Shown here: positions 1 through 64,000 of the stretch, one piece after another | How positions within the stretch are numbered: the first letter of the stretch is position 1 | How the letters are laid out: each line of letters begins with the position of its first letter | The notes under the pieces: model-generated | Seen by the model: only the letters and a program-made list of their open reading frames with translations | Databases searched by the model: none | Told to the model about the DNA's origin: nothing | Source: Clostridium beijerinckii | GTDB lineage: Bacteria > Bacillota > Clostridia > Clostridiales > Clostridiaceae | Direction: 5' to 3' | DNA length: 64,000 nt | Assembly: GCF_036699995.1 (NCBI RefSeq) | Contig: NZ_CP144906.1 | Location: 1,116,001 to 1,180,000, forward strand | Translations under genes and position numbers: made by a program

Positions 1-68
1 AATTGAGAAGTTTATATTGAAGAAATAGTAATAATAGTTGTAATAATATTTTAGGAGGAAATTTAATT

Positions 69-480
69 ATGTTAGCTGATTATCATATGCATACAAGTTT
101 TAGTGATGATTCCACTTATCCTATGGAAGATGAGATCAAAAAAGCGATATCTTTAGGAATTGATGAAATATGCTTTACAGAGCATGTTGATTATGGAGTG
201 AAAGTAGATATAAATTGCGATTATATAGCTTATATAAATGAATTTAATAGATGCAGAGAGAAATAGTTTTAGATATGGGTTAGATGATTTGACACCTTCT
301 AGAGAAATATTAAAGTTATACAGAGAATTAGGAGGAACTATTATTACAATAGGGTCTGATTCGCATAAGGAAGATGATGTAGGATGCAAGATTTCTTATG
401 TAAAAAATGAACTTAAGGAACTCGGATATAAAGAATTTTGTACATATAAGAAAATGGAACCAATCTTTCATTGCTTATGA
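69..480 (+). pseudogene. Broken PHP-type histidinol-phosphatase
   Basis: Two reading-frame pieces match the two ends of a PHP-superfamily histidinol phosphatase (HisJ/HisK type). The first (69-266) starts after a good ribosome binding site (GGAGGAA) and has the N-terminal metal motif DYHMHTSFSDDS. The second (in frame from 238, ending at 480) carries the C-terminal part FRYGLDD...IITIGSDSHK. Family members are about 260-280 residues. Here the two halves total about 140, so some 120-130 central codons are missing and the junction near 262-270 also shifts the frame. Residual expression could give only a 65-residue stub. I read this as an internal-deletion pseudogene. A sequencing error is unlikely because the middle of the gene is absent. 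Confidence 0.8.
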
Positions 481-514
481 TAATAAATGAACAATTAAAG
501 ATATTAGTAAAGTT

Positions 515-562
515 CAGCGTACACGGACTATAGGTAAATAAGTTCATGTATGCTGTATTTTT
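515..562 (+). terminator. Hairpin terminator after the broken hisJ/K gene
   Basis: A 15-bp stem (515-529 pairs with 541-555, mostly Watson-Crick with some G-U pairs) encloses an 11-nt loop. It is followed by a short T-rich tract (tatttttact). It fits an intrinsic terminator for the now broken gene. Confidence 0.55.
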
Positions 563-720
563 ACTTAGTTCAATTTATTATTATTTAATTACCAGTAATT
601 GAAAACTGTTTTATCGCTATGAAAATTAATAAAATGGAGTTATTAAAAAAATAATTTTACATATTGCACATAGGTGTTAAAATATAGGAAGATTAGTTTA
701 TTTTGAAAGGGATATGAAAA

Positions 721-1233
721 ATGATAAGAGAAGCAACGGAAAAGGATTTAGCAGATATTTTAGAGATTTATAATGATGCTATATTAAATACAACAGCGAT
801 TTATGATTATACTGCTCATAATCTTGAGGAAAGAAAACAGTGGTTTGATGAAAAGAAAAAAGATGGATGCCCACTATTGGTGTTTGAAAAAGATGACAAA
901 GTTGTAGGATTTGCTACATACGGATCGTTTAGAACTTATCCAGCCTTTAAGTACACAATAGAACATTCTGTATATGTTCATAAAGACTGTAGAAATTTAG
1001 GAATTGGAAAGATATTGTTAAAGGAATTAATTGATGCTGCTAATAGAGATGAGTACGCAACTATGGTTGCTTGTATTGATAGTTTAAATGAGGGTAGTAT
1101 CAAAATTCATGAGAAATTCGGGTTTAAATACTCTGGCACAGTAACTAAAGCAGGCTATAAATTTGGTAAATGGTTGGACTTAGTTTTTTATCAACTAGAT
1201 CTAACAGGTCCTAAGCATCCAATAGAAATATAA
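721..1233 (+). CDS. GNAT N-acetyltransferase, phosphinothricin acetyltransferase-like
   Basis: This is a 170-residue single-domain GNAT enzyme expected to move an acetyl group from acetyl-CoA to a primary amine of a small molecule in the cytoplasm. The acetyl-CoA pyrophosphate-binding loop is visible as R91-N-L-G-I-G-K97, followed by the C-terminal HEKFGF element (130-135) usual in this family. Overall order and length fit the phosphinothricin/methionine-sulfoximine acetyltransferase (PAT/Bar, YwnH) subgroup. The true substrate cannot be told from sequence. The start at 721 has AAAGGG about 10 nt upstream. It stands alone, between the broken phosphatase and a convergent MFS gene. Confidence 0.85.
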   Translation: MIREATEKDLADILEIYNDAILNTTAIYDYTAHNLEERKQWFDEKKKDGCPLLVFEKDDKVVGFATYGSFRTYPAFKYTIEHSVYVHKDCRNLGIGKILLKELIDAANRDEYATMVACIDSLNEGSIKIHEKFGFKYSGTVTKAGYKFGKWLDLVFYQLDLTGPKHPIEI

Positions 1234-1248
1234 TGATTTCTATATGTA

Positions 1249-1482
1249 TAGATCAACTTTAAAACTAAATTTATGTGGCAACTTACCGAAATCGCAAATA
1301 TTTTGTTCCGAAAAGCTATGAAAATATCGCTGGAAATTCTAAGTTGCAGGTTTCACCACTTTAGCATGCTCCAACTTTCAGTGTGACAAGCTAAAGTGGA
1401 ACAACCTACAACTAAGAATCTTAGCAGCTCATTTTCAAATGTTTTCTACACAAATATATTTATGATTTCTAGTTAAGATAAT
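1249..1482 (+). repeat. Palindromic repeat family, copy A (core-containing)
   Basis: Large imperfect palindrome. Outer arms (about 1264-1310 and 1450-1478) can pair. Inside lies a core (about 1325-1450) with the blocks ctatgaaaatat, ccactttagcatgctcc, gtgacaagc and ggaacaacct. The inner stem CCACTTTAGC/GCTAAAGTGG is perfect. The same arms without the core recur in reverse at about 14.2-14.34 kb (copy C). It lies between convergent genes and is not coding. Confidence 0.75.
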
Positions 1483-1597
1483 CATTTATATATAGTAAGT
1501 ATGGGAATATTTCTATGTAATAAGTCTAATTTACAGTTTGGATATCTATATTAAGTATTATATTCTTGAAATAAATACAAGTATTTTTAATAATAAT

Positions 1598-1645
1598 AAA
1601 GCACCACCAGATGTCATAATTTATAACATCTGGTGGTGCTTTTTC
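1598..1645. terminator. Bidirectional terminator between GNAT and MFS genes
   Basis: A near-perfect 17-bp stem (1598-1614 with 1626-1642, core gcaccaccagatgt) encloses an 11-nt loop. A T-run lies on the plus side and an A-rich flank on the other. It sits 7 bases past the stop of the minus-strand MFS gene and serves both convergent units. Confidence 0.85.
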
Positions 1646-1651
1646 ACTTTT

Positions 1652-2887
1652 CTATTCTGCTGAATCCATTTCACTACGCATTGAAGTATTAAATATCAAT
1701 GAAGTAAGCATTGCACCTATTAGAAAAAGTATGCCTGCTGAGATGTAGAGGATAGTAAGGGAAAATTGGCTTTTAAGCCAGCCTGTAATTGACATTGTAA
1801 TAACCATGAATCCCATAAACATTGGATTTAATACTCCGTTTACCCTTCCAACAAACTCAGATTTCGTTAATTGAAGAATTAGTGTGTTAATACCAATTTG
1901 GATACAAGGCATAAAAAATCCATTAAGGAATTGGAACAATAGAATTATAATCCAGCTTGAAGATAATCCCATGCCAACCATTGAAATGGTGTTAACTATA
2001 AGTCCTATTGCAAGAAGCTTTTGAGGCATAACTTTCTTTGATATTGTCATAACTAATCCGCCACCAATAAACATTGCTGCTCCATTTACCATAAGTAATA
2101 ATTGAAGATTTTCTTTAGGAAGACCGAGTCTTTCAACAATTAAGAAAACCCCAAGTGGTTGTATGATACCAACAGCAAGGCCTGATACCGCAAAAACAGA
2201 TCCAAGTATAGTTAGCTCTCTTTGCTGCCAAACATAGACGAAACCTTCTTTTAATTCTTCTAAGAAATGATTTGTAGTTTCTTTCTTCTCAATTATTTCA
2301 TCAGCGGGCAATAAGGTTAATACTGAAGCTGATAGCAAGAAAGCTACACCCATTATTGATATAGATATATCTATTCCAAACTTTTGAAAAACAATAGTAC
2401 CTAATGCTGGTCCTATAATCATAAAAATAGACATAAGAGTTTGGAAAATAGCCATTCCAGTTTGCATAAACTCTTCAGGAACATGGACTTTAAATAATTT
2501 CATTGCAGAAGGCTGAGAAAACTGCGACAAAATAGATGAAATAAATGTTACAAAAAATACAGCTTCCCAAGTTGCAAAGATTATTGTAAGCAGAACGGCA
2601 AAAACAGAAATAGCACTTAGTAAATCACACCAAACCATGGTACGCTTCGGTCGCCATCTATCTGCAAAGGTTCCCCCAATAAATGAGAATATAAATATTG
2701 GAGCAAATTCTGCAACTGAAATTAAAGAAACTGCAATGGGATTGTTATTAGTCTTCTCCATTACAAATAACAATATGGCGAAATTACGAACCCATATTCC
2801 TATTTGTAGAAAAATAGAAGAAGCTATAATTACTCGAACAAATCTATTGCGAAAAAATGAAGACATTGACATTGTCGATTTTGTCAT
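1652..2887 (-). CDS. MFS transporter, 12-TM drug/metabolite exporter type
   Basis: A 411-residue polytopic membrane protein with about 12 hydrophobic segments. The motif-A-like loop GGTFADRWRPKRTM comes after the second segment, as in major facilitator proteins of the MefA/EntS-like drug and siderophore exporter group. The role is proton-driven export across the cytoplasmic membrane. The substrate is unknown. The start at 2887 follows a clear AGAGGGG site 8 nt upstream. It is divergent from a second, different MFS exporter at 3058, with a 170-bp AT-rich gap that must hold both promoters. No regulator gene is adjacent. Confidence 0.85.
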   Translation of the reverse strand: MTKSTMSMSSFFRNRFVRVIIASSIFLQIGIWVRNFAILLFVMEKTNNNPIAVSLISVAEFAPIFIFSFIGGTFADRWRPKRTMVWCDLLSAISVFAVLLTIIFATWEAVFFVTFISSILSQFSQPSAMKLFKVHVPEEFMQTGMAIFQTLMSIFMIIGPALGTIVFQKFGIDISISIMGVAFLLSASVLTLLPADEIIEKKETTNHFLEELKEGFVYVWQQRELTILGSVFAVSGLAVGIIQPLGVFLIVERLGLPKENLQLLLMVNGAAMFIGGGLVMTISKKVMPQKLLAIGLIVNTISMVGMGLSSSWIIILLFQFLNGFFMPCIQIGINTLILQLTKSEFVGRVNGVLNPMFMGFMVITMSITGWLKSQFSLTILYISAGILFLIGAMLTSLIFNTSMRSEMDSAE

Positions 2888-3057
2888 ATAATTACCCCTC
2901 TTAAATTATTGAATATTTTATTATATACTATATCATAAATCAGTAGCACATCAAGTTAAAATATTATTATAATGTTGTATAAGTAGCTAAGTATATATAT
3001 AATTATAAAGTTGACCTTAAAATAAACAAAGGAAATTTATAAGGAAGTGATTTAAAG

Positions 3058-4512
3058 ATGAATTCAAGAAAAAGAAGCATTGCAGCAGCATTAATGGTGG
3101 CAATGTTTTTAGGAGCGGTCGAAGGAACTGTTGTAACGACAGCTATACCAACAATAGTGAAGGATTTACAAGGATTTGAAATTATTAGTTCAGTTTTTTC
3201 AGTATATTTACTAACTTCTGCTATTACTACTCCTATATATGGGAAACTATCAGATCTATATGGAAGGAAAAATATGCTTTCAATTGGAATAATAATATTT
3301 TTAATTGGAAGCTTTTTATGTGGATTATCGCAAACTATGTACATGCTGATAGGAGCTAGAGCTATACAAGGAATAGGTGCTGGAGCAATATTTACAGTTA
3401 CATATACAATTATTGGAGATGTATTTACATTAGAGGAAAGACCAAAGATCCAAGGAATAATAAGTTCTGTTTGGGGAATTGCAAGTTTAGTAGGGCCATT
3501 TTTGGGAGGAATTTTAATAGATTTATTATCTTGGCATTGGATATTTTTTATAAACCTTCCCTTTGGAATAATATCAGTTGTACTTATTCAAAGAAATTTA
3601 GATGAGGTATTCGAAAAGAAAAAACATAGCATAGATTTTGCAGGAATTATAACTTTATCACTGGCGATGGTTATATTTTTAAATATTTTCTTATCAAATG
3701 AAGATATGAGTTCCAGCAATAACCTATTTATTTTATTATCCGTCATTGCAACGGTTATATTACTGGTTGCATTCTGTATAATTGAAAGAAAAGCAAAAGA
3801 GCCAATTATTCCTTTTGATATATTTACAAAGACAAGTTCAATTGTGAATTTAATAAGCTTCTTGGCTTCAGCTATATTAATGGGTTCGGATGTTTATCTC
3901 CCAATATACATACAAAATGTACTTGGATATAGTGCTAAGATATCAGGCTTGTCACTAGCTCCCATGTCATTTGCTTGGCTTATAGCTGCAGTAATTTTAG
4001 GAAAGTGCATAGTAAAGTTTGGTGGGAAAATAGTAATACTTATATCTAATGTTATCTTACTAATTAGTACAGCGTTATTGCCTACATTGAATGCAGAATC
4101 TTCTATATTATTAGTAATAATATATGCTTTCATAATGGGATTTGGATTTGGTGGAGCATTTACAACTTTAACAATAATAATTCAAGAGTCAGTAGAATAT
4201 AACAAGAGAGGTGCTGCGACTGCAGCTAATTCATTGCTTAAAACAATAGGTCAAACTATAGGAGTAAGCATATTTGGTAGTATATTTAATATATATATAA
4301 TTAAGTATTTTACTCAATTAGGAATAAATGGAGTTGATCCAAGTAATTTGTATAATTCAGCGGTAACTGATCAACAGATAAAACTTTCATTAAACAGTTC
4401 GTTACATTTTTTATTTATAATACTTATAGGAATAGCTGTTATATCGTTATTTTCATCAATGATAATGCCTAAAATAATGGAAAGTTCTAAGACAGAGGAG
4501 AACAGAGCATAA
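3058..4512 (+). CDS. DHA2-family (EmrB/QacA-type, 14-TM) multidrug MFS transporter
   Basis: This 484-residue protein has the hallmarks of the 14-spanner drug:H+ antiporter-2 family. They are an acidic residue in the first helix region (AVEGTVVTTAIPTI), motif A (G62-KLSDLYGRK71) and a motif-C-like GIASLVGPFLGG in the fifth helix (about 140-152). It probably exports drugs or toxic metabolites. The substrate is not predictable. The start at 3058 follows AAGGAAG 12 nt upstream. Monocistronic, with a strong terminator 30 bp downstream. It is unrelated in subfamily to the divergent exporter at 1652-2887. Confidence 0.88.
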   Translation: MNSRKRSIAAALMVAMFLGAVEGTVVTTAIPTIVKDLQGFEIISSVFSVYLLTSAITTPIYGKLSDLYGRKNMLSIGIIIFLIGSFLCGLSQTMYMLIGARAIQGIGAGAIFTVTYTIIGDVFTLEERPKIQGIISSVWGIASLVGPFLGGILIDLLSWHWIFFINLPFGIISVVLIQRNLDEVFEKKKHSIDFAGIITLSLAMVIFLNIFLSNEDMSSSNNLFILLSVIATVILLVAFCIIERKAKEPIIPFDIFTKTSSIVNLISFLASAILMGSDVYLPIYIQNVLGYSAKISGLSLAPMSFAWLIAAVILGKCIVKFGGKIVILISNVILLISTALLPTLNAESSILLVIIYAFIMGFGFGGAFTTLTIIIQESVEYNKRGAATAANSLLKTIGQTIGVSIFGSIFNIYIIKYFTQLGINGVDPSNLYNSAVTDQQIKLSLNSSLHFLFIILIGIAVISLFSSMIMPKIMESSKTEENRA

Positions 4513-4540
4513 AATAGAGGTTGAAAATTTATGAATTACC

Positions 4541-4590
4541 GTGACTGTATCATATTAAGTTTTTTAATTATTATGATATAGTCACTTTTT
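4541..4590 (+). terminator. Terminator of the DHA2 exporter gene
   Basis: A 14-bp stem (gtgactgtatcata at 4541-4554 with tatgatatagtcac at 4572-4585) is followed by five T residues. The remaining DNA to 4750 shows no credible gene. Confidence 0.85.
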
Positions 4591-4751
4591 ATTATATAAG
4601 ATTGCATTGGAGTGAAATAGGAGGAATCTAGCCCACCATGAAGCATAAATTATTAATAAAGTTAATTCAGAGGGGGACATTTTAAAAGAGAACAAAAAGG
4701 AAAATATATTCATCGCCTAGATATCTCTTAGTTGAATTTGAAAATGCAGAT

Positions 4752-4783
4752 AAAAAAATCTCAGGATACGGAATCTCCTGAGA
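4752..4783 (-). terminator. Terminator of the ECF S-component gene
   Basis: An 8-bp stem tctcagga/tcctgaga (4759-4766 and 4776-4783) is followed on the minus strand by seven T residues (the A-run at 4752-4758). A second AT-only palindrome lies at about 4795-4814. Both are downstream of the minus-strand gene ending at 4850. Confidence 0.8.
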
Positions 4784-4849
4784 CTTTTAGTGATAGAAAA
4801 TTTTAAAATTTTCTGTTATAAAAATTTAAATGATTTATAGAAGCGAAGT

Positions 4850-5398
4850 CTAATGAGCGAATACAGTTTGTTTCGCTTTTGATACAACTGCACTTAATGG
4901 CAATGCAATTACTATGCCAGTAGATACTTGGATTATGTTCCCTAATATATCCTTAGCTGAATATGCTATTCCTTGTATTAGCCCAATTTTTTCTGTTAAA
5001 AAACCTGATATTATTATTCCAGCAAAAAAATATGCAATCACCATAAATATACCACTGGATACAAATGCAATTGTATACCTTACAGTAACTTTGTTTTCTG
5101 ACATTTTTTCCAATATGAATCCTGCAATATAAGCCATTCCCCATTTAATAACTAGTGTAAATGGTGCCCAAAAATAATATCCACCTAATGCGTCAACAAG
5201 AAACATGCCAAGAGCACTTGAAATTGCTCCTTTTTTCTTACCTAGAACTATTACAGATAAGAATACCATGCAGTCGCCTATTTGGACGAAGCCTCCAACT
5301 GATGGAATTTTAATTATGCTTCCTGCGATATAGGTTAAAGCAATCATTAGCCCCATTAATACTAGTTCGCTAGTATTTAAAGATTTACTTCTTTCCAT
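4850..5398 (-). CDS. ECF transporter S component (substrate-binding membrane subunit)
   Basis: This 182-residue protein with five to six hydrophobic segments resembles the energy-coupling-factor S-component family (PF07155-like). These proteins bind a vitamin or precursor and use a shared EcfA/EcfT module encoded elsewhere for uptake. Typical features are the short polar N-terminus followed by LVLMGLMIALTYIAG, and the conserved GDCMVFLSVIVLGKKKGA...GMFLVDALGGYYFWAPFT central region. The ligand (HMP, pyridoxine, pantothenate or folate types are all possible) cannot be assigned, and I saw no recognisable riboswitch in the 280 bp upstream. It is divergent from sbcD. Confidence 0.75.
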   Translation of the reverse strand: MERSKSLNTSELVLMGLMIALTYIAGSIIKIPSVGGFVQIGDCMVFLSVIVLGKKKGAISSALGMFLVDALGGYYFWAPFTLVIKWGMAYIAGFILEKMSENKVTVRYTIAFVSSGIFMVIAYFFAGIIISGFLTEKIGLIQGIAYSAKDILGNIIQVSTGIVIALPLSAVVSKAKQTVFAH

Positions 5399-5678
5399 AA
5401 ATATTACCTACCTTTTTATAAATTAATTACTGTATATAAATACAGGTTTTTATAGTCTTTGTTTTTATATCTAGCATGCTTTATACAATAAAACTCAATA
5501 CAAATAATAAAATTATTATATTAATATATCTAAAATTTATCAAATGTATGGGTACACATGGAAATGATTAGAATAATTCAATCTGGACATATATATCCAC
5601 AAAATAGTATTGGAAAAAATCTATTTAAGTAGGCTATAATGTAAATATAAATTGGTCCTAACGGGGAGGAGATATGAT

Positions 5679-6908
5679 TTGAGAATATTGCATACAGCTG
5701 ATTGGCATTTGGGCAAGAATTTAGAAGGACAAAGCCGAATGGATGAGCAAGAAGAGTTTTTAAATGATTTTGTTAAGATTGTAGAAGAGAATAATATAGA
5801 TTTAATAATGATTGCGGGAGACGTTTATGATAATCCAAACCCTCCGGCAAGGGCAGAAAAAATGTTTTATGATACTTTAAAGAGATTATCGAAAAATGGA
5901 GAGAGACTTACTTTGGTTATATCAGGAAATCATGATAATCCAGAGAGATTGGTTGCGGCAGGTCCACTTGCTCGTGATCATGGAATTATTATGGTTGGGA
6001 CACCAAAAACTATAGTTACTTGTGGTGAGTATGGGAAACATAAAGTTTTGTCATCAGGAGAAGGGTATGTGGAAGTTGAAATTAATAATGAAAAAGCAGT
6101 TATTTTAACTGTGCCTTATCCAAGTGAGAAAAGATTGAATGAAGTTATTTATAACTATATGGAAGATGAAGAGGAAAAAGCTAAATCCTATAGTGATAAG
6201 ATATTTTCTTTATTCAATTCGTTAAAAAGTCATTTTAGAGAAGATACAATTAATCTTATAATATCGCATCTATTTGCAATGGGAAGTGAGGAAGGTGGTT
6301 CTGAAAGAAGCATCCAATTAGGAGGTGCTTATATAGTAGATGGAAGTTGTTTTCCTAAGGAAGCACAGTATATAGCATTAGGGCATGTGCATAAACCACA
6401 AATAGTTCCAGGAACGGATAAAAGAGCAAGGTATTGTGGGTCACCAATTCACTATAACAAAAAAGAGATTAGCTTTGAAAAGAGATGTTATATAGTTGAT
6501 GCAAAAGCTAATGAAGAATGTGACATACAAGAAATAAGCTTAAGGGTATATAAACCAATAGAAATTTGGAAATGCTCAAGTATTGAAGATGCAATATTAC
6601 GATGTGCTGAAAATAAAGATAAAGATTGCTGGGTGTATTTAGAAATAAGTACAGATAGATACATAAGAGAAGATGAAATAAAGCAAATGAAAGAATTAAA
6701 AGCAGATATATTAGAAATAATGCCTAAGGTTAAGGGACTAGAAGAAGAGAGTGAATTAAACTTAAGTGAAAAATCGTTTGAGGAAATATTTAAGGAGTTT
6801 TATCTTAAAGAAAGGGGGACTCCTCCAGAAGGTGAAGTTATGGAATTGCTTTTATCAATTATAAATGAAGAGGGTGAAACAGATGAGACCAATCAAATTG
6901 AGGATTAA
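5679..6908 (+). CDS. sbcD: Exonuclease subunit SbcD (Mre11-type)
   Basis: A 409-residue metallophosphoesterase, the nuclease subunit of SbcCD. With SbcC it opens DNA hairpins and processes double-strand ends in the cytoplasm. Phosphoesterase motifs in order: D8-x-H10 (HTADWHLG), GDVYD at 47-51, GNHDNPER at 83-90 and a distal GHVHKP. I chose the TTG at 5679 because it directly follows the strong GGGGAGGA site (5663-5670) and gives the family-typical start MRILHTADWHLG. The open frame extends to 5652, but that would overlap the ribosome binding site. A TATAAT hexamer at 5635-5640 is the likely -10. It overlaps sbcC by 26 nt, so the two are translationally coupled. Confidence 0.95.
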   Translation: MRILHTADWHLGKNLEGQSRMDEQEEFLNDFVKIVEENNIDLIMIAGDVYDNPNPPARAEKMFYDTLKRLSKNGERLTLVISGNHDNPERLVAAGPLARDHGIIMVGTPKTIVTCGEYGKHKVLSSGEGYVEVEINNEKAVILTVPYPSEKRLNEVIYNYMEDEEEKAKSYSDKIFSLFNSLKSHFREDTINLIISHLFAMGSEEGGSERSIQLGGAYIVDGSCFPKEAQYIALGHVHKPQIVPGTDKRARYCGSPIHYNKKEISFEKRCYIVDAKANEECDIQEISLRVYKPIEIWKCSSIEDAILRCAENKDKDCWVYLEISTDRYIREDEIKQMKELKADILEIMPKVKGLEEESELNLSEKSFEEIFKEFYLKERGTPPEGEVMELLLSIINEEGETDETNQIED

Positions 6909-9900
6909 GGGCTTAAATAGCTTCATGGATGAACAAATTATAGATTTTGATAAATTAACAGACAGAGGATTTTTTGGAATCTTTGGACCTACTGGAAGTG
7001 GGAAATCAACTATATTAGATGGAATAACTTTAGCATTATATGGAAATGTATCAAGAAAAAGCTCCAATTTTATAAATACTAATTGTGACAGATTAAATGT
7101 AAATTTTGAGTTTCAAATATCAGGTAGTGAAATAAGAAAATATATCATTGATAGGGAGTTTAAAAGAAAAAAAGATGGAGGAATAAGCTCTGGAAAGTGT
7201 AAAATCGTTGAAGTAACAAGTTCAGAAGAAGAAATTTTAGCAGATGGAGTTAAAACTATAAATAAGAAAGTTGAGGAGATAGTAGGTCTTAATTTAGAAG
7301 ATTTCTCAAGAACTGTTGTTTTACCTCAGGGTAAGTTTAGTGAATTCTTAAAGCTTGAAGGCAAAGATAGGCGTGATATGCTTGAAAGGTTGTTTAACCT
7401 TCAACAATTTGGAGACAATTTATCCAGAAAACTTAGTGCAAAGATAAGCAAAGAGCGAACTGATAGCAATATTTTGGCTGGACAATTAAGTGGATACAAC
7501 GATGTAAGTCCAGAAAAATTAAAAGAAAAGGAAGATTCTTTTAATGAATTAAAAAATAAGCTGGAAGCTTTGAAAAAGGAATTAGATATAATAGAAAAGA
7601 AGCATAAAGAAAATGAAGAAATATGGAAGCTACAGCTTGATTTATTAGAGTATAAAAATAAAGAACAAAAATTAAAGGAAAAAGAGGAAAAGATAAATTC
7701 ATATCTAGAAAAGATAAAGCTAGGTGAAGCAGGCGCAAAGGTGCTACCTTATTTAAATGCATTTGAAAGCACTAGAAAAGCCTTTGATAAAAATGAGATT
7801 GAGTTAGAAGAATTAAAATTAAAGATAGATAATATAAAAGAAGAAAAAGAAAAAATCGAGCAACTTTGGTGTATGGCAAAAGATAAAAAAGAGAATAAAC
7901 TTCCTCAATTAATGATGCAGGAACAAAAAGTTAAAGATGCTATTGAAGAAAAGAATTTGATACGTGAGATAGAAAATAAAATAGATTTATTAAAGGCACA
8001 AATTAAAGAATGTGATGCTAAAAATAATAGTATACAGAGTGAGCTCATTAAAATAGAAGAAGAAATAAGTAATAAAAATAAATTAATAAAAGAAGACGAA
8101 AAAACATATGATAACTTGAAAATTGAAGAAAGCTTAAAAGAGGCAGTTCAAGAAGGAATAATTGTAGAAGAAAAGTTAGAAAAAATAAATGGAATTCTAG
8201 TTAAGGATAAGCAAAAGAAAGCAGCTATTGAAAAAGAAAATAGTGAAACTATACTTAAAGGAAAAGCTTTAAGAGAAGTTTTAGATAAAGAAAAAAAGAG
8301 TTTAGAAGATAAAGAGAAACAATATGAGTTTTTACTTAAAAATTCGCCAGGTGAACAAAAAGATTTGGTTAATTTAAAACAGTTGATAGTGGAAAATGAG
8401 CAAAAATGGAGTAGTTATGTAAAGCTGAACAAAGAAATAGATTTCTCTAGAGAAGAGATAAAAAACTTACAAATAGATATATTAAGTAGAAGAGAAGAAG
8501 AAAAGCAACTTGAAAAAGAACTAGAGGAAATAAAGAATACTCAAAAGGAGATTATGAGAGAAAATTTAGCACATACTCTTAGACAGGAACTTAAAGATGG
8601 AGATACATGTCCTGTATGTGGTTCAACTCATCATATGAAAGAAAATATTAGGATCTTTGAAGTTCAAGATGTGGAGAATATAGAGGAAAAAATAAAACTA
8701 AAAGAAAATTCAATAAAGATTATTAGTAGTAAAATAACTCAAGGTGAAACTAAGATAAATAGTTTTAACGAAAAAATTAAAGTTAATCTTGAAGAAATTG
8801 AAAAGCTTGGAACTGCGTTTAAGGAAAAACCTTTGGAAGAGTTAAAGCAGGGATTTATAGATTTAGAAAAAGCTTTAGAAAGTTATTTTAAAGATAAAGA
8901 AGAACTTGAAAAAAGTGTTAATAAGCTAAGGAATGAAATTAATATAAAAACTGGAGAAATAAATGAATTACGGGCAGTAGTTAGAACTAACCAAAGACAG
9001 CTTGAAGATTTGGAAAAGAGTATTACAGAAAATACAGAAGAATTGAATATTCTAAGAAATAGATTGGATTCGCTGAGAGCAAAGACATTAGTAAGTGATT
9101 TTAATAAAAAAAGCGAAGAAATTAAAGCCGTTGAAAAAGAGCGGGAAAGATTATCAAAGGTTATTAAAGCTAATAGAGAGCTAATAGAAAAGTTAGAAAA
9201 GAATAAAGAAAATTTAAGTAATGAAGTACTATTAGTAAAAGAAAACTTAACTAAGCATAATACAGAATTAAGTAGTTACGAAAAAAGTAAAGAAGAAAAA
9301 ATACAAGCGATAAAGAATAAGGTTGATAATGCAGATGATCTGGTTTCACTATTACATAAAATTCAGGAGAATATTGAAAATATTAATAGTGAGTTTAAGG
9401 AAAGCGAAAACAATAAAAATAAAATAGAGAAAGAATTTAATGAAAACAATGAGAGATTAATTTCTGTAATCAGTAAATATAAAGAATTAAGTAAACGAAA
9501 AAAAGATGAAGAAGCTCAGTTAGAAGTTGCAATAGACAGTGAAGGTTTTAAGTCACTTGACGATGTTAAAAAAAATATAATTGGAAAAGAAGAAATTAAT
9601 GATTATAAATTAAAAGTAGAAAGTTATAAAAGTGAAGTATCAAAAGTAAATGGAGCAATTGAAAGTTTACTTAATAAAATAGATGGTAAAGAGTTAAGTG
9701 AAGAAGAATATACAGAAATAAAACTCTTAAAAGATATTAAAGAAAAAGAGTTCAATGAAATTAATGAAGAGAAAATTAAGTTAGATGAAGAATTAAAAAA
9801 CATAAAAAATAAGCTGGAAGAACAGAAAGACCTCTTAGATAAAAAGATGAAACTAGAACATAAATTGGCTCTTCTTGGTGATTTAGAAAAGTTATTTAAG

Positions 9901-10374
9901 GGAAAGAAATTTGTTGAGTTTGTAGCAGCAAGTAAGCTTAAGTATGTTTCAGTTGAAGCATCTAAGAGATTAAAAGAGATAACTCATGGAAATTATGGAC
10001 TAGAGGTTGATGATAATAGCAGATTTATAATTAGAGATTATAAAAATGGTGGAGCCAAGAGAGATTCTACTACTTTATCAGGAGGGGAAACATTTTTAGC
10101 ATCTTTATCATTAGCTTTGGCATTATCAGCACAGATTCAGCTTAAGGGGACAGCACCATTAGAATTATTTTTCCTTGATGAAGGATTTGGTACCTTAGAT
10201 GACGATCTGCTTGAAGTTGTCATGAATTCATTAGAAAGGATTCATAATGAAAAATTAAAGGTCGGCATAATAAGTCACGTTGAAGCAATAAAGAATAGAG
10301 TACCAGTGAAACTTATGATTACTCCTGCAGAATCAGGTATGGGCGGAAGTAAAGTTAGAATTGAGAGAAACTAA
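6883..10374 (+). CDS. sbcC: Exonuclease subunit SbcC (Rad50-type SMC ATPase)
   Basis: A 1163-residue SMC-like ATPase, partner of SbcD. Order of parts: Walker A G35-PTGSGKST43, a long lysine/glutamate-rich coiled coil, the zinc hook C576-P-V-C579, the returning coiled coil, the ABC signature LSGGET (about 1065-1070) and Walker B LFFLDEGFGTLD (about 1096-1107). These are all the parts needed for ATP-driven head engagement and hook-mediated tethering of DNA ends. The start at 6883 (MRPIKLRIKG) follows GAGGGTG by 6 nt. An in-frame ATG at 6865 is less likely because it has no site. It is somewhat longer than E. coli SbcC. Operon with sbcD. Confidence 0.95.
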   Translation: MRPIKLRIKGLNSFMDEQIIDFDKLTDRGFFGIFGPTGSGKSTILDGITLALYGNVSRKSSNFINTNCDRLNVNFEFQISGSEIRKYIIDREFKRKKDGGISSGKCKIVEVTSSEEEILADGVKTINKKVEEIVGLNLEDFSRTVVLPQGKFSEFLKLEGKDRRDMLERLFNLQQFGDNLSRKLSAKISKERTDSNILAGQLSGYNDVSPEKLKEKEDSFNELKNKLEALKKELDIIEKKHKENEEIWKLQLDLLEYKNKEQKLKEKEEKINSYLEKIKLGEAGAKVLPYLNAFESTRKAFDKNEIELEELKLKIDNIKEEKEKIEQLWCMAKDKKENKLPQLMMQEQKVKDAIEEKNLIREIENKIDLLKAQIKECDAKNNSIQSELIKIEEEISNKNKLIKEDEKTYDNLKIEESLKEAVQEGIIVEEKLEKINGILVKDKQKKAAIEKENSETILKGKALREVLDKEKKSLEDKEKQYEFLLKNSPGEQKDLVNLKQLIVENEQKWSSYVKLNKEIDFSREEIKNLQIDILSRREEEKQLEKELEEIKNTQKEIMRENLAHTLRQELKDGDTCPVCGSTHHMKENIRIFEVQDVENIEEKIKLKENSIKIISSKITQGETKINSFNEKIKVNLEEIEKLGTAFKEKPLEELKQGFIDLEKALESYFKDKEELEKSVNKLRNEINIKTGEINELRAVVRTNQRQLEDLEKSITENTEELNILRNRLDSLRAKTLVSDFNKKSEEIKAVEKERERLSKVIKANRELIEKLEKNKENLSNEVLLVKENLTKHNTELSSYEKSKEEKIQAIKNKVDNADDLVSLLHKIQENIENINSEFKESENNKNKIEKEFNENNERLISVISKYKELSKRKKDEEAQLEVAIDSEGFKSLDDVKKNIIGKEEINDYKLKVESYKSEVSKVNGAIESLLNKIDGKELSEEEYTEIKLLKDIKEKEFNEINEEKIKLDEELKNIKNKLEEQKDLLDKKMKLEHKLALLGDLEKLFKGKKFVEFVAASKLKYVSVEASKRLKEITHGNYGLEVDDNSRFIIRDYKNGGAKRDSTTLSGGETFLASLSLALALSAQIQLKGTAPLELFFLDEGFGTLDDDLLEVVMNSLERIHNEKLKVGIISHVEAIKNRVPVKLMITPAESGMGGSKVRIERN

Positions 10375-10386
10375 ATTTATAAAAAT

Positions 10387-10424
10387 AACAAGTTATTATA
10401 TTAATATATAGCTTGTTGTTTTTT
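10387..10424 (+). terminator. Terminator of sbcDC
   Basis: A stem aacaag/cttgtt (10387-10392 and 10412-10417), extended by AT pairs across ttattata/tatata, is followed by a T-run. A second weak hairpin (tagacct/aggccta, about 10586-10610) precedes a TTTATTTTATT tract before the L25 gene. Nothing else is recognisable in 10425-10690. Confidence 0.65.
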
Positions 10425-10703
10425 GTGTAAATTGGTAATTAAGTGCTATAATATACATTGTAATTAGATTACGAAAATAAAAAATTCAATAAATATTAGA
10501 GGCGATTTTAAATGTTTAATTGTAAGTCTAACTTGATTTTATCTTTTCATAATTCTTCAGATAAAATTAATATTAGAAAAACTATTAGACCTTGTAAATG
10601 CAATAGGCCTATTTATTTTATTCCAACGTGAATGTACATTCTTAAAATGTGAATTAAATACATTGTAAGAAAATGAAAAATAAATTTTTAGGAGGTACTT
10701 ATA

Positions 10704-11273
10704 ATGGAGGAATTAAATTTAACTAAAAGAATAAAAACAGCTAGCCATGGTGCTAGAAAGGTAAGAAGAGAAGGCAAGATTCCAGGCGTGATTTATGGAA
10801 AAGAAATAGGAAATGAAATATTTACTGTAGATGAATCATCATTATTAAAAGAAATCTCAGCTAGTGGAGAGCATGGAATAGTAAAATTTAATCTTGATGG
10901 AAGGAAAGGAAACGCTGTAATTAAGGAAATTCAAAGAAATGCCTTGGGAAATAAAGCAATTCATGTTGATTTTGAAGAAGTAGCAGCAAATGATACAATG
11001 CATACTGAAGTCTTAATTAAGATTATTGGTAAAGGTATTTTAGAAAGCAAAGGATTAATATTACAAACTCAAAGAGATTTAGTAAAGGTATCTTGTAAAG
11101 CAAAAGATTTACCAAAGGATGTTGAATTAGATGTTTCTGGCGGACAAGCAGGAACAGTTTATACTTTTAAGAACCTAAAATTTGCTGAAGGCATTGAAGT
11201 TTTAGATGATTTATCAACTGTTATAGGATCAATAAGTGAAGAAGAAAAAGCTAAGGAAGAAGAAGCAGAATAG
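10704..11273 (+). CDS. rplY: Ribosomal protein L25 / general stress protein Ctc
   Basis: This 189-residue protein has the two-domain L25/Ctc layout. The N-terminal 5S-rRNA-binding domain (about 1-90, with RKVRREGKIPGVIYGKE) is followed by the beta-rich TL5/Ctc C-terminal domain and a charged tail (EEEKAKEEEAE). It binds 5S rRNA in the 50S subunit. In Bacillus the Ctc form is stress-associated, but no sigma-B promoter can be assumed in a Clostridium. The start has AGGAGGT 8 nt upstream. It stands alone, with hairpin-rich DNA on both sides. Confidence 0.92.
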   Translation: MEELNLTKRIKTASHGARKVRREGKIPGVIYGKEIGNEIFTVDESSLLKEISASGEHGIVKFNLDGRKGNAVIKEIQRNALGNKAIHVDFEEVAANDTMHTEVLIKIIGKGILESKGLILQTQRDLVKVSCKAKDLPKDVELDVSGGQAGTVYTFKNLKFAEGIEVLDDLSTVIGSISEEEKAKEEEAE

Positions 11274-11326
11274 AATTACAGATAAACAGAGTTGAATTTT
11301 AAATATTATAATCAACCATTTTAATA

Positions 11327-11620
11327 TAGTATATATAGATAAATAATTTGTAATATAGATTAGTGCAATATTATAAAAAAAGCAGAAACGTTATTATTTC
11401 GCAAGACTATGAAAATTTCGTTGAAAGTACTAAATTGCAGGTTGCATTACTAATGCTTGTTCCCAATTTCGTTGTGACAAGCATTAGTCGAACAACCTAC
11501 AATTAAGCACTTTTAACAACTCGTTTTCAAATGCTTGCTGCATAAAAATGTTCCTGCTTTTTATTTTGGTGTTTATTGTAAGATGCGAATCGGATTTTTA
11601 AATTATTTATCTATATAGTA
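11327..11620 (+). repeat. Palindromic repeat family, copy B (core-containing)
   Basis: An approximately 290-bp imperfect palindrome. The outermost arms tatatagataaataattt-like (11331-11348) and aaattatttatctatata (11600-11617) pair. A second arm pair is aaaagcagaaacgtt (about 11378-11392) with aatgttcctgcttt. The core (about 11404-11545) has gactatgaaaatttc, gtgacaagc, cgaacaacct and cgttttcaaatgcttgc blocks like copy A. The inner stem sequence differs but still pairs (ACTAATGCTTG/CAAGCATTAGT). It fills most of the 560-bp gap between L25 and pgm. Confidence 0.75.
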
Positions 11621-11833
11621 AATTTATGATTATTATGAAAAGTGACCTTGTTTCAAAGATATATTTTAGGATAATTTTAATTATTGCAGTTAATATTATA
11701 GATTAGAAGGGTAAAATGCTTGGCAATACATCCAAGTTTTTATATATGATGCAAAATATATAAAAGTGTTTTTATATTATGGATAAATATTGTATAATGT
11801 ATAGGAGAAAAAACACAGAGAGGGGATCAGAAA

Positions 11834-13561
11834 ATGAATTATAAGGAAAAGTATAACGTGTGGATTAACTCTGACTTTATTAATGAGGAAACTAAGAATG
11901 AATTAAAGAGCATATCTGACGAAAAGGAGATTGAAGATAGATTTTACCAAGATTTAGATTTTGGGACTGGTGGATTAAGAGGGGTAATAGGTGCAGGAAG
12001 CAATAGAATGAATATATATACTGTTGCTCAAGCTACTCAAGGATTTGCTAATTACTTGAATGATAATTTTAAAGATCCTTCAGTTGCAATTGCATATGAT
12101 TCAAGAAATATGTCTAAGGAATTTGCAAAAGCAGCTGCACTTAACTTATGTGCAAATAATATAAAAGTATATTTATATGAAAGTTTAAGACCAACTCCTG
12201 TATTGTCTTTTACAGTTAGAGAATTAAAATGTTGTGGTGGTATAGTAATTACTGCATCTCACAATCCAAAGATTTACAATGGGTATAAAGTTTATGATGA
12301 ATTCGGCGGCCAAGTAACAGACGAAAAAGCAAAAATGATAATTAACTCTGTTAAAGCGGTAGATGATTTCTCAAAAATTAAGAGTATGGATGAAAATGTT
12401 GCCTTAGAGAAAGGGCTATTAAAATATATTGGAGAAGATGTAGATAAGGTTTACTATGAAAAAGTTAAAGGCTTGACTATAAGAACAGATTTAGTTAAAG
12501 AAAAAGCCAGCAATTTAAATGTAATATATACTCCTATTCATGGTTCTGGTAATGTTCCAGTAAGAACTGTATTAAAAGAATTAGGCTATAGCAATGTTAA
12601 AGTTGTTAAGGAACAAGAAGCACCAGATGGAAATTTCCCAACAGCATCATATCCTAATCCAGAAAATCCTGATGTATTTGAATTAGCATTAAAGATGGCT
12701 AAAGCAGAAAATCCAGATATAATTTTTGGAACTGATCCTGATTGCGATAGAATAGGTCTTGTAGTTAAAGATAGCACTGGAGAATACAAGGTATTAACTG
12801 GTAACCAAACAGGATTACTATTAACTAATTATATATTAAGTTCAATGAAAGAAACTAATAAATTGCCACAGAATGGTGTTGTAATTAAAACAATAGTAAC
12901 AACAGAAGGTGCTAGAAGTATTGCTGAAGATTTTGATATTGAAATTATGGATGTATTAACAGGATTTAAGTACATTGGAGAAAAAATAAGAGAATTTGAA
13001 GATGCAGGAGATAGAGACTATATCTTCGGATTTGAAGAAAGCTATGGATATCTTGCTGGAAACTTTGTACGTGATAAAGATGCTGTTATTGCAGCAATGT
13101 TAGTATGTGAAATGTGCCTATATTATAAAGAACAAGGAAAGAGTCTTTACGATGCATTAATAGATTTATATGAAAAGTATGGATATTTTAAAGAAACTCT
13201 TGTATCATTAGAATTAAAAGGAAAAGAAGGTCAAGAAAAGATAGCAAACTGCATTGAAGCATTAAGAAATAATCCAGTAAGTGAAGTTAATGGTGTGAAA
13301 ATCATTACAAGATTAGATTACAAATTAAGTGTTGAGGAAAACACTGTAAATAACACTAAGGCCCCTATTGACTTACCTAAGTCAAATGTATTAAAGTACA
13401 TCTTAGAAGATGGTTCATATTTTGTAGTAAGACCATCAGGAACAGAGCCAAAGATGAAAGTTTATTTAGCAGTTAAGAGCAGCAGCCTAGACAATGCTGA
13501 GAAAGATATTGCTACATTTAAAGAAAAAGTAATGGAAATAATTAATTCACAATTAAGCTAA
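11834..13561 (+). CDS. pgcA: Alpha-phosphoglucomutase / phosphomannomutase (PgcA type)
   Basis: A 575-residue alpha-D-phosphohexomutase that interconverts glucose-1-P and glucose-6-P, feeding UDP-glucose and glycan synthesis. All four active-site loops are present: the phosphoserine loop TASHNPK with S142, the Mg-binding loop GTDPDCDRIG (about 299-308), the sugar loop GFEESYGY (about 399-406) and the phosphate loop RPSGTEPK (about 533-540). Length and the DFGTGGLRG N-terminus match the firmicute PgcA subgroup, which may also accept mannose phosphates. The start follows AGAGGGG by about 8 nt, and TATAAT at 11793-11798 is a plausible -10. Monocistronic. Confidence 0.92.
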   Translation: MNYKEKYNVWINSDFINEETKNELKSISDEKEIEDRFYQDLDFGTGGLRGVIGAGSNRMNIYTVAQATQGFANYLNDNFKDPSVAIAYDSRNMSKEFAKAAALNLCANNIKVYLYESLRPTPVLSFTVRELKCCGGIVITASHNPKIYNGYKVYDEFGGQVTDEKAKMIINSVKAVDDFSKIKSMDENVALEKGLLKYIGEDVDKVYYEKVKGLTIRTDLVKEKASNLNVIYTPIHGSGNVPVRTVLKELGYSNVKVVKEQEAPDGNFPTASYPNPENPDVFELALKMAKAENPDIIFGTDPDCDRIGLVVKDSTGEYKVLTGNQTGLLLTNYILSSMKETNKLPQNGVVIKTIVTTEGARSIAEDFDIEIMDVLTGFKYIGEKIREFEDAGDRDYIFGFEESYGYLAGNFVRDKDAVIAAMLVCEMCLYYKEQGKSLYDALIDLYEKYGYFKETLVSLELKGKEGQEKIANCIEALRNNPVSEVNGVKIITRLDYKLSVEENTVNNTKAPIDLPKSNVLKYILEDGSYFVVRPSGTEPKMKVYLAVKSSSLDNAEKDIATFKEKVMEIINSQLS

Positions 13562-13886
13562 GTTTCCATAAGTAGAGAGCCAAAATCTATGATTTTGTGT
13601 GAATCAGTTAAGCAGACATCCAAATCTGTGATTTGATGATGATCGCTTACTCTGTGAGAACTCAGCGAACGAATGTGAGTCGAGTTTCCTTAAGTAGAGA
13701 ACCAAAATCTGAGATTTTGTGTGAATCAGTTAAGCAGACATCCAAATCTGTGATTTGATGATGGTCGCTTACTCTGCGAGTACTCAGCGAACGAATGTGA
13801 GTCGAGTTTCCTTAAGTAGAGAACCAAAATCTTAGATTTTGTGTGAATCACTTACTCAGCGAACGAATGTGAGTCGAGTTTCCTTA
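13561..13886 (+). repeat. 123-bp tandem repeat array after pgcA
   Basis: Three units beginning agtttcc at 13561, 13684 and 13805, and a fourth stub at 13877. Units 1 and 2 are 123 and 121 bp and about 95% alike. Unit 3 is 72 bp because its middle (the agcagacatcc... part) is missing. Each full unit holds two small hairpins (caaaatct/attttg and caaatct/atttg) and ends ctcagcgaacgaatgtgagtc. The array starts at the stop codon of pgcA and ends at its terminator, so it would lie in the 3' UTR. Confidence 0.9.
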
Positions 13887-13887
13887 T

Positions 13888-13923
13888 AAATTGCTATCAT
13901 CTTTTGGTGATAGCAATTTCTTT
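13888..13923 (+). terminator. Terminator of pgcA after the tandem array
   Basis: A 12-bp perfect stem (aaattgctatca at 13888-13899 and tgatagcaattt at 13908-13919) has an 8-nt loop and is followed by ctttaatt. The T-run is short because part of it is in the stem. Confidence 0.7.
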
Positions 13924-13998
13924 AATTATGAAATCAAAAAGTGAATGTCTCCAAATTATTATTAATGAATACTTAAACAATTGATAAAATTAATGTAT

Positions 13999-14219
13999 AC
14001 TGCACAATTAAGAAATAAATGCCTTTGAGAAATTTATAGAATTGTATTATTACAAATTTCCTGGGAAATCTGCTCAATAATTGCGCATTCTCAATTTTGA
14101 AATTATAGATTGATTAAGTATTGATAATGATAATTAAATATTTGACTTATTAGATAAACATATTTACTAGATCTTTAACATATAACTTGACTTATTAGAT
14201 GAACATACTTACTAAGTTG
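13999..14219. repeat. Imperfect palindrome and 45-bp direct repeat
   Basis: Between about 13999 and 14100 is an imperfect palindrome with the word tgcacaattaagaa and its counterpart aattgcgcattctcaattt. The same vocabulary recurs at 15.48-15.58 kb. Next comes a two-copy direct repeat, ttgacttattagataaaca (14142) and ttgacttattagatgaaca (14187), period 45 bp. No gene is seen here. Confidence 0.55.
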
Positions 14220-14340
14220 CTAAAACTTTAAGTTTGTATCTTCACTAGAAATCATAAATATATTTTCATAGCTTTTCGGAATCAAAATATTTATGATTTT
14301 GGTAAGTTACCATATAAATTTAGTTCTAGAGTTGGATATC
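14215..14340 (-). repeat. Palindromic repeat family, copy C (core-less)
   Basis: Read on the minus strand this follows copy A base for base in its arms (ctaaatttat.tgg.aacttacc, ttccgaaaagctatgaaaat and atatttatgatttctagt). It jumps from gaaaat directly to atatttatg and omits the approximately 125-bp core of copy A. The result is a short 23-bp-arm hairpin (14249-14271 with 14280-14302). It ends about 30 bp before the TPR gene. Confidence 0.75.
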
Positions 14341-14371
14341 TATAAAGCGAGATTTAAACAAGAGGTGTAAA

Positions 14372-15472
14372 ATGAGTAATTACAAGACAATGTATAAAGA
14401 TAAATTAAGTAAATTATTATTTTTAGAAATGAATAAAGAAGGGTTCAAAAGAAGCCTTAATATACCAGAAGACGTTAACTTTAAGAATGATGATCTGTAT
14501 TTGCCTATAAGCTCGGATTATGTTGTATCAAATGTTAATGACGAAATTAAATTAAGTAATCTACCTATATATTATTTTGTAGAGGGTATGTTTATTACTT
14601 TTGGAGCAGATGAAAATGTCAAATATAATGATGATTATGGAACAATTCTATCTTATATACCAGATGCAGAAGAATGTGTGAAGAGTCTTATTGCAGATAG
14701 AATAAAAAAAGATAGATTAGAAGACGCGTATATTTTGCTAAAGGGACTTTATAGGTATACAAGAGAAGAAGAAATTTTAACTAAGCTTCTAGCGGTAGGA
14801 GAAACAATAAGAGAAAAAGATTCTGGATTTTCGGAAATTTTATTAGAAGATATTGAAGAATTTAAGGAAAAGTTTGAAAAATCTCCAGAACCACATCTTT
14901 ATAATGCGTTAATACTTAAAGATGATGGTGATTATAAAGGTGCAGAAGTGGAAATAAATGAGTATATAAATAAGGGCGGCAAAAAAACAGATGAAATTGA
15001 TAAGATGATAGGTGATATTACTAATATAAGTCATTTTGAGAAAGCTGTTGAATATTTAAAAGATGAACCTAAGAAGGCAATAGAATTGTTACTACCACTA
15101 AGCGAAGAATTCAAAGAAAATCCTTTAGTTTACTATTATCTAGGTGTCGGTTATAGAAGAATTGAAAACTATAATAAAGCTATTCATTACTTGAATAAAA
15201 GTCTTACTATAGAATCAGGAAGCCTTGAAACGGTTAATGAGCTTGGAATGAATTATGCTTGCATTGGTGAATATGAGGAAGCAATAAAATATTTTAGAAA
15301 AGCATTTGAAGCTTCGAAGGAAGTTGAAATTTGTACTAATATAGTAATGTGTTATATAAACTTAGGAGATAAAGAGCAAGCAAAAATTCATTTAGAACTT
15401 GCAAAGAAAATAGCTCCAGAAGATGATATAGTAATAGAGATAGATCAAATGTTAAATAGAACAATAAAATAA
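14372..15472 (+). CDS. TPR-repeat protein
   Basis: A 366-residue soluble protein with no signal peptide or membrane segment. The C-terminal half holds several tetratricopeptide repeats, for example NPLVYYYLGVGYRRIENYNKAIHYLNKSL, SLETVNELGMNYACIGEYEEAIKYFRKAF and EICTNIVMCYINLGDKEQAKIHLELA. The N-terminal half is helical and unrecognised. TPRs mediate protein contacts, and no catalytic motif is seen. The start has AAGAGGTG 9 nt upstream. It precedes the glycan cluster (next gene at 15598) and could be a scaffold for it, but that rests only on position. Confidence 0.8.
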   Translation: MSNYKTMYKDKLSKLLFLEMNKEGFKRSLNIPEDVNFKNDDLYLPISSDYVVSNVNDEIKLSNLPIYYFVEGMFITFGADENVKYNDDYGTILSYIPDAEECVKSLIADRIKKDRLEDAYILLKGLYRYTREEEILTKLLAVGETIREKDSGFSEILLEDIEEFKEKFEKSPEPHLYNALILKDDGDYKGAEVEINEYINKGGKKTDEIDKMIGDITNISHFEKAVEYLKDEPKKAIELLLPLSEEFKENPLVYYYLGVGYRRIENYNKAIHYLNKSLTIESGSLETVNELGMNYACIGEYEEAIKYFRKAFEASKEVEICTNIVMCYINLGDKEQAKIHLELAKKIAPEDDIVIEIDQMLNRTIK

Positions 15473-15476
15473 AATG

Positions 15477-15580
15477 TCAATGTACAGTGCACAATGCACA
15501 ACTAACAGTGCACAATTAAGAATAAAATAAGAGTTTAATTCTGGAATTGAGAATTGTGCATTGAGAATTGTGCATTGCCT
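15477..15580. repeat. Palindromic TGCACAAT repeat
   Basis: Two copies of tgcacaat-type words on the left (15488-15516) face two copies of gaattgtgcattg on the right (15551-15577). Together they form a long imperfect hairpin right upstream of the tagA ribosome binding site. The same wording is found near 14.0 kb and, more weakly, at 59.2 and 61.4 kb. Confidence 0.6.
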
Positions 15581-15597
15581 AAGTTTTAGGAGAGAAT

Positions 15598-16350
15598 ATG
15601 TTTACGAAAATACTTGATTTTAATATTTTTAATAGGGATAAAACTGCTTTAATGAACTATATTGAAAATTTTGAAAAGGTAAATATAATATCGGGAAATC
15701 CAGAAGTTCTCTTTAATGGATTAAATAATCCTGTACTTAAAAAGAATTTTGAAAGCGGGAGTTCAATTATTATACCTGATGGCGTTGGAACTGTTATTGC
15801 TTCAAAGATATTAAGAGAGCCCGTTAAAGAAAAGATAGCAGGAATAGATGTCTTTAGAGAGATATTAATTAAAGCAAATTTAGAAGAAAGATCTATATAT
15901 TTATTAGGTTCAAAAGAAGAAACTATTAAGAAATGTGTTGAAAATATAAAGAATGAGTTTCCTAAACTAAAGATTTCTGGTTTTCATAATGGTTTTTTTG
16001 ATTTAAATAATTGTAATGATATAATTGAAGATGTAAAAAGTGGGAATCCATGGGCCGTTTTTGTTGCAATGGGATCACCAAGGCAAGAGATATTTATTGA
16101 AAAGATTATTGGCGATTCAAATATTCATATTTTTATGGGTGTAGGTGGTGTTTTTGATATATTTGCAGGTGAACTTAAAAGAGCACCAAAATGGATGATA
16201 TCTTTGGGATTAGAATGGTTATACAGAGTTATTAAAGAGCCATTTAGAATAAGAAGATTACTTGTTATTCCTAGATTCTTATTGTTAGTTATTTCAGAAA
16301 ACTTAGCTAAAAGAGTAAGGATGATACTGTTTAAGGAAGAGGAAAAATAA
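15598..16350 (+). CDS. tagA: WecG/TagA/CpsF-family glycosyltransferase
   Basis: A 250-residue GT26 enzyme. TagA adds N-acetylmannosamine to undecaprenyl-PP-GlcNAc to make the linkage disaccharide of wall teichoic acid, and WecG adds ManNAcA in enterobacterial antigen. Family landmarks: GNPEVLFNGLNNP near the N-terminus, IPDGVGTVIASKILREPVKEKIAGIDVF (catalytic Asp region), LLGSKEE, VAMGSPRQEIFI and GVGGVFDIFAGELKRAPKWMISLGLEWLYRVIKEP. It acts at the inner face of the membrane. RBS is TTAGGAGAG. It overlaps the flippase gene by 1 nt (taATG), which suggests coupling. The exact sugar is not certain, so the symbol is by family only. Confidence 0.87.
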   Translation: MFTKILDFNIFNRDKTALMNYIENFEKVNIISGNPEVLFNGLNNPVLKKNFESGSSIIIPDGVGTVIASKILREPVKEKIAGIDVFREILIKANLEERSIYLLGSKEETIKKCVENIKNEFPKLKISGFHNGFFDLNNCNDIIEDVKSGNPWAVFVAMGSPRQEIFIEKIIGDSNIHIFMGVGGVFDIFAGELKRAPKWMISLGLEWLYRVIKEPFRIRRLLVIPRFLLLVISENLAKRVRMILFKEEEK

Positions 16351-17876
16351 TGAAACAAAGAAGTAGCTTAATTAAATCTACATTTATTATAATGATAGTA
16401 TCATTGATTAGTAGATTTTTAGGTTTTGCCAGAGATATGCTTATTGCTAAAAATTTTGGTGCTGGAATATATACTGATGCTTATAATATTGCAGTATCTA
16501 TACCAGAGACAATATTCACTTTAGTTGGACTTGCAATTTCAACCGCATTTTTGCCAATGCTTAGCAAGGTTCGAGCTGAAAAGGGACAAAAAGAGATGAA
16601 TGATTTTGCAAACAACATAATAAATATACTTTTTATTATATCATTATTTCTTTTTGCAATAACAAGTCTTTTTTCAAAGGAAATAGTTCATATATTAGGA
16701 CCGGCTGAGGAAACAGGACTAATTGCAGTAAAGTTATTGAGAATAACCCTTGTAAATATTTTATTTTTATCTGTTAATGCATGTTTCACAGCATTATTAC
16801 AAGTAAATGAAGATTTTGTAATTCCGTCCATTTTAGGATTGTTTTTTAATTTGCCTATGATATTATATTTATTGTTGTTTAAGAATTATGATATTTTAGG
16901 ATTGACTATTTCAAATGTAATAGGTAATTTTTTCAGAGTAGCAGTTCAGGTACCATCGTTAGTTACACACCAATATAAATATAAACTTTTTATAAATCTT
17001 AAAGATGAGAGACTGAAAACAATTATGGTATTAATTCTTCCAGTAATTATTGGAGCTGGAGCCAACTCACTAAATATGGCCGTTGATCAGTATATTGCTT
17101 TGAAACTTCCAGAAGGTTCGGTTTCAGCTTTAAATTATGCTCAGAAGTTAATTGTTTTTATAAATGCAATTATAACAACATCGGTCACTAGCGTAGCATA
17201 TCCTCTTATGGCTAATATGAGAAATAGAGGAGATGTACTTGGATTTTTAGAAATTTTAAAGAAATCAATCATATATTTGTCTATATTATTAATTCCAATT
17301 ACTGTCGGCGTTATGATATTTAGTAGAGACATAATAACAATTGTTTATGCTAGAGGAGCGTTTACTGGTTATGCAATAAATATTACAACACTTGCATTAC
17401 TAGGATATGGAGCAGGAATATTTTTTACAGGAGTAAGAGATATATTAAATTCAACTTTATTCTCAAGTGGAAAGACAAAAGTAACAGCAATAAATGGTAT
17501 AATTGGTGTTGTGATTAACATAATATTTAGCATAACTTTATCTAAGTATATAGGTATTATGGGAATAGCATTAGCTTCAGTTATAGCTATGATAGTAACA
17601 TCGGTACTCTTATTTATAAATATAATTAAATTAGAAAAAAGCTTTAACATAACAGAGATATTAAAAAAAGTAAGTATAATAATAATGAATTCAATAATCA
17701 TGGGAGCGGTACTTTTAACGTTATTAATTTACTTCAAAAATAAATTTAATTCAATTACAATCCTATTACTTGGAGCGAGTATTGGAGCAGCTATATATCT
17801 TAGTTTATGTTATTTATTCAAGGTTGAAGAGCTAATAGAAATAAAAGAATTAATCTTAAAAAAGATAAAGAGATAG
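16350..17876 (+). CDS. murJ: MurJ/MviN-type lipid-linked glycan flippase
   Basis: A 508-residue polytopic protein (about 14 hydrophobic segments) of the MOP superfamily, MurJ branch. It has the N-terminal signature FLGFARDMLIAKNFGAG, a conserved AYNIAVSIPETIFTLVG segment, and the central VDQYIA and YARGAF elements. MurJ flips lipid II. Because this gene lies in a glycosyltransferase cluster directly after tagA, it may instead or also flip another undecaprenyl-linked glycan. Sequence alone does not separate those roles. It overlaps tagA by 1 nt and is followed 11 nt later by a glycosyltransferase gene. Confidence 0.87.
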   Translation: MKQRSSLIKSTFIIMIVSLISRFLGFARDMLIAKNFGAGIYTDAYNIAVSIPETIFTLVGLAISTAFLPMLSKVRAEKGQKEMNDFANNIINILFIISLFLFAITSLFSKEIVHILGPAEETGLIAVKLLRITLVNILFLSVNACFTALLQVNEDFVIPSILGLFFNLPMILYLLLFKNYDILGLTISNVIGNFFRVAVQVPSLVTHQYKYKLFINLKDERLKTIMVLILPVIIGAGANSLNMAVDQYIALKLPEGSVSALNYAQKLIVFINAIITTSVTSVAYPLMANMRNRGDVLGFLEILKKSIIYLSILLIPITVGVMIFSRDIITIVYARGAFTGYAINITTLALLGYGAGIFFTGVRDILNSTLFSSGKTKVTAINGIIGVVINIIFSITLSKYIGIMGIALASVIAMIVTSVLLFINIIKLEKSFNITEILKKVSIIIMNSIIMGAVLLTLLIYFKNKFNSITILLLGASIGAAIYLSLCYLFKVEELIEIKELILKKIKR

Positions 17877-17887
17877 GAGGATGGTAT

Positions 17888-19177
17888 ATGAAGATATTAT
17901 TTATTGCCTGCTATTCACCATTGATAAATAATTCAGCAGCTATTGAAACTTTACAATATCTAAATAAGTTAAGTGAGATTAATAATAATGAAGTACATCT
18001 TCTGACTGTTAATTTTCCTAAAGATTCAATATATTATGATGAAGTATTACGCTCTATGATGAATGATAAAATCAAAACGCATATTATTGATGGTGGACTT
18101 ATCTTTAAAAAGTTTATGCCCAAAAATAGTGAAAGCTACAATAATTCGCCTTCAAAAATAGGAAATACCAATAGAAGAAAAGTGTTGCGGAAAATAAAAA
18201 ATGCATTAGCGATACCAGATATGTATTATTCATGGGCAAGGAAAGCGGGAAGATATGGAATAGAGCTAATGGGGAAAGAAAAATTTGATGTTATATTTTC
18301 TATGCATGAGCCGCCATCTTCGCATTTATGTGCTTATTATATAAAAAAACATTATCCAAATGTACCATGGATTACTTATTGGAGTGATCCTTGGCTTAAA
18401 GATTCAACAAGAGAAAAATCTTTTATTGTAAAAAAGGTGCTAGAAAAAAATATGGAAAGAGATATTGTTAATCTGGCAGATAAATTTATATTTGTGACTG
18501 ATGCAAATAGAGATGAATATTTAAAAGATTATAATATTTTAGATAATAGTAAGACATTTATATTAAATAGAGGTTTTGATGCGAAATTATACGATAAATT
18601 ATTACATGAAGAAAAACCTAAGCTTATAAAGAAAGACAAACTTAATATAATCTATACAGGAGAAATATTTTCTAAACTTAGAGATATAAGACCTTTTGTA
18701 AAAGCACTTGAAGAAATAAAAGCAGAGAACTTAGAGATATATAACCAGTTAAATGTATTATTTTTTGGAAATATAGATGATATAGAGGCTAGGAAGAAAC
18801 TTCAAAATTTAGAAATAGCCAATGTATCGCCTAGGATACCATTTGATGAGGCGCTTAAATATATGTTAAATGGAGAGGTTTTGCTTTTATTTGGTAATAA
18901 GAATTCAAAGCAAATACCAGCCAAGATTTATGACTATTTTGGGGCAAAGGGTAGGATATTTGTTATTTATGGGGATAAAGATGATCCGATTAAAAGAGTG
19001 GTAGAAAATCATAGAAAATGTGTTGTAACTGAGAATAATAGTAAAGAAATAAAAAATCATATCTATAAATTAATAGAAATTCATAAAAATAATGAGATAT
19101 ATTGTGAACCAGATGTTAATTATGAATGGAATTCAATTGTGGAAAGGCTAAACAATATATTAGAAGGAAGTGAATAA
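17888..19177 (+). CDS. Glycosyltransferase, GT-B fold
   Basis: A 429-residue predicted cytoplasmic or membrane-peripheral glycosyltransferase. It starts with a Rossmann-like strand MKILFIACYSPLINNSAAIETLQ. A second Rossmann domain starts around LNIIYTGEIFSKLRDIRPFVKAL, followed by IPAKIYDYFGAKGRIFVIYGD, the place where GT-B enzymes bind the nucleotide sugar. The donor and acceptor are unknown. The start follows AGGAGG (17876-17881) by 6 nt. The stop codon directly abuts the ATG of the next glycosyltransferase, so the genes form one operon. Confidence 0.75.
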   Translation: MKILFIACYSPLINNSAAIETLQYLNKLSEINNNEVHLLTVNFPKDSIYYDEVLRSMMNDKIKTHIIDGGLIFKKFMPKNSESYNNSPSKIGNTNRRKVLRKIKNALAIPDMYYSWARKAGRYGIELMGKEKFDVIFSMHEPPSSHLCAYYIKKHYPNVPWITYWSDPWLKDSTREKSFIVKKVLEKNMERDIVNLADKFIFVTDANRDEYLKDYNILDNSKTFILNRGFDAKLYDKLLHEEKPKLIKKDKLNIIYTGEIFSKLRDIRPFVKALEEIKAENLEIYNQLNVLFFGNIDDIEARKKLQNLEIANVSPRIPFDEALKYMLNGEVLLLFGNKNSKQIPAKIYDYFGAKGRIFVIYGDKDDPIKRVVENHRKCVVTENNSKEIKNHIYKLIEIHKNNEIYCEPDVNYEWNSIVERLNNILEGSE

Positions 19178-20341
19178 ATGCACATAATGGTTATTCCATC
19201 TTGGTATTCATCTCCAAGAAACAAAGTTCATGGAAGTTTTTTTAAGGAACAATTTAAAGCTCTTTCAAATAGTGGAGAGAAGATTACTGTTGCATACAAT
19301 GAAATTTGGCCTATTACTATGTTTGGAAAAATTCATGAAAAGAGAGGCATAAGTTTTAATATAGAAGATAACCTTAGAACTTATAGGTATAAAGATTATA
19401 ATTATTTACCTAAAAGTCCATTAATGTTTAAGAGTTTCAATAAAAGAATGGATAAGATGTACCAAGAAATTGTTAAAAATGAAGGAAAGGTTGATATTAT
19501 CCATGCTCATTCAGCCTTTTGGGGGGGAATAGCAGCTTCATATATAAGTAAGAAATATAATGTTCCATTAGTATTAACAGAACATTCATCTCTTAAGTAT
19601 GCAAAGTATGCTAGAGAAAGTTATAAAAAATATATTTACAATGCTTATGAGAATTCGGATTATTTGATTGCAGTTGGGTCTGGATTAAAAAGAGAAATTC
19701 AAGAATATGTAAATAAGCCTGTTGAAGTTATTCACAACATGGTAGATTTGAATCTATTTTCTGTGGATGAAAATATTAAAAAGAGTGCCGATATAGATGA
19801 AGATTTTAAATTTTTTTCATGTGCTTTTCTTGAAGAAGGAAAGGGAATTGAATGTTTAATTAAAGCTTTTTCTAGAGCTTTCAAAAATGAAAATGTAAGC
19901 TTAAGAATTGGTGGAGACGGGACCATTAAACCATCATTGGAATCACTTATTAAAGAATTGAATATTGAAAAGCAGGTAATACTTCTAGGAGCTTTATCGA
20001 GGGAAGAAGTTTCAAAGGAAATGAAGAAATGTGATGCATTTGCATTACCATCTGAACATGAGACATTTGGAGTTGTATACATTGAAGCGCTTGCATGTGG
20101 AAAGCCAGTAATTGGAGCTGATAACGGTGGCGCAGAAGATATTATAAAAGAAGATAATGGAATAATAGCTAAAAAGAATGATGTGGAGGATTTAGCCGAA
20201 GCATTAAGAAAAATAAAAGAAAATCATAAAATGTATGATAAATATAAAATTAGGGAACAAACAATTTTTAGCTATTCAGAAAAAGTATTAGTTGAAAAGC
20301 TAAAAGGAGTGTATAAAAAAGTATATGAGAGAAGCAATTAA
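19178..20341 (+). CDS. Glycosyltransferase family 4
   Basis: A 387-residue GT4 (GT-B, retaining) enzyme. The N-domain includes IIHAHSAFWGG and LVLTEHSSLKY. The C-domain has FKFFSCAFLEEGKGIECLIKAF, LRIGGDGTIKPSLE and the donor-binding E-x7-E motif in SEHETFGVVYIEALACGKPVIG. It would transfer a sugar from a nucleotide donor to a lipid-linked glycan. There is no gap to the preceding gene, and its 3' end overlaps the polymerase-like gene by 17 nt. The specific sugar is not predictable. Confidence 0.87.
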   Translation: MHIMVIPSWYSSPRNKVHGSFFKEQFKALSNSGEKITVAYNEIWPITMFGKIHEKRGISFNIEDNLRTYRYKDYNYLPKSPLMFKSFNKRMDKMYQEIVKNEGKVDIIHAHSAFWGGIAASYISKKYNVPLVLTEHSSLKYAKYARESYKKYIYNAYENSDYLIAVGSGLKREIQEYVNKPVEVIHNMVDLNLFSVDENIKKSADIDEDFKFFSCAFLEEGKGIECLIKAFSRAFKNENVSLRIGGDGTIKPSLESLIKELNIEKQVILLGALSREEVSKEMKKCDAFALPSEHETFGVVYIEALACGKPVIGADNGGAEDIIKEDNGIIAKKNDVEDLAEALRKIKENHKMYDKYKIREQTIFSYSEKVLVEKLKGVYKKVYERSN

Positions 20342-21548
20342 AAATATATATGATTTTTTAGATAATAAATTTTATTTTAAGTTATTGTACTTATTTGTAA
20401 GCTTAACATTTGTAACTATGCTCAAAGATGTGCCAGGAAGAAAAATTCTAAGTAATATAACACTAGCTTGGGGGATACTTTTAATTCTATTCATGGTTAT
20501 CGAAGGATATAAAAGAAGAAAAATTTATAAATTTGATATTCCATTGGCATTATTTATGATACTAACTTTAATATTTAACATTTTTATTTATAGAAGTGTT
20601 GATAATATTAAAGTTTGGATAGTTAATTTAATTATATTTGTAGTAATATTCACAGTTGATGTATTTAAATCCAAAAAGAAACTTATTAAAGAGATGAACA
20701 TAATTACTTATTTTTATGTAATATTTATGCTAGTTGCTTCTATTATATCGCTAGCAATGAGATATTCGGGAATAAATATAGAAATCGGACAAGTGGTATT
20801 TGGAGGTACAAAGGGAGTCTTTGAGAATGAAAATGCTCTTTCGATAGCATCTTCACTAGCTATAGTTATGTGTGTATACCTTAATTATATATCGAGAGGT
20901 CACAAGCTTAAGATGTTGTGGATAGGAAATATAATATTACAAGCGGTAACTATGATTGGTTCACATGGAAGAAGTGCATATTTGGTAATAATAGCTGTAA
21001 TATATCTATCAATATTTATATACAGTAAAAATAAATATATTAGATCAGCACTTGTTTTAATACCAATACTTTTTTGTGGAGCATTTTTTGAAATGGTTAA
21101 AAGTCATTTGGAGGCTTTTACAACAGAGAGGAATATTATTTGGAATTCGGCATCTGTAGTAATAGAAAAAAATCCTTTGACTGGTGTGGGAAATAATAAT
21201 CTTATAGAAGCGGTGAGAAACGCAAGAATAGGAAGTTATTTACCTGGAATTGAACTTGGAGGGATGCACAATATCTACGTGCAAATAGCCGCAGTAAATG
21301 GAATTATTTCATTACTTTTATTTCTTCTGTTCATAGGAATGATTTTGATGTTTATAATACAACATCTAGATAAGTTAATCAGAAGAGAGAAAAACCAGAT
21401 GACAATAATAACTTCGATTATAGCAGGTATTCTTGCAGTAAACTTATTTGAAAGTGTATTAGTATATACAATAAGTTTTATTTCAATGATATTTTGGATA
21501 TACTTAGGTTATCTAGTATCGATTCTAGACAATAAAAATATAGATTAG
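20325..21548 (+). CDS. O-antigen ligase/polymerase-like (Wzy/WaaL-type) membrane protein
   Basis: A 407-residue protein with about 11-12 hydrophobic segments and one large outer loop (about 265-320) containing NIIWNSASVVIEKNPLTGVGNNNL and a conserved MHNIYVQ. That loop layout is typical of the O-antigen polymerase/ligase superfamily. Expected role: joining undecaprenyl-linked repeat units or transferring the chain to an acceptor at the outer face. It overlaps the preceding GT4 gene by 17 nt and closes the cluster. Individual members of this family are too divergent to name further. Confidence 0.78.
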   Translation: MREAIKNIYDFLDNKFYFKLLYLFVSLTFVTMLKDVPGRKILSNITLAWGILLILFMVIEGYKRRKIYKFDIPLALFMILTLIFNIFIYRSVDNIKVWIVNLIIFVVIFTVDVFKSKKKLIKEMNIITYFYVIFMLVASIISLAMRYSGINIEIGQVVFGGTKGVFENENALSIASSLAIVMCVYLNYISRGHKLKMLWIGNIILQAVTMIGSHGRSAYLVIIAVIYLSIFIYSKNKYIRSALVLIPILFCGAFFEMVKSHLEAFTTERNIIWNSASVVIEKNPLTGVGNNNLIEAVRNARIGSYLPGIELGGMHNIYVQIAAVNGIISLLLFLLFIGMILMFIIQHLDKLIRREKNQMTIITSIIAGILAVNLFESVLVYTISFISMIFWIYLGYLVSILDNKNID

Positions 21549-21603
21549 GTATAAGCAATAAGGAATATAAAAAATACGATTATAGATAGGGGAATAGTAT
21601 TAT

Positions 21604-22254
21604 ATGAAATTTTGTGACGAAACTATAAAACAATTTTTAGGTGAATTAGAATCAGATTTGCCAGCTCCAGGTGGTGGAAGTGTAGCGGGTCTTATTGCAG
21701 CATTATCTGGTGCATTGAATTCTATGGTTTATTCTCTGACAGTAGACAAAAAGGCATTTATGAGTCTTCAGGATGATGAAAAAGAAAGTATAACAAAATT
21801 TCAAAAGGAATCTAAAGAGTTCACTGTAAGAAGCTTAGAACTTATGGAAGAAGATAGAGAAAACTTTTTGAAGTTAATGGATTCTTATAAGTTGCCTAAA
21901 GATACTGAAGAAGAAAAAGAAGAGAGAAAATTAGCTATAAAAGAGAATACTATAAAGTCTATGGAAGCACCTTTAATTTTAGCTAGAGAAAGCTTAGAAT
22001 TTTATAAGAATCTTAACATCATGGCACAGTATGGAAATAAGATGTTATTATCAGATTTGGCAATTTCAGCAATTTTACTACATTGCTCTATAGAAAGTTC
22101 CATAATAAATGTTAAAGTAAATTTGAATGGGCTCAGAAATGAAGAATTTTTTGAGAGACTTGATAGTGAATTGGATAGTATTATAGAAAAATCAGCTAAA
22201 GAAAAAGAATTGATTACAGAAACAGTAAATAAAATAATTTATCCAAAAATGTAG
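21604..22254 (+). CDS. Cyclodeaminase/cyclohydrolase family (FTCD_C) protein
   Basis: A 216-residue all-helical folate enzyme of the formiminotransferase-cyclodeaminase C-terminal family, with the hallmark DLPAPGGGSVAGLIAALSGAL near residues 19-39. Relatives are formimidotetrahydrofolate cyclodeaminase and the clostridial methenyl-THF cyclohydrolase FchA. Here it stands alone without formiminotransferase, folD or fhs beside it, so which of the two reactions it performs is open. The start lies after GGGG at 21590-21593, an unusually weak and distant site. A bidirectional terminator follows. Confidence 0.82.
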   Translation: MKFCDETIKQFLGELESDLPAPGGGSVAGLIAALSGALNSMVYSLTVDKKAFMSLQDDEKESITKFQKESKEFTVRSLELMEEDRENFLKLMDSYKLPKDTEEEKEERKLAIKENTIKSMEAPLILARESLEFYKNLNIMAQYGNKMLLSDLAISAILLHCSIESSIINVKVNLNGLRNEEFFERLDSELDSIIEKSAKEKELITETVNKIIYPKM

Positions 22255-22280
22255 CAATGCAAAAATCATTAATTATAAAA

Positions 22281-22320
22281 AGAGATACTTACCAAGGGTT
22301 CAATTAAAGTAAGTATCTCT
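22281..22320. terminator. Bidirectional terminator
   Basis: A perfect 12-bp stem agagatacttac/gtaagtatctct (22281-22292 and 22309-22320) has a T-run on the minus-strand side (TTTTATAATT) and a looser one on the plus side. It separates the convergent cyclodeaminase gene and the small minus-strand gene. Confidence 0.8.
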
Positions 22321-22329
22321 TATGTTCTT

Positions 22330-22482
22330 TTATTCTATTGGTTCTCCATCAAAATTTTCGTATTCAGGTCTATTTTTTGGATCGCCAACATTATCTTGGT
22401 TAGCATGAAGTCTTCTCCTTCTTACACCTTTTTGCATTGGATTGCTTGATCCTGGTTTGTGTGGTCCATCTTTACGTGGCAT
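22330..22482 (-). CDS. Small basic protein of unknown function, 50 residues
   Basis: A short open frame with an excellent ribosome binding site (AAGGAGGTG, 7 nt before the ATG at 22482) and a terminator right after the stop. The product is 50 residues, starts MPRKDGPHKPGSSNPMQKGV, has a cluster RRRRLH in the middle and an acidic end (EYENFDGEPIE). There is no hydrophobic stretch, no cysteine and a high content of Pro, Gly, Asn and Asp, so it is probably flexible. I do not recognise the family. The basic patch allows nucleic-acid binding but does not show it. The site, the spacing and the terminator make it a credible gene. Confidence 0.7.
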   Translation of the reverse strand: MPRKDGPHKPGSSNPMQKGVRRRRLHANQDNVGDPKNRPEYENFDGEPIE

Positions 22483-22591
22483 ATAATACACCTCCTTTTT
22501 TTATATTTTGTGCTCATATGAGGTTTTGATACGTTTAATTTTTTGGTGATTTAGGGATTAATAAAGGACTAAGGAATAATATTAACAAGTA

Positions 22592-22621
22592 TTGAAAAAG
22601 ATTGCATATATACTGTATAAT
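22592..22621 (+). promoter_or_regulatory. Predicted promoter of the small membrane protein gene
   Basis: TTGAAA (22592-22597), an 18-bp spacer and TATAAT (22616-22621). It lies 178 bp before the TTG start at 22799. The leader in between is AT-rich with no structure I recognise. Confidence 0.5.
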
Positions 22622-22798
22622 ATTTATTAACATAAGATATGTACTTTTAACATAAAAAATATGCATAATTTTTAAGTGAGTATATATTGTTATTTATTTT
22701 CAAATACAGATACATAAACCAATTATAATCTATATGAATAAGTTCAGATCTCACTTAGTGTGTCTATATATTATAGTAATTTTAAGGAGGAATTAGCA

Positions 22799-23296
22799 TT
22801 GGAAAAAGAAAAATTTCCTATTGTTTTAAAGAAAAAAAATGGTGTAATGATAGGGGTTGCAATAATAGAGATAATTATAGGAATAATATTTGGAGCGTTA
22901 CAAGGAGGATTAAAAAGTGCTCCTATGTGGGTGCTTTTTTTTGCAGGAATAGTTACTGCACTTTCTGTTTTTGTGGAATATAGTCAGGACATATTAATTA
23001 AAGAGGATGCAATAGAGTTTTATAGGAATAATGATTTGATAAAATCGATTAAGTATAGTAATGTAAAATCTATTTTTATAGGAAAAGGAAATGAGCCTAA
23101 AAATAAAAGGAAAGATTTTTTTATAATTAGCTTTTATAAAAATGATAAGAAGAAGAATAAAAATTCTGCGGAGGACACATACTTAATTAATCCTATGTCG
23201 TATAGCGCAGAGGATTTTAGCGTAATAAAGAATATTATTGTATCAAAAAATTCTTCTGTTAAAGTAAGCGAAGATGTAAGTAAATTTATGAAATAA
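22799..23296 (+). CDS. Small membrane protein of unknown function
   Basis: A 165-residue protein with two adjacent hydrophobic segments (about 14-34 and 42-60) and a charged cytoplasmic-like C-terminal domain (DILIKEDAIEFYRNNDLIKSIKYSNVKSIFIG). The latter has the strand pattern of bacterial PH-like domains (YcxB-type), which is a weak resemblance only. I chose the TTG at 22799 because AAGGAGG (22784-22790) sits 8 nt upstream. The open frame begins at a GTG at 22760, but that would read through the ribosome binding site. Monocistronic, no functional context. Confidence 0.65.
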   Translation: MEKEKFPIVLKKKNGVMIGVAIIEIIIGIIFGALQGGLKSAPMWVLFFAGIVTALSVFVEYSQDILIKEDAIEFYRNNDLIKSIKYSNVKSIFIGKGNEPKNKRKDFFIISFYKNDKKKNKNSAEDTYLINPMSYSAEDFSVIKNIIVSKNSSVKVSEDVSKFMK

Positions 23297-23353
23297 TAAT
23301 TATATAAAATAGCTGGTTAGGAGATTGTTCAGAGAAGTTTCTTGACTTGCAAT

Positions 23354-23477
23354 AACAATGAATAAATGACTATAGATTAAAAAATAAAAGTTAAAACATT
23401 TTAGCATGTAACTAAGATTTATTCAAAACATACTAAAATGATATAACTTTTATAGAATATCTATAGTTATTCTTGTT
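23354..23477. repeat. 124-bp near-perfect palindrome
   Basis: Arms aacaatgaataa..ctatag and ctatag-ttattcttgtt (23354-23374 with 23461-23477) continue inward with aaaagttaaaacattttagcatgt against its near complement acatactaaaatgatataactttt. The loop is about 15 nt around 23412-23426. It lies between convergent genes, so it could end transcription from both sides. Its size is more like a mobile palindrome (MITE-type) than a plain terminator. Confidence 0.65.
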
Positions 23478-23542
23478 TTAAAAGTGTTTAAGTGAATTCA
23501 ACCATTGTATGGAATTTTTAATATATTCTATAGCTGAATTTA

Positions 23543-24430
23543 CTATTCTGTAGGTAGATCATTAAGTGATTTAAATTCATAACCTTCCTGCTGAAGTGTT
23601 TTAATAACTGATGACAATACTTTTGTATTTGTGTTTGAAACAGCATGTAGAAGCATTATGGAACCTGGATGGGCACCTTTGCATATTTTCTCCACAGCAT
23701 AACTTTCTGAAGGTTGATTATTTACTAACCAATCTTTATAGGCAAAACTCCAGAATATAGTCTTATAGCCTAAATCCTTTGTCATTGCTAATGATTTTTT
23801 TGAATACTTACCCATTGGTGGTCTAAAAAACTTAGGCATATCCTGACCAGTAAGTTCTTTAAAAGCATTTTCTACTCCAGTAAATTCTGCCTCAAATTTT
23901 TCTTTATCACGTATTTGAGCCATAGAAGGATGATGAACTGTGTGATTTCCAACTACATGTCCTTCATCAACCATACGTTTAATTAGTTCTGGTTGAGTGT
24001 CTATGTATGGTTTGACAACAAAAAAGGCAGCAGGGACTTTGTATTCTTTTAATATATCTAAAATCTTTCCAGTGTTACCATTTTCATATCCTTCATCAAA
24101 AGTAAGATATAGAACTTTTTTTGAAGTATCACCTAGGTAATAAGCAGAATTTTCTTTTAAGAAGCTAACGGATTCCTTTGGGCCTTCCGCAATTTGATCT
24201 TTTCCTTTACCAACGTAATACCAGTTAAGTTCATCTTCATCACTAAAAGAAGAAAAAATATCTCTTATGTTATCAACATCTAAAATATCTCCAAACACGC
24301 CATCTTCTTGAAAACATTCATTTGAATCGATCTCATTATCACTTGCAGCAATTGCAGGCTTTGTAGGAACAAGAGTAATTAAATTCATTGCTAAAGAAAG
24401 AGCAATTAAAGATTTTATAGACTTATTCAT
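23543..24430 (-). CDS. pdaA: Polysaccharide deacetylase, PdaA-type (spore cortex muramic delta-lactam)
   Basis: A 295-residue secreted or membrane-anchored CE4 deacetylase. There is a signal peptide at 1-29 (MNKSIKSLIALSLAMNLIT...AIAA), a linker, then the NodB domain with VLYLTFDEGYENG (motif 1, TFDEG), GNHTVHHPSM (metal-binding HxxxH, motif 2), FRPPMGKYSK (motif 3) and MLLHAVSN (motif 5). The TFDEGYENG form and the H-T-x-H-H variant are typical of PdaA, which deacetylates muramic acid for cortex delta-lactam formation. This implies a spore former. RBS GAAGGTGAG precedes the ATG. A structured leader lies upstream (24480-24640). Confidence 0.87.
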   Translation of the reverse strand: MNKSIKSLIALSLAMNLITLVPTKPAIAASDNEIDSNECFQEDGVFGDILDVDNIRDIFSSFSDEDELNWYYVGKGKDQIAEGPKESVSFLKENSAYYLGDTSKKVLYLTFDEGYENGNTGKILDILKEYKVPAAFFVVKPYIDTQPELIKRMVDEGHVVGNHTVHHPSMAQIRDKEKFEAEFTGVENAFKELTGQDMPKFFRPPMGKYSKKSLAMTKDLGYKTIFWSFAYKDWLVNNQPSESYAVEKICKGAHPGSIMLLHAVSNTNTKVLSSVIKTLQQEGYEFKSLNDLPTE

Positions 24431-24479
24431 TTTCTCACCTTCAATCTTAAAAATTTATATATTTAATTCAGATTTATTC

Positions 24480-24640
24480 AAGAAAAATATAAAGTGAAAC
24501 TGATTCAGGTGGAGTTTGATCCACAACTGAATCTTAGTTGAATTTATCTAGAATCGTGCCATTGTTATCTCCCACTTAAAGAAGTGTTATATTACAGTAG
24601 CTAGACATAAGATAAAATTCAATTGAAGATATTGAATAAA
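24480..24640 (-). promoter_or_regulatory. Structured leader or repeat upstream of pdaA
   Basis: On the minus strand, upstream of pdaA, there are two nested structures. The first has long arms ttgaattttatct.../gataaattcaa (about 24539-24549 with 24613-24625 in plus coordinates) around a small hairpin cacttctttaagtg. The second is a hairpin with stem gattcag...ctgaatc plus gtgga/tccac (24502-24533). The order (folded domain, then a strong hairpin before the gene) resembles a cis-regulatory RNA. I cannot match it to a known riboswitch, and a dispersed repeat is equally possible. The rest to 24995 shows only AT-rich DNA. Confidence 0.45.
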
Positions 24641-24995
24641 TGATTAACCAAGTATAGTATTTGAACATTGGGTAGGAATAACCGTGGTAAATTATATATA
24701 ATTTTAGTTCAAAAGGAATACTTGCATATATGTCGCTTATCAGGTAAATCATATAATTATTTAAACGTAAGTTTATGGAAAATTAAATATTTATAATATA
24801 GATATAATTAGTTTTTTTACATTACTATTAAGTGCAGTATCTTTGCATATAATTTTTCTATGGTAATTGATTATTACAGATGCCTGAATATGCCTTTTGT
24901 AATAATATAAAGTTGAAATAAAAAAGGTTCTAGAGTATAATTTTTAAAGGTATATTAAAAGTTAGAAGTTAAAAGTGAGAAAGGAATGTACATAG

Positions 24996-26093
24996 ATGAA
25001 ATTAGGTATGGTAGGTTTACCAAATGTAGGTAAAAGTACGTTGTTTAATGCAATAACAAAGGCTGGGGCTGAATCAGCTAATTATCCATTCTGTACAATT
25101 GAGCCAAATGTTGGTGTAGTAAGTGTTCCAGATAAAAGATTAGACGTTTTAGAAAAAATGTATAATACAAAGAAAAAGGTATATACAGCAATAGAATTTT
25201 ATGATATAGCAGGATTAGTTAAAGGGGCTTCAAAGGGTGAAGGTTTAGGAAATAAGTTTTTATCTCATATCAGAGAAGTTGCAGCAATTGTTCATGTTGT
25301 AAGATGTTTTGATGATGGAAATGTTGTTCATGTTGAAGGTTCTGTTGATCCTATAAGAGATATAGAAACTATAAATTTAGAATTAATTTTTTCAGACTTA
25401 GAAGTTTTAGAGAGAAGAATGGAAAAATCTATAAAGCTTGCAAGATCTGGTGATAAGACTGCTAAATTTGAATATGGAGTAATGGAAAGAATTAAAGAAC
25501 ATTTAGAAGCAAACAAACCAGTTAGAACTTTAGAAGTTACTGATGAAGAAGAGGCATTTATAAAGAGTTTATTTTTAATTACTTCAAAGCCAGTTCTATA
25601 TGCTTGTAACATCTCTGAGGATGATGTTATGGAAGGTAATTTTGATAATGATTATGTTAAAAGAGTTAAGGAATATGCAGCTAGTGAAAATTCAGAAGTT
25701 ATGGTTGTAAGTGCTAAAATTGAAGAAGAATTATCAGGTCTTGATGATGAAGAAAAAGCTGAAATGTTAGGTGAATATGGTTTAGATGAATCAGGATTAG
25801 ATAAATTAATTGAAGCTAGCTACAAATTACTTGGGCTTATGAGTTTCTTAACAGCCGGAGTACAAGAAGTAAGAGCTTGGACAATCAAAAGAGGAACTAA
25901 AGCACCAGCAGCGGCAGGTAAGATTCACTCTGATATCGAAAGAGGATTTATAAGAGCAGAAGTGGTTTCTTATAATGATTTAGTTGAATGTGGTTCAGAA
26001 GCTGCAGCTAAGGAAAAAGGTAAGTTTAGACTAGAAGGAAAAGACTATATAATGCAAGACGGAGATGTTGTTAACTTTAGATTTAATGTATAA
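24996..26093 (+). CDS. ychF: Redox/stress GTPase-ATPase YchF (OLA1 family)
   Basis: A 365-residue Obg-like P-loop NTPase. G1 GLPNVGKS (7-14), G2 region NYPFCTIEPNVG, G3 DIAGLVKGASKGEGLGNKFL. The G4 position reads ACNISEDD instead of NKxD, the change that makes YchF/OLA1 prefer ATP. A coiled-coil insertion and a C-terminal TGS domain (FLTAGVQEVRAWTIKRGT...MQDGDVVNFRFNV) follow. It is known to bind ribosomes and to act in stress responses. Full length. The start has AGAAAGGAATG upstream (AAGGAATG, spacing 7). Single gene with a strong terminator. Confidence 0.95.
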   Translation: MKLGMVGLPNVGKSTLFNAITKAGAESANYPFCTIEPNVGVVSVPDKRLDVLEKMYNTKKKVYTAIEFYDIAGLVKGASKGEGLGNKFLSHIREVAAIVHVVRCFDDGNVVHVEGSVDPIRDIETINLELIFSDLEVLERRMEKSIKLARSGDKTAKFEYGVMERIKEHLEANKPVRTLEVTDEEEAFIKSLFLITSKPVLYACNISEDDVMEGNFDNDYVKRVKEYAASENSEVMVVSAKIEEELSGLDDEEKAEMLGEYGLDESGLDKLIEASYKLLGLMSFLTAGVQEVRAWTIKRGTKAPAAAGKIHSDIERGFIRAEVVSYNDLVECGSEAAAKEKGKFRLEGKDYIMQDGDVVNFRFNV

Positions 26094-26121
26094 TTATCTA
26101 AAAAATAGCATTTAAAGCACT

Positions 26122-26156
26122 AAAAAAGAGCAGGATTAAAATCTTGCTCTTTTTTA
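26122..26156 (+). terminator. Terminator of ychF
   Basis: A stem of about 14 bp, aaaaaagagcaggat against atcttgctctttttt, with a short loop and the T-run inside and after the 3' arm. The next 240 bp up to 26400 are AT-rich with no other feature seen. Confidence 0.88.
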
Positions 26157-26400
26157 GCAATAAGGAGAATACAAAATATTAATGATATAGGAATATTTAA
26201 AGGCAGAAAATTTAATTCGATATTGTATTAAAAATTTTAATCTAGTAGTTTATTGATTTAAAATGTAAAAGTTTTAATATATTTATGAATATATAGTTAC
26301 AATTTAATGAATGTTAGTCAAAAAGTAGATTTTTATATCAAAGTTTGTTAAAATAGAGGACAAGTATGAATTGATTATAAAAGTAAGGTGTGATTTATTC

Positions 26401-28215
26401 GTGAAGAAATCAGTTATAGAGTATATAAACGATTTTAAAAATAGCAAATATTTTACGTACATAAATGATTTGAAAAAAAGTAAGTATTTTAGATACATAA
26501 GCGACCTCAAGAAAGACAGATATTTTACTCCACCTGTAATTATAGTAATTTGTCTAAGTGCAGTTATGATAACCAATGTAATCTCTAAATCTAGAATTGA
26601 GCCATCAAAAGATAAGCTTACTATTGCAGCTAACAGTGCTGAAGAGAATTTTTATAATGATAAGTATGATGCTGCGATTGAAGAATATAATAAGTATCAA
26701 GAAAAAGATGAATGGCCAATATGGAATTTAAAGATTGCAGAAATTTATTCAGTAAAAGGAGATTTTGCAGATTCGAATGAGCTTCTTACAAAAGTTTATT
26801 TAGCTAGAAATAAGATAGTTGATGGTAAGAAGCAAAAAAATATAGAAAATTTTGAGTCTAAAGATAGAGAACTTACCAATTACATAGTGTTTACGTCTTT
26901 TATGAACGGAGATTATGATAAGGCATTACAATATGGCGAATTGTTTTTGATGGATTACCCAACAGATAAGAATTTGTTAAAGACAATGTTTAGTATTTAT
27001 ATGGCAAATGATAAGAAAGATAAAATGAAAGAAATAATTGATAACTACCCAAGAGATGATGAAAATGCATCTGATTTGGCAGATTTAGCTAGAATGAATA
27101 TGATGATGAATAATTTAGATCAAGGACTTTTATTATTAAAAGATGCATGGCATAAAGATAAAAATGAAGTTAAGGTTTTTGATGTAATAACACAAATTGC
27201 GGAATATAATAAGAATGACATTTTAAATAAGATTTCAGCACTTGAGAAAAAAGATTCAGGTGAACTTGCATATAAGATGTGGCAAGCAGAGATTTATTCT
27301 AAAGATAAGGATTCTGCTGAAAAAGCTAATAATTTAATTAGTGAATTAGAAGATAAGGATGTTGGAAGTATAAATTTAGCACTTATTAAATCTAATACAT
27401 ATCAGAATTTAGGTGAATCAGAAAAAGCTAGAGATGTTATAAATGAAATGATAAAGAGTGATCCAAACTCATTTATAGGATATCACGCAATGTCATTGGA
27501 AGATTATGATGATGAAAATTATGATGATGCACTTAAGAATTGCGAAAAGAGTATATCTCTAAACAAAGACTATGCAGATAACTATGGATTCTTGATGCCA
27601 GAGATAATGGAGAAACAAGATAAGAGTGAAAATGCAGAGCCGTATTTTAGAACTGCTTTATATAAGGAACCTTTTAATTATAATATATTAATTAAATTAG
27701 CAGAGTATTATGGAAATACAGTTAAGGATAGTTCTAGGGCATTATACTATTATACCTTAGCATCTAAAATGAATCCTAATGATGCAGAAGTATATTATAA
27801 TATGGCATTAATTAAAGTAGCAAATCAAAGACAAGACGAAGCTATAGATTTATTGAAAAAGAGTATAGCAATAAACTCAAAAGAAATTAAATATCATAGG
27901 GCTCTAGGAACTGTGTATTTAAATAAAGAAAAAGGTGAGGATGCTCTTAAGGAAATAAGAGCGGCATATGCTATTGATAAAAATGATATACTAACGCTAA
28001 ATAATGCTGGATGTTATTATGTAGCTATAGAAGGAGATTTAAGTAGAGGTCTAGTTAATTTTAAGGCAGCATATGATGGCATAAATGATAAAACAAGTGA
28101 AGAGGATAAAGATACAATAAGCGAAAATTATAATAGAGTAAGGAATTTATCTGATGCATATAATAAAAGAAACGGGGCAACATTAAAAATACCAGATTTA
28201 AAATTATTTTATTAA
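26401..28215 (+). CDS. Membrane-anchored TPR protein with N-terminal 12-residue triplication
   Basis: A 604-residue protein. Residues 8-43 are three exact-length 12-residue repeats (YINDFKNSKYFT, YINDLKKSKYFR, YISDLKKDRYFT), a basic-aromatic segment on the cytoplasmic side. One transmembrane helix follows (about 46-62, PVIIVICLSAVMITNVI), then a long extracytoplasmic TPR region, with clear repeats such as AEVYYNMALIKVANQRQDEAIDLLKKSIAI. No enzymatic motif is seen. The GTG at 26401 is chosen because AAGGTGTG lies 9 nt upstream, while the frame opens earlier at a TTG (26371) with no site. The next gene, manA, starts 68 nt later and may be cotranscribed. Confidence 0.75.
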   Translation: MKKSVIEYINDFKNSKYFTYINDLKKSKYFRYISDLKKDRYFTPPVIIVICLSAVMITNVISKSRIEPSKDKLTIAANSAEENFYNDKYDAAIEEYNKYQEKDEWPIWNLKIAEIYSVKGDFADSNELLTKVYLARNKIVDGKKQKNIENFESKDRELTNYIVFTSFMNGDYDKALQYGELFLMDYPTDKNLLKTMFSIYMANDKKDKMKEIIDNYPRDDENASDLADLARMNMMMNNLDQGLLLLKDAWHKDKNEVKVFDVITQIAEYNKNDILNKISALEKKDSGELAYKMWQAEIYSKDKDSAEKANNLISELEDKDVGSINLALIKSNTYQNLGESEKARDVINEMIKSDPNSFIGYHAMSLEDYDDENYDDALKNCEKSISLNKDYADNYGFLMPEIMEKQDKSENAEPYFRTALYKEPFNYNILIKLAEYYGNTVKDSSRALYYYTLASKMNPNDAEVYYNMALIKVANQRQDEAIDLLKKSIAINSKEIKYHRALGTVYLNKEKGEDALKEIRAAYAIDKNDILTLNNAGCYYVAIEGDLSRGLVNFKAAYDGINDKTSEEDKDTISENYNRVRNLSDAYNKRNGATLKIPDLKLFY

Positions 28216-28283
28216 GATAATTATTTATATAATACAAACTTGGAAACAAGTATAAAATAGTCATTTGATAGGGGGAGAGTAGT

Positions 28284-29261
28284 ATGTATCCAATTAAGTT
28301 TGAAAACCTATATTACGAGAGAATATGGGGTGGAAAGCACCTAGAGAAATTTAGAAATAATGTTCCAGAAGGTGTAATAGGAGAAAGTTGGGATATAGCT
28401 TGTCATAAAAATGGGACTGGTAAAGTAGAAAATGGAGAATTAAAAGGTAGAACATTTGATGAAATAATAAATTTATATGGAGAAAAACTTTTAGGTACTG
28501 AAATAAGTACTAAAGAATTTCCACTTTTAATTAAACTAATAACAGCAGAAGATAAACTTTCAGTCCAAGTCCATCCTGATGATGAGTATGCAAATAAGGT
28601 TGAAAAAGATTCTGGAAAGACAGAAGCTTGGTATGTAGTTGATGCAGAAGAAAATGCTTCATTAATAGTGGGAACAAAAGATTGCGATAAGGAAAAATTT
28701 AAGAAAGCAATAGAAGAAGGGGAATTAGATAAGTACTTAAATAAGATTCCGGTTAAAAAAGGCGACTTTTTCTTTGTGCAAAGCGGATTGGTTCATGCTA
28801 TATGTGAAGGGGTATTAATTGCTGAAATTCAACAAAATAGTGACACTACATATAGAGTTTACGACTATAATAGAGGCCGTGAAATTCATGTAGAAAAGGC
28901 ATTAGATGTAATAGATTTTTCTCTTAAAGGGGAAAATTCAAAAGGAATTCTAATTGAAAGAGATGGGTATGATAAATCATATCTTTGTTTAGACGAATAT
29001 TTTACAATACAAAAATATAAAATTACTACATCTGTAAAAGAAAAGAGCGATGAGGAAAGATTTTATTTATTTACATGTGTTGAAGGAAACGGTGTAATTA
29101 AATATAGTGGTGGAGAAGAAAAAATACTTATGGGAGATAGTATCTTCATTCCAGCAGCTCTTGGAGATTACGAATTAGTTGGTAATTTTACAGTACTAAA
29201 GAGCTACGTACCAAACATAAAAAATGAAGAAAAAAGCATAATGAGTGTAATAGAGAAATAA
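28284..29261 (+). CDS. manA: Mannose-6-phosphate isomerase, class I
   Basis: A 325-residue cupin zinc enzyme converting mannose-6-P and fructose-6-P. Landmarks: YERIWGGKHLEKF at the start, GESWDIACH, the metal motif LSVQVHPDDEYA, KTEAWYVVDAEENASLIVG, and FFVQSGLVHAICEGVLIAEIQQNSDTTYRVYDYNR with the second metal histidine and catalytic arginine. The length is that of the short firmicute type (B. subtilis ManA). It supplies GDP-mannose precursors or lets mannose enter glycolysis. RBS GGGGGAG precedes the ATG by 8 nt. Confidence 0.93.
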   Translation: MYPIKFENLYYERIWGGKHLEKFRNNVPEGVIGESWDIACHKNGTGKVENGELKGRTFDEIINLYGEKLLGTEISTKEFPLLIKLITAEDKLSVQVHPDDEYANKVEKDSGKTEAWYVVDAEENASLIVGTKDCDKEKFKKAIEEGELDKYLNKIPVKKGDFFFVQSGLVHAICEGVLIAEIQQNSDTTYRVYDYNRGREIHVEKALDVIDFSLKGENSKGILIERDGYDKSYLCLDEYFTIQKYKITTSVKEKSDEERFYLFTCVEGNGVIKYSGGEEKILMGDSIFIPAALGDYELVGNFTVLKSYVPNIKNEEKSIMSVIEK

Positions 29262-29272
29262 TTATAATAAAG

Positions 29273-29304
29273 ATTAAGGGGGAACTATTAAGTTGCTCCT
29301 TAAT
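29273..29304 (+). terminator. Possible terminator of manA
   Basis: A stem attaagg/ccttaat (29273-29279 and 29298-29304), extended by gg/cc-type pairs, is followed by a short TGTTTG tract. The rest of the 334-bp gap before uppP shows no gene or structure I can name. Confidence 0.4.
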
Positions 29305-29595
29305 TGTTTGAGTAACTTGTAAAATAAGAATTTGATTAAAAAATAGTCATTATATTTATATATTGAAATAATAAATTGTGTTTAGGATTTTATAAGCATT
29401 AAAATTGGACAAGGCGTTATTTATCTTAGAGATAGAGAGCAAAGTAAATTTAGGTGAGAATGAAGAGAACTATAGTGGATTTATAAAAAAAATTAATAAA
29501 TTTTTAATATGAAATAAAGCCTAATAGGTTTAAAATATATTAATATGGTTAAAAAAGTAAATAACTAAACAAAAAAGAAAGAGAGTGAAAATTAA

Positions 29596-30456
29596 GTGGG
29601 ATTGGATATTTTATTTATAATCAAAGCTATAATAATAGCAATAGTTGAAGGATTAACAGAATTTATTCCAGTGTCATCAACTGGACATATGATACTGGCT
29701 TCAAGCATAATTAATTTTAAAGGTGACTTTGTTAAAATGTATGAGGTTGTAATTCAGTTAGGGGCAATATTAGCTGTTGTTGTTTTATATTGGAAGAAGA
29801 TAAAAGACAGCGTAATTGAATTTTTCAGATATATATTTACAAAAGGAAAAGAAGGTAAAACAGGCTTTAACTTTGGTATAAATGTAATAATAGGATGCAT
29901 ACCAATGTTGATAATAGGATTATTATTTTATAAAAAGATAAAAAGTTTATTTAATCCTGAAGCTGTTGTTATAGGCTTTATAGTTGGAGGTATTCTATTA
30001 ATAATAATTGAAAACATGTTTAGAAAAAGTAATAAGCATGCAACAAAGAGTTTAGATAGTATAACTCCAATGCAAGCTCTAAAGGTAGGAGTATTACAAG
30101 TACTTTCAGTATGGCCAGGAATGTCAAGGAGTGCATCGACTATTATGGGAGGATGGATTGCAGGCCTTTCAACACCAATAGCTGCTGAATTTTCATTCTT
30201 TTTAGCTATTCCAGCTATGATAGGAGCATCTGCAAAAGATCTTATGGAATTTGATTATTCAGGAATGAATATGACTTCATGGATTTCATTAGTAGTAGGT
30301 TTTATTGTGGCATTTGTAGTGTCAGTCATTGTTATGGATAAATTTGTTTCTTATTTGAAGAAAAGACCAATGCGTGTATTTGCAGTGTATAGAATAGGTG
30401 CAGGTATAGTATTTGGAATACTTATGTTCTTTGGTTTTTTAAATTTCACATTATAA
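29596..30456 (+). CDS. uppP: Undecaprenyl-diphosphatase (UppP/BacA)
   Basis: A 286-residue, eight-helix membrane enzyme that removes the terminal phosphate of undecaprenyl-PP, recycling the lipid carrier for peptidoglycan and surface glycans and giving bacitracin tolerance. Both consensus regions are present: EGLTEFIPVSSTGHMIL (about 18-34, with the catalytic Glu/His region) and PGMSRSASTIMGGWIAGLS (about 173-191). The GTG start at 29596 has only a weak AGAGAG site about 10 nt upstream. It stands alone with its own strong terminator. Confidence 0.95.
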   Translation: MGLDILFIIKAIIIAIVEGLTEFIPVSSTGHMILASSIINFKGDFVKMYEVVIQLGAILAVVVLYWKKIKDSVIEFFRYIFTKGKEGKTGFNFGINVIIGCIPMLIIGLLFYKKIKSLFNPEAVVIGFIVGGILLIIIENMFRKSNKHATKSLDSITPMQALKVGVLQVLSVWPGMSRSASTIMGGWIAGLSTPIAAEFSFFLAIPAMIGASAKDLMEFDYSGMNMTSWISLVVGFIVAFVVSVIVMDKFVSYLKKRPMRVFAVYRIGAGIVFGILMFFGFLNFTL

Positions 30457-30464
30457 AAAGAAAG

Positions 30465-30500
30465 AGTTGGATTAGCTGCACGCTAATTCAACTTTTTTTA
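30465..30500 (+). terminator. Terminator of uppP
   Basis: A 12-bp stem agttggattagc/gctaattcaact (30465-30476 and 30482-30493) has a 5-nt loop and seven T residues. Confidence 0.93.
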
Positions 30501-31055
30501 TAAAAAGAATTAAATTTAACTGATAAAACAAATAGGTGTATTTAAATAGTAAATTTATATTTATCATTTAAATACGTTAAGAGTTTAATTAGGATTAAAA
30601 TGTAGAAACGCAATTAAGCATATATGTTAGAAAGAAACGTAAATAACGATAACACTTAAGATTAATTATTATAAGAAGTTAATTATAAGCTAATAGTTAA
30701 TAATCTACGGAATTTATTAATAAAAATAGAAATAACACTTCTAAATATTAATTTATAAAATATAATACTTAATGTAAGTTTGGGTATAGTAATTAATGTA
30801 GGTAAAATTCAAAATAGTCTTTCTTTAGAATAAGTTTGGGTCAAAATTCCTAGGAATAATAATGAAGATTTAAGAGAAACGACTAAATATTAAAATTAAA
30901 AATTTCAATTCTTATTTAAAGAATGAATATATTGTAAATTAATACTTTTCATAAATTAAAGTTTGTGATATTATTAAGTAAATAGTCAGAAAATAATGAT
31001 AATTTAATCGGAACAATAATTTCCAATGAAGATTATGGTATAGGGGGATTAGAAG
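30501..31055. other. Long AT-rich gap before pfkA, no gene seen
   Basis: 555 bp of very AT-rich DNA with stop codons in all frames. Only short local inverted repeats are visible (for example aattaatt runs at 30660-30700), plus a loosely repeated word aagtttggg (30776 and 30833). No riboswitch consensus or clear consensus promoter is recognised. It must contain the pfkA promoter. Confidence 0.5.
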
Positions 31056-32153
31056 ATGTCCAAAGATATTAAAAAGATAGCTCTATTAACTGGAGGAGGA
31101 GATTGCCCAGGCTTAAATGCAGTAATAAGTGCAGTAACGAAATCAGCAATTTTAAATTATGGATGTGAAGTTATTGGATATAAATTCGGTTACAGAGGAT
31201 TATATAACAATGATTTTATTTCATTAGATTTAGGAGCTGTATCAGGCCTTATATCAAGAGGAGGAACAATTCTTTATAGTTCAAATAAAGATAATTTGTT
31301 TGATTACTCAGTAGAAGAAAATGGTCAAATAGTAAAAAAAGATGTATCAGATGTAGCAGTTGAGAATTTGAAAAAAGAGGGTGTAGACGTTTTAGTTGTA
31401 ATTGGTGGAGATGGAACATTAACATCAGCTAGAGATTTTTCGAGAAAGGGAGTAAATGTTATTGGTGTTCCAAAGACCATAGATAATGATTTAGGGTCAA
31501 CTGATGTAACGTTCGGCTTTAATACAGCTATAGGTATAGCAACAGAAGCATTAGATAGACTGCATACAACTGCAGAATCTCATCATAGAATTATGATTTT
31601 AGAAGTTATGGGAAGAAATGCAGGTTTTATAGCATTGGAATCAGGAATAGCTGGTTCAGCAGATGTTATACTACTACCTGAAATTCCATATGATATAAAT
31701 AAAGTTGTAGAAAAAATTGAGGATAGAAAAAAACATGGAAAGTTATTCACTATAATTGTTGTAGCAGAGGGTGCAAAACCTAAGAACGGCGATGTTATAG
31801 TATCTAAGATAGTTGAAGATAGTCCAGATCCAATTAGACTTGGTGGTATTGGAAATAAGATAGCTGAAGATTTGGAAAAGTTAGTTAAGGATAGAGAAGT
31901 TAGATGTACAGTTCTTGGTCATATACAAAGAGGTGGAACTACATCAACATATGATAGAATATTATCAACAAGATATGGTGTTGAAGCAGTAGAGCTTATT
32001 AATAAAGGTAAGTTCGGAAGCATGGTATGTTTAAAAGGTAATGAAATTACTTATGATAGTCTAGAAAATGTCATTGGTAATAACAAAAAAGTAGATCCAG
32101 ATGGAGAGTTAGTAGCTGTAGCTAAGAGAATAGGGATATCATTTGCCGATTAG
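31056..32153 (+). CDS. pfkA: 6-phosphofructokinase (Gly/Lys active-site variant)
   Basis: This 365-residue PFK-A family enzyme makes fructose-1,6-bisphosphate. Motifs: LLTGGGDCPGLNAVI (phosphate loop), G117-G-D-G120-T, VPK140-TIDND145, MGRNAGFIAL and GHIQRGGTTSTYDRIL. In E. coli numbering the donor-site pair is Gly104/Lys124: glycine, as in ATP enzymes, and lysine in place of the second glycine, as in PPi enzymes. This G/K pair is known from ATP-dependent actinobacterial and mixed-group PFKs, so ATP is the more likely donor but PPi cannot be excluded. It is longer than the 320-residue classic PfkA. RBS is AGGGGGAT. Confidence 0.9.
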   Translation: MSKDIKKIALLTGGGDCPGLNAVISAVTKSAILNYGCEVIGYKFGYRGLYNNDFISLDLGAVSGLISRGGTILYSSNKDNLFDYSVEENGQIVKKDVSDVAVENLKKEGVDVLVVIGGDGTLTSARDFSRKGVNVIGVPKTIDNDLGSTDVTFGFNTAIGIATEALDRLHTTAESHHRIMILEVMGRNAGFIALESGIAGSADVILLPEIPYDINKVVEKIEDRKKHGKLFTIIVVAEGAKPKNGDVIVSKIVEDSPDPIRLGGIGNKIAEDLEKLVKDREVRCTVLGHIQRGGTTSTYDRILSTRYGVEAVELINKGKFGSMVCLKGNEITYDSLENVIGNNKKVDPDGELVAVAKRIGISFAD

Positions 32154-32163
32154 TTAACTTAAT

Positions 32164-32199
32164 ATGAGTGCTAAATTATACTAGTAATTTAGTACTCAT
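32164..32199 (+). terminator. Hairpin after pfkA
   Basis: A near-perfect 15-bp stem (atgagtgctaaatta with taatttagtactcat) has a 6-nt loop but no T-run after it. It may be a 3'-end stabiliser or a weak terminator before the next gene 48 bp on. Confidence 0.55.
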
Positions 32200-32247
32200 G
32201 AGATACCTAATGACATTTAGTAGTATTTTTAGAAAGCGGTGGGTATT

Positions 32248-33024
32248 ATGAAAGAAATAAAAAGATATTTAGAGTCCAGAATAGGAACATATTCATTTTT
32301 CTTTGAGGATTTAGAAAGTGGTTTTAGTTATGGATACAATGAAAATGTTCAAATGACAAGTGCAGGGTGCATGAAATTGCCGATAGCAGTATCTATAATA
32401 AAACATGTTCAAGAAGGGAACAGTACATTTTTAGATAAAATAAAAATTGAAGAAGAAGATAAAGTTTATGGAACAGGAATACTCCATGAATTTGATAATA
32501 GAGAATATACTATATTTGAATTGTTAGTTGCAATGCTTATACAAAGTGATAATACTGCAGCAAATAAGCTCATAGATATAGTTGGTATGGATAAGATAAA
32601 TGACGATATAGAAGCACAAGGATTGAAAAATACTAAATTAAATAGAAAAACTTCAGATGAAAGAGCTGTAAGTAATGGAATTGAAAATATAACAAGTGCT
32701 TTAGATCTATCAAAGATATGGAAACACTTATATAATTCAAGCTTTTTAGATGAGAAAAATAGCAAAATGCTTATGGATATATTACAAAGACAACAAATGA
32801 AAAACAAATTAGCACTTTATATACCTGATGATTTAAAATATGAAATATCAAGTAAGACAGGTGATAAGGCTAGCGTTGAAAACGATACAGCTTTGATCCA
32901 CTCACCAAAAGGATCTTTTACATTTACTGTTCTTTCAATGGGAATTCCTAATAGCGTTTATGGAACAGTTACTCTTGCTAAATGTGGAAAAATGATGTGG
33001 GATAACATAATGAACAACTTTTAG
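32248..33024 (+). CDS. Class A beta-lactamase-fold protein lacking the catalytic serine
   Basis: A 258-residue protein of the serine beta-lactamase-like superfamily with no signal peptide, so probably cytoplasmic. The SDN motif (S100-D101-N102, QSDNTAANKLI) and KTG motif (K203-T204-G205) are intact. The SxxK position reads G40-C41-M42-K43, so the nucleophilic serine is glycine. The omega-loop region (LNRKTSDERAVSNGIENITSA) also lacks the usual ExxLN pattern. A normal beta-lactamase mechanism is therefore unlikely, and it may be a binding protein or a different hydrolase. The ATG at 32248 follows GGTGGG by 4-5 nt. A GTG at 32239 is the alternative. Confidence 0.75.
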   Translation: MKEIKRYLESRIGTYSFFFEDLESGFSYGYNENVQMTSAGCMKLPIAVSIIKHVQEGNSTFLDKIKIEEEDKVYGTGILHEFDNREYTIFELLVAMLIQSDNTAANKLIDIVGMDKINDDIEAQGLKNTKLNRKTSDERAVSNGIENITSALDLSKIWKHLYNSSFLDEKNSKMLMDILQRQQMKNKLALYIPDDLKYEISSKTGDKASVENDTALIHSPKGSFTFTVLSMGIPNSVYGTVTLAKCGKMMWDNIMNNF

Positions 33025-33034
33025 AGACATAATT

Positions 33035-33066
33035 AATAACTCCTAGAAAACTAGGAGTTATTTTTA
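33035..33066 (+). terminator. Terminator of the beta-lactamase-like gene
   Basis: A 12-bp stem aataactcctag/ctaggagttatt has an AAAA loop and five T residues. Confidence 0.92.
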
Positions 33067-33120
33067 TAACCTAATTAAAATTTAAACTAATTTAGCTGAA
33101 ATTTATATAAATAATTTTTA

Positions 33121-33149
33121 TTGACACAACCTCAAAGAAATGGTATTCT
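33121..33149 (+). promoter_or_regulatory. Promoter of the pyr operon
   Basis: TTGACA (33121-33126), a 17-bp spacer and TATTCT (33144-33149), close to the sigma-A consensus. It places the transcript start near 33156, just ahead of the attenuator elements. Confidence 0.75.
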
Positions 33150-33159
33150 TACACAAAGA

Positions 33160-33258
33160 ATAACCTTTAATTTGATTCAGAGAAATCAATAAGGAAGTTA
33201 TATAATACCAATGATCTAGGATTATTATGCCTTCCTTTATATTAAGGAAGCTTTTTTA
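33160..33258 (+). promoter_or_regulatory. PyrR-type transcription attenuator of the pyr operon
   Basis: Three mutually exclusive stems are visible. The anti-antiterminator runs from cctt (33164) through ttgatt, with hexaloop CAGAGA (33178-33183), to aatcaa and aagg (33191). This is the hexaloop type recognised by PyrR. The antiterminator pairs aaggaag (33191-33197) with cttcctt (33231-33237). The terminator pairs cttcctt (33231-33237) with aaggaag (33244-33250), followed by six T residues. By the known mechanism, UMP-bound PyrR stabilises the first stem, frees the terminator and shuts the operon. pyrR is not in this window. Confidence 0.75.
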
Positions 33259-33299
33259 TTCTCTAGAAATTTATATTTAAGTTAAATCTGTGGATAAGT

Positions 33300-33500
33300 T
33301 ATGAAAAAGACAGATTTAGAAAGCTACGGTTTGTAAGGAGAATAAAAAAGAAAATATATTCGCCTGCATAAAATGTTCTTAAATGCAGCATAGCTGCCAA
33401 TTCTGATGTGCAGATTTTTCTCACATGCGTTCGAAAAGGCAGATGCGTAAAAAAAATCTACGGCTCCACAGTCGCCTGCGATTTTTTTTATTATAAAGGA
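33300..33500. repeat. Degenerate structured insert between attenuator and pyrB
   Basis: About 200 bp with cgcctgc at both edges (33361 and 33473), the segment cacatgcgttcgaaaaggca (33422) and then cggctccaca (33461) before a T8 run. A related segment (aaaagcagctggtaaaaaat...cggctccac) is at about 52.12-52.16 kb. It separates the attenuator from pyrB by 300 nt and the T-run could act as another 3' end. Confidence 0.45.
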
Positions 33501-33563
33501 TTAGTATTATATAATTTTTCCCTTTAAATTAACACAGAGAGGTTAAGAAGGAGTGATAATAAA

Positions 33564-34490
33564 ATGATAAAAGATATTAAACATCTAATAGAGCCTATGG
33601 ATTTTACAGTAGAGGAATTAGATGAAATATTCAATTTAGCACATCAAATAATCGCACATCCAAAAGAATTTTCTCATATTTGTGACGGGAAAATTTTAGC
33701 TACATTATTTTATGAACCAAGTACGAGAACAAGATTGAGCTTTGAAGCTGCAATGATGAGACTTGGTGGTAAAATTCTCGGATTTTCAGAGCCGAATTCA
33801 ACATCAATTTCTAAAGGAGAAACTTTAGCTGATACAATTAAAATGGTATCAATATATTCAGATATAATAACAATGAGACATCCAAAAGAAGGTGCAGCAA
33901 AAGTTGCAAGTATCTATTCTAATGTTCCAATAATTAATGCCGGAGATGGTGGGCATCAACATCCAACTCAAACTCTAGCAGATTTACTTACCATTACAAG
34001 CTTAAAAAATGGTTTAAACAATCATAAAATCGGAATTTGCGGGGATTTAAAATTTGGAAGAACCGTACATTCGTTAATAAAAGCAATGTCTAGATATAAA
34101 AATAACAAGTTTGTATTAATATCACCAAAAGAACTTGCTATACCACAATATATAAGAGAAGAAGTTTTAGCGAAAAATCATATTGAATATATAGAGGTAG
34201 AAAAATTAGAAGATGTAATTGAAAGTCTTGATATCTTATACATGACAAGAGTTCAAAAGGAAAGATTCTTTAATGAAGAAGAGTATTTAAGACTAAGAGA
34301 TAGTTATATATTAGACAGAGCGAAGATGGGTTTGGCTAAAGACGATATGATAGTAATGCACCCGCTGCCAAGAGTAAATGAAATTGCTTATGAGGTAGAT
34401 GAGGATAGAAGAGCTTCATACTTTAAGCAAGCTGAATACGGAATGTATGTGAGAATGGCGTTAATGATTAAGCTTTTGGGGGTGATGTAA
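33564..34490 (+). CDS. pyrB: Aspartate carbamoyltransferase catalytic subunit
   Basis: A 308-residue enzyme making carbamoyl-aspartate, the committed pyrimidine step. The carbamoyl-phosphate loop [10 protein letters not shown] is at 52-61. [14 protein letters not shown] and the aspartate-binding HPLPRVNEI follow. The presence of pyrI one base downstream means the E. coli-like c6r6 holoenzyme with allosteric control. RBS AAGGAG precedes the ATG by 9 nt. First gene of pyrBICFKDE. Transcription is probably set by the PyrR-type attenuator upstream. Confidence 0.96.
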
Positions 34491-34491
34491 G

Positions 34492-34923
34492 ATGCTTGAA
34501 ATAACAAGTATTAAGAATGGAATAGTAATTGACCATATCCAAGCTGGAGTTGGAGTTAAAATATTTAAGTACTTAAAACTAGACACTAATGATTGTAGTG
34601 TTGCTCTGATAATTAATGCAGATAGTAAGAAGCTTGGAAAGAAAGATATAATTAAGATAGAAAATTGCTTTGAACTTGACTATACTGTTTTAGGCCTGCT
34701 CTCACCTACAATAACAATTTGTGAAGTAAAAGATGAAATAATAATAAATAAAGTTACGCCAACGCTACCTGATAAAGTTGAGAATATAATTAAGTGTAAA
34801 AATCCAAGCTGCATAACTAGTCAGGAAGAATATGTACCTCATTCTTTTATTTTAGTAGATAAAGAGAATGGAAGATATAGATGTGAATATTGCGATGAGA
34901 TAACAAAGCTTTCAGAAATTTAG
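34492..34923 (+). CDS. pyrI: Aspartate carbamoyltransferase regulatory subunit
   Basis: A 143-residue regulatory chain that binds CTP/ATP in its N-domain and catalytic chains through a zinc domain. The four zinc cysteines are visible in C-KNPSC...YRCEYCDE near the C-terminus. The start (ATG, 34492) lies 1 nt after the pyrB stop and has GGGGGTG inside pyrB as ribosome binding site, a strong sign of coupling that keeps the subunits balanced. Confidence 0.95.
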
Positions 34924-34942
34924 AAGAATTAAGAGGTGTTAT

Positions 34943-36139
34943 ATGAAACTGTTAATTAAAAACGCGAGGATAGTAGATGTAACCCAAGATTTTATAGGCG
35001 ACATCTATATTAAGGACGGGATAATTGAAGAAATAGGGCAAAAGATCTTTAAGAAAGATGTAGAAATTATTGAGTGTGAAGGAAAGATCTTAATGCCATC
35101 ATTTATAGATACACATGCACATTTTAGAGATCCAGGTCTTACATGGAAGGAAGATATTGAAACAGGATCTAGAGCAGCACTAAAAGGTGGTTATACAGGA
35201 GTTTGCCTTATGGCAAATACAAATCCTATATGTTCATCAAAAAAGGTTCTAGAGTATGTAAGAAATAAATCTAAAGATATTAATTTAATAGATATTCATC
35301 AATGTTTATCAGTAACAAAGGATTTTGATGGAGTGACATTAACTCATTTAGAAGAGCTTTCAGGTGATAAGGAAATTAAAGCAATTTCAGATGATGGAGT
35401 TGGCATATCAAACTCCAATACAATGCTTGAAGCGATGGAAATTGCGAAGAAGAATAACTGGGTTATAATGTCTCATGCTGAAAGTCCTGAGTTCTCAAAA
35501 GTAGATATGAGGATAGCTGAGAATATGATGACAATAAGAGATGTAGAATTAGCTAAACTGAGTAAAGCTAGATTACACATGTGTCATGTCAGTACAAAGG
35601 AAGCCATAAAATGTATAATTGATGGGAAAGTGAGTGGCGCAAATATAACACTTGAGGTTACTCCCCACCATATTGGTCTAACAAGAGATATAAATGATTA
35701 TAGAGTAAATCCTCCAATTAGAGAAAAAGAGGATGTAGAGGCAATAATAAATGCTATAAAATTAGGTATGGTTGATACAATAGGAACGGACCATGCTCCA
35801 CATACAGCAGAGGAGAAGATGAAAGGTTCACCTGGAATGGTTGGAATAGAGACTGCATTTTCAATATGTTATACGAAATTAGTGAAAGAGAACAATATTT
35901 CACTAAATAAATTAAGTGAGCTTATGTCATATAATCCTGCAAAGCTTCTAGGAATGAATAAAGGAAAAATTAGCATTGGAGTAGAAGGGGATTTAGTTTT
36001 AGTTGATATTGATAAATGCCTAAAAGTGAATCCAGAAGAATTTGCATCAAAGGGTCGGAATACGCCATTTACAGGTATGGAATTCTACGGTGAAATTCTT
36101 ATGACAATAAAGGGTGGAGAAATTAAGTATACACATTAG
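34943..36139 (+). CDS. pyrC: Dihydroorotase
   Basis: A 398-residue class I (long, firmicute-type) amidohydrolase closing carbamoyl-aspartate to dihydroorotate. Metal ligands appear in [20 protein letters not shown] (HxH), in the VIMSHAES and LHMCHVST histidines, and in the catalytic GTDHAPHT. The usual bridging carboxylated lysine is likely the K in the TWKED context, as in Bacillus PyrC. RBS AAGAGGTG. It follows pyrI by 19 nt. A short hairpin repeat array begins right at its stop codon. Confidence 0.95.
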
Positions 36140-36375
36140 AAAAAGGCGCGAAGCGCAATAAAGAACAGTCCACATTAGAAAAAGGCGCGAAGCGTAACAG
36201 ATAACATTTGATATTAAAAAAAGTGCGCAGCACAAAAGAGGACATTTTGTATTAAAAAAGCACACACATATGAAATATGAGAGAATCGCAATAAAGAACT
36301 TTTTGGTGAATTAAGAACATTTCATATCAAAAAAAGCGTACAGCTCGATAAAGAACTTTTAAGCGCAACTATGAT
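36131..36375. repeat. Degenerate hairpin repeat array between pyrC and pyrF
   Basis: Five to seven diverged units of about 35-40 bp share the pattern cattagaaaaaggcgcgaagcg then aataaagaac. The first two (36131 and 36170) are nearly identical in their first 24 bases. Later ones (about 36205, 36243, 36318) vary. Each holds a mini-hairpin such as gcgc-gaa-gcgc, gtgcgcagcac or gcgtacagctc. It splits the operon between pyrC and pyrF. The remaining 150 bp to pyrF have no gene. Confidence 0.7.
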
Positions 36376-36536
36376 TATAAATTAGGAAGCGGACACGTGT
36401 AAAATAAGAGTGGCTTAAATAATATCATAAGTAAAAAATAGAGAACATAATTAGGAAAATTATAAGATATGAGTCCCTAAAGGAATTAATTGTGAATTCT
36501 GACTGCGGACTAAATAGGGTTGGAGGGAGATTTGAA

Positions 36537-37409
36537 ATGACAAATTACATAATTGATAAATTATACAATAGAGTTGAAGAAAGAGGAGTAGTTTGTGTAG
36601 GGTTGGATACTGCATTAAGCTATATTCCAGATCATATAAAAGAAGGCAGAACTGACAGTGAAGCTATCTTTGAATTCAATAAACAAATAATAGATGCGAC
36701 ATGTGATGTATCAGCATGCTTTAAGGTGCAGATTGCTTACTATGAAGCATTAGGATTAGAAGGATTAATTGCCTATAAAAAGACTTTAGATTATTTAAGA
36801 GAGAAAGATGAAATTATAATAGCTGATATTAAAAGAGGCGATATAGCAGCGACAGCAACTATGTACGCAAAGGCTCATTTTGAAGGGGACTTTGAGGCAG
36901 ATTTTATAACGCTAAGTCCATATATGGGAATGGATAGTATTGAACCATACTTGCCTTATTTAGAAAAGGGAAGTAAAGGTGTGTTTAGCTTAGTAAGAAC
37001 TTCAAATCCAGGTGCAGAAGATATTGAGTATCTAGATACTACTGGAGATAAGAAAGTTTACGAAGTTGTAGCAGATAAAATAACTGAAATGGGGAAAAAC
37101 TATACTGGAAATTGTGGATATACTGCGATAGGAGGAGTTATAGGTTGTACTTATGTTGAAGAAGGAAAGAAAATAAGATCAAATTATAGCAATATGTTTT
37201 TCCTAATACCTGGATATGGTGCACAAGGCGGGAAAGCTGAAGATGTTGCACTATATTTAAACAATGGAAATGGTGGGGTTGTAAATTCTTCAAGAGGAAT
37301 ACTCCTTGCTTACAAAAAAGAAAATAGAGAAAAAGAGTTTGCTTTATGCGCTAGAGAAGAAGCAATAAAGATGAGAGATGCAATAAGAGAAGCAGTGAAG
37401 AACGTATAA
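36537..37409 (+). CDS. pyrF: Orotidine-5'-phosphate decarboxylase (type 2)
   Basis: A 290-residue OMP decarboxylase of the longer type 2 group. [15 protein letters not shown] at the N-terminus is followed by the catalytic [19 protein letters not shown] (the D-x-K-x-x-D charge network) and a C-terminal phosphate-binding [10 protein letters not shown]. It carries out the final step to UMP. The ATG at 36537 sits 8 nt after GGAGGGAG. The frame extends back to a GTG at 36492 but that part lacks a site. It is 397 bp from pyrC, the widest gap in the operon, so an extra internal promoter is possible. Confidence 0.94.
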
Positions 37410-37444
37410 ATTTTATATTAAAGATAACTTAAGGAGGCAGGGTT

Positions 37445-38188
37445 ATGGCTATAACTTACAGAAATGCAAAAGTAGTTTCAAATAAGGAAATCTCGAAAGA
37501 TATATATAAATTAGTAGTAGAAGATGATGCAGAAATAAAGGCAGGTCAATTTTATATGTTAAAACTAAATGGTGCAACATTTCTGCCAAGACCAATAAGT
37601 ATATGTGAAAAATTTGAGAATAAACTAACATTTTTATATGCTGTTGTAGGAAACGGAACTAAAGAATTTACAAAGCTAAAAGAAGATGATCAAATAAGCT
37701 TAACAGGGCCTCTTGGAAATGGGTTTGATTTAGAGAAAGAATATAACAAGGTAGCACTAGTTTCAGGGGGAATTGGAACAGCACCAATGCTTGAACTAGC
37801 AAAGAAATTAAGAAAGAAAAATCCAGATCAAAAGATAGATCTTTATGCAGGATTCAGAGATGATGTTTACTTAATAGATGAGTTAAAGGAATACGTAAAT
37901 GAAGTTTATATATCTACAAACACTGGAAAACATGGTCATAAAGGATTTGTTACTGAAATTCTAAAACCAGAAGATTACGATACAGTTTTATGCTGCGGAC
38001 CAGAGATTATGATGAAAAAAGTTATAGATATGTGCAAAGAAAAGAATGTGGCGGTTTATGTATCTATGGAAAAGCATATGGCATGTGGAGTGGGTGCATG
38101 TTTAGTATGTACTTGTAAAACAAAAGATGGACATAAGAGAACGTGTAAAGATGGTCCAATATTTGATGGATACTATGTTGAACTATAA
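37445..38188 (+). CDS. pyrK: Dihydroorotate dehydrogenase electron-transfer subunit
   Basis: A 247-residue FAD and [2Fe-2S] subunit linking class 1B dihydroorotate dehydrogenase to NAD. The FAD-binding RPISICE and the NAD-domain GGIGTAPMLELAKKL are clear. The C-terminal cluster ligands appear as MACGVGACLVCTCKTKDGHKRTCKDGP (four Cys). RBS AAGGAGG, spacing 9. Followed by pyrD 21 nt later, as in other Firmicutes where PyrK and PyrDB form a heterotetramer. Confidence 0.95.
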   Translation: MAITYRNAKVVSNKEISKDIYKLVVEDDAEIKAGQFYMLKLNGATFLPRPISICEKFENKLTFLYAVVGNGTKEFTKLKEDDQISLTGPLGNGFDLEKEYNKVALVSGGIGTAPMLELAKKLRKKNPDQKIDLYAGFRDDVYLIDELKEYVNEVYISTNTGKHGHKGFVTEILKPEDYDTVLCCGPEIMMKKVIDMCKEKNVAVYVSMEKHMACGVGACLVCTCKTKDGHKRTCKDGPIFDGYYVEL

Positions 38189-38209
38189 TAACCAAAGGAG
38201 AAGAAGAAT

Positions 38210-39106
38210 ATGATGAAAGTAACTATTAATAACGTAGAATTTAAAAATCCTGTAATAGCAGCATCGGGAACCTTTGGTTTTGGTGAGGAATTTAATAATT
38301 TTTATGATGTTGGAATTCTTGGTGGAATATCTTCAAAAGGGCTTACAATAAACCCCAAGCAAGGAAATGAAGGGATAAGAGTATATGAAACACCATCAGG
38401 AATGATGAATTCAGTAGGATTACAAAATCCAGGAATGGATGCATTTATAGAAAATGAGCTTCCGAAAATGAGAAAGTACGGAACTAATGTTATAGCAAAT
38501 ATTGGGGGAGGATGCTTGGAAGACTATGAAGCTGCTGTAAGGAAAATTGATAGCAGTGATGTTGACATGATTGAACTTAATATTTCCTGCCCAAATGTAA
38601 AGCATGGTGGTATGGCTTTTGGGATTAAGTCAAAAGTAGCATATGATGTGGTTAGAGAAATTAAAGCCATGACTAAGAAGCCGTTGATGGTTAAATTATC
38701 TCCTAATGCAGAAGATATAGTAGATATGGCTGTAAAGTGCCAGGAAGCAGGAGCGGACTCTATATCATTAATAAATACCTTAAAAGGGATGGCTATAGAT
38801 GTATATAAAAGAAAGCCGGTATTTAATAATATAACTGCAGGTCTTTCAGGGCCAGCTGTAAAACCAATTGCTCTTAGAATGGTTTATGAAGTGGCTAAGG
38901 CTATAGATATTCCAGTAATAGGACTTGGAGGAATATCAAGTGGTAAAGATGCCATAGAATTTATGATGGCAGGAGCTAGAGCAGTACAGATAGGAACGAT
39001 TAATTTTGTAAATCCTATGGCAGGGAAAGAAATAGTTGAGGAAATGGAAAGTTTCTTGAAGGAACAAGGAATTAAGGATATTAACGAGATTATAGGAATA
39101 ATATAA
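38210..39106 (+). CDS. pyrD: Dihydroorotate dehydrogenase, NAD-dependent catalytic subunit (class 1B)
   Basis: A 298-residue FMN flavoprotein (TIM barrel) oxidising dihydroorotate to orotate. Motifs: [15 protein letters not shown] at the start, the catalytic-cysteine loop [27 protein letters not shown], and the FMN phosphate site [26 protein letters not shown]. The cysteine base (rather than serine) marks class 1. Pairing with pyrK indicates class 1B with NAD as acceptor, which suits an anaerobe. Two tandem ATGs (38210 and 38213) follow AAAGGAG, and either may be used. Confidence 0.95.
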
Positions 39107-39198
39107 ATAGATTATAGATCCTAATTACTAATAATGAAAAATAAGCAACTGATAAGTGAATATTAATAATTACAAAGTAGATATTGGAGGAATTTTAA

Positions 39199-39873
39199 AT
39201 GAAGGCGTACAAGAAAGAATTTATAGATTTTATGATAGAATGTGGAGTACTTACATTTGGAGATTTTGTTACTAAGAGTGGAAGAAGGACTCCGTTCTTT
39301 GTTAATACAGGAAATTATCAAACAGGAAGCCAATTAAAAAGACTTGGAGAATTTTATGCAGAGGCAATAAAAGAAAACTTTGGAGATGATTATGATGTAT
39401 TATTTGGGCCTGCATACAAAGGAATTCCTCTAAGCGTTACAACATCTATTGCTTTGTCTAGCTCATTTGATATTGATGTAAGATATTGCTCAAATAGAAA
39501 AGAAGTAAAAGATCATGGAGATACAGGAATTCTTTTGGGAAGTAAATTAAATGATGGAGATAAAGTATTAATAGTTGAAGATGTTACAACAGCAGGAACA
39601 TCAATTTACGAAACTATGCCTATCTTAAAAAGCCAAGCAGATGTTAATGTTAAAGGTCTTATAATATCAGTAGATAGAATGGAAAGAGGGCAAGGAGAGC
39701 AATCAGCTCTAGCAGAAATTAGAGAAAAATTTGGATTTAAAACTTGTGCTATAGTTACAATGGCGGAAGTTATAGAATACTTATACAATAAAGAGATTAA
39801 CGGAACTATACTTATAACAGACGAAGTTAAAGGTAGAATTGAAGAATATTACGGACAATATGGTGCAAAGTAA
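39199..39873 (+). CDS. pyrE: Orotate phosphoribosyltransferase
   Basis: A 224-residue PRTase joining orotate to PRPP to give OMP. The PRPP-binding motif VLIVEDVTTAGTSI is present, with the SGRRTPFFVNTG region and the flexible-loop RKEVKDHGDTG. RBS TGGAGGA, spacing 8. Last gene of the pyr operon, separated from pyrD by 92 bp. The paired palindromes that follow would form the 3' end of the transcript. Substrate loops are complete and the length is standard for the OPRT subgroup of Clostridia. Confidence 0.95.
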   Translation: MKAYKKEFIDFMIECGVLTFGDFVTKSGRRTPFFVNTGNYQTGSQLKRLGEFYAEAIKENFGDDYDVLFGPAYKGIPLSVTTSIALSSSFDIDVRYCSNRKEVKDHGDTGILLGSKLNDGDKVLIVEDVTTAGTSIYETMPILKSQADVNVKGLIISVDRMERGQGEQSALAEIREKFGFKTCAIVTMAEVIEYLYNKEINGTILITDEVKGRIEEYYGQYGAK

Positions 39874-39887
39874 AATTATTGCGAAGC

Positions 39888-40078
39888 ACTCGAAATATAA
39901 AAATACTTGCAATTTCATGAATTTTTAAGTTTACTGCTAAGCAACTGAAACGGAATATATGCGTTTGCTCCGGTTCCTTGAAGATTTCGCAAAAACATAT
40001 ATTCCATTTCTGATATTTAGCGTAAATTCAAAGTAATGCATATTTAAGCAAGTATTTTTATATTTCTTTGGCTAGCAA
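39888..40078 (+). repeat. Palindromic repeat family, copy D (core-less)
   Basis: Three nested arm pairs. The outer pair is cgaaatataaaaatacttgc with gcaagtatttttatatttc. The second is taagtttactgctaa with ttagcgtaaattcaa. The inner is gaaacggaatatatgcg with aaacatatattccatttc. The same arms in the same order are found in copy F after ldh. Copy D runs from gaagatttcgc directly to aaaaacatatattcc and has no core. Confidence 0.78.
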
Positions 40079-40200
40079 TACATTTGGTATAACGCATATA
40101 AACTTTAGAGTATAAATTAATTGACATTTTTAATTCCTATTTAATATAGGAGGTATTGTAATTTCTTTAAGATACTATTTGTTAAGTATATATTGTAACA

Positions 40201-40412
40201 GCAGAACAAAGAAATAGAATACATATATGTGGAGCAGGCATTGAAAAATAAGCTGCTGGAATATCTTAATGGTAAGTTGTTCCACTTTCGCTTGTCCTGT
40301 GCTTGTCACAGGAGCATGCAGAAGTGGTGCAACTTTCTATTTAGATATTCCCAGAGAAATTTTTCACAGTCCTGAGGAACATATATGTATTCTATTTCGG
40401 GTGTTCATTGCT
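40201..40412 (-). repeat. Palindromic repeat family, copy E (core-containing)
   Basis: The outer arms gaaatagaatacatatatgt (40211-40230) and acatatatgtattctatttc pair perfectly. Read on the minus strand the core has gactgtgaaaaatttc, gttgcaccacttctgcatgc, a cctgtgacaagcacagg mini-hairpin, aagtggaacaac and aatgcctgc. It is inverted relative to copy D, 120 bp away. Confidence 0.78.
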
Positions 40413-40454
40413 TCACATTAAGTTGTGATCAAATACATTTACAAGGAGGGAAAG

Positions 40455-41216
40455 ATGAATATTTTAATTACTAACGACGATGGAATAAATGCACCAGGAA
40501 TAATTGCTTTAGCTAAGGAAATTTCTAAGGAGAATAAGGTTATAATTGTTGCACCAAAGGATCAAAAAAGCGCTTCTAGCCATTCAATATCTATTCATAG
40601 TCCGATTAAAATCAAAGAAGAATTTATTGAAGGCTTAGATTGCAAGGCTTATAGTGTGGTGGGAACGCCTGCTGATTGTACTCAAGTTGGGTTATCTTTT
40701 TTGAAAGAGAATATAGATCTTGTAATATCTGGAATAAATAAGGGACCAAATGTAGGGACTGATATTTTATATTCAGGTACGGTATCGGCAGCAATAGAAG
40801 GAACCATATATGGAATTCCATCAATTGCGGTTTCAATGGATGTTGAATATGGGAAAGATGATGAGGATTATTCTAAGGCTGTAAAATGGGCGATAAAAGT
40901 TTTAAATATTGCAAAGAAAGAATACTTAAAAAGTGATGTAGTATTAAATCTTAATATTCCAAATTTTAATGAAAGAGATATAAAGGGCATCAAAGTCTGT
41001 AAGATTGGAAGGTCCACATATAAAACAGAATATATACTTTTAGAAAGTAATGAAGAAGGTGACTTGTATACAACGAAAGGAACAAGAAATGCTATCAAGG
41101 AAGAAGAAAGTGATTTATATTATCTATCTCAAGGATATGTTACATTAACACCGCTTCATTTTGATTTTACTAATTTTGCAATATTAAGTGATGTTACGAA
41201 AATATTTGAAAAATAA
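40455..41216 (+). CDS. surE: 5'/3'-nucleotidase SurE
   Basis: A 253-residue metal-dependent nucleoside-monophosphate phosphatase important in stationary-phase survival. The N-terminal metal motif ILITNDDGINAPGI, the SGINKGPNVGTDILYSGTVSAAIEG loop and VVGTPADCTQ are intact. The ATG at 40455 follows AGGAGGG by 5 nt. An upstream in-frame ATG (40425) lacks a site. It lies right after the palindrome pair and shares a bidirectional terminator with the convergent gene at 41249. Confidence 0.94.
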   Translation: MNILITNDDGINAPGIIALAKEISKENKVIIVAPKDQKSASSHSISIHSPIKIKEEFIEGLDCKAYSVVGTPADCTQVGLSFLKENIDLVISGINKGPNVGTDILYSGTVSAAIEGTIYGIPSIAVSMDVEYGKDDEDYSKAVKWAIKVLNIAKKEYLKSDVVLNLNIPNFNERDIKGIKVCKIGRSTYKTEYILLESNEEGDLYTTKGTRNAIKEEESDLYYLSQGYVTLTPLHFDFTNFAILSDVTKIFEK

Positions 41217-41250
41217 AGGCTTGTCATATGAATGGCAAGCCTTCTGTATT
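41216..41250. terminator. Bidirectional terminator
   Basis: An 8-bp stem aaggcttg/caagcctt (41216-41223 and 41236-41243) overlaps the surE stop codon. The flanks are T-rich on the plus side and A-rich on the other. Confidence 0.8.
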
Positions 41251-42631
41251 ACTTATTTATAAGTTTATCAATATGAACGGTAGTATAATCATTATCTTTA
41301 AGTGCTTTTACTATTTGTTGCAAAGGTGAACGTGCATCATAATTCACGTTAAGTGTGTTTCCATTTAGGTTAAAGTTTATATAATCTATTTCTATAGATG
41401 GATGATAATAAAAGCTATTAAGCGTATCAGCATCTCCTTCATTAATAGTATTTACCATACGAGTTGTATCTGTTGATGGATCAGCTATACGACCTAATGG
41501 AGTTGGGACAAATAAGTGAGAATCATCTGGCTTATATATGTTCTTTTTTGTATAATCATATGGCTCGTATATGAACTGAAAATATTCACTAATTATTTTC
41601 TTTTGTTGCTCAGTATCTCTGTAATGAGGGCTTTCGTAATACGAGATAGGAATGTTTAGAGCACTTGCAGTATCTATACCTTTTTCGATTACTGCTCTAG
41701 TCTCAGCCTCTGTACTATTTACGTCTTTAGACATTTCTTCACCAGTTCCACTCGCATCATTGCCAGATTGATGGGTATATCCGTGTAAACCTATTTCTCC
41801 GCCTTTATTAAGAGCATAATCTAATACATTTATAAATCCTACATTTACAATGTTATCATTCGTCAACAAATCATTATCAAAATTTGCTGAAGGAACTACA
41901 AATCTAGGTATCCATGAAATATGAAATTTTAGTCCTTGGGAAAATAGCAAATTAGCCATTATCTTTATTTTTGTTTGATTCTTATCTACAACATTTGTAT
42001 AACCGCAACCAAAATCTTCAAAACGTATTAAACCAATTTTATCGCTATATAGTATAGCTGAATCTTCTGGTTCCTTTACATCGTTAGGTATTAAACTTAT
42101 ATTTTTGTTCTGAAAGTCAAATACGGCAAATAAATCAAAAATCTCTTCTATATCTGAAATTGAAATATAATAGCTTCCATTATTGTTAAGTAAGTTACCA
42201 CGAAGAGTACCCTTTCTAGAATTCTTTTCATAAGTGGTTTCATTTAATAAAATTTTATTACTATCATTGTATATTGATATGGAATTATTAGAAGTATCTA
42301 AAGTATAATTAAGTTTACTGCAAATAAAAGTTAGTGGTAAATAATATCTTTGGGCTTTTAGCAGCATTGGAACATTAGTTAGATTTCCTGTATTCAAAAT
42401 ATTTAGGGTTACATCATTTACCTTTGTTACAGGCTTGTCTGAAAATTTAATTTTGGGTGTATATGTACTTTTAAATTTTTCCTCTGGTAACATACTTGAG
42501 TATAATGTTTTATTAATAATAGTTAGATTCTTTCTAAAAAAATTAAAATAAGAAAGAACTTGATATAATATAAAGACAGATAGAGCTATTGATAAAAAAG
42601 AAAATAAAGATAGTTTAGCATTCCTTTGCAT
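41249..42631 (-). CDS. DUF2334-type polysaccharide deacetylase-like protein, membrane-anchored
   Basis: A 460-residue protein. There is an N-terminal signal anchor (about 10-28, LFSFLSIALSVFILYQVLSYF), a middle region resembling a copper-amine-oxidase-N-like stalk (VTLNILNTGNLTNVPMLLKAQRYYLPLTFI...GSYYISISDIEEIFDL), and a C-terminal NodB-like TIM-barrel domain of the DUF2334 type. The latter has IGLIRFEDFGCGY, LKFHISWIPRF, GGEIGLHGYTHQ (metal-like H) and YESPHYRDTE. It may remodel surface glycans, with substrate unknown. The ATG at 42631 is chosen for the AAAGGGGAG site 9 nt upstream. The frame continues 11 codons further without one. Confidence 0.75.
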   Translation of the reverse strand: MQRNAKLSLFSFLSIALSVFILYQVLSYFNFFRKNLTIINKTLYSSMLPEEKFKSTYTPKIKFSDKPVTKVNDVTLNILNTGNLTNVPMLLKAQRYYLPLTFICSKLNYTLDTSNNSISIYNDSNKILLNETTYEKNSRKGTLRGNLLNNNGSYYISISDIEEIFDLFAVFDFQNKNISLIPNDVKEPEDSAILYSDKIGLIRFEDFGCGYTNVVDKNQTKIKIMANLLFSQGLKFHISWIPRFVVPSANFDNDLLTNDNIVNVGFINVLDYALNKGGEIGLHGYTHQSGNDASGTGEEMSKDVNSTEAETRAVIEKGIDTASALNIPISYYESPHYRDTEQQKKIISEYFQFIYEPYDYTKKNIYKPDDSHLFVPTPLGRIADPSTDTTRMVNTINEGDADTLNSFYYHPSIEIDYINFNLNGNTLNVNYDARSPLQQIVKALKDNDYTTVHIDKLINK

Positions 42632-43186
42632 ATGTTTTCTCCCCTTTGAATTATGTATAAACAATATTGTAACAAAATTATATCATTATTTTGTGTCAAT
42701 TATTTTGTACAAATGTTAAATTTATGTTAGAAATTCTAAAAAAAGTTGACAAAGAAAACTTTTTAGTATAGTTTTATAGCCTCATAAGTTTAAACTGTGA
42801 AATTCAGAAATGGATTTTAAAAGGTTAAAGAATATTTGAAATTTATAAACGCAAATAATAGCATGTTTAAAACGTTTTCTAATAATACTAATATGTTAAT
42901 AGAAATTGATTTATACACCTAAAGAAAAAATATAACAGATTTAAGAAATGGTAAAGGTTATGAAATTAACAGTATAGTAATCTAGAGATAAATGAATCAA
43001 TAACTTGAGTTATTTATCAATAATATTTTTCATAAATTAAAGATACTATCTTAATTAGTGATAAGTGAAAAGTTAAAAGGGAGGATTTTAGAAGTATTAT
43101 TTTATGAAAAGCCTATGGCTTTTCTTCACTGCCAATAGTTTTATTGACAAAAAGTGAAATTAATTACTAATTGATAAAAGATATCA
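42632..43186. other. AT-rich divergent intergenic region
   Basis: 555 bp between the divergent DUF2334 and pflB genes. Seen: TTGACA at 42746 with only a poor -10, a palindrome taaaacgtttt-like at 42867-42878 that loosely resembles a CcpA cre box, and a hairpin gaaaagcc-tat-ggcttttc (43104-43122). No coding frame is credible. Confidence 0.4.
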
Positions 43187-43215
43187 TTGACATGCCTTTG
43201 ATTAAAGTATACAAT
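43187..43215 (+). promoter_or_regulatory. Promoter of pflB (first copy)
   Basis: TTGACA (43187-43192), a 17-bp spacer and TACAAT (43210-43215), 67 bp before the start codon. The leader is short and carries no riboswitch, unlike the second pflB. Confidence 0.75.
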
Positions 43216-43282
43216 AATGGTATGAATTAATTGATTAAAAATTAACAAAGTTTTTAATCAAAAGTATAAAGGAGGAAAACTA

Positions 43283-45514
43283 ATGTTTAAACAATGGGAT
43301 GGATTTAAAAACGGAACATGGCAAGAGAGTATTGACGTAAGAAACTTTATACAAAAAAATTATAAGTTATATGAAGGAGATTCAACTTTCCTAGAAGATA
43401 AAACTGAAAAAACAAGTAAAGTATGGGCGAGAGCTTATGAATTAATAGTAGAAGAAGTTAAAAAAGGAATTATAGATGTAGCAACTGATAGAGTATCAGG
43501 AATAGATAACTATGAACCTGGATATATAGATAAAGATAACGAAGTTATAGTTGGGCTTCAAACAGATGCACCACTTAAGAGAATAGTAAATCCATTTGGT
43601 GGAATGAGAATGGTTCAAAGCTCTTTAAAAGAATATGGATATGAGTTAGATAAAAATATCGAAGAGTATTTTCCTAAGTATAGAAAGACTCACAACGAAG
43701 GTGTATTTGATGCGTATACAAAAGAAATAAGGGCAGCAAGAAGTGCTGGACTATTAACCGGCCTACCAGATGCGTACGGTAGAGGAAGAATAATAGGTGA
43801 TTATAGAAGAGTAGCTCTTTATGGTATAGATTACTTAATAGAAGAAAAGAAAAAGGATCTTGATAATCTAAATGGTGATATGCTTGATGAATTGGTAAGA
43901 AAAAGAGAAGAAGTTTCAATGCAGATCAGAGCTTTAGGCGAAGTAAAATCAATGGCAGCAAAATATGGAATTGATATATCTAAGCCAGCATCAAATGCAA
44001 GAGAAGCAGCACAACATTTATACTTTGGTTACTTAGCAGGAATTAAGGAAAACAATGGAGCTGCAACATCATTTGGAAGAACTTCAACTTTCTTAGATAT
44101 TTATATTGAAAGGGATTTAGAAGCCGGATTAATTACAGAAAAAGAAGCTCAAGAAATAGTTGATCAATTAATCATAAAGTTAAGATTGGTTAGACACTTA
44201 AGAACTCCAGAATATAATGAATTATTTGGAGGGGACCCAACTTGGGTAACTGAGTCAATTGGCGGTATAGGTATAAACGGGAAGCCTCTTGTTACTAAGA
44301 ATTCATTTAGATATCTTCATACATTAATAAATTTAGGAACATCAGCAGAGCCAAACTTAACAGTTTTATGGTCAGATAAACTTCCAGAAAACTTTAAGAA
44401 ATATTGTGCAGAAATCTCAATAAAGACAGATTCGATTCAATATGAAAATGATGAAGTTATGAGACCAGTTTATGGAGATGATTATGCTATAGCTTGTTGC
44501 GTATCAGCTATGAAGGTTGGTAAACAAATGCAGTTCTTTGGAGCTAGAGCAAATATAGCTAAATCACTTTTATATGCTATAAATGGTGGAGTAGATGAAT
44601 TAAAAGGTATTAAGGTAGTACCAGGAATTGAAAAACTTACAGACGAAGAGATTCTTGATTTTAATAAAGTAAAAGCAAATTACTTTAAAGTATTAGAATA
44701 TGTAGCAAAAGTTTATGTAGATACAATGAACATAATTCACTTTATGCATGATAAATACGCTTATGAGGCAAGTCAAATGGCTCTTCATGATACAGCAGTG
44801 GAAAGATTAATGGCATTTGGTATTGCAGGCCTTTCAGTAGCTATAGATTCATTATCAGCTATAAAATATGCAAAAGTTAAACCAATTAGAAATGAAGAAG
44901 GTATAACTGTAGATTTTGAAGTTGAAGGAGATTTTCCTAAATACGGAAATGATGATGACAGAGCAGATGATTTGGGTGTAGAATTAGTAACTAAATTCTC
45001 AAATGAGCTTAAGAAACATCCACTATACAGAAATGCAAAACATACATTATCAGCGCTAACAATAACATCAAATGTAATGTATGGTAAAAAGACAGGAACA
45101 ACACCGGATGGAAGAAAGAAAGGTGAACCTTTAGCGCCAGGAGCAAATCCAATGCATGGAAGAGATATTAATGGAGCATTAGCATCACTTAACTCAGTAG
45201 CTAAAATACCATATAATGAAATTTGCCAAGACGGTGTATCTAATACATTCTCAATCGTTCCAGATGCACTTGGAAAAAATGAAGATCAAAAGATTAATAA
45301 CCTAGTTGCAATATTAGATGGATATTTCACTCAAGGAGCTCATCATCTAAATGTTAATGTTCTTAACAGACAAACATTAATAGATGCAATGGAAAATCCA
45401 GATAAGTATCCAACACTTACAATAAGAGTTTCAGGATATGCTGTTAACTTTAGCAGATTATCAAAAGAACAACAATTAGAAGTTATAAGCAGAACATTCC
45501 ATGAGAGCATCTAA
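43283..45514 (+). CDS. pflB: Pyruvate formate-lyase, copy 1
   Basis: A 743-residue glycyl-radical enzyme splitting pyruvate with CoA into acetyl-CoA and formate. The catalytic pair C405-C406 is in [13 protein letters not shown], and the radical glycine G718 is in [13 protein letters not shown], 25 residues from the end. The start follows AAAGGAGG by 7 nt. It is followed by a terminator, then pflA for its activating enzyme. It is almost identical in protein to the copy at 47022, but the DNA identity is patchy. Formate can feed 10-formyl-THF synthesis as well as being a fermentation product. Confidence 0.97.
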
Positions 45515-45567
45515 TGAGAAGTACGGTAATGTATATTAGTTAAGGATTACTATAAAATAAGTTTTTG

Positions 45568-45599
45568 GAAGAAGGGGAAGGTGAACTTTCCCTTCTTTT
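45568..45599 (+). terminator. Terminator of pflB copy 1
   Basis: A GA-rich stem (gaagaaggggaag with ctttcccttctt) with a short loop and terminal Ts. The following 250 bp to pflA are AT-rich, with a TATAAT at 45828-45833 as possible pflA -10. Confidence 0.75.
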
Positions 45600-45854
45600 G
45601 CCTTATGATGAAGAAACAATAGAGTTAGATAATATTAAGGGATGATATGGTGTACCATATACAATTCTCTTAAATATTAATAAGCTTATTTAAGGGAATA
45701 ATAAATTAATATATATTCTAAAAGTGTTAATTCAATAAGCGTTCTCTTAAAGTACTAAATAATATCCCAAAATAATTTTATAGAGGATGAATTATATTAT
45801 TTAGAACTTATGTATATTAATTTGAAGTATAATAAAGTATAGGGGGTGTAACAA

Positions 45855-46580
45855 ATGGTAAAAGGTAATGTTCATTCAATAGAGAGCATGGGTCTTGTGG
45901 ACGGACCAGGAATTAGAGTGGTAGTATTTTTGCAAGGTTGTGCGTTAAGATGTAAGTATTGTCATAATCCTGATACTTGGGCTGCTAATGGTGGAGAGGA
46001 ATATACTCCAGAGCAGTTAGTTAAGAAGATTGAAAGATTTAAAACTTACTTTGCAAGTAGTGGTGGAGGAGTCACATTTTCAGGTGGAGAGCCTTTAAGG
46101 CAGCCAGAATTTTTACTAGAAACTCTTAAATTATGTAAAAGTAAAGGAATTAATACCTGTATAGATACAGCAGGTTATGGATTTGGTGATTATGATGAAA
46201 TATTAAAATATACAGATTTAGTTTTATTTGATATAAAACATTTTACACCAGAGGGATACAAAAATGTAACACTAATGAATATAGATGAATCTTTAAAATT
46301 CTTGGAGGCGATGAAGAGAAATAATACAAAGATGTGGATAAGGCATGTTGTGGTTCCAGGGTTAACAGATGATGTAGAACATTTAAAGGAGCTTAAAAAA
46401 TACATCGATGAGATACCTAATGTTGAAAAAGTAGAATTACTTCCATATCATTTATTAGGTACAAATAAGTATGAAGGACTAGGGATTAAATATCCTCTTG
46501 AAAATGTAAAAGCCATGGATAAGGAATTAATTAAAAAATATCAAAAAGAGATATTTGGAGATTATTCTTATGACAAATAA
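45855..46580 (+). CDS. pflA: Pyruvate formate-lyase activating enzyme
   Basis: A 241-residue radical-SAM enzyme that installs the glycyl radical on PflB. The [4Fe-4S] ligands are C29-x3-C33-x2-C36 in QGCALRCKYCHNPD. The SAM-binding GGGVTFSGGEPLRQPEF (GGE motif) and RHVVVPGLTDD follow. RBS AGGGGGTG, spacing 7. It sits between the two pflB copies and presumably activates both products, since their radical loops are identical. Confidence 0.96.
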   Translation: MVKGNVHSIESMGLVDGPGIRVVVFLQGCALRCKYCHNPDTWAANGGEEYTPEQLVKKIERFKTYFASSGGGVTFSGGEPLRQPEFLLETLKLCKSKGINTCIDTAGYGFGDYDEILKYTDLVLFDIKHFTPEGYKNVTLMNIDESLKFLEAMKRNNTKMWIRHVVVPGLTDDVEHLKELKKYIDEIPNVEKVELLPYHLLGTNKYEGLGIKYPLENVKAMDKELIKKYQKEIFGDYSYDK

Positions 46581-46814
46581 GATGATTGAATGGGGATTTT
46601 AAATTTAGTATCAAAATTAACTTAATGCATTATCAAATAAAATAATAGGTTCAAAATTCTATGATTATTTTTCATTAGGTAAAGAAGCAAATTGGGCTTA
46701 TAGCTAGTCTATTAGTGTAATCTGCTGATAGAAGCATAATGGAAAATAAGTTTTGCAGATGGATGCGTTATTTCTTGATTATACTTAACAATAATAAGTG
46801 TAAAATTATTCTTG
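46581..46814. other. Gap after pflA, no gene seen
   Basis: About 230 bp of AT-rich DNA with no open frame worth noting and no clear terminator for pflA. TTGACA at 46815-46820 with TATTAT at 46836-46841 (15-bp spacer) is a candidate promoter for the riboswitch transcript. Confidence 0.35.
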
Positions 46815-46854
46815 TTGACAAACCAAATGGTTTAGTATTATTCTTATATTAGAT

Positions 46855-46975
46855 ATTAGTCATATGACTGACGGAAGTGGAGTTACCACATGAAGTATGA
46901 CTAGGCGTATTATCTTATATGCCACAAAAAGCCGACCGTCTGGGCAAAAAAGCCTGGATTGTGTCGGCTTTTTTA
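46855..46975 (+). promoter_or_regulatory. ZTP (pfl-motif) riboswitch with terminator
   Basis: The sequence matches the pfl RNA consensus. P1 is tagtcat/atgacta (46857-46863 and 46897-46903). The first domain is tgactgacggaagtggagtt with the accac hairpin, and the second conserved domain is gccgaccgtctgggc (46931-46945). The required pseudoknot pairs GACGG (46870-46874) with CCGTC (46936-46940). The second domain is also the 5' arm of a terminator (agccgac...gtcggct, then a T6 run at 46969-46974), so ZTP/ZMP binding should prevent termination and switch on the downstream pflB. ZTP signals 10-formyl-THF shortage. Confidence 0.93.
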
Positions 46976-47021
46976 TATGGAAAAAATTATATAATTGAAT
47001 TTATTTTAGGGAGGAAAAAAT

Positions 47022-49253
47022 ATGTTTAAACAATGGGAAGGATTCAAAAACGGAACATGGCAAGAGGGTATTGATGTAAGAAACTTTATACAGAAAAATT
47101 ATAAGTTATACGAGGGAGATGGAAGTTTCTTAGAAGAGAAAACAGAAAGGACAAGCAAAGTTTGGGACAAAGCTTATGCCTTAATAGTTGAGGAAGTAAA
47201 AAAGGGAATAATTGATGTTGCTACAGATAGAGTATCAGGGATAGATAACTATGAACCTGGGTATATAGATAGAGATAACGAAGTTATAGTTGGGCTTCAA
47301 ACAGATGCACCACTTAAGAGAATAGTAAATCCATTTGGTGGAATGAGAATGGTTCAAAGTTCATTAAAGGAATATGGATATGAACTTGATCCAGAAATTA
47401 ATAATCATTTTTCAAAATATAGAAAGACTCACAATGAAGGTGTTTTTGATGCGTATACAAAAGAAATAAGAGCAGCAAGAAGTGCTGGATTATTAACTGG
47501 ACTGCCAGATGCGTACGGTAGAGGAAGAATAATAGGTGATTATAGAAGAGTAGCTCTTTATGGTATAGATTACTTAATAGAAGAAAAGAAAAAGGATCTT
47601 GATAATCTAAATGGTGATATGCTTGATGAATTGGTAAGAAAAAGAGAAGAAGTTTCAATGCAGATAAGAGCTTTAGGCGAAGTAAAATCAATGGCAGCAA
47701 AATATGGAATTGATATATCTAAGCCAGCATCAAATGCAAGAGAAGCAGCACAACATTTATACTTTGGATACTTAGCAGGAATTAAAGAAAATAATGGAGC
47801 TGCAACATCCTTTGGAAGAACTTCAACATTCTTAGATATATACATTGAAAGAGATTTGGAAGCTGGGTTAATCTCAGAAAAAGAAGCTCAAGAAATAGTT
47901 GACCAATTAATTATAAAGTTAAGATTAGTTAGACATTTAAGAACTCCAGAATATAATGAATTATTCGGGGGAGATCCAACTTGGGTAACTGAGTCAATAG
48001 GTGGAGTTGGTATAAACGGGAAGCCTCTTGTTGCTAAGAATTCATTTAGATATCTTCATACATTAATAAATCTAGGAACATCAGCAGAACCAAACTTAAC
48101 AGTTTTATGGTCAGATAAACTTCCAGAAAACTTTAAAAAGTATTGTGCGGAAATCTCAATAAAGACAGATTCGATTCAATATGAAAATGATGAAGTTATG
48201 AGGCCAATATATGGAGATGATTATGCTATAGCTTGTTGTGTATCAGCTATGAAGGTTGGTAAACAAATGCAATTCTTTGGAGCTAGAGCCAATATAGCTA
48301 AATCACTTTTATATGCTATAAATGGTGGAGTAGATGAATTAAAAGGTATAAAAGTAGTACCAGGAATTGAAAAACTTACAGATGAAGAAATTCTTGATTT
48401 TGATAAAGTAAAGGCAAATTACTTCAAAGTATTGGAATATGTAGCAAAAGTTTATGTAGATACAATGAACATAATTCACTTTATGCATGATAAATACGCT
48501 TATGAGGCAAGTCAAATGGCTCTTCATGATACAGCAGTAGAAAGATTAATGGCATTTGGTATTGCAGGTCTATCAGTAGCTATAGATTCATTATCAGCTA
48601 TAAAATATGCAAAAGTTAAGCCTATTAGAAATGAAGAAGGGATAGCTGTAGATTTTGAAGTTGAAGGAGATTTCCCTAAATACGGGAATGATGATGACAG
48701 AGCAGATGATCTAGGCGTAGAATTAGTAACTAAATTCTCTGGAGAGCTTAAAAAGCATCCTCTATACAGAAATGCAAAACATACATTATCAGCGCTAACA
48801 ATCACATCAAATGTAATGTATGGTAAGAAGACTGGAACAACACCAGATGGAAGAAAGAAAGGTGAACCTTTAGCGCCAGGAGCAAATCCAATGCACGGTA
48901 GAGATATAAATGGAGCGTTGGCATCACTTAACTCAGTAGCTAAAATACCATACAATGAAATTTGTCAGGATGGTGTATCTAATACATTCTCAATCGTGCC
49001 AGATGCACTTGGAAAAAATGAAGATCAAAAGATTAATAATTTAGTTGCAATTTTGGATGGATATTTTACTCAAGGAGCTCATCACTTAAATGTTAATGTT
49101 CTTAACAGACAAACATTAATAGATGCGATGGAAAATCCAGATAAGTATCCAACACTTACAATAAGGGTATCAGGATATGCTGTTAACTTTAGCAGATTAT
49201 CAAAAGAACAACAATTAGAAGTTATAAGCAGAACATTCCATGAAAGTATTTAA
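47022..49253 (+). CDS. pflB: Pyruvate formate-lyase, copy 2 (ZTP-controlled)
   Basis: A 743-residue paralogue of the 43283 gene with the same catalytic C405-C406 and radical G718. The proteins differ at only about 30 scattered positions, mostly in the first 140 residues (for example KNIEEYFPK versus PEINNHFSK near 112-121). RBS GGGAGG, spacing 8. The leader carries the ZTP riboswitch, which copy 1 lacks. This copy may therefore make formate for one-carbon units when folate is short, while copy 1 is the constitutive or fermentative form. That division is inference. Own terminator downstream. Confidence 0.97.
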
Positions 49254-49260
49254 TCAAATT

Positions 49261-49305
49261 AAAATAGAGAAGGGATAAGCAAAAATCCCTTCTCTATTTT
49301 AATTT
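49261..49305 (+). terminator. Terminator of pflB copy 2
   Basis: A perfect 15-bp stem aaaatagagaaggga/tcccttctctatttt with a 10-nt loop and Ts in and after the 3' arm. Confidence 0.9.
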
Positions 49306-49415
49306 GTAATAATTATATTTAGGCTTTGTCTTAGTAAAATTATAGATGAATTTCAATGAACTAAAATTTTAAGAAGATTTTAATGGTTTCAAGTTAATAA
49401 ATTAATTGTGGATAT

Positions 49416-49460
49416 AAAAAGACTATAGGACATAATATACCAGTCCATATAGTCTTTTTG
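49416..49460. terminator. Bidirectional terminator (rubredoxin side)
   Basis: A stem aaaaagactat(a)gga with tcc(at)atagtcttttt (49416-49430 and 49444-49459), T-run on both strands. It lies 85 bp past the end of the minus-strand rubredoxin gene. Confidence 0.75.
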
Positions 49461-49543
49461 ATCTCGTATGAAAATATTAATTTAAATTATCTTTAAGTAT
49501 ACTAATTTTTACGAGATGAGTTAAATATAATTTTTATAATGTG

Positions 49544-49705
49544 TTATTCTAGTACAGAAAAATTATCTTTGTTAAAAGCGCAAATGGGGCATACCCAATA
49601 GTCAGGCAAATCATTAAAATCTACATGTGGAGCAATTCCACCATCAGGATCTCCAAGTTCTGGATCATAAATATATCCGCATACTTCACAAACATATTTT
49701 TTCAT
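49544..49705 (-). CDS. Rubredoxin
   Basis: A 53-residue iron-sulfur electron carrier. The Fe(Cys)4 site is formed by C6-x2-C9-G ([19 protein letters not shown]) and C39-x2-C42 (WVCPICAF). Usual rubredoxins have CPxCG in the second loop and here the Gly is Ala. The PDYW aromatic core and [16 protein letters not shown] are standard. In Clostridia rubredoxin passes electrons to oxygen and peroxide reductases. RBS GAGGTG, spacing 7, before ATG at 49705. Single gene. Confidence 0.93.
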
Positions 49706-49866
49706 CTTATCACCTCATTTATAGTTTAAACAAGACAAGAATAAATTTTAAAACTGTTTAAATCCTAAAATTTTAGATACCATAAAGAATACATATAGTA
49801 AAAGCCCCGAGTTATAGTATATTATATGATATTTTTATTGAGGTGTTAATTAATAAAAATTATATT

Positions 49867-50496
49867 TTATTTTACTCCATTAGAGTTCTTAGCTAGAATA
49901 TTTGAAAAATACCCCTTTGGAAAGTACCCTTTCTTTAATCCTTCGATAACAGTTAAATATGTTGCAGCTGTATCAAATCTAGCATCATGATAATTTCCAC
50001 TACCTTCAAATAATTTTTCAGATGTCTCAACAATTTGTTCATTTGATATGTTTAACCAATCTATTACTTCAGATAATTTTGGATTTTTGATTTCTCCATT
50101 GGCCTTTGGAATCTTACATATATCTCTATAGTAAGCCATAGTGCAGAAAACATTTTTTGGGTAAAAATCTTCTCCTAAAGAGAACAATTCATGTTTTAAA
50201 AATCTAACATCAAAATTAACATTATGACCGATTAGAAAATCAGCAGTCATAAAATCATCAAGAAATTCAGGTACTAAATCCTCAAAATATTGTCCATCAG
50301 ATAATTCATAAAGCTTCTCTAAAGAAAAACCATGAATTTCTTGGGCAGAAGGGTCCATCTCATCGACTGTAAAAAAGAAGTTTTTACCAGTAGTTATCTG
50401 AGGTTTTGTACTAGCATCAACAGTTATGTAACTTAACTGACATATGCTGCCGGGTTTTATACTAGTGGTTTCTGTATCAAAAAATAATAATTTCAT
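49867..50496 (-). CDS. DnaQ-like 3'-5' exonuclease (DEDDh)
   Basis: A 209-residue exonuclease-fold protein. Exo I is FFDTETTSI (D7, E9), Exo II is IGHNVNFDVRFLKHE and Exo III is YHDARFDTAATYL, giving the DEDDh set. It resembles the proofreading epsilon family but is a stand-alone exonuclease, likely acting on DNA or RNA 3' ends in repair or turnover. The ATG at 50496 has GGAGGT 9 nt upstream. The frame opens 14 codons further but without a site. Divergent from ldh. Confidence 0.85.
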   Translation of the reverse strand: MKLLFFDTETTSIKPGSICQLSYITVDASTKPQITTGKNFFFTVDEMDPSAQEIHGFSLEKLYELSDGQYFEDLVPEFLDDFMTADFLIGHNVNFDVRFLKHELFSLGEDFYPKNVFCTMAYYRDICKIPKANGEIKNPKLSEVIDWLNISNEQIVETSEKLFEGSGNYHDARFDTAATYLTVIEGLKKGYFPKGYFSNILAKNSNGVK

Positions 50497-50758
50497 TAAA
50501 GTGTACCTCCATCTTCTGCGTAAAACATTTAAAAACAATTACGTCTATATGCTTACTAATAAATTCATTATTAAGTTGCTAAATTTAATTATATAGTATT
50601 TACGAAAAAATTCAAATAAGGTATAATCAGATAAGAATGATTATTAATTAATAAAATTGTTAGATAATAATTTAAGATGAAACTTGTTATGAGCAAATAA
50701 TAAATTTGTTATCTGGAAAGAATAGAATTAATATTGGATTAATTAGGAGGAATATATA

Positions 50759-51709
50759 ATGGTAGAAAGAAAACGTAAAATATCTGTGATTGGTGCAGGT
50801 TTTGTAGGTGCAACAACAGCATATGCATTAATGAATAGTGGAGTAGCTACAGAAATATGTTTATTTGATATAAATATGGATAAAGCAATGGGAGAAGTTA
50901 TGGATTTAGTTCATGGTACTTCTTTTGTAAAGCCTGTTAGTATTTATGCAGGAAGTATTGAAGAAACTAGAGATTCAGATATAGTTATAATTACAGCTGG
51001 TGCAGCTCAAAAAGAAGGGGAAACTAGACTAGATCTTATTGAAAAAAATTACAATATATTTAAGAGCTTTGTTCCACAACTAGCAGCAGCAAGCCCAGAT
51101 GCTATTTTGTTAGTAGTATCAAATCCATGTGATGTGCTTGCATATATAACTTATAAGTTATCTGGATTCCCTAAGGAAAGAGTAATAGCATCAGGAACTG
51201 TATTAGATACGTCAAGATTAAAATACGTTATTGGTAAATACTTTAATGTAAATAATAATAATATCCATGCATATGTTTTAGGAGAACATGGTGACAGCGA
51301 AGTTGTTAGCTGGAGTACTGCAAGCATAGCTGGAGAAACTTTTGAAGAATATGCTAAAAAGTTCAATTTAGAGTGGGATGATGATGTAAAATCAGTAATA
51401 GAAAGCGATGTTAAAAATGCAGCTTATGAAATAATAAGTAGGAAAAATGCGACTTATTTTGCTGTAGCATTAGCAGTAAATACAATAGTAGAAGCTATAT
51501 TAAGAGACGAAAATACTATTTTAACTGTATCATGTTTGATGCAGGGAGAGTATGGAATAGAAGATGTTTACTTAGCGGTGCCAACAATTTTAAATAGTAA
51601 GGGTGTTGTAAGAATTGTAAACCCTGTTCTAAATGATGAAGAATTGAAAAAATTAAAAGAATCAGCAAGTGTTCTAAAAGGGCATATTGAAAAAGTTGTG
51701 AATAAATAA
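50759..51709 (+). CDS. ldh: L-lactate dehydrogenase
   Basis: A 316-residue NAD-dependent enzyme reducing pyruvate to L-lactate. The NAD loop GAGFVGATTA is at 12-21. AGAAQKEGETRLDL carries the substrate-specificity Gln (lactate rather than malate) and the catalytic Arg. VSNPCDVL and the active-site histidine in LGEHGDSEVVSW are intact. RBS TTAGGAGGA, spacing 8. No fructose-bisphosphate-site residue can be confirmed by eye. No Rex-type operator was recognised upstream. It ends just before the paired palindromes F and G. Confidence 0.95.
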   Translation: MVERKRKISVIGAGFVGATTAYALMNSGVATEICLFDINMDKAMGEVMDLVHGTSFVKPVSIYAGSIEETRDSDIVIITAGAAQKEGETRLDLIEKNYNIFKSFVPQLAAASPDAILLVVSNPCDVLAYITYKLSGFPKERVIASGTVLDTSRLKYVIGKYFNVNNNNIHAYVLGEHGDSEVVSWSTASIAGETFEEYAKKFNLEWDDDVKSVIESDVKNAAYEIISRKNATYFAVALAVNTIVEAILRDENTILTVSCLMQGEYGIEDVYLAVPTILNSKGVVRIVNPVLNDEELKKLKESASVLKGHIEKVVNK

Positions 51710-51738
51710 CTAGAATTAACTAAATGTATTTTGTACTA

Positions 51739-52048
51739 AGCGAAATATAAAAATACTTGCAGTATGAGTAGGTTCTAAGTTTACTGCTAAACTCTCGAAA
51801 GGGAATATATGCGTTTGTTCTGGATCTCTGAAGATTTTATCGGGTGATTCTAAGAACAGAAGTTGTGCCCAAAATGCTAGCCTCAAAAGCAAGTTTTGAA
51901 CTAGCATATTTGGAACAACTTCTAATCTAAGAATCACAGCCAGCAAGATCTTCTAATGAACACTGCACAAAAGCATATATTCTCTTTCTTTATTTTGTAG
52001 TAAATCTAAATTAAATTCATATTTATACAAGTATTTTTATATTCCTGC
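51739..52048 (+). repeat. Palindromic repeat family, copy F (core-containing)
   Basis: An approximately 310-bp hairpin. The outer arms gcgaaatataaaaatacttg and caagtatttttatattcctg are followed by taagtttactgctaa/tagtaaatctaaatt, gaaagggaatatatgcg/agcatatattctctttc, gtgattctaag/cttagaatcac-type pairing, gaagttgt/acaacttc and a central ccaaaatgctag/ctagcatatttgg stem. It is the core-bearing version of copy D. Confidence 0.8.
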
Positions 52049-52115
52049 ATTTAGCAATATCCCATCTAATAATTGACTTAAATATTTAAGAGTCTATATT
52101 GATTTCTAAGTATTT

Positions 52116-52163
52116 CGCACATATGTTTAAAAAAGCAGCTGGTAAAAAATATCCGGCTCCACT
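52116..52163 (+). repeat. Short segment related to the pyrB-leader insert
   Basis: Words cgcacatatgtttaaaaaag, gcagctggtaaaaaatat and cggctccac parallel the segment at 33420-33470. A T8 run follows, as there. It lies in the spacer between repeat copies F and G. No gene is present in 51710-52468. Confidence 0.4.
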
Positions 52164-52234
52164 TTTTTTTCTGTGACTTTTTTATAACTATCATCATAAA
52201 TTTAGAATATTTGAAATACTAAAAATGATAGCAA

Positions 52235-52432
52235 AACAAAGAAAGAGAATACATATATGTGAAGCAGGCATTGAAAAATAAGCTGCTTATATCTTAATGG
52301 GAAGTTGTTCCATTTTTGCTTGTCCTGCGCTTGTCGCAGGAGCATGAAGAAATGGTGCAACTTTCTATTTAGATATATCCAGTGAAATTTTTCTAGTCAT
52401 GTGGAATATATATGTATTCTCTTTCGGTTGTT
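52235..52432 (-). repeat. Palindromic repeat family, copy G (core-containing)
   Basis: The outer arms aaagaaagagaatacatata/tatatatgtattctcttt and the core (minus strand: gttgcaccatttcttcatgc, cctgcgacaagcgcagg, aaatggaacaac) correspond to copy E throughout. The paired bases change together: the small hairpin CCTGTG/CACAGG in E is CCTGCG/CGCAGG in G. Confidence 0.8.
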
Positions 52433-52468
52433 TATCTAATCACTTTGAGTGTTTCCCAATACTGTTTT

Positions 52469-53440
52469 TTAGTTCATTCCATTAAAACTAATCTCTCCAG
52501 TAATTACAGCTTTTTCATTTCCATTGCTATCTATGACCATAAGGTCCCCGTTATCAGAGACAGAAACACAGGTAACAATTTCTTCATTATTATATGTAAT
52601 TAATTTTGCCTTTCGCCCTAAAATATTGGAATGATCTCGGCAGATTGAGATTGTCTCGGAAAGATCTAATTTATTTATGAAGTTATTATATAATACTTCG
52701 AAATTATTTAAGAAAGCTGAGAGGATCTCACTTCTTTTGAAATCTTTATCATATTCAATCTTTAGTGAAGTAGCAATTGGTTTTATACTGTCATCAAAGT
52801 CACTTTCATCTATATTAATATTCATCCCTACGCCCAAAACTAAATAATGAACACTATCCATGTCACATTTCATTTCAGCTAGGATCCCACAAAACTTTTT
52901 GTCATTTAAAAGTATATCATTAGGCCATTTAATAGTTGAATTAATATCTAAATTACTTAGTGTTTTATAGACAGAAGCAGCAGCAATTTGAGTTATTTTA
53001 GGAGCTTCCGTTGGAGGAAGGTTAGGCATTAATATTAATGAAAACCAAAGACCGCCACTTGGGGAAACCCATTTTCTGTTAAATCGACCACTTCCCAAAG
53101 TTTGTTTTTCTGCAATTACTATAGTGCCATGGTCAATGTCTTTTTGCGCAAGCTCTTTTGCTTTAATATTTGTAGAATCTATTTCATCAAAGTAAACTAT
53201 GTTTTTTCCAATAGCAGATGTTTTTAATAGAGGTAAAACTTCATTTTTATTTAATAAGTCGGGAGAATTAAGTAATTTGTACCCCTTATTAGAAATTCCT
53301 TCTATTATATAGCCTTTTAATTTTAAGTTTTTTATATGTTTCCATATAGCAGTTCGTGAAACATTTAAAGTAGAACTTAGGTATTCGCCAGAAACATAAT
53401 CTTGAGATTTTTTTAATTCATTTAAAATTTTATCTTCCAT
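52469..53440 (-). CDS. birA: Biotin-protein ligase / biotin repressor BirA
   Basis: A 323-residue bifunctional protein. The N-terminal winged HTH (about 1-60, VSGEYLSSTLNVSRTAIWKHIKNLK) is followed by a catalytic domain with QTLGSGRFNRKWVSPSGGLWFS (biotinyl-AMP loop, GSGRxxR variant), KWPNDILLNDKKFCGILAEM and a C-terminal SH3-like domain. It biotinylates carboxylase subunits and can repress biotin genes when loaded. RBS AGGAGGT before ATG at 53440. No biotin gene is near, and I saw no clear BirA operator here. Confidence 0.94.
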   Translation of the reverse strand: MEDKILNELKKSQDYVSGEYLSSTLNVSRTAIWKHIKNLKLKGYIIEGISNKGYKLLNSPDLLNKNEVLPLLKTSAIGKNIVYFDEIDSTNIKAKELAQKDIDHGTIVIAEKQTLGSGRFNRKWVSPSGGLWFSLILMPNLPPTEAPKITQIAAASVYKTLSNLDINSTIKWPNDILLNDKKFCGILAEMKCDMDSVHYLVLGVGMNINIDESDFDDSIKPIATSLKIEYDKDFKRSEILSAFLNNFEVLYNNFINKLDLSETISICRDHSNILGRKAKLITYNNEEIVTCVSVSDNGDLMVIDSNGNEKAVITGEISFNGMN

Positions 53441-53537
53441 TTATATATACCTCCTAAGACTCATTATAACATAATGTGAGTATTTAAAAGCAAAATCCAA
53501 GTACCAAATAGAATAAAATGCTGGAAAAATGAAATTA

Positions 53538-53566
53538 TTGTAATCTAATTGAAAATATTATATAAT
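53538..53566 (+). promoter_or_regulatory. Promoter of the glycosidase-like gene
   Basis: TTGTAA (53538-53543), a 17-bp spacer and TATAAT (53561-53566), 60 bp before the chosen start at 53626. Confidence 0.6.
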
Positions 53567-53625
53567 TAGGTCTGGTGTGATTTTTATAAATGCAACTAAA
53601 ATGCATTTTTAGAGAGGATAATAAA

Positions 53626-54660
53626 ATGGATATAAATAGAAAAAATAAGAATATAAATAAGAAATCTAAGGTGAAAAAAAGCAAGAAAAAAGTAAATAAG
53701 ATTTCATTTAAGACATTAGCTATATTTTTTGCATTTGAATTGTTTTTTACTGGATGTACATTCCCATTTTTACTTTTATATGGGCCATTTGATAATGCGA
53801 AAAGCCAATATGTTGGAGCAGCAATGACTTCAATGAGTCATCAATATCTGGCAACATGGTTTTTATCAGATAAAAAAATAGCAGAAATTATGGGAGAAAA
53901 CTCAACTGAAGAAACTAGTGAAACTACCAATATATCTGATATTAAAGTTCCAAAGGTTAAAGACGATACTATAGAACTTCATGATATAGAAAATTCTAAG
54001 TATAATGGTTATTATTTGGTGGTAAAAGATCCAACAAGAGTTAAAATTGGAGTAAGTTCTAAATTGGGAGTTGAAGGTGAAACTACATCAACAATTGCTG
54101 AAAACAATGATGCTATAGCGGCTATTAATGGTGGAGCATTTACAGATCAATCATCTGCTGCTCAGTGGACAGGAAATGGTGGGTTGGCATCAGGAATTGT
54201 AATGACTGGTGGGGAAGTGAGAGTTAATGATGTAGGAGATAACCCAACAACAACTTTTGGGATAGATAAAAATGGAGTAATGGTTGTAGGTGACTATACA
54301 GTAGCTAAGCTTAAAGAACTTGGAATTCAAGAAGCTTTAAGTTTTGGTCCGGCATTGATAATTAATGGAAATATGGTAAAGATAAACGGTGATGGAGGAT
54401 TTGGGACAGCCCCTAAAACTGCTATAGGACAAATGAAGGATGGCTCAATAATTCTTCTAGTTATAGATGGTAGAGAAATTGGAAGTATAGGAGCAACATT
54501 AAAGGAATTGCAAGAGATTATGCATCAGCTAGGTGCATGGAATGCAATGAACTTGGATGGTGGAAAATCAACAACATTGTATTACTATGGAGAAGTTAGA
54601 AATAAACCATCAAATAGTATGGGAGAAAGATCTATTCCAACAGCAGTTATTGTTAAATAA
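53626..54660 (+). CDS. Phosphodiester glycosidase (NAGPA)-domain membrane protein
   Basis: A 344-residue protein. The lysine/asparagine-rich cytoplasmic N-terminus (KKSKVKKSKKKVNK) is followed by one hydrophobic anchor (about 22-45, FKTLAIFFAFELFFTGCTFPFLLLYG) and then the NAGPA-type domain, with IAAINGGAFTDQSSAAQWTGNGG, LSFGPALIINGNMV, RTAIGQ-like KTAIGQMKDGSIILLVIDGRE and WNAMNLDGGKSTTLYYYG. This family is often labelled exopolysaccharide biosynthesis protein, and the mammalian member removes GlcNAc from phosphodiesters. The extracytoplasmic domain may trim sugar phosphodiesters of wall polymers. The ATG at 53626 follows AGAGAGGATAA, better than the upstream 53590 ATG. Confidence 0.8.
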   Translation: MDINRKNKNINKKSKVKKSKKKVNKISFKTLAIFFAFELFFTGCTFPFLLLYGPFDNAKSQYVGAAMTSMSHQYLATWFLSDKKIAEIMGENSTEETSETTNISDIKVPKVKDDTIELHDIENSKYNGYYLVVKDPTRVKIGVSSKLGVEGETTSTIAENNDAIAAINGGAFTDQSSAAQWTGNGGLASGIVMTGGEVRVNDVGDNPTTTFGIDKNGVMVVGDYTVAKLKELGIQEALSFGPALIINGNMVKINGDGGFGTAPKTAIGQMKDGSIILLVIDGREIGSIGATLKELQEIMHQLGAWNAMNLDGGKSTTLYYYGEVRNKPSNSMGERSIPTAVIVK

Positions 54661-54680
54661 ACAGAAGGTGAGGTAGAATT

Positions 54681-55721
54681 ATGAAGATGTTTAAGAAGAT
54701 AACTGCTTGGGCATTGTTATCTATACTATTACAAATTTCTGGCTTATACATTTTAGAAAATTTTATTTTTAAGCATACGTCAGAATTTAAAAGTAATAAA
54801 ATAGAAGTTCAAAAAAAAGATATTACAAAAGATATTAAGGCTAGTATTCCAAGTAAAGCTAAGGATGTTAGCATATCATATGATGGTAAGTATTTAACGT
54901 ATAAGTTAGATGAAGAGTTATATTTGGAGGACACTGCTACAGGTACCAGCAATAAGGTCACAACAGAAAGCAAAGGAACTATTATGTACTGTGATTGGCT
55001 TCAAGAAAGAGACATATTAGTAATAGCTGAGAAAGCCAAAAAAGAAGGAGAATCTAAAGTTCAAATTGTAACCTATAATGTAAAAAATTCAACAGAGTCT
55101 TTAGTTAAAGAAATATGCTCAGCTGAAGATGACATGGAAGTTAGTAAGATAAGTGCATCTATATTTACGAACGTGTACTATGTAGATATTTATAAAGGTG
55201 GATTAAAGAGTATAGTTTATAGAATTGACATAAATAATGATATGAGTAAAGTGTCACTTAAGACTAATGTATTAGGAAATATGCAAGTAGTTCCACATAA
55301 CGATAGATTAGTATATGAAGATAAGTTGAATAGTAAATTTTTTGTTACGAGCCCTAATAAGCAATTGGTGTTTAATGGTAATAAGAATCTGACACTTCTT
55401 GGAATTGATAGAAATGATGTGATTTATGTTGGGGAGCTTAATGGTGATAAAATTACCAATATCACTTATGGAAAAGTTGATGAGGATACAGCAAATTGGA
55501 AAAAGGTAACACTTGATTCGGTTGTAAATGTTAATGACTTGTATTTTAGCAATAAGAGTGAAATACTAGTTAATGATAATCTTAAAGGTAGTGTCAAGAA
55601 TTTAAGTACAGGAAAAGAAGTTGAATATGAAGGGAAACTTGTTCAAATTAAAGAAGATTTTATAGCTACGGAAGATAATAGTGGAAAATTGGTTTATAAA
55701 AGTTTAAATGATAATAAATAA
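54681..55721 (+). CDS. Signal-anchored protein of unknown function, propeller-like
   Basis: A 346-residue protein with a signal anchor at about 7-28 (ITAWALLSILLQISGLYILENF) and a beta-rich extracytoplasmic part whose repeating strands (KDVSISYDGKYLTYKLDEELYLEDTATGTSNKV...IMYCDWLQERDILVIAE) have the look of TolB/WD-type blades. No family is recognised and no catalytic residues can be named. It starts 20 nt after the glycosidase-like gene with GAAGGTGAGG upstream, so the two are cotranscribed and their exported domains may work together. A terminator follows. Confidence 0.7.
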   Translation: MKMFKKITAWALLSILLQISGLYILENFIFKHTSEFKSNKIEVQKKDITKDIKASIPSKAKDVSISYDGKYLTYKLDEELYLEDTATGTSNKVTTESKGTIMYCDWLQERDILVIAEKAKKEGESKVQIVTYNVKNSTESLVKEICSAEDDMEVSKISASIFTNVYYVDIYKGGLKSIVYRIDINNDMSKVSLKTNVLGNMQVVPHNDRLVYEDKLNSKFFVTSPNKQLVFNGNKNLTLLGIDRNDVIYVGELNGDKITNITYGKVDEDTANWKKVTLDSVVNVNDLYFSNKSEILVNDNLKGSVKNLSTGKEVEYEGKLVQIKEDFIATEDNSGKLVYKSLNDNK

Positions 55722-55732
55722 AGTTGGTAAGT

Positions 55733-55769
55733 AAAGAGTGTTTAATTGAATTTAAATTAAACACTCTTT
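55733..55769 (+). terminator. Terminator after the anchored-protein operon
   Basis: A 15-bp perfect stem aaagagtgtttaatt/aattaaacactcttt with a 7-nt loop and Ts. Confidence 0.9.
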
Positions 55770-56170
55770 ATTAAATTAGATCTTATAATATATATGTTGC
55801 AACTGAGCTTCTAACTTTTATATTAGTTAGGTATTTGGTTTACTAAAATTTAAAATGCAAGTTTATTAGTAAAATGTGCATAGAATAAGGTTGTAATCTA
55901 AACGAATAAGTGCACTTACATTGTTGAGATTAATCTTTTATGATATAATGTTGGAAATAAATAGTAAGCAGTGATTTTAACGTTTTATGTAAATACTTAC
56001 GACAGTTATAATAAAGTTAATGAAAATAAAAAATATATATGCCTAAAAAGTTTAATTTATAAAAGTTTGTCTTAAACTATTATGGAATAAAAACTGAATA
56101 ATCTTGTAAGAACAGAATTATATTATTTAGTTGCAATATATAAGTTACTTTAATGGAATTTGTTCTAAGT
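55770..56170. other. AT-rich gap, no gene seen
   Basis: 400 bp with stops in all frames. I noted no repeat shared with the other families and no RNA motif. Confidence 0.45.
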
Positions 56171-56171
56171 A

Positions 56172-56180
56172 TGATATAAT
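56172..56180 (+). promoter_or_regulatory. Extended -10 promoter of the M50 protease gene
   Basis: TGATATAAT, an extended -10 (TGn-TATAAT), 33 bp before the start codon. There is no good -35, as expected for this class. Confidence 0.55.
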
Positions 56181-56212
56181 ATAAAACATACATATCGAAA
56201 GAGGAGGAAAAC

Positions 56213-56833
56213 ATGAATTCAATACTTAATATGATTTTAATGATTCCGGGAATGCTTATTGCATTTACATTTCATGAATATGCTCATGCATTAGTAGCTG
56301 ATAAGTTAGGGGATAAGACACCGAGATTTCAAGGAAGATTAACATTAAACCCAATTGCTCATATTGATCCTGTAGGGTTTGTAGCGGTACTTATCTTTAG
56401 TTTTGGTTGGGCAAAGCCAGTACAGACTAATCCGTCAGCTTATAAAAATTATTATAAAGATGATTTAAAGGTAAGCTTAGCCGGGCCGATTGCAAATTTT
56501 ATAGTTGCTATAGTAGCTGCATTGGTGTTGGGGATTTATGTAAGGTTTGTATACGGATTTCTGCCAATGGCATTAGCCGGTGTACTATATTCAATGATAT
56601 ATTTAATAATTGTAATTAATATAAACATAGGATTATTTAATTTGATACCAATACCAGGATTAGATGGATTCAGTCTTTTAAGAGATTTGAAGCCCAATAC
56701 GTTCTATAGATTTGAAGAAAAGTTTTATCAATATCAAATGCTAATAATGCTAGCATTAATATTTGTTGGGGGAAGAATAATACATATTCCAGCAGAAATA
56801 ATAAAAAATGCATTACTAAAGATTTTTCTATAA
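56213..56833 (+). CDS. Site-2-protease-like zinc metalloprotease (M50 family)
   Basis: A 206-residue membrane protease. The zinc motif H21-E22-x2-H25 (FTFHEYAHALVADKLGD) lies in the first helix region. The third ligand is in NLIPIPGLDGF (NxxPxPxLDG), the second signature of S2P enzymes. Five to six transmembrane segments. This short form, without PDZ domain, is common in Clostridia and related to SpoIVFB and YwhC. It cleaves membrane-embedded substrates, unknown here. RBS GAGGAGG, spacing 7. Single gene with terminator. Confidence 0.88.
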   Translation: MNSILNMILMIPGMLIAFTFHEYAHALVADKLGDKTPRFQGRLTLNPIAHIDPVGFVAVLIFSFGWAKPVQTNPSAYKNYYKDDLKVSLAGPIANFIVAIVAALVLGIYVRFVYGFLPMALAGVLYSMIYLIIVININIGLFNLIPIPGLDGFSLLRDLKPNTFYRFEEKFYQYQMLIMLALIFVGGRIIHIPAEIIKNALLKIFL

Positions 56834-56837
56834 TATG

Positions 56838-56875
56838 AAATCCCCTGTAATATAATAGTATATTCAGGGGATATT
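56838..56875 (+). terminator. Terminator of the M50 protease gene
   Basis: A stem atcccctg/caggggat (56840-56847 and 56865-56872) has an AT-rich loop and is followed by a weak T tract. Confidence 0.65.
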
Positions 56876-56885
56876 GAAATTTAAG

Positions 56886-56914
56886 TTGACAAAATTTAAG
56901 ATAATTTGTATAAT
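56886..56914 (+). promoter_or_regulatory. Consensus promoter of argS
   Basis: A perfect sigma-A consensus: TTGACA (56886-56891), exactly 17 bp, TATAAT (56909-56914). It initiates at about 56921, the start of the T-box leader. Confidence 0.88.
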
Positions 56915-56920
56915 ATATTA

Positions 56921-57233
56921 TCATTAATATTGAAAATTCTAAGAAGAGGAAAGTAGTTTAATTGATTCCTTAAGCGAGTGGGGAGACGGTGTAAGCCCTA
57001 TGGATAGATTATAATGAAGAGAGCCTTGGAGAAATCACCTGAAATAAGTGGTTAAAAAGATAATAATTTAATATAGCTGATATGATATATAAGTTATTAT
57101 TTTTAAACCTTTAGTAGGGCTGGTCGCAAAAAAACTTGCGTTAAAAGTTAAGGGGTATTTTATTTATATAAAATACAATTAGAGTGGTACCGCGGATAGT
57201 TCGTCTCTTTGTTTAAGAGATGGGCTTTTTTTG
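56921..57233 (+). promoter_or_regulatory. T-box leader of argS
   Basis: A tRNA-sensing leader. The stem I distal loops appear as aagcgagtggggagacggtg...taagccc (56971-56999). An AGTA element (56952-56955) and GAA (57016-57018) would form the specifier-loop bend. The bases after it (aagagagc, 57017-57024) include an AGA arginine codon, fitting argS. The T-box agagtggtaccgcgg lies at 57181-57195. The terminator (agttcgtctctt/aagagatgggct, then T7) ends at 57232. Uncharged tRNA-Arg should stabilise the antiterminator and allow argS transcription. The exact specifier frame is not proven. Confidence 0.92.
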
Positions 57234-57398
57234 TTCGTATTATAACATATTTGTGATAAATTATATAAATACATTTATTGCAAAAAGTTAAAAATAATAA
57301 TTAGTATTAAAGTTAAATGATTAGCTATAAGTCTTACAGGTTAGTAGCTCCTGTTGAATTTAAGATAATACTATTTAGCCAAAATCAAGGAGGATGTT

Positions 57399-59090
57399 AT
57401 GGATTATAAAAGTAAAGTTGCAGAACTAATAAAAGAACATGTGGAATTAGAAATTGAAACTATTGAAAAATTAATTGAAATACCGCCAAAGCCAGAAATG
57501 GGGGATTATGCATTTCCATGTTTTCAGCTATCAAAGGTTATGAGAAAAGCACCTAATATGATAGCAGAAGAATTAAAAAAAAATATGTCTACTGAAGGAT
57601 TTGAAAGAATTGAAAATTTAGGACCATATGTTAACTTCTTCGTTGATAAAGGAGTATTTGCAGAAAATACAATCAAAAAGGTTTTAGAAGATGGAGAAAA
57701 TTATGGAGCGTCAAATATAGGAGAAGGGAAAACAGTCTGTGTTGAATACTCTTCACCTAATATAGCAAAACCTTTCCATGTTGGTCACTTATTCACTACA
57801 GCTATAGGTAATTCTTTATACAAGATGTTTAAAAAGGAAGGATATAATACTGTAGGATTGAATCACTTAGGAGATTGGGGAACTCAATTTGGTAAGCTTA
57901 TAAGTGCATATGATAGATGGGTAGATGAAGAAGCATTAGAAAAGGCTCCGATTGATGAATTACTTAGAATATATGTTAAATTCCACGAGGAAGCTGAAAA
58001 AGATCCTTCATTAGAAGATGAAGCAAGAGCAAACTTTAAAGCATTAGAAACTGGTGATGAAAAAGCAACAGCTCTTTGGACTAGATTTAGAGAATTAAGT
58101 TTAAAAGAATTTGAAAGAGTTTATAACATTTTAGGAGTTAAATTTGACTCACTAGCTGGAGAAGCATTTTATAATGATAAAATGGATGTTGTTGTTGATG
58201 AGTTAAAAGAAAAAGGACTTCTTGTAGAAAGTAATGGAGCTCAAGTTGTAATGCTTGAAGAATATAATATGCCACCTTGTATAGTATTAAAAGGTGATGG
58301 TGCATCAATATATGCTACAAGAGATTTAGCAGCTGCTATGTATAGAAAGAAAACTTATGATTTTCATAAATGTGTTTATGTAGTTGGAACTCCTCAAGCA
58401 CTTCACTTCAAACAAGTATTTAAAGTGTTAGAACTTGCAGGACATGAGTGGGCTAAGGATTGCGTTCATGTAGGTTTTGGATTAGTTAAGTTCGCAGATA
58501 GAAAACTTTCAACTAGAAATGGTTCAATTGTTTTACTAGATGATTTATTACGTGAAGCCGTTGAAAAAACTATGGAAGTTATTAATGAGAAAAATCCTGA
58601 ACTTGAAAATAAAGAAGAAGTAGCAAAGAAGATTGGTGTTGGAGCAGTAATCTTTACGTATCTTAAAAATTCAAGGGAAAAAGATATTGTCTTTGATTGG
58701 AAAGAAATATTATCATTTGATGGAGAAACTGGTCCATATGTTCAATATTCATATGCAAGAGGAAATAGTATATTGAACAGAGGTAAAGAATGCATTGGAA
58801 CTGTTGACTATAGTAAATTATCTTCAAAAGAAGAATTTGAGTTAGTTAAGAGTATAGCTAACTTTAATAGCGTAATAACTTTAGCGTTAGATAAGTTAGA
58901 GCCTTCAATATTAACAAGATACGTAATTGAAGTTGCAAAAGGATTTAATAAATTCTATAATGCACATTCAGTATTGAACTTAGAAGATGAGGATTTAAAA
59001 GCTACAAGATTAAACTTAGTTAAAGCAAGTTTACAAGTAATAAAAAATGGATTAGAGTTACTTGGAATAGATGTAGTAGAAAAAATGTAG
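57399..59090 (+). CDS. argS: Arginyl-tRNA synthetase
   Basis: A 563-residue class I synthetase charging tRNA-Arg. The N-terminal Add-1 domain (tRNA D-loop contact) is followed by the HIGH-type motif in [20 protein letters not shown], then [14 protein letters not shown], the KMSKS-equivalent region [12 protein letters not shown] (canonical lysines replaced, as is usual in ArgS), and a C-terminal anticodon-binding helical domain. RBS AAGGAGG, spacing 8. Preceded by its own consensus promoter and T-box leader, followed by a strong terminator. Full length for the family. Confidence 0.97.
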
Positions 59091-59122
59091 TTAATTAATA
59101 TTAAATTTATTATAATTTCTTT

Positions 59123-59160
59123 AAATAGAGGGATGTCTTATGTAACAACCCTCTATTTTC
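59123..59160 (+). terminator. Terminator of argS
   Basis: A stem aaatagaggg/ccctctattt with a 15-nt loop and a short T-run. Confidence 0.85.
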
Positions 59161-59234
59161 ATTACTTATAAAACTACCTAAATCTAATTATCCTATGATT
59201 TCTAGATAATTTTAGGTGAGTTTAAGCTTTTATG

Positions 59235-59357
59235 ATATATACATGTTGCAATTTACAAAGTATACTTCACACTTCACAGTTTACAATTACAGCTAAAATT
59301 CTTGTAATATTTTTAGAATTTGATGAAGAATTATTTTTGCAATATATATATTTAAAT
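59235..59357 (+). repeat. MITE-like repeat, left copy
   Basis: About 120 bp bounded by inverted ends atatacatgttgcaattt and tttttgcaatatatatattt. It is homologous along its whole length, in inverted orientation, to 61311-61432 (shared words include attcttg.aatattt.tagaat and gaagaattatttttgcaata). It carries a run of tca/aca words (cttcacacttcacagtttac). It is non-coding and lies before the AI-2E-type gene. Confidence 0.65.
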
Positions 59358-59429
59358 AGAATATTTTTGTGAATAAAAATGTTTTATTTTATTACCTGTT
59401 GTAAGAGATGAATATTTATAAAAGTAGAG

Positions 59430-59465
59430 GGGGTGCATATAGGAGCATCCTATGATATTTTTTGA
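59430..59465 (+). terminator. Hairpin with T-run upstream of the AI-2E-type gene
   Basis: A stem gggtgc/gcatcc (about 59430-59436 and 59445-59450) is followed by tatgatatttttt. It is isolated from the argS terminator and may end a small transcript or read-through. Confidence 0.45.
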
Positions 59466-59504
59466 CTCGTTAATTTCTTTTATATGCCTTAAAAAAGTGA
59501 TATA

Positions 59505-59513
59505 TGGTATAAT
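59505..59513 (+). promoter_or_regulatory. Extended -10 promoter of the AI-2E-type gene
   Basis: TGGTATAAT (TGn-TATAAT) with no good -35, 32 bp before the TTG start. Confidence 0.5.
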
Positions 59514-59544
59514 TGAAAAAAGCATGGAAAGGATGTGGGATTAA

Positions 59545-60678
59545 TTGTTCATAAATAGAAATATTAAGTATAGGGATATATTAATATTTGCTTTAATAGG
59601 TGTAATTGGATACAAACTTATAGATAATTATAATTTTTTCTTTGATATAGGCAGAAAAGTTTTATCTATTATGTCACCTTTTATATATGCTATTATTTGT
59701 GCTTATATATTAAATCCAGTAGTAAGTTTTCTTGAGAATAATTTTAAAACTAAAAGAGCAATATCAATATTGATTACATATTTTATAATTATAGCTTTAA
59801 TTATTATAATATTATTTTTTACGATACCAAGTATAGTAGACAGTATAGTAAATATAACTAAAGAAATGCCGGCCTATGTGGAAATTATACAAAAGTGGAT
59901 CAATACTCTTCTTCAAAATGAAAGAATAAAGACACTGATTGTACAAGCAGGACTTTTAAATAAGCTACAAGAAATGTCAAGCCAGATAGGAAGCGTAACA
60001 ATAGGGCTACTACAAAATTTTATTATGTACTTATTATCATTTACATCAAATTTAGTAAGTGTGATTTTTGGTTTTTTAATTTCAATTTATGTGTTAGTGG
60101 ATAAAGAAAAGTTGTTAAAGCGTGCTAGAACCATAACATATATGATTTTTAATGAAGAAAAGGGGAATAAGTTAATTACATTTATTAGAACCTATAATAA
60201 AATGATAGGAGTTTATATAGGTATAAAGGCAATTGATTCTGCAATAATAGGTCTTATATCACTTATAGGTCTATTAATTGTTGGGGAACCATATGCACCA
60301 CTAATAGCGCTGATAGAAGGGATTACTAATATGATTCCTTATTTTGGACCACTCATTGGTGAAGTAGTCGGTGCGGGAGTTGCAATCTTTGTTTCACCTA
60401 TGAAGGCTTTTATGGTATTTATACTTTTACTTTGTATTCATCTTTTTGATGCTTGGTACCTTGATCCAAAGCTTATAGGAAAAAAGGTTGGAGTTAGTCC
60501 ATTAGGGATAATATTGGGAGTTGCAATAGGCGGTGGTTTTTGGGGACCTTTTGGAATGCTTCTTGGGTCGCCTACAATGGCAACTATAAAAATATATTAT
60601 GAGAAGACAGTGGAGGAGTTTAAAAAAAGGAATCCAGGATTAGTTAAGAAAGAAAGTCTTGGAGAAATTGATTTATAA
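59545..60678 (+). CDS. AI-2E family (YtvI/PerM-type) membrane permease
   Basis: A 377-residue protein with seven to eight transmembrane segments, of the family once called PF01594 or UPF0118. Typical parts: PFIYAIICAYILNPVVSFLE near the N-terminus, a loop with TKEMPAYVEIIQKWINTLL, and C-terminal GITNMIPYFGPLIGEVVGAG and the GVSPLGIILGVAIGGGFWGPFGMLLGSP block. E. coli TqsA of this family exports AI-2, and others are Na+/H+ antiporters. No function can be fixed here. TTG start at 59545 with AAGGATG 9 nt upstream. It is 29 nt before the nitroreductase gene. Confidence 0.83.
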   Translation: MFINRNIKYRDILIFALIGVIGYKLIDNYNFFFDIGRKVLSIMSPFIYAIICAYILNPVVSFLENNFKTKRAISILITYFIIIALIIIILFFTIPSIVDSIVNITKEMPAYVEIIQKWINTLLQNERIKTLIVQAGLLNKLQEMSSQIGSVTIGLLQNFIMYLLSFTSNLVSVIFGFLISIYVLVDKEKLLKRARTITYMIFNEEKGNKLITFIRTYNKMIGVYIGIKAIDSAIIGLISLIGLLIVGEPYAPLIALIEGITNMIPYFGPLIGEVVGAGVAIFVSPMKAFMVFILLLCIHLFDAWYLDPKLIGKKVGVSPLGIILGVAIGGGFWGPFGMLLGSPTMATIKIYYEKTVEEFKKRNPGLVKKESLGEIDL

Positions 60679-60707
60679 AGAATTATAAAGAATTTAGGAG
60701 AAGTTTT

Positions 60708-61244
60708 ATGAAGGAATTTATTGATTTATTAAATGAACGTCAAAGTTGCAGAAAGTATTTAAATAAACCCGTTGAAAAAGAAAAGTTAGTAAAATGTATT
60801 GAGGCTGCAAGATTAGCTCCATCAGCATGTAACAGCCAACCATGGCATTTTGTAGTAGTGAATAATAAAGAGCTAGTGCCTAAGGTTTCAGAATGCTTAC
60901 AGGATGCAGTTATGAATAAATTTACTACAGAATGTCCAGCTTTTATAATAGTAGTGGAGGAAAGTGGAAATTTAACTTCACGTGCTGGAGCATTAATTAA
61001 ACAGCAGGATTATAGATCTGTTGATATTGGAATTGCAACTGAGCATATATGTTTAGCAGCAACAGAACAAAATTTAGGTACTTGTATTTTAGGTTGGTTT
61101 AATGAAAAAGAACTAAAAAAACTTTTAAATATAAATAAATTAAAGAGAATTAGACTAGTGGTGGCTGTTGGATATCCAGAAAATGATAATATAAGAAAAA
61201 AAGTGCGAAAGAATATAGATGAAATTCTAACTTTTATAGAATAG
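60708..61244 (+). CDS. Nitroreductase-family flavoprotein
   Basis: A 178-residue FMN-binding, probably homodimeric NAD(P)H oxidoreductase. The FMN-phosphate motif RQSCRKYLNKPVEKEKL at the start, EAARLAPSACNSQPWHFVVV (flavin and dimer contact), DIGIATEHICLAATEQNLGTCILGWF, and a basic C-terminal KKVRKNIDEIL. The physiological substrate is unknown, and such proteins reduce nitroaromatics or enones. It is shorter than NfsB, matching the small firmicute group. Probably cotranscribed with the AI-2E-type gene. RBS TTTAGGAGA. Confidence 0.88.
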   Translation: MKEFIDLLNERQSCRKYLNKPVEKEKLVKCIEAARLAPSACNSQPWHFVVVNNKELVPKVSECLQDAVMNKFTTECPAFIIVVEESGNLTSRAGALIKQQDYRSVDIGIATEHICLAATEQNLGTCILGWFNEKELKKLLNINKLKRIRLVVAVGYPENDNIRKKVRKNIDEILTFIE

Positions 61245-61263
61245 TCATGGATAAATTTTAACG

Positions 61264-61299
61264 ACACTATCAATAATAAATATATTTGGTAGTGTTTTT
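61264..61299 (+). terminator. Terminator of the nitroreductase gene
   Basis: A stem acactatca/tggtagtgt (61264-61272 and 61287-61295) followed by five Ts. Confidence 0.8.
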
Positions 61300-61310
61300 A
61301 CTTATACAAT

Positions 61311-61432
61311 TTATAATATATATTGCAAAAATAATTCTTTATCATAATTCTAGAAATATTGCAAGAATTTCAGTCGTGATTGTGAATCGTGAAATGTGCA
61401 TTGTGAATTGCAACATATATATTTAAATTAAT
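61311..61432 (-). repeat. MITE-like repeat, right copy
   Basis: The inverted counterpart of 59235-59357. Ends aatatatattgcaaaaataa and ttgcaacatatatattt give terminal inverted repeats. The inside has cgtgattgtgaatcgtgaaa and tgtgcattgtgaattgcaa. Together the copies bracket the AI-2E-type and nitroreductase genes. Confidence 0.65.
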
Positions 61433-61505
61433 CAGATAGATTTTATAAGCTTTTCTGAAATGAAAAAATAAAGTATAATAAATAAGTATAAAAGGATGTG
61501 AGTTA

Positions 61506-62234
61506 ATGGCAAATATAGGTGCGTTTTTTGATTTAGATGGAACTTTATACAGAGAAGGACTAATAACAGAAGTATTTAAAAAGATGGTTAAATATGAAAT
61601 TATAGGTTCAGAAAGATGGTATAATGATTTAAGGCCTTACTTTATGAAGTGGGATAAGAGGCAAGGCGATTATGATCAATATCTGTTGAAAATGATTGAT
61701 ATATATATTGAGTCAATTAAAGGATTACAGAAGTATCAAATGGAATATATAGCTAAGAAAGTTGTAGAACAAAAGGGCGATAGAGTATATACTTTTACGA
61801 GGGACAGAATAAAGTGGCATCAAGCTAATAATCATACTCTAATTATAATATCTGGATCGCCTTCAGAACTTGTTGGAGAGATGGCCAAGAAATATGGCTT
61901 TACAGATTATATAGGTGCAAAATATATTATAGATGATAAAAATGTATATACAGGGCAAGTTACACCAATGTGGGATAGTAAAAGTAAATCGAAGGCGATA
62001 AATGAATTTGTTAAAAAGTATGATATAGATTTAAACGATAGTTATGCATATGGAGATACAGCAGGCGATTATACTATGTTTAAAAATGTAAAACATCCTT
62101 ATTGTATGAATCCAACTAAGGAACTTTTGCAAAAAGTATTGAAAGATCGAGAATTAATAAAAAGAGTGAATGTTGTTGTTGAAAGAAAGGATGTAATATA
62201 CAATTTGGACATTGAGGATATACAATTCTTATAG
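61506..62234 (+). CDS. HAD-IB (SerB-like) phosphatase
   Basis: A 242-residue haloacid-dehalogenase hydrolase of subfamily IB. Motif I FFDLDGTLYRE (D8, D10), a helical cap with KMIDIYIESIKGLQKYQMEYI, motif II IIISGSPSEL, motif III K in WDSKSKSKAI, and motif IV YGDTAGDYTMFKNV. The close arrangement matches HAD-IB proteins that dephosphorylate phosphoserine-like or lysophospholipid-type substrates. The substrate is not predictable. RBS AAAGGATG. The following RNase H-like gene is only 14 nt away, so one transcript is likely. Confidence 0.85.
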   Translation: MANIGAFFDLDGTLYREGLITEVFKKMVKYEIIGSERWYNDLRPYFMKWDKRQGDYDQYLLKMIDIYIESIKGLQKYQMEYIAKKVVEQKGDRVYTFTRDRIKWHQANNHTLIIISGSPSELVGEMAKKYGFTDYIGAKYIIDDKNVYTGQVTPMWDSKSKSKAINEFVKKYDIDLNDSYAYGDTAGDYTMFKNVKHPYCMNPTKELLQKVLKDRELIKRVNVVVERKDVIYNLDIEDIQFL

Positions 62235-62248
62235 AAAAGAGTGATACT

Positions 62249-63007
62249 GTGATTATTCGTGAAAATAAGGTGAAGGTTGAAGAATATAGTGAAGAATTTA
62301 TGATGAAGTCTCAAGATAAAGAATATACACCAGAAGAAATTATCTTCTTTGATTTAGAGCATTATGTATATAAGAAGCCTAAGTGTATTGGAGTATTTGG
62401 GGCATGTGAGTATGATAAGAAAAATAATAATATTCTAGTAACCCAATATATGATTGAAGATAGAGATGAGGCGACACATATACTGTATCTCGCTAAAGAA
62501 TATTTTATAAAGATGAAACAAAAAGGAAAAAAGGCCATTATCACTTTTTCAGGGAATAATGATTTTTCAGTTATTAATTATCTTTTCAAAGAAAATAATA
62601 TATATTATAATTTTAGTGAAGAATTTGATTCGATTGATATCCAAAAGGAATATGAAAAGAATAAAAAATTGTCTATTGGGCTTAAAAAGTTAGAAAAAGT
62701 TTTTGATATTGTAAGAGAGGGAGAGGTAATCAGCGGATCTAATTTAGCTAAAACTTTTCACAAAGTTATGAAGGATAAAAGCTATTTCAAAAGAATGCCA
62801 GAAGAGAAAATTGAAAAAATTCTTCTTTATAATGAGCAGGATGTTATAAATTTATATTATATATATGTAAACTGGAAAAAATATATTTATGAAGATATTG
62901 AAGATATTATCGAAGAAGCTATCGCTGAAGATGAAGTTGAAGATTTAGAAAATTTAGAAGAAGAATATGATATTCAAGAAAATTCATTGAATAATAATTC
63001 TAATTAA
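62249..63007 (+). CDS. RNase H-like exonuclease-domain protein (YprB type)
   Basis: A 252-residue protein with the RNase_H_2 (YprB/DEDDy-like) fold. The first acidic motif is IIFFDLEHYVYKKP, the second ITFSGNNDFSVINYLF, and the third YNEQDVINLYYIY near the C-terminus. A very acidic tail (EDIEDIIEEAIAEDEVEDLENLEEEYD) follows. It probably is a nuclease, target unknown. GTG start at 62249 with a weak AAAGAGTG site upstream. Operon with the HAD phosphatase gene. Confidence 0.78.
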   Translation: MIIRENKVKVEEYSEEFMMKSQDKEYTPEEIIFFDLEHYVYKKPKCIGVFGACEYDKKNNNILVTQYMIEDRDEATHILYLAKEYFIKMKQKGKKAIITFSGNNDFSVINYLFKENNIYYNFSEEFDSIDIQKEYEKNKKLSIGLKKLEKVFDIVREGEVISGSNLAKTFHKVMKDKSYFKRMPEEKIEKILLYNEQDVINLYYIYVNWKKYIYEDIEDIIEEAIAEDEVEDLENLEEEYDIQENSLNNNSN

Positions 63008-63077
63008 TGACTGCAAAATAAATAAAATAGAAATAAATAATTTAGAAATAATTAAATTTTATTTCTGATTTTTAAAT

Positions 63078-63103
63078 GACTCCAAGTTTTTGGGGTCTAT
63101 TTT
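63078..63103 (+). terminator. Terminator-like hairpin after the RNase H-like gene
   Basis: A stem gactcca/tggggtc with a 6-nt loop, followed by tatttta. Confidence 0.6.
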
Positions 63104-63121
63104 AATGCTTTAAGAATAGCT

Positions 63122-63155
63122 AGGATGCTTTTAATATAATGAAGCATCCTTTTTA
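63122..63155. terminator. Convergent terminator
   Basis: A stem aggatgc/gcatcct (63122-63128 and 63144-63150) with T5 on the plus strand, just before the stop of the minus-strand lipoprotein gene. Confidence 0.7.
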
Positions 63156-63162
63156 TGTTGAG

Positions 63163-64000
63163 TTATTTTTTTGATATGTTAGAGCCGTCTGAGCAAATGA
63201 CGATGGTTCCATCTTTATCTGTTCTATAAGTTTTTATATTGTTTTCATCTAATAATTTTGTAGTAATAGCATCAGGATGATTGTATATATTATCTTTACC
63301 TACAGATATAACTGCTATTGAAGGATTAACTTTTTTTAGAAAGTCTTTACTAGTAGAAGTTGAGGATCCGTGATGTCCCACTTTAAGCACATCTGCGCTG
63401 ATATCTTCATTATTATTAAGAATTTCTTTTTCTACTTCCTTTTCGGCGTCACCAGTAAATAAAAAAGAAGTGTTACCATATTGAATTTTTATTACAGGAG
63501 AGTAGTTGTTTAAATTATCATAAAAATCCTTATTAGGAGAGAAGACATTTATTTTAGTATTTTCACCTAAGTCAATAGAATTACTATTGTTTTTCAATAC
63601 ATGTACCTTTAAATTCTTATTTTTTAAAGCATCTACCATGTCCTCAAAGCTTTTTGTAGTAGATTCAACTTTTGGAGAATAGAAAGTTCCTATACTATAA
63701 GTTTTTATTATATCATCCATATTACCAATATGGTCTTCATGTGGATGAGTTGCAATTACATAATCTAATTTATTTAAGTTTAGCCCTGATAAATAGTTAA
63801 AAAGTTTTCTTCTATCAGATTTAGGCCCAGAATCTATTAAAAGATTTTTGTTATTTACTTGAACGAGAATGCAATCGCCTTGGCCTACATCTATATAATG
63901 AACGAACATCTTGTTTATATCAGCGTTATTGGCTTTATTTGAATTGAATTTTGTAAGGCCACAACTTACTATGGAAAATGAAAATAATAGAATTGCAAGA
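63163..64000 (-). CDS. ComEC/Rec2-like metallo-beta-lactamase-fold lipoprotein (partial at 5' end)
   Basis: Metallo-hydrolase of the ComEC C-terminal-domain type. MFVHYIDVGQGDCILVQ, the zinc motif THPHEDHIGNMD (HxHxDH variant), FTGDAEKEVEKEIL, VLKVGHHGSSTSTS and VIPSVG-like AVISVGKDNIYNHPDAIT are present. An ATG exists at 63909, but the frame stays open to the window edge. The upstream residues LAILLFSFSIVSCGLTKFNSNK form a lipoprotein signal with lipobox I-V-S-C. The true start therefore lies beyond 64000 and the protein is an exported lipoprotein. Such solitary ComEC-like hydrolases may degrade nucleic acids or phosphodiesters at the cell surface. The substrate is unknown. Confidence 0.85.
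   Translation of the reverse strand, partial: LAILLFSFSIVSCGLTKFNSNKANNADINKMFVHYIDVGQGDCILVQVNNKNLLIDSGPKSDRRKLFNYLSGLNLNKLDYVIATHPHEDHIGNMDDIIKTYSIGTFYSPKVESTTKSFEDMVDALKNKNLKVHVLKNNSNSIDLGENTKINVFSPNKDFYDNLNNYSPVIKIQYGNTSFLFTGDAEKEVEKEILNNNEDISADVLKVGHHGSSTSTSKDFLKKVNPSIAVISVGKDNIYNHPDAITTKLLDENNIKTYRTDKDGTIVICSDGSNISKK

Follow-up and report, generated by a model that had tools for sequence, protein, structure and literature searches.

Among the closest described systems is RUP of Streptococcus pneumoniae, a MITE of IS630-Spn1 that is given in the available parts of its descriptions (PMC2229807, PMC3049150) as non-coding and present in more than 100 copies, with IS630-like ends and a TA at the target, overrepresented between convergent genes and with repeats inserted into one another, all of which also holds for the hairpins that we describe here. 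By description the two are set apart by length (107 bp for RUP and about 280-440 bp here, as delimited by the end pattern) and by the conserved covarying interior that these hairpins, unlike RUP, have in common between subfamilies differing in stems and ends. BOX of S. pneumoniae, as far as the available text of PMC3049150 goes, is modular, variable in length, folded and in places transcribed; the likeness is one of description, BOX being built of box modules while here modules enter the tip and the stem of a hairpin. The double-hairpin and repetitive hairpin elements of mitochondria are likewise small, intergenic and multiplying, with double hairpins as found here, but they belong to organelle DNA and the proposals for the mechanism of their mobility, in the accessible part of PMC2800124, differ and are unsettled. 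Within Clostridium, stem-loop repeat families comparable to the present one include Clop-1 (C. perfringens) and Clot-1 (C. tetani), which at 93 and 74 nt are set apart from these hairpins by their description in the excerpts of PMC2267715; the accessible portion of PMC1590033 names no stem-loop family of the Clop/Clot type. In a literature search conducted largely outside subscription journals we found no paper on this hairpin family.

The family was noticed in a stretch of 64,000 nucleotides of Clostridium beijerinckii (NZ_CP144906.1, positions 1,116,001 to 1,180,000), referred to below as the window, for which a first-pass annotation had recorded one kind of long palindrome at seven sites. 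We found that these sites represent different subfamilies, as follows (window coordinates):

1247-1550, plus strand: site A, a predicted A-type IS630 MITE; giant hairpin with its core at 1303-1451 and ends TATAGATC...GATATCTATA
11334-11615, plus strand: site B, a predicted B-type IS630 MITE; core at 11394-11543 and ends TATAGATAAATAATTT...AAATTATTTATCTATA
14187-14344, minus strand: site C, an A-type copy with its core deleted (scar); end ...GGATATCTATA at 14344
39892-40066, plus strand: site D, a hairpin without a core that looks like F in its outer stem; the outer arms are perfect over 19 bp
40211-40398, minus strand: site E, an E/G-type hairpin; core at 40229-40382, without TATAGATA ends
51742-52045, plus strand: site F, an F-type nested hairpin; core at 51812-51968
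52241-52425, minus strand: site G, an E/G-type hairpin; core at 52259-52409

The extent given earlier for site B was recovered, and site A proved longer than noted. No open reading frame of 80 aa or more overlaps any of the sites, in agreement with the earlier statement that no reading frame exists inside them. A covariance model was built from 28 diverse cores, including those of A, B, E, F and G, and the matches of these five sites (114-156 bits, on the expected strand: plus for A, B and F, minus for E and G) bear out that they have one conserved core in common, with the reservation that they match by construction, being among the building sequences. The opposite strands of E and G, which are palindromes, gave weak matches (55-56 bits). 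At an E-value of at most 1e-6 the model found no sixth core place in the window and none at C or D. At C the core has been deleted; near 3820 kb of the own genome a comparable deletion is evident from comparison with an orthologue that is intact. D resembles an F-like outer stem (80% match to positions 7-103 and 76% to positions 223-325 of the F query).

The observation that the stems change and still pair was strongly confirmed. In the 28 distinct cores 94.0% of the cells are paired, compared with 80.0 +/- 0.7% in shuffles and 31-45% in slid controls, and 19 of the 30 core pairs have changed on both sides; the covariation score is 0.400 against 0.151 +/- 0.010 for shuffled alignments, a value reached by none of 500 shuffles, the structure being derived from the same 28-core alignment as was tested. 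Folding of four hairpins gave z-scores against shuffles of -6.2 (A), -8.4 (B), -11.0 (E) and -11.0 (F). What had been described as short unpaired words is mostly paired: gcatgctcc pairs with gacaagc via one mismatch and one bulge, ggaacaac pairs with gttgca-cc, and the fixed features of the core are mismatches and bulges within a long stem. A match to a described Rfam family, raised earlier as a check, was not found at the sites, where no family reaches its gathering score (the best match below threshold, at F/G, has 29.2 bits against a gathering score of 74), and lenient searches of F/G, a long-tip A-type copy and a nested-tip copy gave matches that were all below gathering scores. The only Rfam families above threshold in the window lie elsewhere, namely a T-box leader (56932-57211, plus strand) and a ZMP/ZTP riboswitch (46854-46952, plus strand). 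Upstream of the latter, a stretch of about 170 bp without a core match (46585-46757) is missing from the relative G002 and mostly missing from the relative G003.

The suggested search of this and other Clostridium genomes with the covariance model was also carried out. In 377 kb of own DNA (the window and loci fetched because of matches) at least 137 core elements were found, 123 of them at least 110 nt long. When the own genome, a single contig of 5.55 Mb, was searched at the DNA level, A gave 89 matches, B 81, F 62 and E 47; many of these are one palindrome matched on both strands. By PyrE, the closest named records are a Clostridium MAG at 96%, followed by C. uliginosum and a second MAG at 88%. 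With the covariance model, 19 of the 68 genomes surveyed in the genus proved to have the core (up to 44 candidates being scored in each), as did 19 of the 225 surveyed across the order (13 scored in each), where all carriers belong to one of 56 genera. Both surveys used stricter filters, at the cost of weak matches; the A element had no match in plasmid and phage collections. A full copy is one long imperfect hairpin of about 190-440 bp with its ends, and 33 selected copies delimited by the end pattern measure 279-437 bp.

Many copies have the ends of a transposable element. Aligned A-type copies start with TATAGATA and end with TATCTATA, and these ends are carried by subfamilies A and B and by many F-type copies elsewhere. 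The end pattern TATAGATANNCYAAMT occurs at 44 sites, compared with 2 in a reversed control, and 26 of 30 fetched end-pattern places have a core match, in some cases partial, within about 220 bp; three of the other four look like interior-deleted short versions and one lies in a coding-like stretch. Ends of the TATAGATA type are also present on an IS630-family element of 1.2 kb in G002 (L274:859-2058), of which the right 34 bp or so are, by inspection, only a few bases off the A-type right ends. This element contains two overlapping ORFs (180 and 190 aa), one of which matches NF033545 at 107.3 bits (cut-off 100) and the other at 80 bits, below the cut-off; it also matches DDE_3 (94.6 bits) and HTH_33, and is directly flanked by one A-type and one F-type copy. 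In G003 three DDE_3 fragments at contig ends have one end pattern each, and the two that were inspected show the same end. Among 15 IS630 loci of relatives, both ends were found only at L274 and 11 had no fitting end pattern at all; the IS630 copies of G007 and G028 lack a TATAGATA-type end pair, and a DDE_3 match was absent from 8 of the 15 relatives searched. The own genome contains no intact IS630, and its one decayed DDE_3 relic was ruled out as the mobiliser by its stops and its lack of matching ends.

Insertion was followed with the first nine of 13 flank pairs (1980 of 2860 nt), of which three gave usable empty sites, the rest being filled, split or unmatched. At own position 2702651 the empty site of G003 consists exactly of left flank, TA and right flank; at 2709301 G002 has a single TA and the own copy an extra TA at its left; at 2442850 the empty site lacks further bases. 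TA duplication is clean at one site and supported at one more. In the window, site A (1246-1557) and site B are both missing from G002 and G003, in which the flanks match at about 95-97%. At site A the TATA ends do not directly adjoin the sequences that flank the empty site; extra bases lie in between. At site B, G002 and G003 carry 39 bp more spacer, containing an inverted repeat and T-run that is terminator-shaped by eye and was not flagged by a consensus terminator scan; the window keeps its left half and the right half is gone. A terminator-like site is present at 11718-11737 (plus strand), between element B and the next gene. One left flank, near 3163.7 kb of the own genome, contains a sequence of 35 bp, TTCATTATAATTCTAAAAATATTGCAAAAATTTTA, of which G002 and G003 have dozens of near-copies; it is apparently another dispersed repeat.

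Subfamilies A and B and the end-bearing F-type copies are thus short, non-coding and multicopy; their terminal inverted repeats match those of an autonomous element, and their TA target is duplicated (clean at one site). On these sequence features the TATAGATA-ended copies qualify as putative IS630 MITEs in the tests run. No TATAGATA-type ends were seen beside four E/G copies (L091, L061, L092 and L094) or at window sites F and D, and in the loose class comprising E/G and other copies (n=57) 36 had no end, 14 one end and 7 both. The E/G types and window F are tied to the TATAGATA-ended copies by the core only, and D by its outer stem. The earlier suggestion of a hairpin used by a transposase is therefore supported in one respect, namely by the IS630-type ends, the partner element and insertion at TA; we found no evidence that the transposase reads the hairpin.

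We also observed a preference in place and orientation. Of 172 elements flanked by a gene on either side (from the own genome, G002, G007 and G012, the stretches of the latter three picked around top-scoring model matches, and genes being simple ORF calls of at least 90 aa), 52 occupy convergent gaps and 14 divergent ones. Orientation bias was taken from tandem gaps only, since convergent gaps always score as co-directional; counts relative to the upstream gene (88/128 and 60/71), which are inflated by convergent gaps, were set aside. In tandem gaps the ratio of sense to antisense is 79:27 for all elements and 66:13 for those alone in the gap, and among the latter the core of sense copies begins 71 nt (median) downstream of the stop codon. 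When elements alone in the gap are classed by ends, the ratio is 22:5 with both ends, 20:4 with one and 24:4 with none. By subfamily, defined by loose sequence patterns, it is 30:2 for E/G and other, 19:6 for F, 24:16 for A and 6:3 for B; the idea that the bias resides mainly in the first of these classes was not upheld when copies were classed by ends. Replication-strand bias was ruled out as the cause (75:62 in the own genome), and genes opposing replication still show 10:1 in favour of sense (own genome, G002 and G012 together, with the origin placed at base 1 and the terminus halfway along the contig, a placement that for the own genome agrees with GC skew). Pneumococcal repeats are also enriched between convergent genes and have a leading-strand share of 61-63% (PMC3049150, in its available part), so that little follows from location by itself; the bias in orientation is stronger in the present family.

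Copies at orthologous positions were compared for nine pairs (eight with G002 and one with G003, one own locus being used twice), in which the per-base difference was 1.7% for stems, 2.9% for unpaired element bases and 4.5% for flanks, the flanks including coding DNA and the set being confined to straight-through alignments, which excludes indel-broken copies and biases towards conservation. Among 835 pairs, 23 had changed on one side and 3 on both. At site F, which lies in the spacer 3' of a lactate/malate-dehydrogenase-like gene, both G002 and G003 keep an orthologous copy. The sense placement, together with the lower divergence of orthologous copies than of flanks, makes an effect of the hairpins at the level of the host likely, and leaves room for an effect in transcripts.

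Strong covariation is usually taken as proof of a functional RNA, and selection on an RNA fold had indeed been proposed as its cause. A structured ncRNA or 3'-UTR family (a terminator, a stability element or riboswitch-like), selected for its fold and copied as a by-product, would be in line with the covariation, with the position behind stop codons in sense and with the slow divergence of orthologous copies. However, such selection predicts a more stable sense RNA, and the core-sense RNA folds worse than the antisense in 162 of 170 hairpins (means of -84.3 and -95.9 kcal/mol, respectively). Neither is G-U tolerated over A-C on the transcribed strand: for 122 distinct forward sequences (from 135 of 150 aligned rows after removal of duplicates, the other 15 rows being reverse-strand matches) the 30 consensus pairs comprise 3492 Watson-Crick, 48 G-U, 48 A-C and 57 other cells. 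Over the 170 whole hairpins, with an arm alignment that scores all mismatches alike, there were 581 A-C and 224 G-T, an excess that stems partly from a few recurrent mismatch sites and is also seen when distinct contexts are counted (255 to 141). A small control of seven ARAGORN tRNA calls (from fetched loci, some of other genera and one doubtful) showed 17 G-T and no A-C, within the limit that ARAGORN itself favours G-T. With the presence/absence polymorphism of copies, the lack of an Rfam family above gathering score and the lack of a terminator-like site at F/G in a consensus scan also against it, we regard an RNA family as quite unlikely, and the counts do not support selection on an RNA fold as what caused the covariation. 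Single-stranded DNA hairpins recognised by a Y1/HUH transposase, in the style of REP/RAYT or IS200/IS605, would explain why the stem has fixed defects while the rest of it varies, as is known for the hairpins of REP and IS200, and why G-T is tolerated more on one strand. They do not account for the terminal inverted repeats, the TA target and the IS630 partner of the A, B and F types, which makes this explanation very improbable overall, if still conceivable for the E/G types.

The reading that we favour, with a probability of about 0.78, is that the hairpins make up a superfamily of MITEs, here non-autonomous elements of foldback type, whose TATAGATA-ended subfamilies are moved by IS630 and whose stems are kept paired mainly by processes at the level of DNA. 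An IS630 transposase would cut and paste the TATAGATA-ended copies in trans; the E/G-type copies and window F and D, which are without such ends, may be older or depend on another mobiliser. The stems would stay paired mainly through template switching from arm to arm, exchange between copies and selection for Watson-Crick pairing. Template switching between arms is a known route to compensatory changes (PMC8794818, in its available part), and it is unlikely to be the sole cause here, since the positions of mismatches and bulges are fixed and conserved and since one-sided changes prevail in the orthologous copies; with only 3 of 26 changed pairs two-sided, rapid arm-to-arm correction is not seen on the time scale of orthologues. 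The surviving copies lie downstream of stop codons, preferentially oriented such that the transcript carries the interrupted, weaker hairpin. The opposite orientation might give a more harmful transcript end (by termination or RNase III cleavage) or, alternatively, the sense form might be a tolerated or useful 3' end. A stronger version of the latter, in which the interior is a portable 3'-end module on more than one kind of mobile end, kept in sense behind genes and built up in nested layers as smaller mobile hairpins enter its tip and stem, with hosts using the hairpins as transcript ends, is possible but doubtful; in it the conserved mismatches would weaken the fold of the sense transcript. 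It is unlikely that the copies are a mosaic of dead repeats, in which an old MITE burst decays neutrally and the hairpin shape is inherited rather than maintained. The absence of an intact IS630 from the own genome and the many truncated and deleted copies fit such decay, but the orthologous stems differ less than their flanks, there is covariation between subfamilies, and in G022 four copies have an identical score of 126.7 bits, which may point to recent spread there. Decay of this kind is compatible with the IS630 mobiliser of the favoured reading, and the probabilities of these explanations do not sum to one.

For mobile foldback elements maintained at the DNA level, the implication is that strong covariation can arise from mobile DNA hairpins, and the count of G-U versus A-C is a cheap discriminator that is applicable to other candidate RNAs. 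Should the preference for sense and the slow evolution reflect use, each genome would have dozens of places at which a hairpin supplies a ready-made transcript end. The family is also a tractable natural system for the evolution of bacterial palindromes, since nested insertion, loss of cores and inversion of blocks can be followed at its orthologous sites.

As single examples show, the hairpins remain hotspots: they take up smaller hairpin modules, lose their cores by deletion from one short direct repeat to the next, and are inverted in blocks of two. For instance, compared with G002 an own A-type hairpin has three additional inserts, one of 20 bp (outer stem), one of about 70 bp (mid stem) and one of about 65-70 bp (tip), and another own copy has lost its core between AAATAT repeats, leaving a scar like that of site C. 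Stretch 14187-14302 of site C is itself missing from G003, and at site G this relative keeps just an arm. The block of D and E (window 39891-40420) reads inverted relative to G002, as judged from a minus-strand BLAST match and inspection, and at this position only the outer arms of an E-type hairpin remain in G003. Similarly, a two-element block at 2309.0-2312.7 kb of the own genome reads inverted, between its outer ends, relative to the orthologous position of G002.

At five loci (L221, L224, L066, L220 and L250) the tips or stems of large hairpins contain small modules, about 50-80 nt long and sometimes nested in each other, which by eye consist of two hairpins in tandem (CTCA..TGAG and CCAAAT..ATTTGG); one module was also found outside a core (L265, about position 4261). 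A sequence of 17-20 nt, TATGACCCTTGTGGTTA, occurs with at most one mismatch at 22 places of the own genome (L372-L393), 18 of which have a core match nearby. L389 has the same hairpin context, L386, L390 and L391 differ, and in A-type and F-type hairpins the sequence occupies a single homologous position in the outer stem, CCA^CAAA.
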